From Tragulus kanchil (Eukaryota; Chordata; Mammalia; Artiodactyla; Tragulidae), in the NCBI GenBank assembly GCA_022376925.1, contig JAIOJX010000005.1, positions 12,552,501 to 12,616,500 of the forward strand: a DNA stretch of 64,000 nt. The letters are read 5' to 3'. Position numbers and translations under genes: made by a program. Under the pieces are notes generated by a model. The model was not told the origin of the DNA and did no database searches. It saw only the letters and a program-made list of their open reading frames with translations. The first letter of the stretch is position 1. Every line of letters starts with the position of its first letter. Of this stretch, positions 1 to 64,000 are shown in pieces.

Positions 1-315
1 TGACTTTGGAGAAGTTGAAGGTGCTCTTGCTTATCCATTAAAAAAGGACTTTAGTCGTTTAGCAGTCTTAGAAGCATTTAAAAATATATACTTAAGTGAC
101 TTTGGTTTTTTTCTGCCAAAGTAAATGTTGGCTCTAGTTCAGCTGTAGTAATGTAGCTCCTCTCAATGTGTTCGAGTTAAACTACAGCAGGGCCAAGTTG
201 AGAAATTAGTTTCTCGGGTTTTTTCCTTCCAATTTAGAAAAGTTAAACTTTAGATCCTCTGGTTTCTGTAATCGTCTTGGTTCTCCCCTACTCCTCCATT
301 AAAAAAAAAAAAAAA
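1..315. other. Single-copy AT-rich non-coding DNA
   Basis: No open frame or repeat family is recognised. The stretch ends in a run of A (about 300-315) just before the first copy of duplication 1 begins. Confidence 0.5.
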
Positions 316-465
316 TCACAAAAGAATTGTCAGTGGGAGGAATGAAGATTCAGATTTATAGGAGGTTGTTGGTGATAATATTCAGATACCTGTCTTGTAG
401 GTAGTTCATTTAGTACGGTTTATTGTAAGCCATGAAATGGGATGTAAAGGGCCAGAACTCTTTGT

Positions 466-549
466 TTTTTATGGGTGTTTTTGCCATGCCAGGAGGCTTG
501 TGGGATCCTAGTTCCCTGACTAGGGATTGAACCCAGGCTCGTGGTAGTA
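466..549 (-). mobile_element. CHR-type SINE fragment
   Basis: On the minus strand this shows the middle of a tRNA-Glu-derived CHR SINE: the plus strand has TGTGGGATCCTAGTTCCCTG followed by the reverse complement of a decayed B box (GGGATTGAACCC). The 5' head is missing, so this is a partial copy. It is repeated at 1563-1646 by duplication 1. Confidence 0.6.
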
Positions 550-636
550 TAGACTTGGATGTAGGTTAGAGAATTTTAAGCATGACAGTGTTTGGTTTTT
601 GTAAGTGCAGGAGAGCCGAATCTGATCTGCACCTGG

Positions 637-759
637 GGCCTTCCCTCCTGGTCGAGTGGCTGAGATTCCAAGATTCCAGTGTGGGAGTGGGGGGAGTGGC
701 AGTCCTCTCATCAGGGAACTCATGGATCCCATATTCCATGTAGCCAAAGGGAAAGAAAG

Positions 760-762
<3 letters not shown>
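637..762 (+). mobile_element. CHR-2-like SINE, diverged
   Basis: The plus strand has the SINE head (GGCCTTCCCTCCTGGTC), a decayed internal promoter region, then CAGGGAACTCATGGATCCC and a final GTAGCCAAAGG before an A-rich tail. It lies in opposite orientation to the fragment at 466-549. A second copy sits at 1734-1859. Confidence 0.6.
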
Positions 763-790
<28 letters not shown>

Positions 791-803
791 CACACACACA
801 TAT
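748..803. repeat. SINE tail microsatellite (A)n(TA)n(CA)n
   Basis: An A-rich tail grades into TA dinucleotides and then CA dinucleotides, a usual maturation of SINE tails. The second copy (1845-1896) is 2 bases shorter, the only length difference in the interior of duplication 1. Confidence 0.8.
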
Positions 804-1562
804 GTATAATCTGCATGTGGGAGGGCTTCCAGGCAGTCTGCACAGAGAATTTGTAGGAAGTGACTGGTTTGCCAGGTAACCTGCCCAGGGCATTTTGTGT
901 TTGCCCTAGATTGCCTTTCTGTCATTCTTCACTGCATTGTGATTCACATGATGCCCAAAGAAAAATGAATGAATATATCATGGTATGCACAATTCAAATG
1001 AATTTTGAATTTCAGGTCAAATTCAGAACACTTAAGAGCAAAATGCATCCTTTTGCATTCCTACTTTCTCTGCATGCACTTTCTGTGCATTTACATGCAT
1101 ATTTACATAGACGATGCAGGATCACCGCACCCCCCCCTCCCCGCCGTGGGCCTCTTTTTAGTAATGAAATCACGGTCGTGTTGGGTGCTCTAGCCTTTTC
1201 TCACTATGTCTGTCTTCTCCGTGCTTCCCTGTCACTCTCTCCAGTGCTCTGATCTACCCGAGAGGACCAGTGCGCTTAGTTTATTCACCCACCCAGTAGG
1301 ATTCCCTCCTTAGAACAGTGCCTGGCATTTAGGAAGCCTCAGTAGACACTTAGGTTGTTAGCTTTGTCTTGTTTACTTACAGTCAGAACCCCCCCGTGTG
1401 CAGGGTATCTGCTCACAAAAGAATTGTCAGTGGGAGGAATGAAGATTCAGATTTATAGGAGGTTGTTGGTGATAATATTCAGATACCTGTCTTGTAGGTA
1501 GTTCATTTAGTACGGTTTATTGTAAGCCATGAAATGGGATGTAAAGGGCCAGAACTCTTTGT

Positions 1563-1646
1563 TTTTTATGGGTGTTTTTGCCATGCCAGGAGGCTTGTGG
1601 GATCCTAGTTCCCTGACTAGGGATTGAACCCAGGCTCGTGGTAGTA
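1563..1646 (-). mobile_element. CHR-type SINE fragment (copy B)
   Basis: Duplicate of 466-549 created by duplication 1; same orientation and same truncation. Confidence 0.55.
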
Positions 1647-1733
1647 TAGACTTGGATGTAGGTTAGAGAATTTTAAGCATGACAGTGTTTGGTTTTTGTA
1701 AGTGCAGGAGAGCCGAATCTGATCTGCACCTGG

Positions 1734-1896
1734 GGCCTTCCCTCCTGGTCGAGTGGCTGAGATTCCAAGATTCCAGTGTGGGAGTGGGGGGAGTGGCAGT
1801 CCTCTCATCAGGGAACTCATGGATCCCATATTCCATGTAGCCAAAGGGAAAGAAAGAAAAAAAAAAAAAAATATATATATATATACACACACACAT
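1734..1896 (+). mobile_element. CHR-2-like SINE plus tail (copy B)
   Basis: Duplicate of the element at 637-803, including the A/TA/CA tail. Confidence 0.6.
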
Positions 1897-2489
1897 ATGT
1901 ATAATCTGCATGTGGGAGGGCTTCCAGGCAGTCTGCACAGAGAATTTGTAGGAAGTGACTGGTTTGCCAGGTAACCTGCCCAGGGCATTTTGTGTTTGCC
2001 CTAGATTGCCTTTCTGTCATTCTTCACTGCATTGTGATTCACATGATGCCCAAAGAAAAATGAATGAATATATCATGGTATGCACAATTCAAATGAATTT
2101 TGAATTTCAGGTCAAATTCAGAACACTTAAGAGCAAAATGCATCCTTTTGCATTCCTACTTTCTCTGCATGCACTTTCTGTGCATTTACATGCATATTTA
2201 CATAGACGATGCAGGATCACCGCACCCCCCCCTCCCCGCCGTGGGCCTCTTTTTAGTAATGAAATCACGGTCGTGTTGGGTGCTCTAGCCTTTTCTCACT
2301 ATGTCTGTCTTCTCCGTGCTTCCCTGTCACTCTCTCCAGTGCTCTGATCTACCCGAGAGGACCAGTGCGCTTAGTTTATTCACCCACCCAGTAGGATTCC
2401 CTCCTTAGAACAGTGCCTGGCATTTAGGAAGCGCTCAGTAGACACTTAGGTTGTTAGCTTTGTCTTGTTTACTTACAGTCAGATTTCTT

Positions 2490-3110
2490 CTGGTACATCG
2501 TTCACACGTGTGGGGCATACTGGCATTGGATTGCAGGGTATCTGCTCAGTTTTTCTAGTCAGAAGGGATTTTTTCCCCTTCCAAAAAGGCTTAACCAATT
2601 TATATTTTCGCCAACAGTATGTAGAGAATCTTTATTTCTTCTTGCCAATACTTCGTATTATAGAGCTGCTTTAGTTTTTGCTAATGAATCTAATTTGACT
2701 CATCATTGTTGTTGGATTTGCATTTCTGTGAATTGAGCATTCTTCACTGGCCTCTTAACACTCCATATTTCTTTTGTTCGTGACCTGCCCACTTTTATGT
2801 ATTTTTTTTCTTACTGTCTTGTGTCAGAGCTCTTTATATTCTTTATTTTTTAAGCATATAGCAGGTATTTTCTCCAAGTCTGTCCTTTCACCTTTAATTG
2901 TGTTTAATTATGCCCTTTATCCTTTAAGGACATCTTCTCTCATATAGAAGTTTTAAGCTTTTCTGTAGTCCCATTTGGTTTTCCTTTACGGATTTTGTGT
3001 CTTGCTTAGAAATGCTTTTCTAACCTCAAGAATATGAAAATATTCTGTAAGAAATTATCCTCCCTTTACTACTTCCCATCTAGTTAAATACTACCCTCCA
3101 ATTTTTTAAT
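2490..3110 (-). mobile_element. Old L1 LINE fragment
   Basis: The plus strand follows the reverse complement of the L1 ORF2 coding region in order: a decayed segment around CCAATTTATATTTTCGCCAACAG, a GGATTTGCATTTCTGTGAATTGAGCATTC segment, then TTTTAAGCTTTTCTGTAGTCCCATTTGG. No long frame remains, so the copy is ancient and dead. Its left part overlaps the end of duplication 1. Confidence 0.7.
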
Positions 3111-3265
3111 CTTCTCTGGACTCTGACTTCAGCCACTAAAATGGTATGAAACCTCAGGTCTCTGGAATCTTCCAGTAGTGACTTTTTCTGACAGCCATGT
3201 TATATGGATACATTAGGGTTTATCCCTACTTTCATGCCCAGAGGCTTAAGATGTACTTTTTTAAA

Positions 3266-3506
3266 ATTTGACCTCTTTTATTGATTTTTTTTTCTTTTAA
3301 TTCATTTATTTTCATCTGTCTTTGTTCTTTGGCATGTGTGGGCCTCCCATAGCAGTGGCCTCTCTTGTTGCAGAGCACCGGCTCTGGGTGCATGTGCTCT
3401 AGAGCGCTGGCTTGTAATTGGCCACACAGGTCTAGCCGCTCCGCAGCACGTGGGATCTTTCTGGGCCAGGGATTGAACCTTGCCCAGTGGACCACCAGGG
3501 AAGCCC
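3266..3506 (-). mobile_element. CHR-type SINE with target-site duplication
   Basis: The minus-strand SINE has its head at the right (ACCACCAGGGAAGCCC) and an A-rich tail at the left. Flanking direct repeats TAAGATGTACTTTT at 3247-3260 and 3507-3520 are a clear target-site duplication, showing ordinary LINE-driven insertion. The region around the B box (GGGATTGAACC) is followed by a short internal deletion. Confidence 0.85.
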
Positions 3507-3521
3507 TAAGATGTACTTTTT

Positions 3522-4340
3522 AAAGTGTTGGTACTTAGTTATTGTCATGACTATCAGCATCTTGTATTAAGTAATATTTTAGTGTTCCCACAGAGGTATA
3601 AGAAGACAGCCTTCCTTGGCCTACGCATCAGTTTCTGGATTCCAGATCCACTTGAATATAGGAAAATCTGTATCAATCCTGAGTTTTTTAGTTTTTGAAA
3701 AAGAAGACGAAACAGAGAATAAGATAAAGGGGTAGCATCTATTGTACCATTGTGTTATATACATGGAAGGTAGCAGACGGATAAAACAAACTAACAGGTA
3801 GAACTAGGAGTCTGCCCCTAAAATGAAACAGCTTTTTCTGTCGTTGTATGTGTGCAGTAGAGAGTCACTTTGAGAACTAGTCCTGAGCTGCTTGCCTTCA
3901 TCAGTTGTATCTGTATGCCATCCACAAGGTTTCTTTTAAAGAACACAGCTGCTTTCTGGACCAGCTGCTTTATTTAGCCTTGTATTTTCTTCTGTATTTC
4001 GAGGTTTTCCTGATTTCTTTTGACACTTGCTACTTACTGTTGGTAACTATGGATGTGTCTTTAAGTCTGTTTTCATCATAAAGCTGATTGTAATATGTGA
4101 AACCAGTTAACTAGGCTAGTGCTGTGTGAAGTAAAGCTGAAGTGTACCGGATTAAGAGACTGGGTCTCTGTGAGAAGTAGTGTCATTGCTTTTGGTTCCT
4201 CAGAGACGCTTTGTGTATCGTCTGCCCCTCTGACATTGTCTATAGTGAAAGAGACTAGAAAAGAAAGGCAGAGTCTTTGTGTTTCTCTAAAAATCATATC
4301 CCAATAAAACAATTAGGAAAGAGATAGCTTAATATAAAGC
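3522..4340. other. Single-copy non-coding DNA
   Basis: About 0.8 kb with no recognisable repeat. Short frames on both strands near 4076-4312 overlap one another and have no recognisable domain; I treat them as chance. Confidence 0.5.
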
Positions 4341-4342
4341 AA

Positions 4343-4606
4343 TTTGTGGCTCTTTGGGCTTTTTGTGGCAGGTGCTGGCCACTTTCTGGTTGTGGTGTGA
4401 GGGCTTCTCATTGCGAAGGCTTCTCTTGTTGCAGAACCTGGCTCTCGGGTGTGCAGGCTCAGCAGTTGCTGCTCCTGGGCTCGGTAGTTGTGTTGCACGG
4501 GTTTAGTTGCTCTGTGGCATGTGGCATCATCCTGAAACCGGAATCGAACCTGCGTCTCTTACATTGGCAGGCGGATTCTTTACCACTGAGCCACCAGGGA
4601 AGTCCT
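4343..4606 (-). mobile_element. CHR-type SINE, long form
   Basis: The plus strand carries the reverse complement of the long CHR body (GGCTTCTCTTGTTGCAGAAC, TTTAGTTGCTCTGTGGCATG) followed by the decayed B box (GGAATCGAACC) and the head complement CCACCAGGGAAGTCC. No convincing target-site duplication was found. Confidence 0.75.
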
Positions 4607-5120
4607 GTGTATCAGACTTATGTTAAAACCCATCTGATGAAAGAACAGAAGGTCTATGCTGGTTGACTGAGCCATCTGCAACTTCTGAAGTCTCTGTAGG
4701 GTCATTCTTCATACATTGGTTAGACAGGTGTGGCGTTCTTCCTTCTAGGCCAGTGTTTCTCCTGAAACAGCTGTTCTCTGAGTGTTGCTTCCCTAATACC
4801 GACCACCCCCTGGGAACCTCATCCTCCCACTTCATACTAGCTTCTCTTTGCTGTCTGCCCCTGGCTCCTTTGCCCACTTGACAGATAGTGAAAGGAATGC
4901 AGTGATCACCTTAAAGCCTTTGTGGGAGGGTTTCCGTTGCTCTGAGCCCGGCCTTCAGGCTGAGCTTGCCAAGTTCCGATGAATCTGCACTTCTGCCCGC
5001 ACAATCCAGAGAGGTCTCCTTGAGCTGTTGCGGTTCTCATTCTCTGAGCACATGCCCTTACCTAGTTCCAAGGCACTTGTAACCTTTTGGAGTCCTGTAC
5101 AATCAGTTGATCCTTTTCTT

Positions 5121-5258
5121 TTTTAAATATTTATTTATATAAGGCTGTGCTGGGTCTTAGTTGCAGTATGTGGGATCTCGCTCCCTGACCAGGGATTGAA
5201 CCCAGGCCCCCTGCACTGGAAGCCTGAGTCTTAGCCACTGGACCACCAGAGGAGTCCC
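5121..5258 (-). mobile_element. CHR-2-like short SINE
   Basis: The plus strand runs AAGGCTGTGCTGGGTC, TGTGGGATCTCGCTCCCTGA, B-box complement GGGATTGAACCC, then GGACCACCAGAGGAGTCCC. Candidate target-site duplications are GATCCTTTTCTT (5109-5120) and GATCCTTCTCTT (5260-5271). Copy B of duplication 2 repeats it at 6245-6382. Confidence 0.85.
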
Positions 5259-5360
5259 AGATCCTTCTCTTGAAATTCTCATCAAAATACAGCCATCAGA
5301 GTATGGAAAAGCAAAATTTGTGATATGGTAAAACACGTTTATTCCTGAAAAGTTCAAATG

Positions 5361-5554
5361 TCAGTTGTGTCTGACTCTTTGCGAGCCTTTGGACGGTAGC
5401 CCGCCAGGCGTCTCTGTCCATGGGAGTCTCCAGGCAAAAATACTGGAGTCGGTTGCCATTTTCTTTTCCAGGGGATCTTCCCAATCCAGGGATCGAACGT
5501 GGATCTCCTACCTTGGAGGCAGATTCTTGAGCATCTGAGCCACCAGGGAAGCCC
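5361..5554 (-). mobile_element. Bov-tA-type ruminant SINE
   Basis: The plus strand reads the reverse complement of a Bov-tA element: GTGTCTGACTCTTTGCGAGC, a GTCTCTGTCCATGGGAGTC segment, the B-box complement GGGATCGAAC, and the head complement AGCCACCAGGGAAGCCC. This family is specific to ruminants and is the best taxonomic marker here. Flanking TTTATTCCTGAA (about 5338) and TTTACTTCTGAA (about 5556) may be a diverged target-site duplication. Confidence 0.9.
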
Positions 5555-6244
5555 ATTTACTTCTGAATCTTCTATTAAATAACGAGCCCTAATGGTGGGC
5601 TTCTTTCAAAGCAGTGATAGCAAGTACTGTTTGCTGTTGTCTGCAGCCACTGTAATGTGATGGGAAAATCTGTAATTCTGATTTTACCAAAAATTAGTAA
5701 TTTTGATGATAGCCAAGTTTGCAGATATCTATTGATCATTTACTTAGTCAAACACACTCATTCAAGTAGACAGTTTCTTGGATTTTGACAGCCCAGTTTA
5801 ACCCTATTCTGAAGTCTCTGTAGGGTCATTCTTCATACATTGGTTAGACAGGTGTGGCGTTCTTCCTTCTAGGCCAGTGTTTCTCCTGAAACAGCTGTTC
5901 TCTGAGTGTTGCTTCCCTAATACCGACCACCCCCTGGGAACCTCATCCTCCCACTTCATACTAGCTTCTCTTTGCTGTCTGCCCCTGGCTCCTTTGCCCA
6001 CTTGACAGATAGTGAAAGGAATGCAGTGATCACCTTAAAGCCTTTGTGGGAGGGTTTCCGTTGCTCTGAGCCCGGCCTTCAGGCTGAGCTTGCCAAGTTC
6101 CGATGAATCTGCACTTCTGCCCGCACAATCCAGAGAGGTCTCCTTGAGCTGTTGCGGTTCTCATTCTCTGAGCACATGCCCTTACCTAGTTCCAAGGCAC
6201 TTGTAACCTTTTGGAGTCCTGTACAATCAGTTGATCCTTTTCTT

Positions 6245-6382
6245 TTTTAAATATTTATTTATATAAGGCTGTGCTGGGTCTTAGTTGCAGTATGTGGGAT
6301 CTCGCTCCCTGACCAGGGATTGAACCCAGGCCCCCTGCACTGGAAGCCTGAGTCTTAGCCACTGGACCACCAGAGGAGTCCC
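6245..6382 (-). mobile_element. CHR-2-like short SINE (copy B)
   Basis: Duplicate of 5121-5258 produced by duplication 2, with the same flanking candidate target-site duplications. Confidence 0.8.
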
Positions 6383-6484
6383 AGATCCTTCTCTTGAAAT
6401 TCTCATCAAAATACAGCCATCAGAGTATGGAAAAGCAAAATTTGTGATATGGTAAAACACGTTTATTCCTGAAAAGTTCAAATG

Positions 6485-6678
6485 TCAGTTGTGTCTGACT
6501 CTTTGCGAGCCTTTGGACGGTAGCCCGCCAGGCGTCTCTGTCCATGGGAGTCTCCAGGCAAAAATACTGGAGTCGGTTGCCATTTTCTTTTCCAGGGGAT
6601 CTTCCCAATCCAGGGATCGAACGTGGATCTCCTACCTTGGAGGCAGATTCTTGAGCATCTGAGCCACCAGGGAAGCCC
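6485..6678 (-). mobile_element. Bov-tA-type SINE (copy B)
   Basis: Duplicate of 5361-5554. Duplication 3 starts inside its head, so only the last about 22 bases appear a third time at 7744-7765. Confidence 0.85.
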
Positions 6679-7156
6679 ATTTACTTCTGAATCTTCTATT
6701 AAATAACGAGCCCTAATGGTGGGCTTCTTTCAAAGCAGTGATAGCAAGTACTGTTTGCTGTTGTCTGCAGCCACTGTAATGTGATGGGAAAATCTGTAAT
6801 TCTGATTTTACCAAAAATTAGTAATTTTGATGATAGCCAAGTTTGCAGATATCTATTGATAATTTACTTAGTCAAACACACTCATTCAAGTAGACAGTTT
6901 CTTGGATTTTGACAGCCCAGTACATATTCCTGGGCAGCCACCACGCAGGTCAGATTGTGGTCGTCACCTTAAGTGGTCCTTCCTGCCTGCAGTTCTGTCT
7001 TCTCAGTCACTCTTGTAATTTCTGTCACAAAGGTAAGTACTGCCTGTCTTAATTTTTTATATTGGACTGTAATTGCTTTGAGGTGTTTTTAGTGTCTGCT
7101 CTATGAAAAAGGAATCAACTGTGTGTAGTTCCTTCCCTCTTGGGCCTCGCTGCCAC

Positions 7157-7560
7157 TCACCACACATGATTTTTTTCAGGTGGATTTGTGTTGTTGCATT
7201 TATCAGTAGCTGATTCCTTTCTCATTGGTGAATAGTACTCCATCGTATGGTTATGCCACAGCTCATTTTTATTCTTACTGATCAGCAGACTTTCCGGTGG
7301 TTTGCGGTTTTTGGCTGAGGATTGCTCTGAACCTTTCAATTCATGGCTTGGGTGTAGTCAGTTGGATTTCATGTCTTTGGAGTCAGTCAATCCTTAGGTA
7401 TGTGATTGGGTTATAAATTAAGGGTACATTTACCTTTATAAGAAACTGCCATCCAGTTCTCCAGAACGCTTACACCACCTCGCCGCCCTGAGCAGTCCAG
7501 TGGCTCTAGGTCCATGGTCGGGCTTCCTGACTTCGTTCAGTGGTTCGTGGTCCTATAGTC
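7157..7560 (-). mobile_element. L1 LINE 3' fragment with ORF2 C-terminal remnant
   Basis: The minus-strand frame 7157-7339 contains MEYYSPMRKE (codons near 7230-7243), matching the L1 ORF2 C-terminal signature MEYYSAMKK. The rest is short and decayed, with no reverse transcriptase or endonuclease. It is a dead fragment; sequence to its right (to about 7560) resembles adjoining L1 sequence, but that limit is approximate. Confidence 0.75.
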
Positions 7561-8243
7561 TCTGGCCAGAATCAAGGTCACACGATGTACATTTGGTTTT
7601 CAGATGAGTTTAAAAATGCTTTACGAATTCCCAGTAGCTTGAGCTTGTACAGTTACTCAGTAGCATCTTGGCTGAGAGTGTTAGCCTGCTTTTCTTAGGT
7701 TAGAAATGCTGCGTTGTTCGTCTTAAAGTTCTGACTCTATTACATCTGAGCCACCAGGGAAGCCCATTTACTTCTGAATCTTCTATTAAATAACGAGCCC
7801 TAATGGTGGGCTTCTTTCAAAGCAGTGATAGCAAGTACTGTTTGCTGTTGTCTGCAGCCACTGTAATGTGATGGGAAAATCTGTAATTCTGATTTTACCA
7901 AAAATTAGTAATTTTGATGATAGCCAAGTTTGCAGATATCTATTGATAATTTACTTAGTCAAACACACTCATTCAAGTAGACAGTTTCTTGGATTTTGAC
8001 AGCCCAGTACATATTCCTGGGCAGCCACCACGCAGGTCAGATTGTGGTCGTCACCTTAAGTGGTCCTTCCTGCCTGCAGTTCTGTCTTCTCAGTCACTCT
8101 TGTAATTTCTGTCACAAAGGTAAGTACTGCCTGTCTTAATTTTTTATATTGGACTGTAATTGCTTTGAGGTGTTTTTAGTGTCTGCTCTATGAAAAAGGA
8201 ATCAACTGTGTGTAGTTCCTTCCCTCTTGGGCCTCGCTGCCAC

Positions 8244-8647
8244 TCACCACACATGATTTTTTTCAGGTGGATTTGTGTTGTTGCATTTATCAGTAGCTGA
8301 TTCCTTTCTCATTGGTGAATAGTACTCCATCGTATGGTTATGCCACAGCTCATTTTTATTCTTACTGATCAGCAGACTTTCCGGTGGTTTGCGGTTTTTG
8401 GCTGAGGATTGCTCTGAACCTTTCAATTCATGGCTTGGGTGTAGTCAGTTGGATTTCATGTCTTTGGAGTCAGTCAATCCTTAGGTATGTGATTGGGTTA
8501 TAAATTAAGGGTACATTTACCTTTATAAGAAACTGCCATCCAGTTCTCCAGAACGCTTACACCACCTCGCCGCCCTGAGCAGTCCAGTGGCTCTAGGTCC
8601 ATGGTCGGGCTTCCTGACTTCGTTCAGTGGTTCGTGGTCCTATAGTC
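8244..8647 (-). mobile_element. L1 LINE 3' fragment (copy B)
   Basis: Duplicate of 7157-7560 through duplication 3; the ORF2 remnant at 8244-8426 translates identically. Confidence 0.72.
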
Positions 8648-9124
8648 TCTGGCCAGAATCAAGGTCACACGATGTACATTTGGTTTTCAGATGAGTTTAA
8701 AAATGCTTTACGAATTCCCAGTAGCTTGAGCTTGTACAGTTACTCAGTAGCATCTTGGCTGAGAGTGTTAGCCTGCTTTTCTTAGGTTAGAAATGCTGCG
8801 TTGTTCGTCTTAAAGTTCTGACTCTATTACCAAACCCGCTTTTACACGTGCAGTTTGTCTTTCTGTGGAGGAGGCGGAGGAGCTGTTACACCCAGTTCTC
8901 AGTGACTGAAATGGTCTGCCTTCTTAACTTGTGTCAGATCTGAAGTAGCAGTGAAGTCAGGAAGGGGGATTTCTTGGGCTGGAGGAGGAGGGAGCCTGGA
9001 GCCTCAGCTGAAGGGGGTGTAGCTGAGAGCTGGTGACTCCCAGGTCACAGTGGCCTCGCGTGGTGGGTCGCGTGTGGGCAGGCAGACCCTCCCGGCTTGG
9101 GGCTGGGCTGCTGCCTTCCTGCAT

Positions 9125-9420
9125 ACATGGCACACTTGTGTTTTAAAATAATATTCAAAAAAATAAGTAACACACAGACAGACCGCAGAAAGGCAAAAAA
9201 GTTACCCCTAGCTCCACTGCTCCTTACAACTGTTATGAGCATTTTGCCGTATGTATATTTTTAACAGCTGTTCTTTCCCTCTGTGAAAATGTTTTGGTAA
9301 TCCTGTGGTATATACGGTTTTGATTCTCTATTTTTTCCACTAGATATCATCATGAGCATTTCCTCATGTGATTACATATTTTCCATAGTAACAGGTTTTT
9401 TTCCGCCATCTCATTGCCAA
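9125..9420 (-). mobile_element. Ancient LINE-like fragment (L1M/HAL1 style)
   Basis: The stretch resembles the reverse complement of old LINE 3' sequence, with typical phrases such as ATGAGCATTTCCTCATGTGATTA. The family is not secure without a repeat search. It is duplicated at 10208-10503. Confidence 0.4.
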
Positions 9421-10207
9421 CTTTTCTGAATCAACCCCTTCACTTTAGGTTTTCATAATGAGTGAGTCTGAGGTCTTCCCCAGGTTTGCCCTGTGGGCTG
9501 AGGCTTTTGGTGTTTGTTCTTTCTACAATAACAATTCTAGTGGGGGGGGCAACTATTCAATGTATGTATAACTGCAATTTCCCAGATTTTATTACTGTTA
9601 TTTTAATTTTATTTTAAGATGTATGACCAAGTACACAATTACTAGGTCAATGGAAGTGACCATCTTAAAAATACATCTCTTGTGTTTTGCCAAATGACTC
9701 CCCAGAAATAGGGCACTGCCACTCTCCAGTAAGCGCTGTTCCCGTACAGCACCTCAGAGCCCCTGGGATATTTAAATGTTAACTCTGTGAAATCCCACAG
9801 TCACCGGGAAGATAGGTTATAATGTCAGCTCGAGGTAGCACATCATGTCAGGAAATTTTGTGCAGGTATCGAGAATATTCTGGTGAATGCATTCAGGACT
9901 GTCATTTGACTGCTTGACTGAACTTGCAGTTTGTCTTTCTAGTGGAAGGAAAAAGGCGGGAGGAGCTGTTACACCCAGTTCTCAGTGACTGAAATGGTCT
10001 GCCTTCTTAACTTGTGTCAGATCTGAAGTAGCAGTGAAGTCAGGAAGGGGGATTTCTTGGGCTGGAGGAGGAGGGAGCCTGGAGCCTCAGCTGAAGGGGG
10101 TGTAGCTGAGAGCTGGTGACTCCCAGGTCACAGTGGCCTCGCGTGGTGGGTCGCGTGTGGGCAGGCAGACCCTCCCGGCTTGGGGCTGGGCTGCTGCCTT
10201 CCTGCAT

Positions 10208-10503
10208 ACATGGCACACTTGTGTTTTAAAATAATATTCAAAAAAATAAGTAACACACAGACAGACCGCAGAAAGGCAAAAAAGTTACCCCTAGCTCCAC
10301 TGCTCCTTACAACTGTTATGAGCATTTTGCCGTATGTATATTTTTAACAGCTGTTCTTTCCCTCTGTGAAAATGTTTTGGTAATCCTGTGGTATATACGG
10401 TTTTGATTCTCTATTTTTTCCACTAGATATCATCATGAGCATTTCCTCATGTGATTACATATTTTCCATAGTAACAGGTTTTTTTCCGCCATCTCATTGC
10501 CAA
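10208..10503 (-). mobile_element. Ancient LINE-like fragment (copy B)
   Basis: Duplicate of 9125-9420 through duplication 4. Confidence 0.38.
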
Positions 10504-11350
10504 CTTTTCTGAATCAACCCCTTCACTTTAGGTTTTCATAATGAGTGAGTCTGAGGTCTTCCCCAGGTTTGCCCTGTGGGCTGAGGCTTTTGGTGTTTGT
10601 TCTTTCTACAATAACAATTCTAGTGGGGGGGGCAACTATTCAATGTATGTATAACTGCAATTTCCCAGATTTTATTACTGTTATTTTAATTTTATTTTAA
10701 GATGTATGACCAAGTACACAATTACTAGGTCAATGGAAGTGACCATCTTAAAAATACATCTCTTGTGTTTTGCCAAATGACTCCCCAGAAATAGGGCACT
10801 GCCACTCTCCAGTAAGCGCTGTTCCCGTACAGCACCTCAGAGCCCCTGGGATATTTAAATGTTAACTCTGTGAAATCCCACAGTCACCGGGAAGATAGGT
10901 TATAATGTCAGCTCGAGGTAGCACATCATGTCAGGAATACTTTGTGTGCAGGTATCGAGAATATTCTGGTGAATGCATTCAGGACTGTCATTTGACTGCT
11001 TGACTGAACTTGGCCATTTGAAAACTGTGTATCGCTAAAACAGTCCAAGAAACTGATTGGTTAAAAGATTACCGAGTTAGTTCTAGGGTTATCGATTGCT
11101 TATTTCTACTGCCCCAATGCACAGGATTTTGAAACAGTTTGAAGACACAGATCTATGCTTTTCCCTTCCGAGGCTTAAAGTGCATTTAATGCTTTTGAAC
11201 CTGCCCTAGTTCGTTCACTGTGGGTCCCTGGACTGGAGTGTCACGAAGTGTCATCAGCCTTTGTGATTGCTGATTTGTGTTTGGATTTAGATCAGTTGCC
11301 TTGTTTCCCCTACTGATGATGCAGTGATCTGTAGTAATGGCAGAATTCAT

Positions 11351-11370
11351 GTGTGTGTGTGTTTGTGTGC
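11351..11370. repeat. (GT)n microsatellite
   Basis: A short GT run with one interrupting T at the tail end of the minus-strand Bov-tA element. Copy B is at about 12516-12536, followed by a 2-base loss relative to copy A. Confidence 0.75.
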
Positions 11371-11374
11371 ACGC

Positions 11375-11586
11375 CCGCTCAGTAGCTCAGTTGTGTCTGA
11401 CTCTTGATGATCCTTTGGACTGTAGCCCACCAGAATCCTCTGCCCGTGGGTGTCCTGCTCAAGGCTACTGGAGTGGGTTGCCGTTGCCTCCTCCAGGGGA
11501 CTTTCCCTACCTAGGGATCGAACCTGCATCACCCGAGTGGGCACTTGCATCTCCCGAGTTCTTTACCACTGAGCCACCGGGGAAGC
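11375..11586 (-). mobile_element. Bov-tA-type ruminant SINE
   Basis: The plus strand shows GTTGTGTCTGACTCTTGATG, CTGGAGTGGGTTGCCGTTGC, the intact B-box complement GGGATCGAACC at 11514-11524, and head complement GAGCCACCGGGGAAG. The (GT)n at the left is its decayed tail. Confidence 0.88.
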
Positions 11587-12538
11587 AGGGAAGACAGGTG
11601 CACAGACTGACTGTAATGCCTCAGGAAACTTAGGGACACACCTGGGCCTTTCAGGATCTTTCAGGAAGTTAGGCGCCTACCTTGTGGGAGTGAGAGGGTG
11701 AGTCAGGGCAGGCCCACAGGAAGGCAGTGTCTTTCAAAGCATAAGCAGAAATTAGGTAAAAGCCTGGGGCTTGAATGGTTAAACGCGGAGGGTCAGTGAG
11801 TGTCCCGTCCTGCCCCATCCAGGCCCCCCACGCCACCTCTGCCAAGTCTTCTCTGATCTTGCTGCTTTTCTGTCCACAAAAAGACGTTTCATTTTTTCTT
11901 TTAAATAACCTAGAAAAGGAAAGACTTCTATGTTGGTAACATTTTCACTAAGTAAAAGTGAATGCTGTCTTTTATTATTCTTGGCATACTTCTTGGCATA
12001 AGTTAGTGCACTTGGGCATTTTAGGTGTTCCGTACAGCACCTCAGAGCCCCTGGGATATTTAAATGTTAACTCTGTGAAATCCCACAGTCACTGTAACAG
12101 GAATACTTTGTGTGCAGGTATCGAGAATATTCTGGTGAATGCATTCAGGACTGTCATTTGACTGCTTGACTGAACTTGGCCATTTGAAAACTGTGTATCG
12201 CTAAAACAGTCCAAGAAACTGATTGGTTAAAAGATTACCGAGTTAGTTCTAGGGTTATCGATTGCTTATTTCTACTGCCCCAATGCACAGGATTTTGAAA
12301 CAGTTTGAAGACACAGATCTATGCTTTTCCCTTCCGAGGCTTAAAGTGCATTTAATGCTTTTGAACCTGCCCTAGTTCGTTCACTGTGGGTCCCTGGACT
12401 GGAGTGTCACGAAGTGTCATCAGCCTTTGTGATTGCTGATTTGTGTTTGGATTTAGATCAGTTGCCTTGTTTCCCCTACTGATGATGCAGTGATCTGTAG
12501 TAATGGCAGAATTCATGTGTGTGTGTGTTTGTGTGCAG

Positions 12539-12751
12539 CCCGCTCAGTAGCTCAGTTGTGTCTGACTCTTGATGATCCTTTGGACTGTAGCCCACCAGAA
12601 TCCTCTGCCCGTGGGTGTCCTGCTCAAGGCTACTGGAGTGGGTTGCCGTTGCCTCCTCCAGGGGACTTTCCCTACCTAGGGATCGAACCTGCATCACCCG
12701 AGTGGGCACTTGCATCTCCCGAGTTCTTTACCACTGAGCCACCGGGGAAGC
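12539..12751 (-). mobile_element. Bov-tA-type SINE (copy B)
   Basis: Duplicate of 11375-11586 through duplication 5, same orientation and B box. Confidence 0.85.
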
Positions 12752-13329
12752 AGGGAAGACAGGTGCACAGACTGACTGTAATGCCTCAGGAAACTTAGGG
12801 ACACACCTGGGCCTTTCAGGATCTTTCAGGAAGTTAGGCGCCTACCTTGTGGGAGTGAGAGGGTGAGTCAGGGCAGGCCCACAGGAAGGCAGTGTCTTTC
12901 AAAGCATAAGCAGAAATTAGGTAAAAGCCTGGGGCTTGAATGGTTAAACGCGGAGGGTCAGTGAGTGTCCCGTCCTGCCCCATCCAGGCCCCCCACGCCA
13001 CCTCTGCCAAGTCTTCTCTGATCTTGCTGCTTTTCTGTCCACAAAAAGACGTTTCATTTTTTCTTTTAAATAACCTAGAAAAGGAAAGACTTCTATGTTG
13101 GTAACATTTTCACTAAGTAAAAGTGAATGCTGTCTTTTATTATTCTTGGCATACTTCTTGGCATAAGTTAGTGCACTTGGGCATTTTTAGTGTGTTCTGA
13201 TGGTGTCATTTTGGAGTATTTGAGCTTACAGATTTTGCCAGAGAAGACAGCAGCAGTGGCAAATCTTTCTAAAGCTGGGATATTTTGATATCCTCCCATC
13301 TCAGAATTCCTGTGATTCTTTTTCACTTA

Positions 13330-13578
13330 CTTTATGGTAGGTTTTAAAAGTTATTTTTTTTACTGAAAAGTTGCAGAAATAGTACAGAGAATTTTTCATT
13401 TAGTATTTGTCGTGATTGCTTACAGTTTCTGGTCTCTGTACGCCCCTCCCCCATTCTGAACTATTTTGGGAGTGAGTTGCAGGTAGCCTTTAATCCTCAA
13501 ATACTTAGTACGTATTTCCTAAAAATAAGAATGTTCTCTTACAAAACCTTAGTACAGTTATTAGTGAGGGATTTAACT
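13330..13578 (-). mobile_element. L1M-type LINE fragment
   Basis: Plus-strand phrases AGTTGCAGAAATAGTACAGAG, GAGTGAGTTGCAGGTAGC, CTCAAATACTTAGTACGTAT and TTCTCTTACAAAACC occur in the order found in old mammalian L1M sequence. It is cut off on the right by the Bov-A element at 13581. Strand is assigned from memory of the consensus and is uncertain. Confidence 0.55.
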
Positions 13579-13580
13579 TT

Positions 13581-13828
13581 GTTGTTGAGTCGTTTAGTTG
13601 TGTCTGACTCTTTGCGACCTCGTGGACTGTAGCACGGAAGGCTTCCCTGTCCTTCACTGTCTCCCTGAGTTTGCTCAGACTCCTGTCCATTGAGTCCATG
13701 ATGCCATCCGACCATCTCGTCATCCTCTGTCGCCCTCTCCTCCTGCCCTCCGTCTTCCCAGCATCAGGGTCTTTTCCAGTGAGTTGGCTCTTTGCATCAG
13801 GTGGCCAGAGTACTAGAGCTTCAGCTTT
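13581..13828 (-). mobile_element. Bov-A/BovB-3'-derived SINE
   Basis: The plus strand is the reverse complement of the BovB-derived part: GTGTCTGACTCTTTGCGACC, TCCTGTCCATTGAGTCCATG, GCATCAGGGTCTTTTCCAGT and TTTGCATCAGGTGGCCAGAG. This tail comes from the BovB (RTE) retrotransposon and identifies a ruminant. No target-site duplication was recognised. Confidence 0.85.
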
Positions 13829-14041
13829 AGGGCCCCATCATTTCCTATTCCTGCGTCCCTGTAACACAGCCCCATAATTCCTTGGGCACTTTTTTAGTTT
13901 TTGAAAAATCATGTTTAAACTTTATATTGTGTATTGGTACATAGCCAGCTAACATATTGTGATGGTTTCAGGTGTGCAGGACGGTGACCCTGCCGAGCAC
14001 CGTCTCACTTTCTGACACAGGGCGTCGCGCCAGGCTCCTCT

Positions 14042-14278
14042 TGTATGTTCCCAGCGTTTTATGTATCTTGACCATTTTATGGTGTTCACGTTAAGGTTTT
14101 AAAAAAATGTTTCCCAGTGTTGTATGTTCCCAGCGTTTTATGTATCTTGACCATTTTATGGTGTTCACGTTAAGGTTTTAAAAAAATGTTTCCCAGTGTT
14201 GTGTGTTCCCAGCGTTTTATGTATCTTGACCATTTTATGGTTTTCACACAGTTAAGGTTTTTAAAAAAATGTTTCCAC
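14042..14278. repeat. 79-bp minisatellite, three copies
   Basis: A 79-base unit starting at TGTATGTTCCCAGCG begins at 14042, 14121 and 14200. Copies 1 and 2 are nearly identical; copy 3 has substitutions and a 4-base insertion (TTTTCACACAGTT). Unlike the 1.1-kb pairs, it is short and shows graded divergence, so it is probably a genuine tandem repeat. Confidence 0.9.
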
Positions 14279-14820
14279 TTCGCTTTCCATTGCAGTAATT
14301 CATAGCATCCCGTGTATAGTTTTGTCCCTGTTGTGGCTTCTGCTTTTCTCCTTCTGAGCCTCTCCAGCCTCATCCACTCCCGGTGTAGGTAACTTTGGAA
14401 TTACTACTCTCAGAAGTCCTGAACTGTGAATTCCTAAACTGTGTCAACCTAAGGCATCTTCAGAGGAATTTGAGCCTGATGCTTCTCCTCGGCTGTCCTC
14501 ACCTGCTGTTGGTCTGCTTAAGCTTTTGTGCGTCCTGCCCTTCCTTGGATTCTCCTTCTCTCAACAACACGCGTGTCTTGTTAGGGGACATTTGACCCCT
14601 GCTCACGAGGGTTGGTAAATTTGCTGCATGTCTTTTCTTTCCTTTGGATTATAGTTGTGGCAAGTCCTAGCCCTCTTCCATTCCTTTTCGGGATCCTTGC
14701 CACATAGTACTAGTGGACGCCCTGCTGATCTCTCAAATTTGGCGGAGGAGTTGGAAAAAATCAAGTTGAGGCTATTTAATGAACCCTATATTTTCTCTGT
14801 AAATGTAACATGCTAATGTT
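14279..14820. other. Non-coding DNA, no recognised element
   Basis: Nothing recognised beyond short chance frames (14170-14373 minus, 14395-14595 plus). Confidence 0.4.
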
Positions 14821-14828
14821 TTTCTTTC

Positions 14829-14978
14829 TTTTTTTTTTTTTTTGGAATTATTTATTTTTTTGGCTGTGCTGGGTCATAGTTGCAGCATGTGGGATCTAGT
14901 TCCCTGACCAGGGATCGAACCCAGGCCCCACTGGATTGGGAACAGAGTCTTAACCACTGGACCACCAGGGAAGTCCCT
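14829..14978 (-). mobile_element. CHR-2-like SINE
   Basis: The poly-T at 14829-14843 is the complement of the A tail. It is followed by TTGGCTGTGCTGGGTCATAG, GATCTAGTTCCCTGACC, B-box complement GGGATCGAACCC and head complement GGACCACCAGGGAAGTCCC. Flanking TGTTTTTCTTT (about 14817) and TGTTTTTCCTTT (about 14978) form a likely target-site duplication. Confidence 0.88.
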
Positions 14979-15196
14979 GTTTTTCCTTTTGAAAGGAGCA
15001 TATATGTATTATAGGAAATTCAGAAAGTAGAAAAAAAAAAAATGAAACAGCAAGTACCGCCACGTCAGTGCTCTCCCAGTCCCTCAGTCCGCGCACAGAT
15101 TGATCTGTGACGGTCACCTCACGTTCACCACTCTTTTCTTACTGGACTCTGCTCAGGAACTCTTGACAGAAACTCTCAGTCCCCAGGATGTTTTGG

Positions 15197-17374
15197 GGGA
15201 CTTTATCTGATATTTTCCTCATATATGGCAGTACGAAGTGATGTAATCAGAGGGTAATCAAAGATAAAACTACATTTGAATTGTAGCTCAAGGCAGTTTT
15301 TCTTTTTCAGTTCGTTACTGTGCTTTACTAGATAGCTTCTCTGGGCTCCCATCTATTTTTCCAGTATCTTTACCAGTAGTAAAAGTACTCTCTTTAGAAG
15401 TGACTGCTAGTTTTTGTGAGGCAGCCTGTAATGGAGTCATAGTTCTCTTAAGGGTCTAAGAATTCACTACTGCGGTGAGACCTTGACATCTTGTAAGTTC
15501 CTCTAGTTGTGTTCTGTTAATAACTCCATTTGTACACTTAAAGCCTCCAAGGATAATAAGGACAATGGCCTTTTTTCTGTTTCTCTAGCAGACTCCTATT
15601 TTTACCCCATGTACTCAGTACTGTTTACTTTTACTGTGAACATTCATTCATGTATTACTTAGAAAACTACCCTCCTCCCCAAATGAGGAGGGTGGCTCAA
15701 ACCACTGACACAAGTGAGACAAAGCTCCGTGGTGCAGCCCACCTGTGTTCTGAGAAATCTGTTACGGTTTTGAGGGGAGCAGGGGAAGAGGCTTCCGTGG
15801 TCAGAGTTCTTAGAGAATCACAGTGCCCGTGAACAAAGCTACAGGAAAGAAACCCGTACAGAGCTGACACGTCTCCGATTTTGAATAATGTCCATGGACC
15901 TGGAGTTCTCCGGAAGCCTCTCTGGGAGAGAGCAGAGGAGTCTAAAGCGCATGACTGTGCTCTAACAGTGCCTCGGCCGCCACAAGCTCGTTTGTGAAAA
16001 ACCGGGGTGACAGGAGGGTAAATCGGGTCTCAGGTGTCTCTGTGGGAGGTCCAGGTGTGCTCGACCCCAGGAGGAACTGGTATTGATGGGTCTCTGGGAG
16101 GGGCCGTGAGGAGGTGGGTCTGCGGGAGTCAGAACAGGAACATCGGGACGTCTTCCGTGGGCAGGGCTTGGGCATTTGTTGAGTCCTGGCTTCTGCCATG
16201 TTCCCTAAGCCAGTCACCATTCCTCTGAAGTTGGTTTTCTCCCCTTTGCTGTAGCAGGGAGGATTCAGCTCGGAGAAGGGATTGTCTGTAGCAGGAAAGG
16301 GACTTTATCTGATATTTTCCTCATATATGGCAGTCAGTGATGTAATCAGAGGGTTCTAAAACTACATTTGAATTGTAGCTCAAGGCAGTTTTTCTTTTTC
16401 AGTTCGTTACTGTGCTTTACTAGATAGCTTCTCTGGGCTCCCATCTATTTTTCCAGTATCTTTACCAGTAGTAAAAGTACTCTCTTTAGAAGTGACTGCT
16501 AGTTTTTGTGAGGCAGCCTGTAATGGAGTCATAGTTCTCTTAAGGGTCTAAGAATTCACTACTGCGGTGAGACCTTGACATCTTGTAAGTTCCTCTAGTT
16601 GTGTTCTGTTAATAACTCCATTTGTACACTTAAAGCCTCCAAGGATAATAAGGACAATGGCCTTTTTTCTGTTTCTCTAGCAGACTCCTATTTTTACCCC
16701 ATGTACTCAGTACTGTTTACTTTTACTGTGAACATTCATTCATGTATTACTTAGAAAACTACCCTCCTCCCCAAATGAGGAGGGTGGCTCAAACCACTGA
16801 CACAAGTGAGACAAAGCTCCGTGGTGCAGCCCACCTGTGTTCTGAGAAATCTGTTACGGTTTTGAGGGGAGCAGGGGAAGAGGCTTCCGTGGTCAGAGTT
16901 CTTAGAGAATCACAGTGCCCGTGAACAAAGCTACAGGAAAGAAACCCGTACAGAGCTGACACGTCTCCGATTTTGAATAATGTCCATGGACCTGGAGTTC
17001 TCCGGAAGCCTCTCTGGGAGAGAGCAGAGGAGTCTAAAGCGCATGACTGTGCTCTAACAGTGCCTCGGCCGCCACAAGCTCGTTTGTGAAAAACCGGGGT
17101 GACAGGAGGGTAAATCGGGTCTCAGGTGTCTCTGTGGGAGGTCCAGGTGTGCTCGACCCCAGGAGGAACTGGTATTGATGGGTCTCTGGGAGGGGCCGTG
17201 AGGAGGTGGGTCTGCGGGAGTCAGAACAGGAACATCGGGACGTCTTCCGTGGGCAGGGCTTGGGCATTTGTTGAGTCCTGGCTTCTGCCATGTTCCCTAA
17301 GCCAGTCACCATTCCTCTGAAGTTGGTTTTCTCCCCTTTGCTGTAGCAGGGAGGATTCAGCTCGGAGAAGGGAT
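15197..17374. repeat. Duplication 6: direct ~1.09-kb tandem pair
   Basis: Copy A is 15197-16282 and copy B 16299-17374, separated by about 16 extra bases. Offset drops from 1102 to 1092 within the first 80 bases because B lacks pieces of TACGAAG and of AATCAAAGATA. The remainder agrees, including identical 60- to 92-codon chance frames. No mobile element was recognised within the unit. Confidence 0.94.
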
Positions 17375-17681
17375 GGAACAGGCCTCCAGAAGCGCCCGGT
17401 TTCCTGCTCAGTTCGGCCTGGGAGGGAGAATAAGAGCAAGTCCATCTGGTTCAGCCGAGACCTGTGGCCATGGTCTCGGCTCCCTTTTTTCCCACTGCAG
17501 CTAGCTTGGGGGCCACGCAGCTGGCCTCCATGGCAGGTTCCAGAGCAACCCTCATTGGGCCGGAAGTTATTGCGGCAACCTCTGCCTGTTTCCTCACTTC
17601 AGAGAGGTGGGCGTGGGCATGGGGGGATGAGATAAGGCGTTTTGTATTGAATCATATTTTCTGTTGGTCTGACTTGCCTTG
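17375..17681. other. Single-copy GC-richer spacer
   Basis: Unique sequence between duplications 6 and 7. A short plus frame (17464-17682) has no recognisable domain and no clear splice context. Confidence 0.4.
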
Positions 17682-19832
17682 AGGAGACTGATCACTGAGT
17701 CTTCTCTGATTATCACTTGGCATGCTGCCCCTGAGAGATTGGAGTTCAGTTGTGCTGGCATCTCAGGCCTGTGGGCTTCCCAGTAACTGCCTAGCATGAC
17801 AGTCCACACCTCCCCCTCAGCCAGCTCCCAGTCTGCGGCCTCCCCTGTCTCCATACGCAGAATCCCTGATCGCCCTGGGGTGTGGTGTCTAATTAGTCTA
17901 GCGTGTGTACGAGTAAACTACTGAGTCCAGAGCGTGTGTATTTATACCTCCATTGTGGGTTTGGATGGTGTGGAACCGTTCTATGCAGACGGACACCTGT
18001 TGGAAAGCTTTTCAGTAGTGAAGGGTGGATGTGTTTTTCCTAATTATCTGATTGCTGTACCTTTCGTGAGCATGTAAAAACCTCTGCTTTTAAAGACTGG
18101 TTAGCAAGGTCTGATTCAATACATTTTAAGGAAAGATGCATAATGTACAGGTAGATATGTCTCCAAAGGTTTGCTCTGGCCAGTGAGGGAGGCAGGAGGG
18201 CCTGGGAGCAGGAAGGACCACGCCCCTGGGCGGGGGTAAGTGATTTGAAGCTTCAGTTCATCTGGCTAGATGTTTGCCTCTTACCCCTCTTGGCTCCCGA
18301 CTCACAGAGTCATAAACTGCACCTGTAATTCACCAGCTTGCAAAGCCTTTAACCGCTTGCAGCCTGGAGAATCATGACAACCTTTAAAATTACAGATTGC
18401 TCATTTTCAGCCCTTTCTGTTTCAAGTTATGGATGAAATTTATGAGCCAATCACCGGATGATGGAACCTGTTTGCAAAGACCAGGCACCCCTGTGTTGCC
18501 ACTCCTGCTGCTTGTGTGGGGGGAGGGACAGGTGGAGAAAGGGAGAAGGCGGTCCCCTGCTGTGTCCTCAGATCCTGCATTCTGGATTTGAAATAGTTTT
18601 TGCAGAAGAGTTAGGGCTACCCAGGCCCTACCCGGGATACCACTCTTCAGTGAGTGAATTTTGGTAGCCAGGAAGCAGCCTGGCTGTACTGGGGTGAGAA
18701 GATTCTGGGTGTAAAAGAGTAAGAATGACCCTGCATAGTCTCCCTACCGGGGGCGCATTTTCTTGCCAGGAGACTGATCACTGAGTCTTCTCTGATTATC
18801 ACTTGGCATGCTGCCCCTGAGAGATTGGAGTTCAGTTGTGCTGGCATCTCAGGCCTGTGGGCTTCCCAGTAACTGCCTAGCATGACAGTCCACACCTCCC
18901 CCTCAGCCAGCTCCCAGTCTGCGGCCTCCCCTGTCTCCATACGCAGAATCCCTGATCGCCCTGGGGTGTGGTGTCTAATTAGTCTAGCGTGTGTCGAGTA
19001 AACTACTGAGTCCAGAGCGTGTGTATTTATACCTCCATTGTGGGTTTGGATGGTGTGGAACCGTTCTATGCAGACGGACACCTGTTGGAAAGCTTTTCAG
19101 TAGTGAAGGGTGGATGTGTTTTTCCTAATTATCTGATTGCTGTACCTTTCGTGAGCATGTAAAAACCTCTGCTTTTAAAGACTGGTTAGCAAGGTCTGAT
19201 TCAATACATTTTAAGGAAAGATGCATAATGTACAGGTAGATATGTCTCCAAAGGTTTGCTCTGGCCAGTGAGGGAGGCAGGAGGGCCTGGGAGCAGGAAG
19301 GACCACGCCCCTGGGCGGGGGTAAGTGATTTGAAGCTTCAGTTCATCTGGCTAGATGTTTGCCTCTTACCCCTCTTGGCTCCCGACTCACAGAGTCATAA
19401 ACTGCACCTGTAATTCACCAGCTTGCAAAGCCTTTAACCGCTTGCAGCCTGGAGAATCATGACAACCTTTAAAATTACAGATTGCTCATTTTCAGCCCTT
19501 TCTGTTTCAAGTTATGGATGAAATTTATGAGCCAATCACCGGATGATGGAACCTGTTTGCAAAGACCAGGCACCCCTGTGTTGCCACTCCTGCTGCTTGT
19601 GTGGGGGGAGGGACAGGTGGAGAAAGGGAGAAGGCGGTCCCCTGCTGTGTCCTCAGATCCTGCATTCTGGATTTGAAATAGTTTTTGCAGAAGAGTTAGG
19701 GCTACCCAGGCCCTACCCGGGATACCACTCTTCAGTGAGTGAATTTTGGTAGCCAGGAAGCAGCCTGGCTGTACTGGGGTGAGAAGATTCTGGGTGTAAA
19801 AGAGTAAGAATGACCCTGCATAGTCTCCCTAC
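17682..19832. repeat. Duplication 7: direct ~1.085-kb tandem pair
   Basis: Copy A is 17682-18747 and copy B 18768-19832. Offset is 1086, then 1085 after a single-base loss (GTGTACGAG against GTGTCGAG, near 17909 and 18994). About 20 non-matching bases (18748-18767) lie at the junction. No mobile element was recognised inside. Confidence 0.94.
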
Positions 19833-20503
19833 AGACTGAGGACTAAAGGGCTGGCATTTAAAGCCGTGTTAGGCAACTAGGTTTTCAGTAACCATTTCTG
19901 AAATGGCTATCATTACTCAAATCCTGGGTCTTTAAAAAGTCCAGAGGCGGGGTGGTGTAAGGAGGAAAGCTTAGAAAATGACAGGGTGTGACTTAAGGAA
20001 GCAAATTGGAACCCGAGGCCCCCTTTTTTTTTTTGCTTAAATTTTTTTTCTCTTCGGAAAGCAGTGAGAATGTTAGCATAACTTTATGCATTTAAAAGTG
20101 AGACCGTATTAATCACAGGCATTTCACTTTCTGTCACTAGTTCTAGACATTTTGGTTTGAAATCAGTCATCAGTGTGCTCCTCAGCTATTTAGAGAATCT
20201 CATTTATATCTTTATTTCTTTCTAGCCTTTTCATTCAGGATTCATCCGAGTGACAGAAGTGACATTTATTTATTGACTCTGGAGGGTAGATGGCACTAAT
20301 GGAGAATCACCATCCATTTCCCATCGTGAGAGAGTCCCACTGCGTGGGTGATGTTGGCCAGATTCTGTTCTGGTTTAGATTCAGCTGCAGCCTGTGAGCT
20401 CTCGAGAGTGGGGTTTGGGGGATGGTTTTGTTTTCTTCCCCATGGTGGTGTAATAGGCAGGATGACTGCAGAGCTGTGGTTGTCCTGCCCCTTTGCAAGG
20501 TAG
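19833..20503. other. Single-copy non-coding DNA
   Basis: Contains two T-rich runs near 20024-20050 and no recognised gene. A minus-strand frame of 63 codons (20307-20498) has no recognised homology. Confidence 0.45.
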
Positions 20504-20860
20504 GGGAGGTGCCTGGATAGTGGAGGAAGGAATTCAGATCAGGAAATGAGGCTGCCCTCTTGGCGTGCTGATGGACATATTTTATTATCAGCCTGTGAAG
20601 GAAATGCCTGGTTTGGTGACTTAGGTTGTAATAAGCAGAGCTCCTTTTTGTTGTTGTTGTTTAAAATTTTTTTGGAGGTGTAAAATTTGATTCACATGGA
20701 TTGTCAGTGTTGGTGAGTTGTATGTTTTATTGAGTCTCTAGTAACTTAGGGAAAAATGTCTGAAACAGGAAAATGGCTTATATATAGGAGGGTAACAAAT
20801 GACGTCCAAATCCTTCATTTTGCAATAGTTACAAATGTGTTACTTTAAGAGTGATGAAGA

Positions 20861-21171
20861 GGGCTTCACTAGTGGCCCAGTGGGTAAGGACACCGCCTTG
20901 CAGTGCAAGGGCCGCCGGTTCGATCCCTGGCCTGGGAAGATCCCATGTGCCGCGGAGCGGCTGGACCAATGTGTCCAGTTACTGAGCCGGAGCTCTGGGG
21001 CGCATGCGCCCAGAGCCGGTGCTCTGCGACAACGGAGGCCACTGCGATGGAAGGCCCACGGGGGCCAGAGAACAAAGATGGATGAAAAATGGATAAACGA
21101 AAGACCCTATAATAGAAGTGGCCTGCCTGCCCTCCTCCCCCTCCAACCCGAGCCCCCCCCCAAAAAACAAA
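20861..21171 (+). mobile_element. Full-length CHR SINE with target-site duplication
   Basis: The plus-strand element starts GGGCTTCACTAGTGGCCCAG, has a perfect polymerase III B box GGTTCGATCCC at 20917-20927, a GC-rich body with GGGGCGCATGCGCCCAGAG, and ends in a C/A-rich tail (about 21150-21171). AAGAGTGATGAAGA at 20847-20860 and 21172-21185 is a perfect 14-base target-site duplication, suggesting a fairly recent insertion. Confidence 0.93.
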
Positions 21172-21963
21172 AAGAGTGATGAAGAAAGCTCTTCTTTGCA
21201 GCTTTAGTAACTGAAAACCTGTTTTTGCCTCTAATATTTAGGATGATTTGTGTATATGCTTTCTTTACAGTGATTTAGTGTGATCTTTCTTTACTCTCTT
21301 TTGTATATTTTGTTACTTTGTTAGCTTCATTCTTTAGTGATTCCCTTTTTTAGTAGCTTTCCTTCTAGAATTCAAGTGGAATTTCTTATGAAACTGAAAT
21401 GGAGCTTCCCGCTCATTGTTCAGGATGGGAACAGTTTTAATGCAGAAGATGAGGGAATCTCATATAGTAATAGGTATTGTGATCACAGGATTTCTGGTGG
21501 TTCATTTTCAAAATAGCTGACAGTTATAAGCCTCAAAGAATTTTCAGTAAATTTCTTCTTGTTCATACTTGGTAGAATTAGGATAAAATGATAATTCTAA
21601 TTTATAGGGAGGTGCCTGGATAGTGGAGGAAGGAATTCAGATCAGGAAATGAGGCTGCCCTCTTGGCGTGCTGATGGACATATTTTATTATCAGCCTGTG
21701 AAGGAAATGCCTGGTTTGGTGACTTAGGTTGTAATAAGCAGAGCTCCTTTTTGTTGTTGTTGTTTAAAATTTTTTTGGAGGTGTAAAATTTGATTCACAT
21801 GGATTGTCAGTGTTGGTGAGTTGTATGTTTTATTGAGTCTCTAGTAACTTAGGGAAAAATGTCTGAAACAGGAAAATGGCTTATATATAGGAGGGTAACA
21901 AATGACGTCCAAATCCTTCATTTTGCAATAGTTACAAATGTGTTACTTTAAGAGTGATGAAGA

Positions 21964-22274
21964 GGGCTTCACTAGTGGCCCAGTGGGTAAGGACACCGCC
22001 TTGCAGTGCAAGGGCCGCCGGTTCGATCCCTGGCCTGGGAAGATCCCATGTGCCGCGGAGCGGCTGGACCAATGTGTCCAGTTACTGAGCCGGAGCTCTG
22101 GGGCGCATGCGCCCAGAGCCGGTGCTCTGCGACAACGGAGGCCACTGCGATGGAAGGCCCACGGGGGCCAGAGAACAAAGATGGATGAAAAATGGATAAA
22201 CGAAAGACCCTATAATAGAAGTGGCCTGCCTGCCCTCCTCCCCCTCCAACCCGAGCCCCCCCCCAAAAAACAAA
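21964..22274 (+). mobile_element. Full-length CHR SINE (copy B)
   Basis: Duplicate of 20861-21171 with the same target-site duplications, created by duplication 8. It should not be counted as a second insertion. Confidence 0.9.
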
Positions 22275-22340
22275 AAGAGTGATGAAGAAAGCTCTTCTTT
22301 GCAGCTTTAGTAACTGAAAACCTGTTTTTGCCTCTAATAT

Positions 22341-24562
22341 TTAGGATGATTTGTGTATATGCTTTCTTTACAGTGATTTAGTGTGATCTTTCTTTACTCT
22401 CTTTTGTATATTTTGTTACTTTGTTAGCTTCATTCTTTAGTGATTCCCTTTTTTAGTAGCTTTCCTTCTAGAATTCAAGTGGAATTTCTTATGAAACTGA
22501 AATGGAGCTTCCCGCTCATTGTTCAGGATGGGAACAGTTTTAATGCAGAAGATGAGGGAATCTCATATAGTAATAGGTATTGTGATCACAGGATTTCTGG
22601 TGGTTCATTTTCAAAATAGCTGACAGTTATAAGCCTCAAAGAATTTTCAGTAAATTTCTTCTTGTTCATACTTGGTAGAATTAGGATAAAATGATAATTC
22701 TAATTTATAAATGCAGGTTATAGGAGCCCAGGGCTGATTTTGACTGCCTTGTGCGGTTGACCGATTGCTCCACCTCCCTGCCTGTGCTGGCTTTCTGGTG
22801 GAAAGTGAGATCAGGTCCTCAGGCACACACACATCCTTCTATAGGGCCACCCTTCTCAAACCTGCGCGGAAATCACCCGGGGATGCTGTTGCAAGCCTGT
22901 TCTGTTGCAGGCCTGAGAATGCACACCAGGCAGGCTCCCGGGCTGTCCCCAGTCAGGGGCTGTGGGGAGGGGCGGAGTCAGTGGCCCGCCAGCTGCTGGC
23001 CTGGGCTCTATAGGAGGCATTCTATCCTTAGGGCTTGGTTTTTTTCCCCCTCAAGTTCAGCCCCTTTGCTTGCTTCTGTTAATTTCTTGGAAGCCCAGTT
23101 TAAAATGCTTGCCACCCTCTTTGCCCAGTCAAGTAAGGTCTCTTGAGAGAAAGTTGCCCCTAAATAATTGTGGTTAAAATCTTTAGTAGTATTTTTAGTA
23201 CTGACCTCAATGTCCTGCTGCTCCCAAGAAAATCCCCTACCCAAGTCACCATTAAACAAGTTAATAAGCTTGCTGGATGAGCACTCATCAGAGGGAATAG
23301 ATGTTTCTAACTTTTGGATAGTGCTCTGTCAGGTGCGGACGCTACTATATATTGTTCCTGTGAGCTGCCTTCTTTTTAGTTTACCTGCAGCGAATCCTGA
23401 CTAGTATCAAAATAGGTAATCTTGAACCTACCACTGAACCCCTGTGCACAATGTCTGGTGTGGAGCCCTGGGGTTAGGATGATTTGTGTATATGCTTTCT
23501 TTACAGTGATTTAGTGTGTTTTTATTTTGTTACTTTGTTAGCTTTCCCTTTTTTTTTAGAATTCAAGTGGAATTTCTTATGAAACTGAAATGGAGCTTCC
23601 GCTCATTGTTCAGGATGGGAACAGTTTTAATGCAGAAGATGAGGGAATCTCATATAGTAATAGGTATTGTGATCACAGGATTTCTGGTGGTTCATTTTCA
23701 AAATAGCTGACAGTTATAAGCCTCAAAGAATTTTCAGTAAATTTCTTCTTGTTCATACTTGGTAGAATTAGGATAAAATGATAATTCTAATTTATAAATG
23801 CAGGTTATAGGAGCCCAGGGCTGATTTTGACTGCCTTGTGCGGTTGACCGATTGCTCCACCTCCCTGCCTGTGCTGGCTTTCTGGTGGAAAGTGAGATCA
23901 GGTCCTCAGGCACACACACATCCTTCTATAGGGCCACCCTTCTCAAACCTGCGCGGAAATCACCCGGGGATGCTGTTGCAAGCCTGTTCTGTTGCAGGCC
24001 TGAGAATGCACACCAGGCAGGCTCCCGGGCTGTCCCCAGTCAGGGGCTGTGGGGAGGGGCGGAGTCAGTGGCCCGCCAGCTGCTGGCCTGGGCTCTATAG
24101 GAGGCATTCTATCCTTAGGGCTTGGTTTTTTTCCCCCTCAAGTTCAGCCCCTTTGCTTGCTTCTGTTAATTTCTTGGAAGCCCAGTTTAAAATGCTTGCC
24201 ACCCTCTTTGCCCAGTCAAGTAAGGTCTCTTGAGAGAAAGTTGCCCCTAAATAATTGTGGTTAAAATCTTTAGTAGTATTTTTAGTACTGACCTCAATGT
24301 CCTGCTGCTCCCAAGAAAATCCCCTACCCAAGTCACCATTAAACAAGTTAATAAGCTTGCTGGATGAGCACTCATCAGAGGGAATAGATGTTTCTAACTT
24401 TTGGATAGTGCTCTGTCAGGTGCGGACGCTACTATATATTGTTCCTGTGAGCTGCCTTCTTTTTAGTTTACCTGCAGCGAATCCTGACTGTAGGTATCAA
24501 AATAGGTAATCTTGAACCTACCACTGAACCCCTGTGCACAATGTCTGGTGTGGAGCCCTGGG
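22341..24562. repeat. Duplication 9: direct ~1.09-kb tandem pair
   Basis: Copy A is 22341-23472 and copy B 23474-24562. Offset is 1133 at the start but 1087 later: the first about 100 bases of B have lost about 46 bases in several small deletions, mainly in T-rich parts. Sequence 21238-21606, 22341-22709 and 23474-23796 is thus present three times. The A end also lacks 4 bases near 23403. Confidence 0.93.
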
Positions 24563-24730
24563 TCTGAAGCCCAGCTCTGCTTCTCGTTCAAGCTGTGGTA
24601 TCTCCAGCAAGTTACTTATGTTCTCTGTGCCTCAGTTTCTTCAGCTGAGATGATCATTGTGTCTTCCCAGTGCGGCTGCTGTGGAGGGCGTCAGTGTCAG
24701 GTGCTTGTAACCATTGCTCGGTAAACAGGA
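24535..24730 (+). mobile_element. MIR SINE
   Basis: The order AGCCCAGCTCTGCTTC, AAGTTACTTATGTTCTCTGTGCCTCAGTTTC-type core, GAGATGATCATTGTG and GTGCTTGTAACCATTGCTCGGTAAA follows the mammalian MIR consensus, strongly diverged. Its left edge overlaps the end of duplication 9. Confidence 0.8.
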
Positions 24731-25807
24731 GGTGGTGCTCCTCCCTTGGGAACCAGCCAGCCTGGCTCTCACCTCAGCTGGCCTGGCCCTGTCCTCCACG
24801 CCTCCTTTTCCCACCTCCTGAAGCTGGTGGCAGAGGGGAGATGTGGTATGTGACCCTCACTAGAATATGGGAGCTGAGCCTGTTCTTGGTGGTCTCCCAG
24901 AGGGTTGACAATTCCTTCATTCTTCAGAGGACTGATGTAACCTGGAACTTTCTTTCCCCAGTCTGCTGTAGCCTTTCCCAGGCTGGCAAGTGACAGACCC
25001 TGCAAGATCCCAACTGCTGGGGCACAGCCCCCTCTGCAGCAGCCAGACCGTCATCAGATGGCCCTTCACAGACGGCCCTTTCTGGATGATGGATACTTTG
25101 CTTTGACCTTTGTTCCCTGGCCTTTTCCCTTCTAACCCTTTAATCATCTCATAAAAAACCCATTAGCACATACTGTTGAATGTTTCCGTGTTGGCCCACA
25201 GACTGCTCCGTGGGTTCTGTACCGAATCCTGCTCACATCCTGGCCAGGGTCCTTGTCCTCCACGGTGGCCCTGGACTGTTTCCTGGGTGTCTGTGTTCCT
25301 AGGTCACGCCGGTGGCCGAGCAGGCTGTGTTTCTGGAGTCACGTGTGTGTGCAGAGCTGGTGGGGACGGCCGCGTTCCAGGTGCATATGGTGCAGTGGAG
25401 AGAGTGGTCCAGAAACTCCTTCGTTCCCTCCGTTAGGTCTTTTCTCTTAGCTGAAGGCCTTTTAGGACCACTTGGGCTGTAGTATCCGAGATCTGTCCTG
25501 GGGGGAGGTCACTGCAGCCTCTTGGCTGCCGCCCCGGGGAGCGAGCACAGGCCTGGGCAGTTAGTGATACAAGGTCTTTTGCTCATGGTTTCCACCTGGA
25601 AAATGAGCCTATCTGAGGATGTGGCCGCGAGCTTTTGTAAGGCCTTTGGAACGGTAGCCATACTGCTAGCATTGCTTGTAATAGCTTTGAGGAACTAGTT
25701 AAACACTGTGTGCTTGGATCGGCTGGTCCTCTTGAACACACCTTCCTCTGTCAGGTCACATGAGGCGGTTTCCTCTCACGCCTGAAGCTGGGCACATCCC
25801 GCAGGTG
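24731..25807. other. Single-copy GC-rich non-coding DNA
   Basis: About 1.1 kb with many overlapping short frames on both strands (for example 24670-24993 plus, 25176-25436 plus) but no recognised domain. CpG occurs in patches (25300-25380, 25500-25560) without forming an obvious island. Confidence 0.45.
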
Positions 25808-28125
25808 CCACCCCCGGGGCCAGGCTGGTGACACTGGTCCACCCTGAAGACAGAGAGGCCCCCCTGTGTGGAGTGAGGCCTGCAGAGAGCTCAGTGCCTT
25901 TGGTAGTTTCTGTTTCACCCCGCTCTGTCCCATTCTTCACTTCCGTCTTTCCCTGCAGCACGGCTCAGCTTAGGGTTAACGCTGGTTTCCTTCTCCGGGG
26001 GTGGCTCCAGCTGGGGAGGAGGTTAGGTTGAGGCTGGGATGGGGAGGGGGGACTCTGCTGTGTGAATCAAGCCGCTTATTTCCCCTGGACCGCGACCTCA
26101 GTGGTGGCTCATAGGCCAGAAGCAGATGTCCTTGTTGACTGAGAGTAAACAGAGTTCAAGGGGGTCTTTACAGGGTCTTGGACTTGGATTTCTCCCTGAT
26201 CTCTGGATTATTCTTTCAGTACCTAACGATCTGTCTGAGAGATGTGCTTACAGTTTAAATGAAGCCTCAGGAGCCACTTGGGCAGGGTATGAATGTTTAT
26301 AGTCTCACCATCTCCCGAGGGTCCTGTGCTGGGCCCAGTAGATGCATGTACACACATGTCATTCTGAACGTTTTCAGGTTAAGAATTTCCTTGTACTCAC
26401 CATTCTGTTGGCTACATTTTTTAAAATGCAAAGAACTCGGTTTACATTTCTAGAGCCCTGCTTGTGGGACCAAGTGGATCTCTCTTCTAAATGTCAGGTT
26501 TCCTGAAGCTGTAGCTATGACTTCTCAAGGCTTAGAGTGTTCAGAGTTTCTGCTGGTGAGTAGCTTCAACGTTCATACTTTGAGATGCACAAACAGAAGG
26601 GTGCTTTGCAGTCAGGCTGTTGTATTTGGTAGTGGGGGATGGGAGGTCATATTCTGTGTCCCCAGTGTTCTCTGAAGTTGAGTACCTCAGCTCCAGCAAC
26701 AGTGCCCGCAGAATTAGATGAGCGAGTCAGGAGCTGTTGGGTTGGCATTTTACTTTAAGGATCATGCCATTTAGTCCAAATTCGGAGAAACTGAAGAGAA
26801 TGCTGCTTTCTTTAAACTAGTTTTCACATGCTTTAAAGAAACTTGGAACTTTCAGATCAAGTACCTAGATCAAGAAACAGAATCTTATCAGCCCCTCCCA
26901 AGAAAAGTTATCTTTAACACCCGTAGTTTAGTTCTGAGTTGTTTGGACCTGTAACCAGGCCTGGAACCTCCACCCAGGGGCCAGGCTGGTGACACTGGTC
27001 CACCCTGAAGACAGAGAGGCCCCCCTGTGTGGAGTGAGGCCTGCAGAGAGCTCAGTGCCTTTGGTAGTTTCTGTTTCACCCCGCTCTGTCCCATTCTTCA
27101 CTTCCGTCTTTCCCTGCAGCACGGCTCAGCTTAGGGTTAACGCTGGTTTCCTTCTCCGGGGGTGGCTCCAGCTGGGGAGGAGGTTAGGTTGAGGCTGGGA
27201 TGGGGAGGGGGGACTCTGCTGTGTGAATCAAGCCGCTTATTTCCCCTGGACCGCGACCTCAGTGGTGGCTCATAGGCCAGAAGCAGATGTCCTTGTTGAC
27301 TGAGAGTAAACAGAGTTCAAGGGGGTCTTTACAGGGTCTTGGACTTGGATTTCTCCCTGATCTCTGGATTATTCTTTCAGTACCTAACGATCTGTCTGAG
27401 AGATGTGCTTACAGTTTAAATGAAGCCTCAGGAGCCACTTGGGCAGGGTATGAATGTTTATAGTCTCACCATCTCCCGAGGGTCCTGTGCTGGGCCCAGT
27501 AGATGCATGTACACACATGTCATTCTGAACGTTTTCAGGTTAAGAATTTCCTTGTACTCACCATTCTGTTGGCTACATTTTTTAAAATGCAAAGAACTCG
27601 GTTTACATTTCTAGAGCCCTGCTTGTGGGACCAAGTGGATCTCTCTTCTAAATGTCAGGTTTCCTGAAGCTGTAGCTATGACTTCTCAAGGCTTAGAGTG
27701 TTCAGAGTTTCTGCTGGTGAGTAGCTTCAACGTTCATACTTTGAGATGCACAAACAGAAGGGTGCTTTGCAGTCAGGCTGTTGTATTTGGTAGTGGGGGA
27801 TGGGAGGTCATATTCTGTGTCCCCAGTGTTCTCTGAAGTTGAGTACCTCAGCTCCAGCAACAGTGCCCGCAGAATTAGATGAGCGAGTCAGGAGCTGTTG
27901 GGTTGGCATTTTACTTTAAGGATCATGCCATTTAGTCCAAATTCGGAGAAACTGAAGAGAATGCTGCTTTCTTTAAACTAGTTTTCACATGCTTTAAAGA
28001 AACTTGGAACTTTCAGATCAAGTACCTAGATCAAGAAACAGAATCTTATCAGCCCCTCCCAAGAAAAGTTATCTTTAACACCCGTAGTTTAGTTCTGAGT
28101 TGTTTGGACCTGTAACCAGGCCTGG
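25808..28125. repeat. Duplication 10: direct 1.16-kb tandem pair
   Basis: Copy A is about 25808-26964 and copy B 26969-28125, constant offset 1161, with very few or no interior differences. Its last about 150 bases are repeated a third time by duplication 11. No mobile element was recognised in the unit. Confidence 0.95.
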
Positions 28126-30240
28126 GAAGACCTCTCATGAAAGGACAGCAGAACAGTGTAAAGGAATGTAGAAGCAAAACCTCATGGGAGGCAGGGGAAT
28201 GGAGAACAGGCAGAAGGTGGGGAAGGTCCACACCCTGTCCTTTCTCCTGACCTCATCCTTCAGCTTTAAGCTGTTTGCCTTCCTCTGTTTTTAGTTGATT
28301 GCCATTAGCTTTTATATTCACAGTTTAAAATTTCTTGGAGCTCTGCTTGGAGGAAAGGGTAATGGTTTCTACAAAACACGTGTATCTCAGTCACCACTGA
28401 AACTGGCCCTGTCCGTTCTGGAATTTCATTAATGTAGTATTTATTTGAGGCTGGAGGTTGCTCTGGGTTTTTTTCCTTTCCTGTTGATGCTCTGCCTGCT
28501 ATGAATCCAGAACACTTTCATTTATCAGGGGAAATTTTGTATATTTCTGTATAGTAGCTAGTCTGTCCCTTTGATTCTGTGGTGAGTTTACTTTCAGACT
28601 TAGGACTACTAACCAATAAGAAATACATCCACGGCCTAGATAGCCTAGGAAGGGAGAGCCTGGTTTCTCAGTTCATTTGCACAGTTCAGGTCCAAGAAAT
28701 CAGACTCCCAGCCAGTGTGACTTAAAACTTTATTATTTTCTGCAGAGCCAGTAAAGTGACAGCTGAAGCCAGCACCGGGGAGACCCTGTCATAGTTCTCC
28801 TCATTCAGAGCAGTTTCCATCCAGTGCGCCTGCAGCAGTGTCGGGGGCGGGGGCAGTGCTTCCTCCTTGAGGTCTTTCCAGTCTTTTTGAATTGGCCCGG
28901 GGAAACTGTTTTTTCCCCCCATAATGCCCCTTAGCCATTTCCAGTCATTTCCCTGAAATCTTAGTGAGTCTTGCTGAACTCTTTTGTGTTGGTTTGGGAA
29001 CCCAACCACTATTTGAAACATCCTTGTTAGGATGAAATGCGTCCTGACTTTTAAACAGCCAGCGAGTAAATGTGCTGGATCAGAGGGTGGACTGTTGGAA
29101 AGGATCGTTAAACTAGTTTTCAACTTTTGCTTTAAAGAAACTTGGAACTTTCAGATCAAGTACCTAGATCAAGAAACAGAATCTTATCAGCCCCTCCCAA
29201 GAAAAGTTATCTTTAACACCCGTAGTTTAGTTCTGAGTTGTTTGGACCTGTAACCAGGCCTGGGAAGACCTCTCATGAAAGGACAGCAGAACAGTGTAAA
29301 GGAATGTAGAAGCAAAACCTCATGGGAGGCAGGGGAATGGAGAACAGGCAGAAGGTGGGGAAGGTCCACACCCTGTCCTTTCTCCTGACCTCATCCTTCA
29401 GCTTTAAGCTGTTTGCCTTCCTCTGTTTTTAGTTGATTGCCATTAGCTTTTATATTCACAGTTTAAAATTTCTTGGAGCTCTGCTTGGAGGAAAGGGTAA
29501 TGGTTTCTACAAAACACGTGTATCTCAGTCACCACTGAAACTGGCCCTGTCCGTTCTGGAATTTCATTAATGTAGTATTTATTTGAGGCTGGAGGTTGCT
29601 CTGGGTTTTTTTCCTTTCCTGTTGATGCTCTGCCTGCTATGAATCCAGAACACTTTCATTTATCAGGGGAAATTTTGTATATTTCTGTATAGTAGCTAGT
29701 CTGTCCCTTTGATTCTGTGGTGAGTTTACTTTCAGACTTAGGACTACTAACCAATAAGAAATACATCCACGGCCTAGATAGCCTAGGAAGGGAGAGCCTG
29801 GTTTCTCAGTTCATTTGCACAGTTCAGGTCCAAGAAATCAGACTCCCAGCCAGTGTGACTTAAAACTTTATTATTTTCTGCAGAGCCAGTAAAGTGACAG
29901 CTGAAGCCAGCACCGGGGAGACCCTGTCATAGTTCTCCTCATTCAGAGCAGTTTCCATCCAGTGCGCCTGCAGCAGTGTCGGGGGCGGGGGCAGTGCTTC
30001 CTCCTTGAGGTCTTTCCAGTCTTTTTGAATTGGCCCGGGGAAACTGTTTTTTCCCCCCATAATGCCCCTTAGCCATTTCCAGTCATTTCCCTGAAATCTT
30101 AGTGAGTCTTGCTGAACTCTTTTGTGTTGGTTTGGGAACCCAACCACTATTTGAAACATCCTTGTTAGGATGAAATGCGTCCTGACTTTTAAACAGCCAG
30201 CGAGTAAATGTGCTGGATCAGAGGGTGGACTGTTGGAAAG
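27975..30240. repeat. Duplication 11: direct ~1.14-kb tandem pair
   Basis: Copy A is about 27975-29102 and copy B about 29108-30240. Offset is 1135 at the left and 1138 after about 25 bases, where ACATGC in A reads ACTTTTGC in the second copy. Sequence 26814-26964, 27975-28125 and 29110-29263 is triplicated. Confidence 0.94.
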
Positions 30241-30344
30241 TCGATTCTGCTTGTAGTTTTCAGGTCCCCTCTTTCCCAGCCCTTCTTGTTTGCTTGAGGT
30301 CCTGCGTTATTCTCTCTCAGAGCTTGTGGAAATGACCCGGATGG

Positions 30345-30535
30345 TGGAAAGCAGTGCCTGGCAGTTAAAGGGCACTTCCTGTGTGTCGGGCGCTCGTCTG
30401 AGCACCTTGCCCGTGTTAACCCATGCGATCCTTCTACCGTCTGTGTCCGCACAGTGCTGTTAACTCCATGACGGGAGTCTGGAGTGTGAGAACCGCAGCC
30501 AGAAGTGGCTCAGCTCACAGGCTCTGAACCTTTCT
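30345..30535 (-). mobile_element. MIR SINE
   Basis: The plus strand follows the reverse complement of MIR: CAGTGCCTGGCA-like start, GGGCGCTCGTCTGAGCACC, GTGTTAACCCATGCGATCCTTC, then CAGAAGTGGCTCAG and GGCTCTGAACC. Strong divergence fits an ancient element. Confidence 0.65.
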
Positions 30536-30752
30536 TTATTGTCACCCCAAAGTTGATGACACTCAGCTTGTCATTTCATTTGACATTTAAACAGAAACAT
30601 GTTATTTTCCTGCTTCCTTGACTTGACTTAAAAAAGACTTTTAGAAAGTTATTTCATTTACTTATGAACGTTGGTAAAAATTGAGGAAGAGATAATCCTA
30701 TCCCCCTTGCGGTTAAACAGTGACAGTTGATCTGTTGAATACCTTCCTTCTT

Positions 30753-31014
30753 TTTTTTCTTTTTTTTTGGCCTGTAAGTTGTCATTTTTTTCATCCATCT
30801 TTTATTCTTTGGCATGTGTGGGCCTCCCATTTCAGTGGCCTCTCTAGTTGCAGAGCACCGGCCTTGGGCACATGCACTCCAGAGCACTGGCTTATAATTG
30901 GACACACTTGTCCAGCTGCTCCGCGGCACATGGAATCTTCCCAGGCCAGGGATCGAACTGGTGCCTCTTGCACTGCAAGGCAGCCTCTTTACCCACTGGC
31001 CCACCAGAGAAGCC
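30753..31014 (-). mobile_element. CHR SINE inserted in another SINE's tail (inner)
   Basis: The minus-strand element has its A tail on the left (poly-T with one C, 30753-30768), B-box complement GGGATCGAAC near 30949-30958, and head complement GGCCCACCAGAGAAGCCC at the right. It sits between the outer SINE and the outer left target-site duplication, so it landed in the A-rich tail of the element at 31015-31296. Confidence 0.85.
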
Positions 31015-31296
31015 CTCTTTTTTTTAAAAAAAAAATTTCTGGCCTCTTTTATTTTATTTATTTATTTATTTTCATCCATCTTTATTCTTTAGCCTGTGTG
31101 GGCCTCCCATCGCAGTGACCTCTCTCATTGCAGAGCACTGGCTCTGGGTACATGTGCTTCAGAGCTCTGGCTCGCAGTTGGACACACCAGTCCAGCTGCT
31201 CCGCGGCACGTGAATCTTCCTGGGTCAGGGATAGAACCGGTGCCCCCTGCACTGCAAGGCAGACTCTTTACCCACTGGACCACCAGAGAAGCGCCC
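31015..31296 (-). mobile_element. CHR SINE (outer of nested pair)
   Basis: The second minus-strand CHR copy has a head complement GGACCACCAGAGAAGC at the right. The direct repeats CTGTTGAATACCTTCCTTC (from about 30732) and CTGTTGAATACTTTCCTTC (from 31297) flank the pair rather than each element, so this copy inserted first. Confidence 0.85.
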
Positions 31297-31319
31297 CTGT
31301 TGAATACTTTCCTTCTTTA

Positions 31320-31798
31320 AAAAACAGAGAGATTAGGCAGTTACAACAAACATTATCATTAGTGTTGTTTCCTCTTATTGCACATGTTACATCTACGGCC
31401 TTAAGCTGCGTGACTAAACGAAACCCTCCCCATTTCACAAAGCATGCCGCCGTGCGGTCCTCAGTGACTGCGTCCACCATTGGTCCACCACGACTGACTT
31501 GTTGGGGAAGTGGCTGTGCGTGCAGTGAACGTGCCGCGGCCTCTGGTGGTTGTGAGGGTGACATAGGAAGGTTTCGTCGTGGCTTTTCTCCAGTCTCGTG
31601 TGAAGAGAGCTGTGAGGAGCCCCCTGGAGGGTTGACATAGGAGTAGTTGAACAGGACCTTCTTGGTTGACCGCCTTTCCTGTGACACTGGCCCAGTTATT
31701 CCCCAGCTGGATCCCCGCCTGCCTGAGCCTCAGCACTTCAAGCCACACATGGTCTGTGTTGAGAGCCCGTTGGGAAGATTCCGTGCACTTCCTACCTC
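31320..31798. other. Single-copy non-coding DNA with overlapping frames
   Basis: Frames of 134-170 codons overlap on both strands (31128-31640 plus, 31268-31687 and 31461-31865 minus), partly because they run through the SINE. None has recognisable domains or a convincing start context. Confidence 0.4.
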
Positions 31799-32039
31799 TT
31801 TCAGAGCTTTCCGTTTTATCCACCGAAGGAGCTAAATAAACAGGCCTCCCATCTAACAGACTCATTGTTCATCCTCTCCGGGCTAAGGGCTAAACAACCT
31901 TGTGTTCCCTCAGCCTGGTGAAATGCTCCTTAATCTGGGTGTGGACATCCTGTCAGTATCCTTAAAAAAATGACAACCTGCCTTTTAAAGCTCTCTGTGT
32001 GTTCTTCAACTTGTATAGTTACACATTTTGCATACCATT

Positions 32040-32345
32040 TTTGACTCAGCCCCTCTTTTCTAGGAATTTATTTACACTTGGCCGCAGGGTTGTGCATCAA
32101 GTGTATTTCGCTGTGTATCACAGTGAAAAATTGTAACCAGAGGGGGATTGGTTAAATTAGTGAACATCTGTTCCATGTAGTCATTAAAATGCTATGGTGG
32201 TAAGAATATTTAATGACATAGTAAGTGAAACAAGCAAGTGATAACATAGTATGTACAGTTTAATCTTTTGTTGTTGTTATCATAATTCAAATAAAGAGTA
32301 TATTTATTTGGGAAAAGTATTGTAAGAGGACACATACAGACACTC
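32040..32345 (+). mobile_element. Old L1M 3' fragment
   Basis: The plus strand follows old L1 sequence in order: TTCTAGGAATTTATTTACAC, GTGTATCACAGTGAAAAATT, GGGGATTGGTTAAATTAG, TAGTCATTAAAATGC, AAGTGAAACAAGCAAG and CATAGTATGTACAG. It is heavily diverged and non-coding. Duplicated at 33168-33473. Confidence 0.68.
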
Positions 32346-32402
32346 ACACACCAAAACCGACAGTGTTTTGTCTGAGTGATCAAAATAAGTTCAGTTTAAT
32401 TT

Positions 32403-32510
32403 TTGTTTGTTTATTTGAGAAATATTTATTGATCTACCATCTGCCAGGCATTCAACAGTAAACAGTGGCTGTGACGTTATTCTAGAAGGAGGGGACAACG
32501 GCTTTGAATG
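32403..32510 (+). mobile_element. Possible L2/MIR-type fragment
   Basis: AAATATTTATTGATCTACC followed by GCCAGGCATTCAACAGTAAACAG resembles the common ancient L2/MIR motif (TTTATTGAGCACCTAC...GCCAGGCACT). Orientation and family are uncertain. It recurs at about 33535-33640. Confidence 0.35.
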
Positions 32511-33167
32511 GCGAGGTGTCCAGGATGCTGTGGGCATGCTTTGGAGGGATAGCTTAGACTCCGGGAAGAGCCAGGGCAGGCCCTGGGCGGGTGGGAATTA
32601 GCCGGTGACGATGGGAGAGGAGGGCAGTGTGCTCAAGACTAACATAGAAGGTCTCAAGGTGGTTTGGGAAGAGGGAGGGATGTTCAAGAGGTAAGGTGTA
32701 TTTGTATCTTTTCCAAGAAATATGCATTGCAGTGCCCCCAGAATCTTGGGAAAACAGAGGTATTATGTCCTTTTTCATCTACCTGTAGATTGAGACATGG
32801 TCGGGTTTCTCTGGACTGACTGATTTGGCTGGGCTGGGCATCTCTGGTGAAATGGAATACTAGATAATTTAATTTCCAGACGTGCAGCTTAAATGCCTTT
32901 GCCCCATCTTACACTGGGTGTGGACCATCCGTGTTCAGAGCTTTCCGATCCACGAAGGAGCTAAATAAACAGGCCTCCCATCTAACAGACTCATTGTTCA
33001 TCCTCTCCGGGCTAAGGGCTAAACAACCTTGTGTTCCCTCAGCCTGGTGAAATGCTCCTTAATCTGGGTGTGGACATCCTGTCAGTATCCTTAAAAAAAT
33101 GACAACCTGCCTTTTAAAGCTCTCTGTGTGTTCTTCAACTTGTATAGTTACACATTTTGCATACCAT

Positions 33168-33473
33168 TTTGACTCAGACCCTCTTTTCTAGGAATTTATT
33201 TACACTTGGCCGCAGGGTTGTGCATCAAGTGTATTTCGCTGTGTATCACAGTGAAAAATTGTAACCAGAGGGGGATTGGTTAAATTAGTGAACATCTGTT
33301 CCATGTAGTCATTAAAATGCTATGGTGGTAAGAATATTTAATGACATAGTAAGTGAAACAAGCAAGTGATAACATAGTATGTACAGTTTAATCTTTTGTT
33401 GTTGTTATCATAATTCAAATAAAGAGTATATTTATTTGGGAAAAGTATTGTAAGAGGACACATACAGACACTC
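33168..33473 (+). mobile_element. Old L1M 3' fragment (copy B)
   Basis: Duplicate of 32040-32345 through duplication 12; one base shorter near 33170 (TTTTGACTCAGACC against TTTTTGACTCAGCCC). Confidence 0.65.
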
Positions 33474-33740
33474 ACACACCAAAACCGACAGTGTTTTGTC
33501 TGAGTGATCAAAATAAGTTCAGTTTAATTTTTGTTTGTTTATTTGAGAAATATTTATTGATCTACCATCTGCCAGGCATTCAACAGTAAACAGTGGCTGT
33601 GACGTTATTCTAGAAGGAGGGGACAACGGCTTTGAATGGCGAGGTGTCCAGGATGCTGTGGGCATGCTTTGGAGGGATAGCTTAGACTCCGGGAAGAGCC
33701 AGGGCAGGCCCTGGGCGGGTGGGAATTAGCCGGTGACGAT

Positions 33741-35888
33741 GGGAGAGGAGGGCAGTGTGCTCAAGACTAACATAGAAGGTCTCAAGGTGGTTTGGGAAGA
33801 GGGAGGGATGTTCAAGAGGTAAGGTGTATTTGTATCTTTTCCAAGAAATATGCATTGCAGTGCCCCCAGAATCTTGGGAAAACAGAGGTATTATGTCCTT
33901 TTTCATCTACCTGTAGATTGAGACATGGTCGGGTTTCTCTGGACTGACTGATTTGGCTGGGCTGGGCATCTCTGGTGAAATGGAATACTAGATAATTTAA
34001 TTTCCAGACGTGCAGCTTAAATGCCTTTGCCCCCTATTACTGGTTAGAGCAAGACGAGCGTGTGATTTATGTAAAAATACATGAATATGTGTTTTTATCA
34101 TAATCCTGCAGAACAGTGTAAAAGCAGTGCTTCTTGCCAAAGCCTAGCCACTTTACAGAATAAGTAAGAAAATCAATATTCTTTACAAATGACTAGTCAC
34201 AGTGGAAAGTACTGTCTGCTGAACTTATCATTTACAGAGAGCATTAAAAAGTGCACCCCCCCACGTCACCCCAGCCAAAACTGAAATGGTGATTTACATA
34301 GCAAAATGCAAGGCAAGTGGAACACAGAGCACCGAGCGCTGGGGAACAGGTCTCAGAGGAGGGCCCGAGCTCTGCTGTGTTGGGCCTGTGTGTTCTCTGC
34401 GTGTTTTTTTGCCAGGTGGTTCTGGAGAGCTGGGGATGGAAATGGGCCTTGGTCTTCTGACTGATGCTTCCTAGGAGGTAGGATTTAGCCTCAGATACCC
34501 ACGATGTGTTTAGACCATAATTATTGTCTTAAAGTAGCTCTTGGATGTGACCCCTGCTGGGATGACTTGTCAACCCTTGGGTGCCTGGAAGTGACTGAGC
34601 TGGCTCGTGGGCTATTGGATCCAGGTCTGAGCACAGGTTCTGACGCCCTGTGTCTCCGTGGAGCCGAGACCCCTTGTGGAGTTACTGATCTGGGCGCGAT
34701 AGGACTGGGCTCCTGTGGGGTGCCAGGGTTGGCCAGAACTCTTAGCTCCAGTGGGATGGATGCTCGAGGAGACCTTGGGCTCAGACTTTTCCTTTTTGTG
34801 GGGAGCGGGGGTATTTGTGGAGAGGAGGGCAGTGTGCTCAAGACTAACATAGAAGGTCTCAAGGTGGTTTGGGAAGAGGAGGGATGTTCAAGAGGTAAGG
34901 TGTATTTGTATCTTTTCCAAGAAATATGCATTGCAGTGCCCCCAGAATCTTGGGAAAACAGAGGTATTATGTCCTTTTTCATCTACCTGTAGATTGAGAC
35001 ATGGTCGGGTTTCTCTGGACTGACTGATTTGGCTGGGCTGGGCATCTCTGGTGAAATGGAATACTAGATAATTTAATTTCCAGACGTGCAGCTTAAATGC
35101 CTTTGCCCCCTATTACTGGTTAGAGCAAGACGAGCGTGTGATTTATGTAAAAATACATGAATATGTGTTTTTATCATAATCCTGCAGAACAGTGTAAAAG
35201 CAGTGCTTCTTGCCAAAGCCTAGCCACTTTACAGAATAAGTAAGAAAATCAATATTCTTTACAAATGACTAGTCACAGTGGAAAGTACTGTCTGCTGAAC
35301 TTATCATTTACAGAGAGCATTAAAAAGTGCACCCCCCCACGTCACCCCAGCCAAAACTGAAATGGTGATTTACATAGCAAAATGCAAGGCAAGTGGAACA
35401 CAGAGCACCGAGCGCTGGGGAACAGGTCTCAGAGGAGGGCCCGAGCTCTGCTGTGTTGGGCCTGTGTGTTCTCTGCGTGTTTTTTTGCCAGGTGGTTCTG
35501 GAGAGCTGGGGATGGAAATGGGCCTTGGTCTTCTGACTGATGCTTCCTAGGAGGTAGGATTTAGCCTCAGATACCCACGATGTGTTTAGACCATAATTAT
35601 TGTCTTAAAGTAGCTCTTGGATGTGACCCCTGCTGGGATGACTTGTCAACCCTTGGGTGCCTGGAAGTGACTGAGCTGGCTCGTGGGCTATTGGATCCAG
35701 GTCTGAGCACAGGTTCTGACGCCCTGTGTCTCCGTGGAGCCGAGACCCCTTGTGGAGTTACTGATCTGGGCGCGATAGGACTGGGCTCCTGTGGGGTGCC
35801 AGGGTTGGCCGCAGAACTCTTCGGAGCTCCAGTGGGATGATTTCTGTAATGTTTCTGTAACGAGGAGACCTTGGGCTCAGACTTTTCC
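33741..35888. repeat. Duplication 13: direct ~1.08-kb tandem pair
   Basis: Copy A is about 33741-34817 and copy B 34818-35888, offset 1077 then 1076 after a one-base loss (GAGGGAGGG against GAGGAGGG). The end of A (34735-34817) diverges from 35810-35920 by several indels and looks degraded. Sequence 32615-32905, 33743-34033 and 34820-35109 is triplicated. Confidence 0.92.
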
Positions 35889-36873
35889 GTGTGGAGTGTG
35901 TGCTGGGGCAGGGTTCATCCTCCCCGCCCCCAATCTGATGACCTCCCCCAGGAAAAGTGCTGGGCTCCCACTTCCTGCACACCTCGTGAGAACCCTGACT
36001 GGGGAGCCTCCCTCAGTTTGAAATCTTGCTAGGTTTCGAAAGGATGAAAACTTCTGAACAAGCCTTTTCTCTGCGTACGTCAGTATTGGATTTGCTTTTC
36101 TGCCCAACACAGAAGCAAATCCCTTAACACAAACCACAAATTGTACTCTTGATTCAACTTGCAAAAAAGTGACTTTTTTTTCCTGTCTCTTTTTTTTAAA
36201 GATAAAATCTGCCTTTTCTTTAAATAACCCAAGGCCTGAAAGGGAGTTTGTATTGTAAATATTTCTTTAATAAGTCACTTTTAACTGCATGAAACTTGGG
36301 GGAATTTCCCCGCATTTGGCCTTGGTCCCTGAATTGTATCACCAAGGTGTGGCTCTTGGCGTGGACCTGTGTTTCGTTCGGGTGGCTGCTTTCCAGAAGA
36401 ATCAGTTTAACCCAGTGAATTGTCACAACTGCCTCTCCCCTCCTCTTTCTGAAAACAATCGTAAATCAGTTCAGATGTCTTTAAAAAAAATCAAGTTTCC
36501 CGAAGTTCAGTTTACAGCTGCAACCATTGCAAAGCACACAGTTTGATAAGTTTGGGCAGCTACACGCTCCTGGGTATTATATGCAACACTTCCCGTCCCC
36601 TCAGAGCTCCTGTTGACACTGCCGTGCCCCCCACCCCCCACCCCCATTCCCTACCCCAAGTCTGCCCTGCTTTCCAGCAGGCTTGTAAAGGTTCATGGAA
36701 ATGGAAGCAGTCTTGTGTCTAGATCTTTACATCAGAATGCTGTTTGTACCAGTAGTTTGTTCTGCCCTTTTAGTCTGAATAGTCTTTCTTCTTTTTGCTT
36801 TTCTTTGCCTTTCATTTTCTTTCTTTCTCTTGTCTTCTCTTCTCAGATGGTCTGGTTGTTCCATTATTTCTCA
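35889..36873. other. Single-copy, repeat-poor non-coding DNA
   Basis: No SINE or LINE recognised in almost 1 kb. Between about 36160 and 36560 the sequence is AT-rich but not low-complexity, with short blocks such as TTTACAGCTGCAACCATTGC; it could be a conserved non-coding element. C-rich and T/C-rich tracts lie at 36625-36650 and 36780-36840. Confidence 0.4.
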
Positions 36874-36886
36874 GAGTCCATTTCTT

Positions 36887-37247
36887 TTTTATTTTTCTTT
36901 TATTATTTATTCATTTACTTTTTGACTGTTCTGACTCTTTGTTGCTGCTTGTGGGCTCTTTTCTATTTGCAGACAGTGGGAGCTCCTCTCTAGTGGAGGT
37001 GAGCAAGCTTCTTGTTGTGGTGACTTGTCTTGTTGTGGAACTCGGGCTCCAGGGCACATGGGCTTCAGTAGTTACGGCACATGGGCTCCATAGTTGCGGC
37101 TCCAAGACTCTAGAGCACAAGCTCCGTAGTTGTGGCTCACGGGCTTCGTTGCTCCGCAGCATGTGGGGTCTTCCCAGATCAGGGATCAACTCTTTGTCTC
37201 CTGCATTGGCAAGTGGATTCTTTACCACTGAGCTACGAAGGAAGCCT
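36887..37247 (-). mobile_element. CHR-type SINE, long form, with target-site duplication
   Basis: The minus-strand SINE has an A/T-rich tail on the left, repeated body motifs (CATGGGCTTCAGTAGTTACG, CATGGGCTCCATAGTTGCGG), a decayed B-box region (CAGGGATCAAC) and a right head complement ACTGAGCTACGAAGGAAGCC. GAGTCCATTTCTT at 36874-36886 and 37248-37260 is a perfect 13-base target-site duplication. Confidence 0.9.
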
Positions 37248-37260
37248 GAGTCCATTTCTT

Positions 37261-37605
37261 AACTGGGCATTAAGACAAGCTTTAGCTTTCACACAGACTG
37301 ACGAAGCCAAGTATCTGGGGAGATGATCCAACCAAATTACACGCTCACGCCTCCAGAGGAGGGGAGGAAGCAAGCAGATATTACCAACAGGCCCACACCT
37401 TGTTCCTTAGCAGCAGAGCTGAGAGTAACTGCTGGAGTTCCCAGTCCACCTTTAGTGTCTTTGCTTAAAGCGTGCTGCAGCCTCCAGTTCCACAAAATCC
37501 AGAAGTTTTTTGTTTGTGTTAACTTGTTTTGAAGCTTAATTTGGAGGAAAGAGAATTCAGAGCTCAACTTGGGCAGCTGTCTCCTGCCTTGATACCTCTT
37601 TACAG
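37261..37605. other. Single-copy non-coding DNA
   Basis: No repeat or gene recognised; short frames on both strands (37323-37532 plus, 37337-37567 minus) overlap each other. Confidence 0.4.
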
Positions 37606-37610
37606 CCGCC

Positions 37611-37727
37611 TTCTTTTTTTTTTTTTTTTGGCTACACCTGTGGGACTTTAGTTCACCAGCCAGGGATCAGACCCATAGCCCCTGCATTGGGGACAGAGGC
37701 TTAACTGCTGGACCATCAGGGAAGTTC
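37611..37727 (-). mobile_element. CHR-2-like short SINE
   Basis: A poly-T (about 37613-37629) as the tail complement is followed by TTGGCTACACCTGTGGGAC, a diverged B-box complement (GGGATCAGACCC) and head complement GGACCATCAGGGAAG. No target-site duplication was recognised. Confidence 0.8.
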
Positions 37728-37732
37728 GCTGC

Positions 37733-37755
37733 ATCTCTCTCTCTCTCTCTCTCTG
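37733..37755. repeat. (CT)n microsatellite
   Basis: A CT run of about ten units directly right of the SINE head, followed by a T run. Confidence 0.85.
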
Positions 37756-38438
37756 TTTTTTTTTGCTGTTCATAGTGTTTTATTTGAACTGTTAAATGAC
37801 TGTGTGATCCAGGGCGGTTCACTTCATTCTCCAGACACTTGCAGTTCAGTTGGAACCTTTGGAAATGTTCTAGATCTCACTGTCCAACATGGAGGACATC
37901 AGCCATCAAGTTATTGAGAAGTGTGTGTGTGTCTGTGTGCACGCGCGCGCCACACAAAAATGCAGTAGATTTTTGTTGCTTCTCCATTTCAAGCATGGGC
38001 GTGTGTACACGTCTTTCCCAAAGTCCCCAGCCATCCCCTCCCTGCTGCAACCATAGTTTCCTCGGTCTGTGAGTCTTTCTCTGTTTTGTAAATAAGTTCA
38101 TTTGTGTCATTGCTTTTTAGAATCCACACGGAAGGGAGCTGCATCCCTTCTTTTGATCAGAGGAGGGCAGTGGGTCAGGGGCACTCCAGGTAGGAGGGAC
38201 CGCGGGGACTTAGGTGCAGGGGACTGACTGTCGCTGATCTCTGCTGACCTAGTTTTCATCAGTGAGGAAGTCCCGTTCTGGTGGATCTGTGCCTGGCTGG
38301 TGTACACTGACTTCTCTCTCTCGGTTTTTTTTCCTGTGCAAAGAAAGTGCTGTCTTGCGAGCAGGTGTGCTTTGTGGGGTGTGGGCAGGGTGGTGGCCCG
38401 GTTGGGAATCCGGAAGTGTGCCCACCCGCTCCACCTGC
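37756..38438. other. Single-copy non-coding DNA
   Basis: Contains a mixed GT/CG-alternating tract at about 37921-37950 (GTGTGTGTGT then CACGCGCGCG). Overlapping open frames on both strands (38107-38508 minus, 38262-38714 plus) show no domain. Confidence 0.4.
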
Positions 38439-39308
38439 CCCGGAGGTGCTGGGGAAATACTGGGAACTGGAGCGCCGTTCTCACAGTGCTGGCATTGTAC
38501 CTCTTCACTGTGGCCTCACATCCTCAGGAGAGCCAGCTTTTCTGAGAAATCTGCTGTCACCCCTGAAATGACGCGGGCTGCTGCTCAGGTTGGAGCACGC
38601 GAGTCTGCGGTGCTTCAGCAGAATGGTGTGTGTTCTGAGCCTCTATTGCATGCGTGGCGTGGTGCCCGGCCTCACACACGTGCCGTGTCTTTTCTCTGTG
38701 GCACTCGTTGTTGACTTGCACATCTGGGGAAGAGAGTCAGTGGTCTGAAAGTAAGTAGGCTTGGTGGGAATGGTCCCTGGGGATCCATAGACACTTGACT
38801 GTGCTTCAGGAAGCCGTCCTTAAAAGTTTGTTTCTTTTTCACTTGGAGTTTTCCAGAGCTGTACCTTCAGTGCATTTGTCATCTCTGTCTTTTCCCTAAT
38901 GGCAGCTTGAGCCTGGCAGGTTTGGGGTTTGGTGATTTCCTTTGTCCTTCTCTCCACAAGCAGCCTCAGACCTGCTCCTCCGAAAGCCCTCAGCGAGGTG
39001 GCCTTTGTGTTTCTCTTCATTATCTTGTTTTGGGGGAAAAATACTCTCTTTGGTCTCAGGGTATGTATAGCCATTAGAAGTGAGTAATTCTGGATAACTG
39101 CCACACAGGCAAGGACACCTGTGGGGCCTCCTGAAATCAAGGCGCTCAGCAGTGCCCTGGCTGGACTGGAACCCGGGTCCTGCGGCGCCCTGGCTGGCCC
39201 TCACTGTGCTCACCTCGCTGGCGCTCTGTTGCCAGGTGTTCTGCCAACGTCTTAGTTCTAGCACATTCCACTGCCTCAGGTACATTAACTTGTTATTGAC
39301 TTGTTGGT

Positions 39309-39412
39309 TGAGAATAGAAACTCCATGAGAGCAGGGTGCTTTCTATTCCTGCTCACAGATCCTCCGCAGCACCTGAAGCTGTACTTCCTGAGTGTTTGTC
39401 AAACGAGCGAAT
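39309..39412 (+). mobile_element. L2 LINE 3'-end fragment
   Basis: GAATAGAAACTCCATGAGAG, CAGGGTGCTTTCTATTCCTG, ATCCTCCGCAGCACCTGAAG and TGTTTGTCAAACGAGCGAATG follow the L2 3' consensus order (CTCCATGAGGGCAGGG ... AATGAATGAA). Duplicated at 40424-40527. Confidence 0.65.
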
Positions 39413-40423
39413 GAGTACACAGTACTTGAGATTTGCTGTCATTTGCTTTGTGACTTCTGGTCTAAGATTTTCAGTAGGCAGGGCGTTAGTTCAGTGATTG
39501 AGCTTGAGCTGTAAAAAGCCCACATGTACATTGGTATAGGCTAGCCAGCTTGCCGGAGGTGCTGGGGAAATACTGGGAACTGGGCGCCCGTTCTCACAGT
39601 GCTGGCATTGTACCTCTTCACTGTGGCCTCACATCCTCAGGAGAGCCAGCTTTTCTGAGAAATCTGCTGTCACCCTGAAATGGCGGGCTGCTGCTCAGGT
39701 TGGAGCACGCGAGTCTGCGGTGCTTCAGCAGAATGGTGTGTGTTCTGAGCCTCTATTGCATGCGTGGCGTGGTGCCCGGCCTCACACACGTGCCGTGTCT
39801 TTTCTCTGTGGCACTCGTTGTTGACTTGCACATCTGGGGAAGAGAGTCAGTGGTCTGAAAGTAAGTAGGCTTGGTGGGAATGGTCCCTGGGGATCCATAG
39901 ACACTTGACTGTGCTTCAGGAAGCCGTCCTTAAAAGTTTGTTTCTTTTTCACTTGGAGTTTTCCAGAGCTGTACCTTCAGTGCATTTGTCATCTCTGTCT
40001 TTTCCCTAATGGCAGCTTGAGCCTGGCAGGTTTGGGGTTTGGTGATTTCCTTTGTCCTTCTCTCCACAAGCAGCCTCAGACCTGCTCCTCCGAAAGCCCT
40101 CAGCGAGGTGGCCTTTGTGTTTCTCTTCATTATCTTGTTTTGGGGGAAAAATACTCTCTTTGGTCTCAGGGTATGTATAGCCATTAGAAGTGAGTAATTC
40201 TGGATAACTGCCACACAGGCAAGGACACCTGTGGGGCCTCCTGAAATCAAGGACGCTCAGCAGTGCCCTGGCTGGACTGGAACCCGGGTCCTGCGGCGCC
40301 CTGGCTGGCCCTCACTGTGCTCACCTCGCTGGCGCTCTGTTGCCAGGTGTTCTGCCAACGTCTTAGTTCTAGCACATTCCACTGCCTCAGGTACATTAAC
40401 TTGTTATTGACTTGTTGGTTGAG

Positions 40424-40527
40424 AATAGAAACTCCATGAGAGCAGGGTGCTTTCTATTCCTGCTCACAGATCCTCCGCAGCACCTGAAGCTGTACTTCCT
40501 GAGTGTTTGTCAAACGAGCGAATGAGT
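40424..40527 (+). mobile_element. L2 LINE 3'-end fragment (copy B)
   Basis: Duplicate of 39309-39412 through duplication 14. Confidence 0.62.
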
Positions 40528-40649
40528 ACACAGTACTTGAGATTTGCTGTCATTTGCTTTGTGACTTCTGGTCTAAGATTTTCAGTAGGCAGGGCGTTAG
40601 TTCAGTGATTGAGCTTGAGCTGTAAGTAAAAAGCCCACATGTACATTGG

Positions 40650-42384
40650 ATGTAACTCATGTCGTTTCATTGGTTCTTGTGTATTGAGACTGACAGACCC
40701 CCGGAAGTAGAGTGGGAGCTTCTTGGGCTCGGGAGGGAGGAGGAACTTTGAATTTGCGAAGTGGCACAAGGAAGCCACAGATGTCAGAAATAGATCTTGG
40801 AGGAAAAGTTGGGGGACTGTGAAACAAATTGGCAGTAATAATTTGTCAACTGTTATTCTTGGTTTCTGGAGCATGCTGGTGAGACAGAACATCTGCAGAG
40901 CTGGCCTGGTTTGGTTAGTCCTGGCTCCCACCACAGAGGCCTTTCACAGACGCGGCGTCTTTAATCGTCGCTTCTTCGAGACGCCAGCTAGTGGACAATC
41001 TGGAGGACTACAGAGGGTCAGAAACAGCATGCTGGTCCCTTAGGATTTTGTTTGATTGAGTCCGTTATGGGGGACTTAGCCAAGCTAATGCCTTCTTGTC
41101 TCCCCCTGTTGATATCAGCTGGCTTCCCTGGGGAGTGAGAGGGTCTGCATCCTGAAGCATTACATTTTCAGACGTAACTAGCATCTTGGCAGGGGAAGCG
41201 TAGCCAACTGCAGACCCTAGAGCATGGAGCAGAATCTGGAGTTTGACTTGTGTGTTCTGGAGCCACAGGGAGTCCAGAATGCAGCTAGAATACCTTCCAG
41301 TTTAGGATGGGGTTTGGCCAAGACAGATGAAGTGTCTTCCTCTGTTCCAGGGGCCCCGCTAGTCTTGCTGGTCCTGAGTTCCTTGAAGAAATGAGTGGAG
41401 TTTGTGCCCATTTTTTCCCTGTCTAATTCAGTTTGAGTTTTGCGTCCAATACGGTAACCAGAAATGGAGAAAGGGCTTTAAGGGTATGGGGTGTGTACCA
41501 GCTGGGCCACATGCTGTCCATACACCAGTACCTGCTGGTACTGGCTCAAAATCTAATTTCTCATGGCTCCCAAATCCATAAAAGAAGAAAAGGATGCTTT
41601 AGAGATCAATCTTCTTTTTACCTTTAGACTGATTTCCTGTGATGGAGGACTTAATAAGCTGGAGCTGGAGATCATTCCTAAGGATCCTGCTTTTGTTCGG
41701 TCCCTTTCCATACACGTTAAGTGTTTTCTCAACTAAAGCCACAAGTAAAACTAAAATGGTGACCTCTGCCCATTTTGAGTCTAAATGAAGCTGCTTGCCG
41801 AATTTCCTAGTTAGAAATCTTTTCTAGGAAAGATTGTAGTAATTGTAAGCCTTGTTGTTGAGCTCCTTATGCTTGGTCCTGCTTGAAAGCAAGGACTTTT
41901 GGGCTGTTCCTGGCTGTGACAGCCGTGGTGTCATGGGAACATGGAGAGCCTCCTTGATTTCTGTCCTCTTGCAGGTACTGGAGGAAGGCGATCAGCGCAT
42001 AGCTGAGAGTCGGCTGTGGCCGTGGGCTGGGCGCAAGGGGCGAGGATGCTGCACAAGCTGGGCTCGGGGCTTCCTCGCTAGACTAGCACCTCAGGTGAAT
42101 CTGGGGTGGACGCAGAGGCCACAGCAGGATCACTGCTAGTAAGTGCAGCACTCGAAGTCGGTGAGATTCCTTGATGGAGGCCACGGGAGATGGAGACTTT
42201 CCCTCATTGCAAATATTATCCCTCCTTCTCTCTCTCTCCCCACCCCCATCCCTCTGTTTCTCTATGCCTCTACCTATCTCTCTTATCTATTCCTCTGTCT
42301 ATGTATCTATCTAACGGAGTGTCATCCTTAGTCTCTTTAAAGGGCCCAGCTCTTGTTGAGCTTTAAACAAACCTTTGGAGCAGT
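40650..42384. other. Single-copy non-coding DNA
   Basis: About 1.7 kb without a confident repeat or exon. At about 41970 a pyrimidine stretch plus CTTGCAG precedes an open frame to 42139, but the block has no recognised protein similarity and no obvious donor, so I do not call an exon. A CT/TATC-rich tract lies at 42215-42315. Confidence 0.4.
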
Positions 42385-42590
42385 GTGATGGGTTGTAAGA
42401 TTCCTGGGTCTGAACCTCAGCTCTGCCTCTAGTGGAATGACCGTGGCTGAGCCCACCTGCACCTGTTCCTTGCTTGTGTTAATACAAAGGGGATAATCGT
42501 AGCACCTTTGTCTTGGGGTGGCTGGGAGTGTAGACAAGAGTGTCTGGTCCAGAATGAATCCCTGTAGACACTCTCAAATATTAGCAGCTG
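42385..42590 (+). mobile_element. MIR SINE
   Basis: The order GATTCCTGGGTCTGAACCTC, AGCTCTGCCTCTAG, GACCGTGGCTGAGC, ACAAAGGGGATAATCGTAGC and ACCTTTGTCTTGGGGTGG follows the MIR consensus with moderate divergence. Confidence 0.82.
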
Positions 42591-43181
42591 TGATCTGATA
42601 CATCCGTTCGCCACCAGCTATTTATGTTTAGAAATGGCCTGTTGCTCAGCATTCAGCTTGCTTCTGTCAGTTTAGTGGTAGAATTTTCAAAGTTGGAAAT
42701 AATTTCTTCCTGGCCTGCTTATGAAACCCCCTTCAGAAAGGGGGAAAAACAACTCTTAGAACCAGTTCAGAAATAAAATCAATCTTTGAAATGGGGAGAT
42801 AGTATTGCATATCAGTTTTTTTTCCCTTTTACTTGAAAATGCAGATATCACTTAGGATAATAATAATAGTTTGGCTTCTGAGGTGGGGAGTCATTTAAGG
42901 GTGATGGATAGATATACTTTAGTTTGAAATCCGAGATGTTCAGAAAACATTGCCCTGAGGTCATCTCCCCCAAAATTCCCCAGGAAATTTTTGTCTTTAC
43001 TTTAGGATACCTAGAGGTTTGCCTCAGGATGTTGCCCTGCTCACAAGATCAGTGAAGGCAGATTTTTCCAGAGTTAACCGGTGGGCCCAGCATCCTTACC
43101 CGGTCAAGTCCTCTGCATCCCTGAGGTGCTGGTTTGTATCTTTTTGATTTTTGTTTGAATTCCTTTTTGTTGTTGAAATGG
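42591..43181. other. Single-copy non-coding DNA
   Basis: AT-rich; no element or coding sequence recognised. Confidence 0.4.
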
Positions 43182-43819
43182 CCCTGACTGCCTGGGTATT
43201 TGTCCTGGGCCCCTGCACTCTGGGGTGGATGTGGCCCTGCTGGGGGTCAGTTACTGTCAAGGCCCCACACAAAGCTGGGGTGTGCTGAGCTGGCTGGGGC
43301 TGAGGGGAGGGAGGTGTTGATTCCTGTCGGGGCTTTCTGTTCCGTTCCAGCTCGGCTCCCCCAGAACTTATGAGCTAAGGCTTCTCTCCCCGCTCCGTGT
43401 TTCATAGCACAAGCGGCGGGTGTGCAGAGGGAGGCAGAGGAGGTCTGTTCTTCTCACTCCGCCACCGAGGTTCCCTGATGATCCCAGGCATGGAACCAAC
43501 CCCCCCACTGAGCATGAGAACGATTACTCAGCACTTGCTCTGCCTTTGTGCTTAAACACAAGAGGGAATGCTGCAGTCCAGGGCTGGGCCCGAGGACCTG
43601 TGGCCGTGGCAGCATCTGGAGAGAGGGGGAAAGGAGAAGGGAGTGAAGTTGGATGGAGCTGTGCCTGTCTGACCAGATGGGGTGTCCCCTCCGACTGCTG
43701 TGCATCTCCTTGGTATCTGTTATAGGGTACCTGGGACCTTTTACATATTCAGAAAGGACTTTTTGTTTTTCCTGGTTGTCAACAATAAAAGAAGCTTGCT
43801 TCGCTCTGACCGCGCTGTT

Positions 43820-43855
43820 ACTAGGAGCCCATCGTGACTAGGAGCCCATCGTGAC
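43820..43855. repeat. 17-bp perfect tandem duplication
   Basis: ACTAGGAGCCCATCGTG occurs twice head to tail at 43820-43836 and 43837-43853. It is present identically in both 1.1-kb copies (again at 44936-44971), so it predates whatever made the large duplication and is likely real. Confidence 0.9.
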
Positions 43856-44935
43856 GTTTGCCTGGGCGCCCTCCCACCCCCTCTTTAACCAAAAAGCACC
43901 TCATGGTTCGAGGCAGGCCTGATTCCTGGGTGTGCCTGTGCGAAGGTTGGCCAGCCTCATTAGAGAAGATTTTGGGGAGCAGAGACAGTGAGGGATGGCA
44001 AAGGTACCTAAAACTTCTTGGGATTCCCAGATTGCTCAGGATGTTATAAACAGTAAGCGTGGCCTTTGATCTTGGAGGGTGGTGCGGGGCAGGCATGCGG
44101 GGGTGGTGGTTCCCGAGAAGAGAGCTGGAGCCAGACAACCATTAGGGCCTGTCCAGAGGCTGCTGTGAGTCCCAGTGGCAGGAGCCCTGTGCTTGCCACT
44201 AATTTCTATTTTCTTTGCTGTGGTTTGCTTTATTAAGGGCATAAGGAAGCAGCCTAGACGTTCAGTTCTAATCAGTTTTCTGAGCTAAAGGGGACAAATT
44301 TTCCCTGACTGCCTGGGTATTTGTCCTGGGCCCCTGCACTCGGGGGATGTGGCCCTGCTGGGGTCAGTTACTGTCAAGGCCCACACAAAGCTGGGGTGTG
44401 CTGAGCTGGCTGGGGCTGAGGGGAGGGAGGTGTTGATTCCTGTCGGGGCTTTCTGTTCCGTTCCAGCTCGGCTCCCCCAGAACTTATGAGCTAAGGCTTC
44501 TCTCCCCGCTCCGTGTTTCATAGCACAAGCGGCGGGTGTGCAGAGGGAGGCAGAGGAGGTCTGTTCTTCTCACTCCGCCACCGAGGTTCCCTGATGATCC
44601 CAGGCATGGAACCAACCCCCCCACTGAGCATGAGAACGATTACTCAGCACTTGCTCTGCCTTTGTGCTTAAACACAAGAGGGAATGCTGCAGTCCAGGGC
44701 TGGGCCCGAGGACCTGTGGCCGTGGCAGCATCTGGAGAGAGGGGGAAAGGAGAAGGGAGTGAAGTTGGATGGAGCTGTGCCTGTCTGACCAGATGGGGTG
44801 TCCCCTCCGACTGCTGTGCATCTCCTTGGTATCTGTTATAGGGTACCTGGGACCTTTTACATATTCAGAAAGGACTTTTTGTTTTTCCTGGTTGTCAACA
44901 ATAAAAGAAGCTTGCTTCGCTCTGACCGCGCTGTT

Positions 44936-44971
44936 ACTAGGAGCCCATCGTGACTAGGAGCCCATCGTGAC
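44936..44971. repeat. 17-bp perfect tandem duplication (copy B)
   Basis: Same short repeat as 43820-43855, carried by duplication 15. Confidence 0.88.
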
Positions 44972-45407
44972 GTTTGCCTGGGCGCCCTCCCACCCCCTCT
45001 TTAACCAAAAAGCACCTCATGGTTCGAGGCAGGCCTGATTCCTGGGTGTGCCTGTGCGAAGGTTGGCCAGCCTCATTAGAGAAGATTTTGGGGAGCAGAG
45101 ACAGTGAGGGATGGCAAAGGTACCTAAAACTTCTTGGGATTCCCAGATTGCTCAGGATGTTATAAACAGTAAGCGTGGCCTTTGATCTTGGAGGGTGGTG
45201 CGGGGCAGGCATGCGGGGGTGGTGGTTCCCGAGAAGAGAGCTGGAGCCAGACAACCATTAGGGCCTGTCCAGAGGCTGCTGTGAGTCCCAGTGGCAGGGA
45301 GCCCTGTGCTTGCCACTAATTTCTATTTTCTTTGCTGTGGTTTGCTTTATTAAAAGGGCATAAGGAAGCAGCCTAGACGTTCAGTTCTAATCAGTTTTCT
45401 GAGCTAA

Positions 45408-47189
45408 CAGAGGGCAGAACAAAATCAGGCCTCTGGTGGTGTCAGAAAAGATGACTGGCTTTAGGGCTTATTCCTTTTCTTGGGGGAGGAGCGTTATATA
45501 TGGAAGGTTGCAAATCATCAAAGAGATTCATGCGACATAAACAGCCTTTTCCCTTCTTGGAAACCTGGGAGCAACGAGGGGCTGCTGCCTTCACTTAAAC
45601 ATGGCTTTCAAAGGATGCTTCTGACAATCATTGTGTTGTGTGCAGTCTTTTCTTCTGCTCCGTTCTTCTGTTGTGTGAGTGAGAGGAATTTACCTGTCTT
45701 TGAGTTTATGCAACAAAATTTGAAAGTGGAGAGTCTGTCCCAGAGGGGAGCAGGGAAACTAGAACTGCAGATGGCCCTGCAACTTGCTGTGAGGATAAAC
45801 CTAATCAACAGCTGCACATTATGTAAATCTGATGCAGTCATCAAGCTTCTTCCTCTCCTGCATCATCTACATTTTGATTTTGGATCAGCACTGTGACTCT
45901 TGCCTTCTGTGAACTGGTGCTCAGCACTGAGATGATGCAGTCTCACCCTCGTTAGGCAGTGTGTCTGTGGAAATACAGGTTGGTATAATAATAATTTCAG
46001 GTGGACACAGCTGTATTGTTAGAACTCCCTAGATTCTTCCATCCAGTCTCTTTCAAAATGACGAACACTTTGTAGCTGTCCCCTTCCAGTACGGTTCACT
46101 TGTGGTCTGGTGGGTGAATGTATAAGAAAGGTGTCAGAGGAAACAAACTGCTCAGAGAGGCTTGTTCCCCCCGCTGTAGTGACTTCCCAGTGACTTCGTG
46201 TTTAATCAAGACTCAGGTCAAGTCTTGATTGCGTAGCAGGAGTCCAGGCTGGGCTAACCCTGTTGTGTTTCTACCAGAACTGACTTAGAACGAAAAAGGA
46301 AAACCTTGCATTTAATTAGGCAGCTTGTAGCTTGTACGGATGAAAACAGGAAAAATGTAGTTTAAGAACCTCTGTGATTGTACTCTGAGTATTAATTCAG
46401 AGTGCCTTGGTATCTGGGGAGCTGGCGGGCAGGCCTTACTACTTAAGCTGGTCGAAGTAGAGGTGGTGTTGACTGTTCATTATTGACAGGCTACACAACA
46501 GTGGTCTGGAGGTTGTTTGGAGCCCACTGTACTTGAAGCTCATCTGGCATTCATTACAATGCAGTTCCTCAACAAGATGAAACCTTATAGCTAATGACAT
46601 AAAATGTTTCCTCCTTATCTAATCAGGAATCTTTCTTGAGCAGCTAGATTAGATGTTATTCAGAATGGATAATATAGGAAATAATTACTCACTGTATTTC
46701 ATTTGTAGAATTAGCCATATGGCCTCTAACTTACATACACAGCTTTGGAGATAAAACTAGTGAAGAGCAGTTTCTGATATTTTTAGCCAATGGCAAACAA
46801 GACTAGGATTTTTTTTTTTAAACTGCATATGACATACGTTATGTGGTTTGGAGTCACTTTATGGTTTTGGTGCATTTGCCCATCTCGCTGTGGAGCTTTT
46901 TTAGGTTGTGGTGTGTGAATGTGGGGGAGGAGAGGCACATAATGAATAACATTCACTCAGAAAACATAGACTGGTGGCACAGGGCAGGGCGATGGGAACC
47001 CTTGTGCCTGTTGTGAGCCATGGAAAATGCTGGAAACTTACAAGATAACTAGATTTCACTTGAGTTTGATTTCTAAATCTTGCCAATTACAGAAAACTCG
47101 GGCCTGTGCCAATCCATACTATATTGAGTTTTAATATCATTGTTATAATCACCTACCTTCTTTTTGTAGGGATAAAGGGCAGTGCCATC
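45408..47189. other. Single-copy repeat-poor non-coding DNA
   Basis: About 1.8 kb without recognised SINE or LINE. The 138-codon plus frame at 45480-45896 has a hydrophobic patch near its middle but no recognised family, no clear promoter and an overlapping minus frame, so it is not called. The AT-rich part 46300-46800 could be conserved non-coding DNA; no comparison was possible. Confidence 0.4.
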
Positions 47190-49302
47190 TTTTACCTTAA
47201 GAGCAAGGAAATCCTAAAAAATGACTCATAATGGTTATTTCTGGATTGTCTACTTGAGGCTGTGCTCACACACGTGTTCAGAATATTAGGTTCAGAACAT
47301 ATTGCATTTCTGCAAAAATACACGTTTACCCAAGAATTAAGTCACTTCAAATGATGTTTGACGAGGAAATATTTAACAGGTTTGAAAATGTTAGTTGGGT
47401 CATAAGACACTTGGTTGTAGCTTATTATTACTTTTGCTTTCTATGTTCCAAGTACTGGAGGCAGTGAAACCAGACTGTTCAACAGCAAGGACTGAGAGCA
47501 CCAGCAGACTTAACTGCTTCATACCTCGTCTGCAGAAGACACATTTCTTTAGCACCTCATGAACGTTCTTTTACAGACTAATTGCTGCGTTCTTCTTTGG
47601 TTCAACGGCTAAGCAAAGTAACAACAGCCAAAATACTTTCCTAGATAGGAGTTAGTCAGTGATAATAGAACATGAGTTAGAGCTCAGGTTTTGTAATTGA
47701 AGCCTTCTTAGTTCTTCAGATTGGTGTCCAGAAGTTGATGGGATGGTGGGAAATCTTCATCCGTCTTGACTGGTGGAATGAAAAACGTGTAAATGTCATG
47801 TCAGATGTACCAAGAAGGATAGGAAATGGCACAGGGATGGCTTGTGGGACCTGAGTTTTCAGGGGACAGTCAGAACAAGGGAAAGGTATGTGTGGGACCT
47901 GCAGTTGTGATCTTAACCTGGTGAAGAACAGATGCTCAGAGAGTACGGGCTATGTGTTCATTATTCTGTGGATAGTTTAGTATTGCTTGCAGTGGCGCAC
48001 CAGACATGTTATCCCTCAGCGTATTTCCTGGTGCCCGAGAGGGTCCAGGGAGATGCTGAGGTGTGCGCTTTGAATAGCATCCTTTTCTTGAGTCCTTGCC
48101 TTTTCCACAGGATGGGATATTAAACAACAGCATCTGCCGTGTAAGGATGGAGTGAGTTTGAATCACACGGAAATGCTTAGATAGTCCCTGGCACATGTTC
48201 AGAGTGTTCAGACACTCTTGTAAACTGAAACCTGGGCAGTATATTTTACCTTAAGAGCAAGGAAATCCTAAAAAATGACTCATAATGGTTATTTCTGGAT
48301 TGTCTACTTGAGGCTGTGCTCACACACGTGTTCAGAATATTAGGTTCAGAACATATTGCATTTCTGCAAAAATACACGTTTACCCAAGAATTAAGTCACT
48401 TCAAATGATGTTTGACGAGGAAATATTTAACAGGTTTGAAAATGTTAGTTGGGTCATAAGACACTTGGTTGTAGCTTATTATTACTTTTGCTTTCTATGT
48501 TCCAAGTACTGGAGGCAGTGAAACCAGACTGTTCAACAGCAAGGACTGAGAGCACCAGCAGACTTAACTGCTTCATACCTCGTCTGCAGAAGACACATTT
48601 CTTTAGCACCTCATGAACGTTCTTTTACAGACTAATTGCTGCGTTCTTCTTTGGTTCAACGGCTAAGCAAAGTAACAACAGCCAAAATACTTTCCTAGAT
48701 AGGAGTTAGTCAGTGATAATAGAACATGAGTTAGAGCTCAGGTTTTGTAATTGAAGCCTTCTTAGTTCTTCAGATTGGTGTCCAGAAGTTGATGGGATGG
48801 TGGGAAATCTTCATCCGTCTTGACTGGTGGAATGAAAAACGTGTAAATGTCATGTCAGATGTACCAAGAAGGATAGGAAATGGCACAGGGATGGCTTGTG
48901 GGACCTGAGTTTTCAGGGGACAGTCAGAACAAGGGAAAGGTATGTGTGGGACCTGCAGTTGTGATCTTAACCTGGTGAAGAACAGATGCTCAGAGAGTAC
49001 GGGCTATGTGTTCATTATTCTGTGGATAGTTTAGTATTGCTTGCAGTGGCGCACCAGACATGTTATCCCTCAGCGTATTTCCTGGTGCCCGAGAGGGTCC
49101 AGGGAGATGCTGAGGTGTGCGCTTTGAATAGCATCCTTTTCTTGAGTCCTTGCCTTTTCCACAGGATGGGATATTAAACAACAGCATCTGCCGTGTAAGG
49201 ATGGAGTGAGTTTGAATCACACGAGAAATGCTTAGATAGTCCCTGGCACATGTTCAGAGTGTTCAGACACTCTTGTAAACTGAAACCTGGGCAGTATATT
49301 TT
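47190..49302. repeat. Duplication 16: direct 1.05-kb tandem pair
   Basis: Copy A is 47190-48243 and copy B 48244-49302, offset 1054 with no spacer. One indel is visible near the end (CACACGGAAATG against CACACGAGAAATG). The junction shares only the few bases TTTTACC/TTTTGCC. No mobile element recognised within it. Confidence 0.95.
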
Positions 49303-49352
49303 GCCAGTGTTCAGGGGGCATCTGCATCACGCCACAGGCTGAACCAGACTTC

Positions 49353-49530
49353 TGTGTGTGTGTCCTTAGTCATGTCCAACTATTTGGGATCCGTGGACAG
49401 TAGCCCACCAGGCTCCTCTGTCCATGGGATTTTCCAGGCAAGAATACTGAGTGGGTTGCCATTCCTTTTTCCTGGGATGGAACCTGCATCACCTGCATTG
49501 GCAGGCTGAATGTTTACCACTGAGCCACCT
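49353..49530 (-). mobile_element. Bov-tA-type ruminant SINE, diverged
   Basis: The plus strand reads GTCCTTAGTCATGTCCAAC, AGTAGCCCACCAGGCTCCTC, TGTCCATGGGATTTTCCAGG, then a decayed B-box complement (GGGATGGAACC) and ACTGAGCCACC. The outermost head sequence is missing, and a (GT)n tail remnant lies at the left. Confidence 0.85.
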
Positions 49531-50838
49531 GCTTATCATTTAGCTCAAAAGATAGCTTTGTACAAGGTATTTGCAACCTCGGAGGTTGGTGGCAGGAGGA
49601 CACTTCAGAATAGAGAAGAACGGATGATTTCCTATTTCCAGATTATGTCCTAAAACAAAGTAAAACTCTCCTCCCCTTGAATTCCAGAATATCAGACATA
49701 ACCGTAATGTAAACAGAACAACATACTTTTAAACCAAAGAGACAAATTCCAAGCTGTTCTGAATTATCTGGTCCATTTGAGATTGGACTATGTACCTTGG
49801 TCGTGGCAGGCTCATTCTAGAAACGCAGGGCAGCTAGCTGGGTTACATGCTAAGGTAGTGAGCACCAGGATTGCCGTTTGCTTTTCCCCACCGCATGGTG
49901 GTTGTAAGTTTTCCAGCAGATTCTTTCTGGCTGTTTCCTTTTCTGCCCCACCCCGGACTCTGACAAGGAGCCTCTTAGATCTGAGTGGGTGGTGGGCTTT
50001 TGCCTGCTCGCCAGGCAGGCAGGCACAGCCTGGGTTTCCAGATGCATTTCTCCTGCCTGCCTTTCTGCATCCATTAGACGTCTCTGAATTGTGTAGGAGT
50101 AGCTGTTGGGTGTTCTTTTGCCTTTCCTTCCTTAGGCTCTGAGGAATGAGCTGGGGTGTGCGTGGGGGTGACTCACTGCGGGCTAGCTCCAGCGCCCGAG
50201 CAGTCCCGTCCCCGCAGCAGCCTTCGTAGAGCTCGACGGCCTGCCAAGGGCCCGGCCCGGGGAAGGTTTCCCGCACCCTGCCTTTCTTCCTCTGTGCCTT
50301 TTCCTTGGGGTCATGCTTTGTCCTGCACTGTAGAGCTCAGAGTGACTTCACGTGTGGTAGTAGCCTCTCGCCACCTGTGAACAGCTGAAGCGTGCCCAGT
50401 CTGTATTATATGCACCGTCCATGTGACATACACCCGGATTTCTAAGGCTTAGTAATATGAAAATAAAGGTAAATCATTTGTTCTTTTTTTCAAATTTTCA
50501 AAAGTTTTACACACATGATTTCATCCAGTCCCATCAACACCCTTTGGCCGTGCGCCCGCGTGCACCCCCACCCCCTCCCCACAGGCAGCTATTTGTTCTC
50601 TAGATCTTAAGTCACTTGATTTTTTTTAATATCAAATACCTGTTTAAATGATAATATTTTGGACATATTTGAAATAATTTTAAAGCCTCCTCTGTTGAGC
50701 ACTTTTGACATGATGATTTGACAGCTTATACTGTGTGGCTCATGTTGTATTTCGGTACAGACAGCACTGGTGTGCAGGAACCCTGGGGCGCACCCGTGTC
50801 ATTGTGCCCTGAGTCAAGTGGAGCATACACTGAGCTAT
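49531..50838. other. Single-copy non-coding DNA
   Basis: No confident element. Overlapping frames on opposite strands at 49777-50276 span a GC-rich patch (50155-50280) with several CpGs; no conserved domain is recognisable. A C-rich tract lies at 50555-50585. Confidence 0.4.
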
Positions 50839-51193
50839 CGTTAGCTGGCAGTAAAATTCACCTATTTTAATACTCAGTTTTGCAAAGTTTGATAACTACA
50901 CTGAGTCAAGTAACTCTTCCAAGCAGGTGCCCCTCTCTCCGAACACTGAGTTCTTTTCTGGATTTGTTACGACTTTTCTGTTCTGGAATGTCTTGGGCAG
51001 AACCACACAGCATATAGCCTTTGAGTCTAGTATCTTCATGTATTGGAGATTCATCCACGTTATTCAGATTAGAAGTTCGTTTGTGTTTTTTTGCCGAGTG
51101 GTGGTCTGTGGTTGGCTGTACCAGTTTGTTCGTTAGAGGTGGACGTTTGGTTGGCGCACGACAACCACAGACTGAGAATTGTGAGTGGAACTG

Positions 51194-51215
51194 ACACACA
51201 CACACACACACACAC
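51194..51215. repeat. (CA)n microsatellite
   Basis: Eleven CA-type units inside the L1M fragment. Confidence 0.9.
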
Positions 51216-51243
51216 GCATTTTTGTGAGGTTATAGTGTTTATT

Positions 51244-51371
51244 GCTAGGTATTTACTGCTATTTAAGAAAATGCCAGCCTTTTCCAGAGTGACTGTATCT
51301 TATTTGCTAGGTAGTCACTGCTATTTATGTATAAGAAAATGCCAGTCTTTTCCAGAGTGACTGTATTCTTT
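51244..51371. repeat. 62-66-bp imperfect tandem duplication in L1M
   Basis: GCTAGGTATTTACTGCTATT begins at 51244 and a diverged copy, GCTAGGTAGTCACTGCTATT, at 51306. Both continue through AAGAAAATGCCAG and TTTTCCAGAGTGACTGTAT. Several substitutions and a 5-base insertion separate the copies, so this looks like an old real duplication, unlike the near-identical 1.1-kb pairs. Confidence 0.88.
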
Positions 51372-51665
51372 TTGCATTCCACAAGCAGTGTATAAGGGTT
51401 CAGTTTGGGCCCTGCAGGGTTCATTTGTACTTGGTCTTGTCAGCTTTGCGTCTCTGACCATTTTAATAGATAGGCACTAGAATCTTACCATGGTTTTATT
51501 CTGCATTTCCCTAGTGACTCATAAATGTTTTGCATCTCTTCATGTGTGTGTTTGCTCATTTAAAGTTGAGTTGTTTTCTTATTATCAAGTATTGAGAAAA
51601 TTTTAAAATACGTTGTGGATATGGATCCTGTGGTTAAGTGTGTTTTGTCCTTTTTCTGTGTGAAT

Positions 51666-52000
51666 TTGCTGAAGGCTGCTGTAAGAAAGTGCCCCACACT
51701 GAGTGGCTTAAATTCTAAAAGTTCTCTCACAGCTCTGGAGGCCAGGAGGCTGAGATCAGGCTGGCTTCTTCTGCGGGCTTCCTCCTGGTTCCTGGTCGCC
51801 TCTCCCGTATCTTCGCATCTTCTCCTCTGCACACGTCCAGACTTCCTCTGTTTATAAAAGGACACCGGGCCAGGTGGAGTGGGCCCCACCCTAGTGACCT
51901 CATTTTAACTCAGTCACCTCTGTGAATACTGTCTCACAAAGGCAGTCACATTCTGAGGTACAGACCTAAGGTTACGTTTGGGCAGGGGCCACAGCTCACG
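51666..52000. mobile_element. Ancient interspersed repeat, family unassigned
   Basis: GCCCCACACTGAGTGGCTTA, CTCACAGCTCTGGAGGCCAG, CCACCCTAGTGACCTCATTT and GGCAGTCACATTCTGAGGTA recur together in a well-known mammalian interspersed repeat, but I cannot name the family safely from memory. It is duplicated at 52740-53074. Confidence 0.55.
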
Positions 52001-52739
52001 CCAAGTGACATTTTTTAACGTGCATTGTCATCCGTAGAACAGAACCATTGTTATTTCAGTGAAGCTCAATTTACCTTGACCAGTTCCTCCTCTTTGTATT
52101 CTAAGATCTCATGGCAAGGATTATCTCCTGTGTTTCCTCTAGTAGTTCAATCATGTTTTTTACATTTGGGCTCTGACCACTTGTGAAGTTTTGTTTGGTG
52201 CAAAGGGTGAGTCAAAGGATTTTGTTGTTGTTGTTAAAAACGAGTCTCCTTTAATTTTTGGTTGAAAACTCCAGGCCCTTTGGCAAACTAATTCATGCTC
52301 TTGCCAGAGCATTTCAACAGCACAGAAGGAAATAAAGTTACAAACTCTCCACCTTGTCCAATCTCTTTTCCTAGAGGAAATTCTTTCAGAGTTTTCCTCT
52401 GTATTTGTATAATTTCATCTTCCTCCTCCTCCAATTTTGAAACTTGATTTTTTTCACTTAATCACAGAAGGCCCCGGAGTCTGTTGGTTACTTTCTCAGA
52501 GGCTGAGAGGGAAGGCGAGAAGGGCTGCTGGCTGGTGCTATTGGGGTCGCCCGTGTTTCACATGGTTTTATTCTGCATTTCCCTATTTTGACTCATAAAT
52601 GTTTTGCATCTCTTCATGTGTGTGTTTGCTCATTTAAAGTTGAGTTGTTTTCTTATTATCAAGTATTGAGAAAATTTTAAAATACGTTGTGGATATGGAT
52701 CCTGTGGTTAAGTGTGTTTTGTCCTTTTTCTGTGTGAAT

Positions 52740-53074
52740 TTGCTGAAGGCTGCTGTAAGAAAGTGCCCCACACTGAGTGGCTTAAATTCTAAAAGTTCTC
52801 TCACAGCTCTGGAGGCCAGGAGGCTGAGATCAGGCTGGCTTCTTCTGCGGGCTTCCTCCTGGTTCCTGGTCGCCTCTCCCGTATCTTCGCATCTTCTCCT
52901 CTGCACACGTCCAGACTTCCTCTGTTTATAAAAGGACACCGGGCCAGGTGGAGTGGGCCCCACCCTAGTGACCTCATTTTAACTCAGTCACCTCTGTGAA
53001 TACTGTCTCACAAAGGCAGTCACATTCTGAGGTACAGACCTAAGGTTACGTTTGGGCAGGGGCCACAGCTCACG
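52740..53074. mobile_element. Ancient interspersed repeat (copy B)
   Basis: Duplicate of 51666-52000 through duplication 17. Confidence 0.52.
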
Positions 53075-53689
53075 CCAAGTGACATTTTTTAACGTGCATT
53101 GTCATCCGTAGAACAGAACCATTGTTATTTCAGTGAAGCTCAATTTACCTTGACCAGTTCCTCCTCTTTGTATTCTAAGATCTCATGGCAAGGATTATCT
53201 CCTGTGTTTCCTCTAGTAGTTCAATCATGTTTTTTACATTTGGGCTCTGACCACTTGTGAAGTTTTGTTTGGTGCAAAGGGTGAGTCAAAGGATTTTGTT
53301 GTTGTTTTTAAAAAACGAGTCTCCTTTAATTTTTGGTTGAAAACTCCAGGCCCTTTGGCAAACTAATTCATGCTCTTGCCAGAGCATTTCAACAGCACAG
53401 AAGGAAATAAAGTTACAAACTCTCCACCTTGTCCAATCTCTTTTCCTAGAGGAAATTCTTTCAGAGTTTTCCTCTGTATTTGTATAATTTCATCTTCCTC
53501 CTCCTCCAATTTTGAAACTTGATTTTTTTCACTTAATCACAGAAGGCCCCGGAGTCTGTTGGTTACTTTCTCAGAGGCTGAGAGGGAAGGCGAGAAGGGC
53601 TGCTGGCTGGTGCTATTGGGGTCGCCCGTGTTTCACACTGAAATCCCTGTTGTGAGTCTGTAAGGAGAGGAGCTTGTGTGCCGTGAGTT

Positions 53690-53910
53690 CAGGGCAGTCG
53701 CTCGGTCGCGTCCAGCTCTTTGCGACCCGTGGGCTGGGGCACGCCAGGCGTCCCCGTCCTCCCTGTCACCTGGAGCTTCCGCAGACTCCTGTCCGTTGAG
53801 TCAGCGGTGCCGCCCCACCGTCTCACCCTTTGTCGTCCCCTTCTGCTGCTGTCTTCTGTTTTCCCCAGCATGAAGCTCTTTTCCAGTAAGTTGTCTTTTC
53901 GCATCAGGTG
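53690..53910 (-). mobile_element. Bov-A/BovB-3'-derived SINE
   Basis: The plus strand reads CAGTCGCTCGGTCGCGTCCA, CTCTTTGCGACCCGTGGGCT, GCAGACTCCTGTCCGTTGAG, GTCTCACCCTTTGTCGTCCC and TTCCAGTAAGTTGTCTTTTCGCATCAGGTG in order, the reverse complement of the BovB-derived tail. The many retained CpGs suggest a younger copy than 13581-13828. Confidence 0.87.
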
Positions 53911-53949
53911 TCAAATGGAGACTTCATATACTGGGCATGACTCAAGGCT

Positions 53950-54020
53950 CATCTCCCCCCGCCCGCCCCCCCCAAAAACAGCTTAATCATACTCGCTCCC
54001 TGCCCCCCCCCCCCCCTTAA
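53950..54020. repeat. C-rich tracts
   Basis: Two C-rich runs (53957-53975 and about 54002-54018) in an otherwise ordinary stretch. Such runs are prone to length error. Confidence 0.8.
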
Positions 54021-55335
54021 CTGCCAGGCTTCCCGTTTTCAGTCCTTCAACATCCACACAGATCTGTTTGTGTAAATCTGTGTTTTTGAGTAAATGGGTC
54101 CATAGACTAGATGCTACCTGGGGGAGTCGTGGGGTGTCCTCCACAGCCAGTCCCTTCTGGGCTCTGGCCCTCTGGCCCTTTCATCCTGAGAAGTTAACTG
54201 TTCCCTGTTTACCCAACAGCCCCTTCCCACCTTTTACTTCCTCTTCAAACAACGTTGTTCTTCCTCTCCGCCCCCGGCCACCCGGAAAACTTTAGAATCC
54301 ATACCTTGTACCTGAGCACAGTGTTTTTTTAAATCTTGACTTTTTCTGTGCACCACAGAGTTTAGAATGACACCCAGTAGTCGTGTCCACTAATATACAG
54401 CTCAAACATGTTTTCATGAAACTTAGCCTTATGTTCATTACCATCTGTGAATGTATTCAGGTTTTTTTTTTTTTTCTATTTAATTTGAAAGAGAAATGTT
54501 TGTCAGGAGACCCTACGTATTGATTTCCTGTTAGGGATCAACAGTCTAGATGTGTTGGCTGTTCACTGCTTGTCTTGGGCTGACGTGCGTGAAAGTGGCG
54601 TCAGTTTCTGCTGCAACGAGGCCCCCCTTGCTGTGGCGGGGGTGGGGGCGGGGAGGTCCTGGGGAACCCGGTGCCCTTTCCTGACGGCTCTGTGCCTGGT
54701 TTCACTTGACGGTGAAGAGGAGCAGGAGGTCTTTGCTGTGCCTGGTCACGAGGGGAGCGCCTGCCTATTGTTCCAGACTTTCCCCTCCATCTCAGGGGGT
54801 CTCAGTGGCATCTAGGGATCTGGGGTTCTCCCAGCCCCTTCTTGGGGAATTTGCAAGGTAAAAACACATTGCTTTCCTTTTTCACTCTGTTTCTCTCAGG
54901 TGTGCAGTGGGGCTTTCCAAGACACTGCATGAGGCGAGGTAACACAGGGGATCAAATCCTTTTATGAGAATCCAGGTGACTTCGATTACATCAGACACTG
55001 CAACACAGTGCTACATTTTTCAGTAAAATATTTTGGAAAGGAAAACTTTCATAGGAATGTTATTTATGTTAATGTGTAGTGGTTTACGTTCTAGGTGAAT
55101 TAGTATATATTCAGATTTTTTTCTCAGTTTTATTTTGGGCATCAATATTTAAATGTCTGTAGCCCATATGAGAAGCAGCTCTCTGGGTCCTCATTAAGTT
55201 TTTGGAGTTCTAGGAGAACCTGAAACGCAGCAGTGTGAGAATTTTGCTGCTCTACCCGTAGGCTGTGTGGTGTAAGACCGTTTTTTCTAAAGTAGCCAGC
55301 GGCAACGGCGACCCCCCACTCCTCTTCTTGAAGAG
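54021..55335. other. Single-copy non-coding DNA
   Basis: No confident repeat or gene; includes a T run near 54462-54474 and a GC-rich patch at about 54590-54680 with short plus-strand frames of no recognised identity. Confidence 0.4.
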
Positions 55336-55339
55336 CATT

Positions 55340-55530
55340 TGATTATAGGAAACTGCCAACCTATGCAAAAGTAGTGTACATCATCTAATGTACCTCCGCG
55401 CACCCATCTCCTGGCTCCAACATGCCCAGCGTGGAGTCAGTGTGGTTTTGTTTATAATGTCTGCTTCCACCCCTTGGATTGTGGTAAAAGCAGATTTCAG
55501 ACAGATCATTTAATATGTAAACATTCCATT
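55340..55530. mobile_element. Possible L1M fragment
   Basis: AACCTATGCAAAAGTAGTGTAC, CGCACCCATCTCCTGGCTCC and GATTTCAGACAGATCATTTAA resemble, in the same order and orientation, the L1M-type sequence at 13330-13578. Weak similarity. Confidence 0.35.
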
Positions 55531-55779
55531 ATTCAACTTAAAAAAGATGAGGATTCTGTCTCCAGAAGGCACAGCCGGGATACTGATCATATAGATAATA
55601 GTTTTTAATATGAAACAACTAGTCAGTGCTCAGATTTCCTTTACTGTGTGTCTCTTTTGCCCCTGTAATTCGTTGAGTAACGGGGTCCTTTGTCCTCTGG
55701 GGTGCAGCTTGTGGCTGTGTGAGTGTGTGTGTGCGCGTGTGCGTGGTCTCATCTCCCAGCAGCCTTTGGGAGAGATCTA

Positions 55780-58014
55780 ATGGGGTGGACAGGGATTCGC
55801 TGTGAGCAGCGACCTGGCTGTGGGTTTGTTCCCACCTCATCTTCCCTTCTGGCCCGTCTGCACCTCCCTCAGCTGCACTTTTTTTGGGGTGTGTATCTAC
55901 GATAAGTATAGTGTTCCTTGGTACCTGAGCACTTCTGTGAGATCCTTACCTCCCGGGGTCTGTGAGTGCTGACACCTGTGGGTGTGTTGTGTGACTGAGA
56001 GCAGACCCTGACGTCCTGGTTCCCCACCTGGGGTCCTGGGTGGGGAGTGGGAGCGAGGCTGAGGCCAGCAGCTGCCACTCCCGTCCTGATGCTGCTCGAC
56101 CTGCCGAGGCCGCGCTGGGCAGAGGGGAGGGTCCAGCCCGTGAGGTCCCTGGGAGAATCTGGTAGAAACAGCCCCTTAGGGTGGTAGAAATTTGGTTCAA
56201 GGGCAGTTTTTACAGAAATGAGAGTCATGCACTTGGAGATGCACAGGGCCTGTGAGAGGCTTCTTGCCTCTCAGGTTTTATGTTCTTACCCTTCAGGACT
56301 CAGGGTCGTCCCCTTGGCAGAGCCGTCTCCGTTCCCCTGAGTAGCTGTGGCCTCCACACTGGCGTTTCTGTCTCCACGCGGGTCCCACAGGCTCTTCCTG
56401 TGTCCCTTGGTGCCTTTCCCGCTCGAGCTGCCCCGGCCCCTATGGCTCCGTCCTGTGAGTGGCTTGCTGGGGAATATTTGTTGACCACAGGCCTGTCTGC
56501 TCAGTAAATGTTGGCGGAACAAAAGACTCACCCCAAGTGAGAGTTCACGCAGGGAAAATTCCAGGAGGTGTGAGGCTTAAGGGTCGGTCTCCTGCAACAC
56601 CCCGAGGAGGGCCCTGCCACATGATGCGGGTCCCCCAGTAGGTTCTGACAAGAAGGTTCCGGAACTGTGCAGTGTTCCGGGGTCATTGTTTGTCTTTGCA
56701 GGGATGACATGGCCGTACATGCGCTGTGCTTGGTGAATAGCTACAGTCCACTGAAGGCTCACTCCTGTTGTTACAGAAGGTGGGGTGGAAGCCTGAGGCC
56801 GCTCATCCAAGTTGTCGAATGCTGTATCAGTGCCACCCCAAAGCCAGAATGGTGAGAACATGGCACCCAGTCATAACGAGACTGTGCTCTGTGACCATCT
56901 GGGGTGGACAGGGATTCGCTGTGAGCAGCGACCTGGCTGTGGGTTTGTTCCCACCTCATCTTCCCTTCTGGCCCGTCTGCACCTCCCTCAGCTGCACTTT
57001 TTTTGGGGTGTGTATCTACGATAAGTATAGTGTTCCTTGGTACCTGAGCACTTCTGTGAGATCCTTACCTCCCGGGGTCTGTGAGTGCTGACACCTGTGG
57101 GTGTGTTGTGTGACTGAGAGCAGACCCTGACGTCCTGGTTCCCCACCTGGGGTCCTGGGTGGGGAGTGGGAGCGAGGCTGAGGCCAGCAGCTGCCACTCC
57201 CGTCCTGATGCTGCTCGACCTGCCGAGGCCGCGCTGGGCAGAGGGGAGGGTCCAGCCCGTGAGGTCCCTGGGAGAATCTGGTAGAAACAGCCCCTTAGGG
57301 TGGTAGAAATTTGGTTCAAGGGCAGTTTTTACAGAAATGAGAGTCATGCACTTGGAGATGCACAGGGCCTGTGAGAGGCTTCTTGCCTCTCAGGTTTTAT
57401 GTTCTTACCCTTCAGGACTCAGGGTCGTCCCCTTGGCAGAGCCGTCTCCGTTCCCCTGAGTAGCTGTGGCCTCCACACTGGCGTTTCTGTCTCCACGCGG
57501 GTCCCACAGGCTCTTCCTGTGTCCCTTGGTGCCTTTCCCGCTCGAGCTGCCCCGGCCCCTATGGCTCCGTCCTGTGAGTGGCTTGCTGGGGAATATTTGT
57601 TGACCACAGGCCTGTCTGCTCAGTAAATGTTGGCGGAACAAAAGACTCACCCCAAGTGAGAGTTCACGCAGGGAAAATTCCAGGAGGTGTGAGGCTTAAG
57701 GGTCGGTCTCCTGCAACACCCCGAGGAGGGCCCTGCCACATGATGCGGGTCCCCCAGTAGGTTCTGACAAGAAGGTTCCGGAACTGTGCAGTGTTCCGGG
57801 GTCATTGTTTGTCTTTGCAGGGATGACATGGCCGTACATGCGCTGTGCTTGGTGAATAGCTACAGTCCACTGAAGGCTCACTCCTGTTGTTACAGAAGGT
57901 GGGGTGGAAGCCTGAGGCCGCTCATCCAAGTTGTCGAATGCTGTATCAGTGCCACCCCAAAGCCAGAATGGTGAGAACATGGCACCCAGTCATAACGAGA
58001 CTGTGCTCTGTGAC
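55780..58014. repeat. Duplication 18: direct 1.12-kb tandem pair
   Basis: Copy A is 55780-56895 and copy B 56900-58014, constant offset 1119. Chance frames on both strands translate identically between copies. The unit is GC-rich and shows no recognised mobile element. The end of the unit is used again by duplication 19. Confidence 0.95.
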
Positions 58015-60168
58015 CTCAAAGCACGAGATGGAAGTTGTCAAGTCACCCCATCTCACACCAACACCCCCGTGGGTCTTAAGGATGGGGTTGCTGCTGGACG
58101 GCTACTCGTCAGGCTCTTAGGGTGTTGAGTCCATTAGATCTGCAGGCCGAGAGGCTCTGGCCGGTGAGAACGGGCTGGGAGCCCCGGCAGCCGCGGCGCT
58201 GGAGGCAGCCTCCGCCTGCGGCGCCCTCCAGGCCGGGGTCTTGCTCGTGCTTTTTGCCTTGGTCCCAAGAAGTGTCCCCACACCCATGGGGTAGATCCCG
58301 TGACTCAGGGAAGCAAACTAGATCAGAAACAGGAGCCCAGAGGACAGTCTGTGTATCAGTGCTTGTATTTAATGAGGCAGAAACAGGGTCCTTTTGATAC
58401 GTTTGCAATATGTGGGATCCCTTAGTCCTCCAGCCCCTTTCTTCCTCTTGCCGTTCCTTGGGACTCCGGCCTGGGATTTTTCTCTCTGTGATTGTGAGTG
58501 TTCCTACCAGGGGAGGGGGTTGATGGGGGTGGGGTGAGTGGGATGGGGAGGGGTGGGCCTGGAGAAGGCAGCTGCTGCCCGCTCTGCTGGGGAGAGCTGA
58601 CAGCCAGGCGTGATCTACAGGGGCTTAGAGCACCAGGGAGGGGGCGGCTTGAGATGAGTTCATCAGGGTTCTGCCCCTTCCTTCGTGGCGGGCTCACAGT
58701 CCACTGTGTGTGTGTGTGGGTGTGCAGGTGGAACACACTGGATGGTATGATGACCTCTTTTACTACCCTCATTTGATGGTGTGTGTGTGTCCAGATAGCG
58801 GCTCCCTTTCATGAGCGATAGTTTCCGTGGGTTAAACCACTTACGCTCAGTCTGCCTTGTGAAGGTCAGGCAGCTCGATTGGATGGATGTCTCTTATTTG
58901 TCTTCCCGTTTCCGGGGTTGTTATGCAGTGTTAGCAAAGTTCTGGGTTTCTTTTGCTTACCCACAGAGTACCTTTATTCTTCTTGAGGGAGGAAAATAAA
59001 GAGCACGAATCCTGTGCTAGGTTACCAATGTTTATCTTGTTTTCTGGGAAAACAGTTTTGTAGCTGGACCTCAAAGAAAAACATGGCACCCAGTCATAAC
59101 GAGACTGTGCTCTGTGACCTCAAAGCACGAGATGGAAGTTGTCAAGTCACCCCATCTCACACCAACACCCCCGTGGGTCTTAAGGATGGGGTTGCTGCTG
59201 GACGGCTACTCGTCAGGCTCTTAGGGTGTTGAGTCCATTAGATCTGCAGGCCGAGAGGCTCTGGCCGGTGAGAACGGGCTGGGAGCCCCGGCAGCCGCGG
59301 CGCTGGAGGCAGCCTCCGCCTGCGGCGCCCTCCAGGCCGGGGTCTTGCTCGTGCTTTTTGCCTTGGTCCCAAGAAGTGTCCCCACACCCATGGGGTAGAT
59401 CCCGTGACTCAGGGAAGCAAACTAGATCAGAAACAGGAGCCCAGAGGACAGTCTGTGTATCAGTGCTTGTATTTAATGAGGCAGAAACAGGGTCCTTTTG
59501 ATACGTTTGCAATATGTGGGATCCCTTAGTCCTCCAGCCCCTTTCTTCCTCTTGCCGTTCCTTGGGACTCCGGCCTGGGATTTTTCTCTCTGTGATTGTG
59601 AGTGTTCCTACCAGGGGAGGGGGTTGATGGGGGTGGGGTGAGTGGGATGGGGAGGGGTGGGCCTGGAGAAGGCAGCTGCTGCCCGCTCTGCTGGGGAGAG
59701 CTGACAGCCAGGCGTGATCTACAGGGGCTTAGAGCACCAGGGAGGGGGCGGCTTGAGATGAGTTCATCAGGGTTCTGCCCCTTCCTTCGTGGCGGGCTCA
59801 CAGTCCACTGTGTGTGTGTGTGGGTGTGCAGGTGGAACACACTGGATGGTATGATGACCTCTTTTACTACCCTCATTTGATGGTGTGTGTGTGTCCAGAT
59901 AGCGGCTCCCTTTCATGAGCGATAGTTTCCGTGGGTTAAACCACTTACGCTCAGTCTGCCTTGTGAAGGTCAGGCAGCTCGATTGGATGGATGTCTCTTA
60001 TTTGTCTTCCCGTTTCCGGGGTTGTTATGCAGTGTTAGCAAAGTTCTGGGTTTCTTTTGCTTACCCACAGAGTACCTTTATTCTTCTTGAGGGAGGAAAA
60101 TAAAGAGCACGAATCCTGTGCTAGGTTACCAATGTTTATCTTGTTTTCTGGGAAAACAGTTTTGTAGA
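57977..60168. repeat. Duplication 19: direct 1.10-kb tandem pair
   Basis: Copy A is 57977-59061 and copy B 59081-60168, constant offset 1104, with about 19 junction bases (59062-59080) that resemble a fragment of 58010-58022 (GACCTCAAAG). Sequence 56858-56895, 57977-58014 and 59081-59118 is triplicated. Confidence 0.95.
58700..58725. repeat. (GT)n microsatellite
   Basis: A GT run with interruptions at about 58704-58722; copy B at about 59808-59826. Confidence 0.75.
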
Positions 60169-63100
60169 ATCCTGGTGGAGGCTTGTGTTGTGGCATAGTC
60201 CGGATGATTTGAAACATTCATCTTGGGTAGCTGTTGGTGTACATCTCAGTGAAATTGATGTTTAGCCGCGTCTTCTACTTCATTTTCCCTGAGTGTTTTT
60301 TCTTTCCTTTGTGTGTGTGTATGTGTGTTTTACTGTAATTAAACTTGGCATTTGTTTAAGGAATAATTGCTGATGTCTTTGGCCATGACCTGGAGAAAAT
60401 GACGTGTCTGTGCTCAGGGAGTGAATTCTGGTTGAGAACCTTTGTCCCTTGCCTTGCCTTTTTTAAAAAAATTATACGAGTCAGACTGTAACTTTAAAAG
60501 AAACTGTAGGAGCTGTTCCCTAGGTTATTCACAAAATGAGTCTTTGTCTGCTTTTTCATTCACCATCTGGTTACAAAGCTAAATTGGAATCGTGCTTGTT
60601 TTAATTATTTTCTACTTGTGTGGCCAGGAGGTTATTTGGTCTGGCGAGGTTACACTCTAAGCTCACGCTCTCATTAATACCACCGCATCCACATCCTGGC
60701 CAGCATCAGAATGGTTAAGTTGATCCACTTGTGTGGCCAGCGCTTGATACAACACAGTGGTCACGACTTAAAATTACCAGAGGAAATGTGGTGTCAGTGT
60801 GTGGGTTCTCTCTCTCTCTCTCTTTTAAATCTCCAATAATGTTAATTAAGTACTTTTTTTCTTCCAACAGAAATACGATTATAAATGGCTTAGGTTAGCA
60901 GTCTTAGAGGAGTGGACGGGGTTGTTAAAGGGATACGGTGTGTATCTCAAAAAACTGGTCTAATAAGAAAGGATTCAGAACACGGCTTGAACACTCCATG
61001 ACATGAATAATGGAAATAGTATAGTCAGAAGCTTCTCCTTTCAGTCACTGTTTTTGATGAATCAGCCAAAGGATGCAAGTATTGCAAAGAGGTATTGTTT
61101 AATACTAGGACGGTGACATCAAAAGGTCTCTTAAAAACATTAAACTATAGTGCACTTTGCTGCTTGGGAGGACTGAACACTTCAAAGCTTCATTGTTTTT
61201 AGAAGGTGGTTTTATTCAGAGTTCTGTGAAATCCTGTTTGTAGGTTACGAAGAGTACACATTCATTGTCTTGAGAAGTCAGTGGTTCTTTTCTTCCCATT
61301 CCTCATTTAAGAAGCATGACAAACGTCGTCTCACACGGGGAGAGGAGAGCAGGAAGAGCTCCTGCGCAAGTCCTTCAGGTTGCCCATTTGAGCAAGAAGT
61401 CATCAAACACCCTGCGATTTGGGAGCATCCCTGCTAAGGTCGCCCATTACAAATGTATGTTCTGGCATAAGACCCAGAGTCGAGTAAAAATGTGGAAAGG
61501 CCTGTAGACAGAAGTACTGCCAGACTAAAGCCAGTAGCTCCTGGTCTTACATCAGAGTGTAGAAGCCTGACGAAGGGCGAGGATTAACATGGGTGGGGAC
61601 GAAAAAAGACCCGCCAAGAAGGACGAGAATCTTCATGGGAAATGACTTCTCTGATAATTTATTGATATTTTGCAGGAGGGGATGAAACGGTTATTTGAGA
61701 AAAACAAATAGGCAATTGCCGCATGAGTTTAATTTTTAAAGAGCGAGTGGAGTCGTCATTGAAGCTCAAACTTGTCACACAGTTCTTTTATTAATGAATC
61801 AGAATGCATCATGTAATAGTGCTAATGTAAGAGACTCAAGGGTAAACCCGGATCTTTATTCTTATTGAATTAAATTGACGGTCTTTTACAGCAGCACTGT
61901 GGAGGAATAGTTTTATTTTCTGGAAGGAGCAGCAGGGGAAACCCCTTCTAGAGCACCCACAGCTTCCCTGTGCTTCTGAAGGGAGATGGCTCCTGGTGAC
62001 CACGTCTGTGCTTCAGCTCCTGGAGAGGAGACCCAGGTGCTAGACATTCGGTGGAGGGCTTCACCCTCTGCCTGCCTCTGAGTCGTGGGAAGACTGAGCG
62101 GTGATAAGACTCTGCAGAGCTGGGAAACAGAACAGTTCATTCTGTGGATTTGCCCTGAAACAGACAGATCCAGACTGGGGACACAGACACGCATTCTTGT
62201 ACTTGAAGACACGTACTCACGTGCACACACGTTTCCTGAGCTTCTTCCACTGACGTCGTCATCTTTTCTTAAATAGCAGCTTTGTTGGCAGTCTACATCC
62301 CAGAAAATGTGCCTTTTTAAAGGGTAGAAAAGGGTATTCACCGAGTGATGCAGCCATCACTACCTGATCTCAGAACACTTTTTTGTCTCTGCCCCTCCCT
62401 CCCTCTCTGTCCCCAGGCCCCAGCGGGCCCTGCCGTCCTCTGGTGCGCTGTGGGAGCTTTGCAGGGTGTGGCCTTTTGTGTTGGAGGTTCATCCTTGTTG
62501 TACCCTGAATCAGCGCTTCACTCTTGTTTTATTATTATTATGAATTAATTTTTAATTTTTACTGTGTGGTTGATGAAACTGGTAAGTTACACATGCAGTC
62601 TAGTGAGTTGTAATTTTTAAAAGCTAGTCCTCTGAAAATGTCTCAGAGGAATCTCTTATCCTGCAGGACATTCTGGAGACGAGAGGAACTTTTCTGTTGT
62701 GGTTATCGGTATGGAAGGACACTCAACACCCAGTACGAGGGCAAAACCTTTACAGTACAATGTTTTACAGCATGGAGGACCATAGCCCCAAAGGAAGGCA
62801 AGCAGAAGTGTTTCTCGGACCATGTGTAAGTCTGTACGGTGTGCAAGCAGGAATTGATCTGGCGGCATGAAGCCATGGCAGCCTCCTGATGAAAGCCTCT
62901 TGATGACATTGACCTGTGGTGCTTGATTATAATCATATATTAACAGGCCATGTCTCTGAAAAGGCATTGCCCCTGCACACACGTGGAACGAAACTTGATC
63001 CTGTCATCGCGGGTTCCTCGGAGGGGAGGTCTCTGGTTCCCCGGGGGTCGTGAGTCCCACTTGAGTTACTTTGGAGTAACTCAGATCTTAGCGTGTGCAC

Positions 63101-63409
63101 CCTGGTAATTCTGTTCTACGTGAAGATGATTCTTATAGGAATACATACTTGGAATGTAAGGACTGTTTTATATTGAAGGGAATGGAGTTTTCATTCCCTG
63201 TTTTTGCAACCATTCATTATCTAGACCCCCTCTTAATTTTCAAGCTGGTCTGGGCCTGGCTTGACTTAACTTCCACAGCAGTTTCTGCTTGTTTCTTTTT
63301 CCCTCCTTCCGCCAGCATTTGGAGCCCATTGACGACCAGATGGATCAAGCAGGTATTGGCTATTTTTACCAGTTGAGCATCTGGTAGACATTATATCATG
63401 CTCTGTACG
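60169..63409. other. Long single-copy, repeat-poor non-coding DNA
   Basis: About 3.2 kb with no confident SINE or LINE, the longest such stretch here. A (TC)n run is at 60807-60823. The segment 60840-61900 is complex, AT-rich and repeat-free, a candidate for conserved non-coding sequence. Short frames at 61316-61507, 61913-62341 and 62638-62829 have no recognised similarity, and no exon can be supported. Confidence 0.45.
60807..60823. repeat. (TC)n microsatellite
   Basis: Eight TC units followed by a T run. Confidence 0.85.
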
Positions 63410-63419
63410 TCTCAGATTT

Positions 63420-63687
63420 TTTTTTTTTTTTTTTTTGGCCAATTCTGTTGGTCTTTCATCCATCTGTTTTCATCCATCTTTGTTCTTTGGCCTGTGTGGA
63501 CCCCCCCATTGCAGTGGCCTTTCTCGCTGCAGAGCACCATCTCTGGGCACATGCGCTCCAGAGCTCCGGCTCAGTGGCTGACCCATCAGTCCAGCCTCTC
63601 CGTGGCATGTGGGATCTTAGGCCAGGGATCGAACCGGCTCCCCTTGCACTGCAAGGCGGTGTCCTTACCCACTCGACCACCAGCCCT
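63420..63687 (-). mobile_element. CHR-type SINE with target-site duplication
   Basis: A poly-T tail complement starts at 63417 and runs about 20 bases. The body matches the elements at 3266 and 30753 (GTGGCCTTTCTCGCTGCAGAGCACC), with an intact B-box complement GGGATCGAACC at 63625-63635 and head complement CGACCACCAGCCC. TCTCAGATTT at 63410-63419 and 63688-63697 is a perfect target-site duplication. Confidence 0.9.
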
Positions 63688-63697
63688 TCTCAGATTT

Positions 63698-64000
63698 CTA
63701 ATAGTGAAATACTTGGGGTAGTGTAGACTGTAGAAATAGAAGGCCTTTTTTAAACTCTGAAATAAGCGCTGATGTAAGATTGGGAAGATTCTAGTTCCTA
63801 CGTAAAACCGGCTTCAATTGCCCGTTCAAGAACTGGAACATAATGGCGTATGGCACCACCTAGGCTCACACAGGCTGCTGTTAATTTATTTTTGTTGGTT
63901 TAATTTTCAAAAGTTAATTGTATTAAGCCAGTGGGATGTATTTGATTTCTCCTTGATGCAAACGATTAAACACTCAGCAACCCTAATTGAAAGTCAGTGC
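63698..64000. other. Non-coding DNA at window end
   Basis: No element or gene recognised. Confidence 0.4.

What the first reader, a model, noticed from the sequence alone, without database searches (positions are those of the whole stretch)
316..60168. Nineteen ~1.1-kb back-to-back direct duplications scattered over one 60-kb stretch
Seen directly: start-to-start offsets are 1097, 1124, 1087, 1076, 1205, 1102, 1086, 1103, 1133, 1161, 1135, 1135, 1077, 1113, 1120, 1054, 1072, 1120 and 1104. Each involves different sequence, so it is not one repeat family; only the length is shared. Copies are near-identical in their interiors. No transposon, segmental-duplication or replication mechanism I know makes many independent tandem duplications of fixed size regardless of content. 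The most likely cause is overlapping consensus pieces concatenated without overlap removal. If instead real and fixed, it would be a new kind of genome-wide duplication process.
Basis: partly seen in the sequence, partly recalled or inferred. Interest (0 to 1): 0.93.

Follow-up and report, generated by a model that had tools for sequence, protein, structure and literature searches.

The report
Untrimmed overlaps in a draft assembly
The nineteen back-to-back 1.1-kb repeats are really in the file but almost certainly not in the animal: this assembly was pieced together from overlapping consensus fragments whose ~1.1-kb overlaps were left in, and the same fault shows in every other part of the genome that was sampled, even inside a replication gene.

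Summary
In detail: 19 adjacent direct duplications, offset 1057-1206 bp (mean 1111), at the stated places, each of different sequence; second copies are 20,888 of 64,000 bp. They are an assembly artefact. (1) The window's own 3.17-Gb genome shows such pairs in 14 of 14 ten-kb stretches obtained, on 14 contigs; 30.9% of their bases are second copies. (2) Differences between copies crowd into the outer 150 bp and have a direction: the copy that begins a piece lacks bases at the overlap's start, the copy that ends a piece lacks them at its end (56 of 62 pairs used, p = 5e-19). (3) Where three pieces overlap, the middle copy is the odd one in 0 of 111 differing columns. (4) MCM helicase exons are doubled ~1.1 kb apart in 8 of 14 loci; in MCM7 a junction cuts the core exon and jumps back about 175 residues. 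Best mechanism: consensus units of a long-read assembler sharing about 1024 bp or more, concatenated without overlap removal (wtdbg/wtdbg2-like, inferred). Not a biological feature.

The parts
316..2483 (.). pair 1: end of one unit 316-1387, start of next 1413-2483 (25 unmatched bp between)
   Evidence: alignment: 1070 matches, 2 differences
4683..6921 (.). pair 2: 4683-5797 and 5807-6921
   Evidence: 1114 matches, 1 difference
6656..8830 (.). pair 3: 6656-7743 and 7743-8830; overlaps pair 2, giving a triple copy
   Evidence: 1088 matches, 0 differences
8849..11012 (.). pair 4: 8849-9926 and 9925-11012
   Evidence: 1078 matches, 7 differences, all within about 75 bp of an edge
10820..13197 (.). 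pair 5: 10820-12030 and 12026-13197; triple copy with pair 4; second copy lacks 18 and 21 bp near its start
15197..17374 (.). pair 6: 15197-16282 and 16299-17374
   Evidence: 1076 matches, 4 differences in the first 70 bp
17673..19832 (.). pair 7: 17673-18747 and 18762-19832
   Evidence: 1071 matches, 2 differences
20504..22709 (.). pair 8: 20504-21606 and 21607-22709
   Evidence: 1103 matches, 0 differences
22341..24562 (.). pair 9: 22341-23472 and 23474-24562; triple copy with pair 8, in which the piece-start copy alone carries the differences
   Evidence: 54 of 54 differing columns odd in the piece-start copy
25812..28125 (.). pair 10: 25812-26964 and 26973-28125
   Evidence: 1152 matches, 1 difference
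27973..30240 (.). pair 11: 27973-29102 and 29108-30240; triple copy with pair 10
31800..34040 (.). pair 12: 31800-32912 and 32934-34040
   Evidence: 1104 matches, 6 differences
33742..35888 (.). pair 13: 33742-34792 and 34819-35888; triple copy with pair 12
38440..40649 (.). pair 14: 38440-39534 and 39553-40649
   Evidence: 1091 matches, 6 differences
43182..45407 (.). pair 15: 43182-44288 and 44303-45407
   Evidence: 1102 matches, 6 differences
47177..49302 (.). pair 16: 47177-48247 and 48234-49302
   Evidence: 1067 matches, 3 differences
51489..53637 (.). pair 17: 51489-52562 and 52561-53637
   Evidence: 1072 matches, 4 differences
55781..58015 (.). pair 18: 55781-56896 and 56900-58015
   Evidence: 1116 matches, 0 differences
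57976..60167 (.). pair 19: 57976-59063 and 59080-60167; triple copy (40 bp) with pair 18
   Evidence: 1088 matches, 0 differences

Best explanation
The duplications are an assembly artefact. The sequence is a chain of consensus units, here about 1.9-4.8 kb long. Neighbouring units were called from the same long reads and share a stretch of about 1024 bp or more; they were written end to end without the shared stretch being removed (or the merging step failed), so it stands twice at each junction that can be recognised (a junction merged properly would be invisible). Noisy consensus at the thinly covered unit ends makes the small, deletion-biased differences and the few unmatched bases at the joints. 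Units shorter than two overlaps give triple copies. Shown here: occurrence in every stretch sampled, edge-confined directional noise, lower length limit of 1020-1024, cut MCM exons. Inferred: thin coverage at unit ends; that the software is of the wtdbg/wtdbg2 type (node length 1024 = 4 bins of 256 bp by default, from memory); and that its unit-joining step failed or was skipped.
For: Spread: 14 of 14 ten-kb stretches obtained, on 14 contigs, carry 1-4 pairs each; 43,201 of 139,606 non-N bases are second copies, an underestimate because pairs cut by a stretch end are partly missed. Separately, 18 of 40 listed non-window hits of a 1-kb query fall in 9 pairs 1089-1154 bp apart on 7 contigs (only 40 of 696 candidates were scored). 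Edge noise, 56 pairs kept of 62 found, window included: 12.74 and 9.52 differences per kb in the first and last 150 bp against 1.09 inside; at the start B lacks bases in 64 events and A in 18, at the end B in 4 and A in 57 (Fisher p = 5.4e-19). Window alone: 57 of 66 differences in the outer 150 bp, p = 1e-23. Triple regions: the odd copy is the piece-start copy in 103, the piece-end copy in 8 and the middle copy in 0 of 111 columns. Length: overlap 1020-1211, offset 1024-1206 in those 56, with offsets 900-1400 allowed by the search. Genes: 16 doubled stretches in 8 of 14 MCM-matching loci; in MCM7 one open frame runs from about residue 470 of the PDB chain straight back to about 295, while the intact 401-532 stretch lies in the next copy.
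Against: No reads, depth or second assembly could be consulted, so the error is inferred from the sequence alone. Collapsing the sampled duplicates predicts about 2.19 Gb, small for a ruminant (about 2.5-2.9 Gb, from memory); collapsed satellites or the small sample could explain this, not tested. Six of 14 MCM loci show no doubling. That MCM7 has a single place in this genome was asked three times and never answered. For the named software: unit steps show no quantisation in any bin of 200-400 bp (best resultant 0.51 against 0.52 expected by chance, 18 steps), mean overlap is 1103 not 1024 (possible if reads carry net deletions; inference), and the listings of eight paper searches did not identify the assembly or its assembler.
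Confidence: 0.98

Rival explanations
1. Same artefact, other program: the overlap-joining failure is that of a chunked polisher or of another layout-consensus assembler rather than wtdbg/wtdbg2. (A variant of the best explanation; the odds given are within it.)
For: Only the overlap length and the irregular unit length point to wtdbg; the assembler is unknown. No bin quantisation was found.
Against: Fixed-chunk polishers would give regular spacing; here it varies from 1867 to 4750 bp. The lower limit near 1024 fits a node length that is a multiple of 256, as are the node lengths chosen by wtdbg2 users (PMC11087460 and PMC10796407, passages).
Confidence: 0.25
2. False duplication from unmerged haplotypes: copy A is one parental allele, copy B the other, placed side by side.
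For: False duplications of this kind are common in draft assemblies (PMC9516828, passages).
Against: 31 of 56 pairs have no interior difference, the interior rate is 1.09/kb, and differences lie at the edges with a direction; alleles would differ evenly. A nearly constant ~1.1-kb length is not expected either.
Confidence: 0.01
3. A real process that makes fixed-size tandem duplications regardless of sequence throughout the genome.
For: The duplications are near-perfect and of nearly constant size.
Against: It would have struck each of the 14 stretches obtained, doubled and cut exons of MCM7 and other MCM genes, and placed differences near junctions in a direction set by the junction. No shared sequence at the joints was seen by eye in the printed flanks (no formal motif test).
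Confidence: 0.005

Closest known systems
[quoted passage not shown] passages and figure legends seen)
   Same: One genomic locus written twice in tandem because overlapping assembly pieces were laid side by side; copies differ in consensus quality; can be misread as exon or gene duplication.
   Different: There: at contig boundaries, with a gap between copies, length often that of a corrected read. Here: no gap (0 N in the window), nearly constant ~1.1 kb, inside contigs, every 2-5 kb in the window, and in all 14 other stretches obtained.
Homotype duplication in the hummingbird assembly, caused by a bug in FALCON (PMC8081667, figure legend)
   Same: A program fault, not biology, made the copies.
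   Different: Different assembler; shown there as an example, not at junction after junction.
wtdbg/wtdbg2 unit overlap (node length; default recalled; option use seen in PMC11087460 and PMC10796407, passages)
   Same: Units share nodes of a set length, in multiples of 256 bp in the settings seen; default 1024 recalled.
   Different: In normal runs the overlaps are merged (recalled); here they are not. Use of the program for this genome is not shown.

Membership tests
False homotype duplication (overlap at piece boundaries) | same locus written twice in tandem | tested here: met
   near-identical adjacent copies; the MCM7 order shows that the repeat does not belong in the gene
False homotype duplication (overlap at piece boundaries) | copies differ in consensus quality at the piece edges | tested here: met
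   directional edge noise; triple-copy arbitration
False homotype duplication (overlap at piece boundaries) | assembly gap between the copies | tested here: not met
   0 N in the window; joints of -14 to +26 bp; so it is filed as like this kind, not as a strict member
False homotype duplication (overlap at piece boundaries) | reduced read depth over the copies; k-mer copy number too high in the assembly | not testable with these tools
   no reads available
wtdbg/wtdbg2 unmerged units | overlap not shorter than the node length (1024 by default, recalled) | tested here: met
   minimum overlap 1020 (edges trimmed by noise), minimum offset 1024, in 56 pairs
wtdbg/wtdbg2 unmerged units | unit steps quantised in 256-bp bins | tested here: inconclusive
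   no periodicity above chance with 18 steps; read-length noise would blur it
wtdbg/wtdbg2 unmerged units | assembly made with that program | not testable with these tools
Real tandem duplication | differences spread along the copies without regard to the junction | tested here: not met
   12.74 and 9.52 against 1.09 differences per kb, edges against interior, with direction
Haplotype (heterotype) false duplication | copies differ by allelic variants along their length | tested here: not met
   31 of 56 pairs without any interior difference

The most novel reading that the evidence does not exclude
A genome in which a content-blind process has laid down ~1.1-kb tandem duplications every few kilobases, tolerated even inside replication genes by splicing or programmed removal.
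Probability: 0.003. Interest if true: 1.

Novelty: not a real feature. Interest (0 to 1): 0.1.

Why it matters
It matters as a warning about data, not as biology. If the rest of the record is like the 14 stretches, about 1 Gb of this 3.17-Gb assembly (0.309 x 3.167 Gb) is repeated text, and gene models, exon counts, segmental-duplication maps and selection tests built on it will be wrong. The signature found here (nearly constant duplicate length with a floor near 1024, edge-confined deletions with a direction set by the junction, triple copies on short units) is a test that needs no reads and can be run on any assembly.

Tried and rejected
Coding content of the window: Pfam on 10 of the 62 ORFs of at least 110 aa gave one match, below its cut-off; Rfam at gathering threshold gave one tRNA match. 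No gene suited to an exon test was found in what I examined (short exons were not sought), so MCM genes elsewhere in the genome were used. Bin quantisation of unit steps: nothing above chance. Identifying the species, the assembler or an earlier report: of eight answered paper searches I saw listings only; passages were seen of PMC9516828, PMC11259980 (not useful), PMC11087460, PMC10796407 and PMC8081667. The wtdbg2 paper is not held; its default node length is recalled. Haplotype duplication was rejected on the sparse interior differences. A second gene family (PF00136) and the test that the MCM7 exon has one place in the genome did not complete.

Rows dropped: one search kept 28 of 30 pairs (one cut by the stretch end, one a fragment of a neighbouring chain); two of the kept 28 have an alignment that stops short (joints of 77 and 119 bp). 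One search kept 56 of 62, dropping those two, the fragment and three pairs that run to a stretch end. One search asked for 20 stretches and got 10, the other ten contigs being shorter than the position asked for. L004-L008 were not analysed beyond their listing.
Full report
WHAT IS THERE. The window holds 19 back-to-back direct duplications. Realigned, the offsets are 1057-1206 bp (mean 1111, sd 35) and copy lengths 1051-1211 bp (mean 1103); second copies total 20,888 of 64,000 bp. Four pairs are identical end to end (pairs 3, 8, 18, 19). The joint between copies is -14 to +26 bp. The 19 segments are unrelated to each other except where chained pairs overlap, plus one 152-bp match at 76% and one 40-bp match at 90%. 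Joints are spaced irregularly, 1867-4750 bp apart. Twenty block-shuffled windows gave no pair, a weak control given blocks of 12 and seeds of 24 bases. In the window and the 14 stretches, repeats of comparable size (200 or more shared 24-mers) at offsets 50-899 were absent, and at 1400-9000 the six found (window three; L010, L014 and L016 one each) are the sums of two neighbouring offsets in triple regions.

UNIT STRUCTURE. The pattern is that of a chain of units, each repeating the end of the one before. Where a unit is shorter than two overlaps, three neighbours share a stretch: six such regions, of 40-369 alignment columns. In them 111 columns differ. The copy at the start of a unit is the odd one in 103, the copy at the end of a unit in 8, the copy in the middle of a unit in none. 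Columns of one deletion are not independent, and 102 of the 111 come from two regions (pairs 4/5 and 8/9), but no difference falls to a middle copy.

DIRECTIONAL EDGE NOISE. In the window 57 of 66 differences lie in the outer 150 bp at either side, which make up 27% of the length (p = 1e-23). At the overlap start bases are missing from copy B in 25 events and from copy A in 7; at the overlap end in 0 and 18 (Fisher p = 5e-8). Ten other stretches repeat this: 37 against 5, and 2 against 32 (p = 1e-13, 28 of 30 pairs). All material together, window included, 56 of 62 pairs: 64/18 and 4/57, p = 5e-19; differences per kb 12.74 (start), 1.09 (inside), 9.52 (end); 31 of 56 pairs have no interior difference. 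This is what deletion-prone consensus at thinly covered piece ends predicts (inference). Age or allelic divergence of real duplicates does not predict it. Events within a pair are not fully independent, so the p values are a guide.

ELSEWHERE IN THE GENOME. The genome in which the window lies is held: 3,167,203,957 bp in 32 contigs, the window being C6:12552501-12616500. A 1-kb query gave 40 listed hits outside the window (40 of 696 candidates scored); 18 of them form 9 pairs 1089-1154 bp apart on C1, C2, C3, C4, C7, C8 and C23. I then took ten-kb stretches at round positions, without looking: 14 of 14 obtained, on 14 contigs, two of them small (C10, C14), contain 1-4 pairs; 43,201 of 139,606 non-N bases (30.9%) are second copies. 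The lowest was L009 with one pair, so some junctions there may have been merged properly or units may be longer. Scaled up, the genome would shrink to about 2.19 Gb, low for a ruminant by memory; this remains unexplained.

CUT GENES. A search with the MCM helicase family (PF00493) gave 57 matches in 14 loci by my grouping; 16 pairs of the same profile stretch lie about 1.1 kb apart, in 8 of the 14 loci. Of the six loci without doubling, four have only two matches within about 700 bp, as intronless copies would (inference), and two have four matches each. I fetched one doubled locus (L023, C31:153060501-153065500). Its complete core stretch matches MCM7 (PDB chain 22vt_7, residues 401-532, E = 1e-81). 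Upstream, an earlier copy breaks off near residue 470 and the same open frame runs on into MCM7 residues from about 295, that is, back to sequence that belongs before it; a third copy begins part-way. The two overlaps there are 1096 and 1137 bp. MCM7 is an essential replication gene (established knowledge). That it has only one place in this genome I could not verify; this locus has the best family score, which does not settle it.

MECHANISM. Consensus units that share a stretch were called from the same reads and written one after another without removing the shared part. The shared length is 1020-1211 bp and the offset never below 1024 in 56 pairs, although offsets from 900 were searched. 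By memory wtdbg2 uses nodes of 1024 bp (4 bins of 256); papers show users setting node lengths of 1536, 2048, 2304 and 2560, all multiples of 256 (PMC11087460; PMC10796407; passages). Reads with net deletions would stretch 1024 read bases to about 1.1 kb of genome (inference). A test for regular bins in the steps between shared stretches was negative, so the program remains an inference (about 0.7); the artefact itself I hold at 0.98.

COMPARISON. The Vertebrate Genomes Project describes false homotype duplications from overlapping sequence at contig boundaries, giving tandem copies with a gap between (PMC8081667, passages); gene errors from false duplications are described in PMC9516828 (passages). 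This case works like that kind but is gapless, so one defining feature is not met; it is also of nearly constant length and recurs every few kilobases. The listings of my searches showed no report of this form; that is a small sample of the literature.

VERDICT. Low interest as a discovery, useful as a quality-control signature.

Noticed in passing
window 1-64000: Strong strand asymmetry: T 19,409 against A 14,671 and G 15,697 against C 14,223 on the + strand, AT skew negative in all sixteen 4-kb bins; could reflect transcription of the + strand, cause not tested.
   Followed up: no
   Followed up: no
window 14041-14276: About three tandem copies (2.9) of a 79-bp unit, outside the 19 pairs.
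   Followed up: no
window 14900-14971 (-): Single Rfam match, tRNA, 31.4 bits against a cut-off of 29; perhaps a tRNA-derived SINE.
   Followed up: no
G000 contigs C14 and C16: Contig lengths are exactly 200,000 and 242,000 bp, as if cut at round numbers during scaffolding.
   Followed up: no
G000 as a whole: At least 16 of 32 contigs exceed 70 Mb (lengths or hit positions), the longest seen 297 Mb; if a ruminant, one with few large chromosomes. Species not identified.
   Followed up: partly
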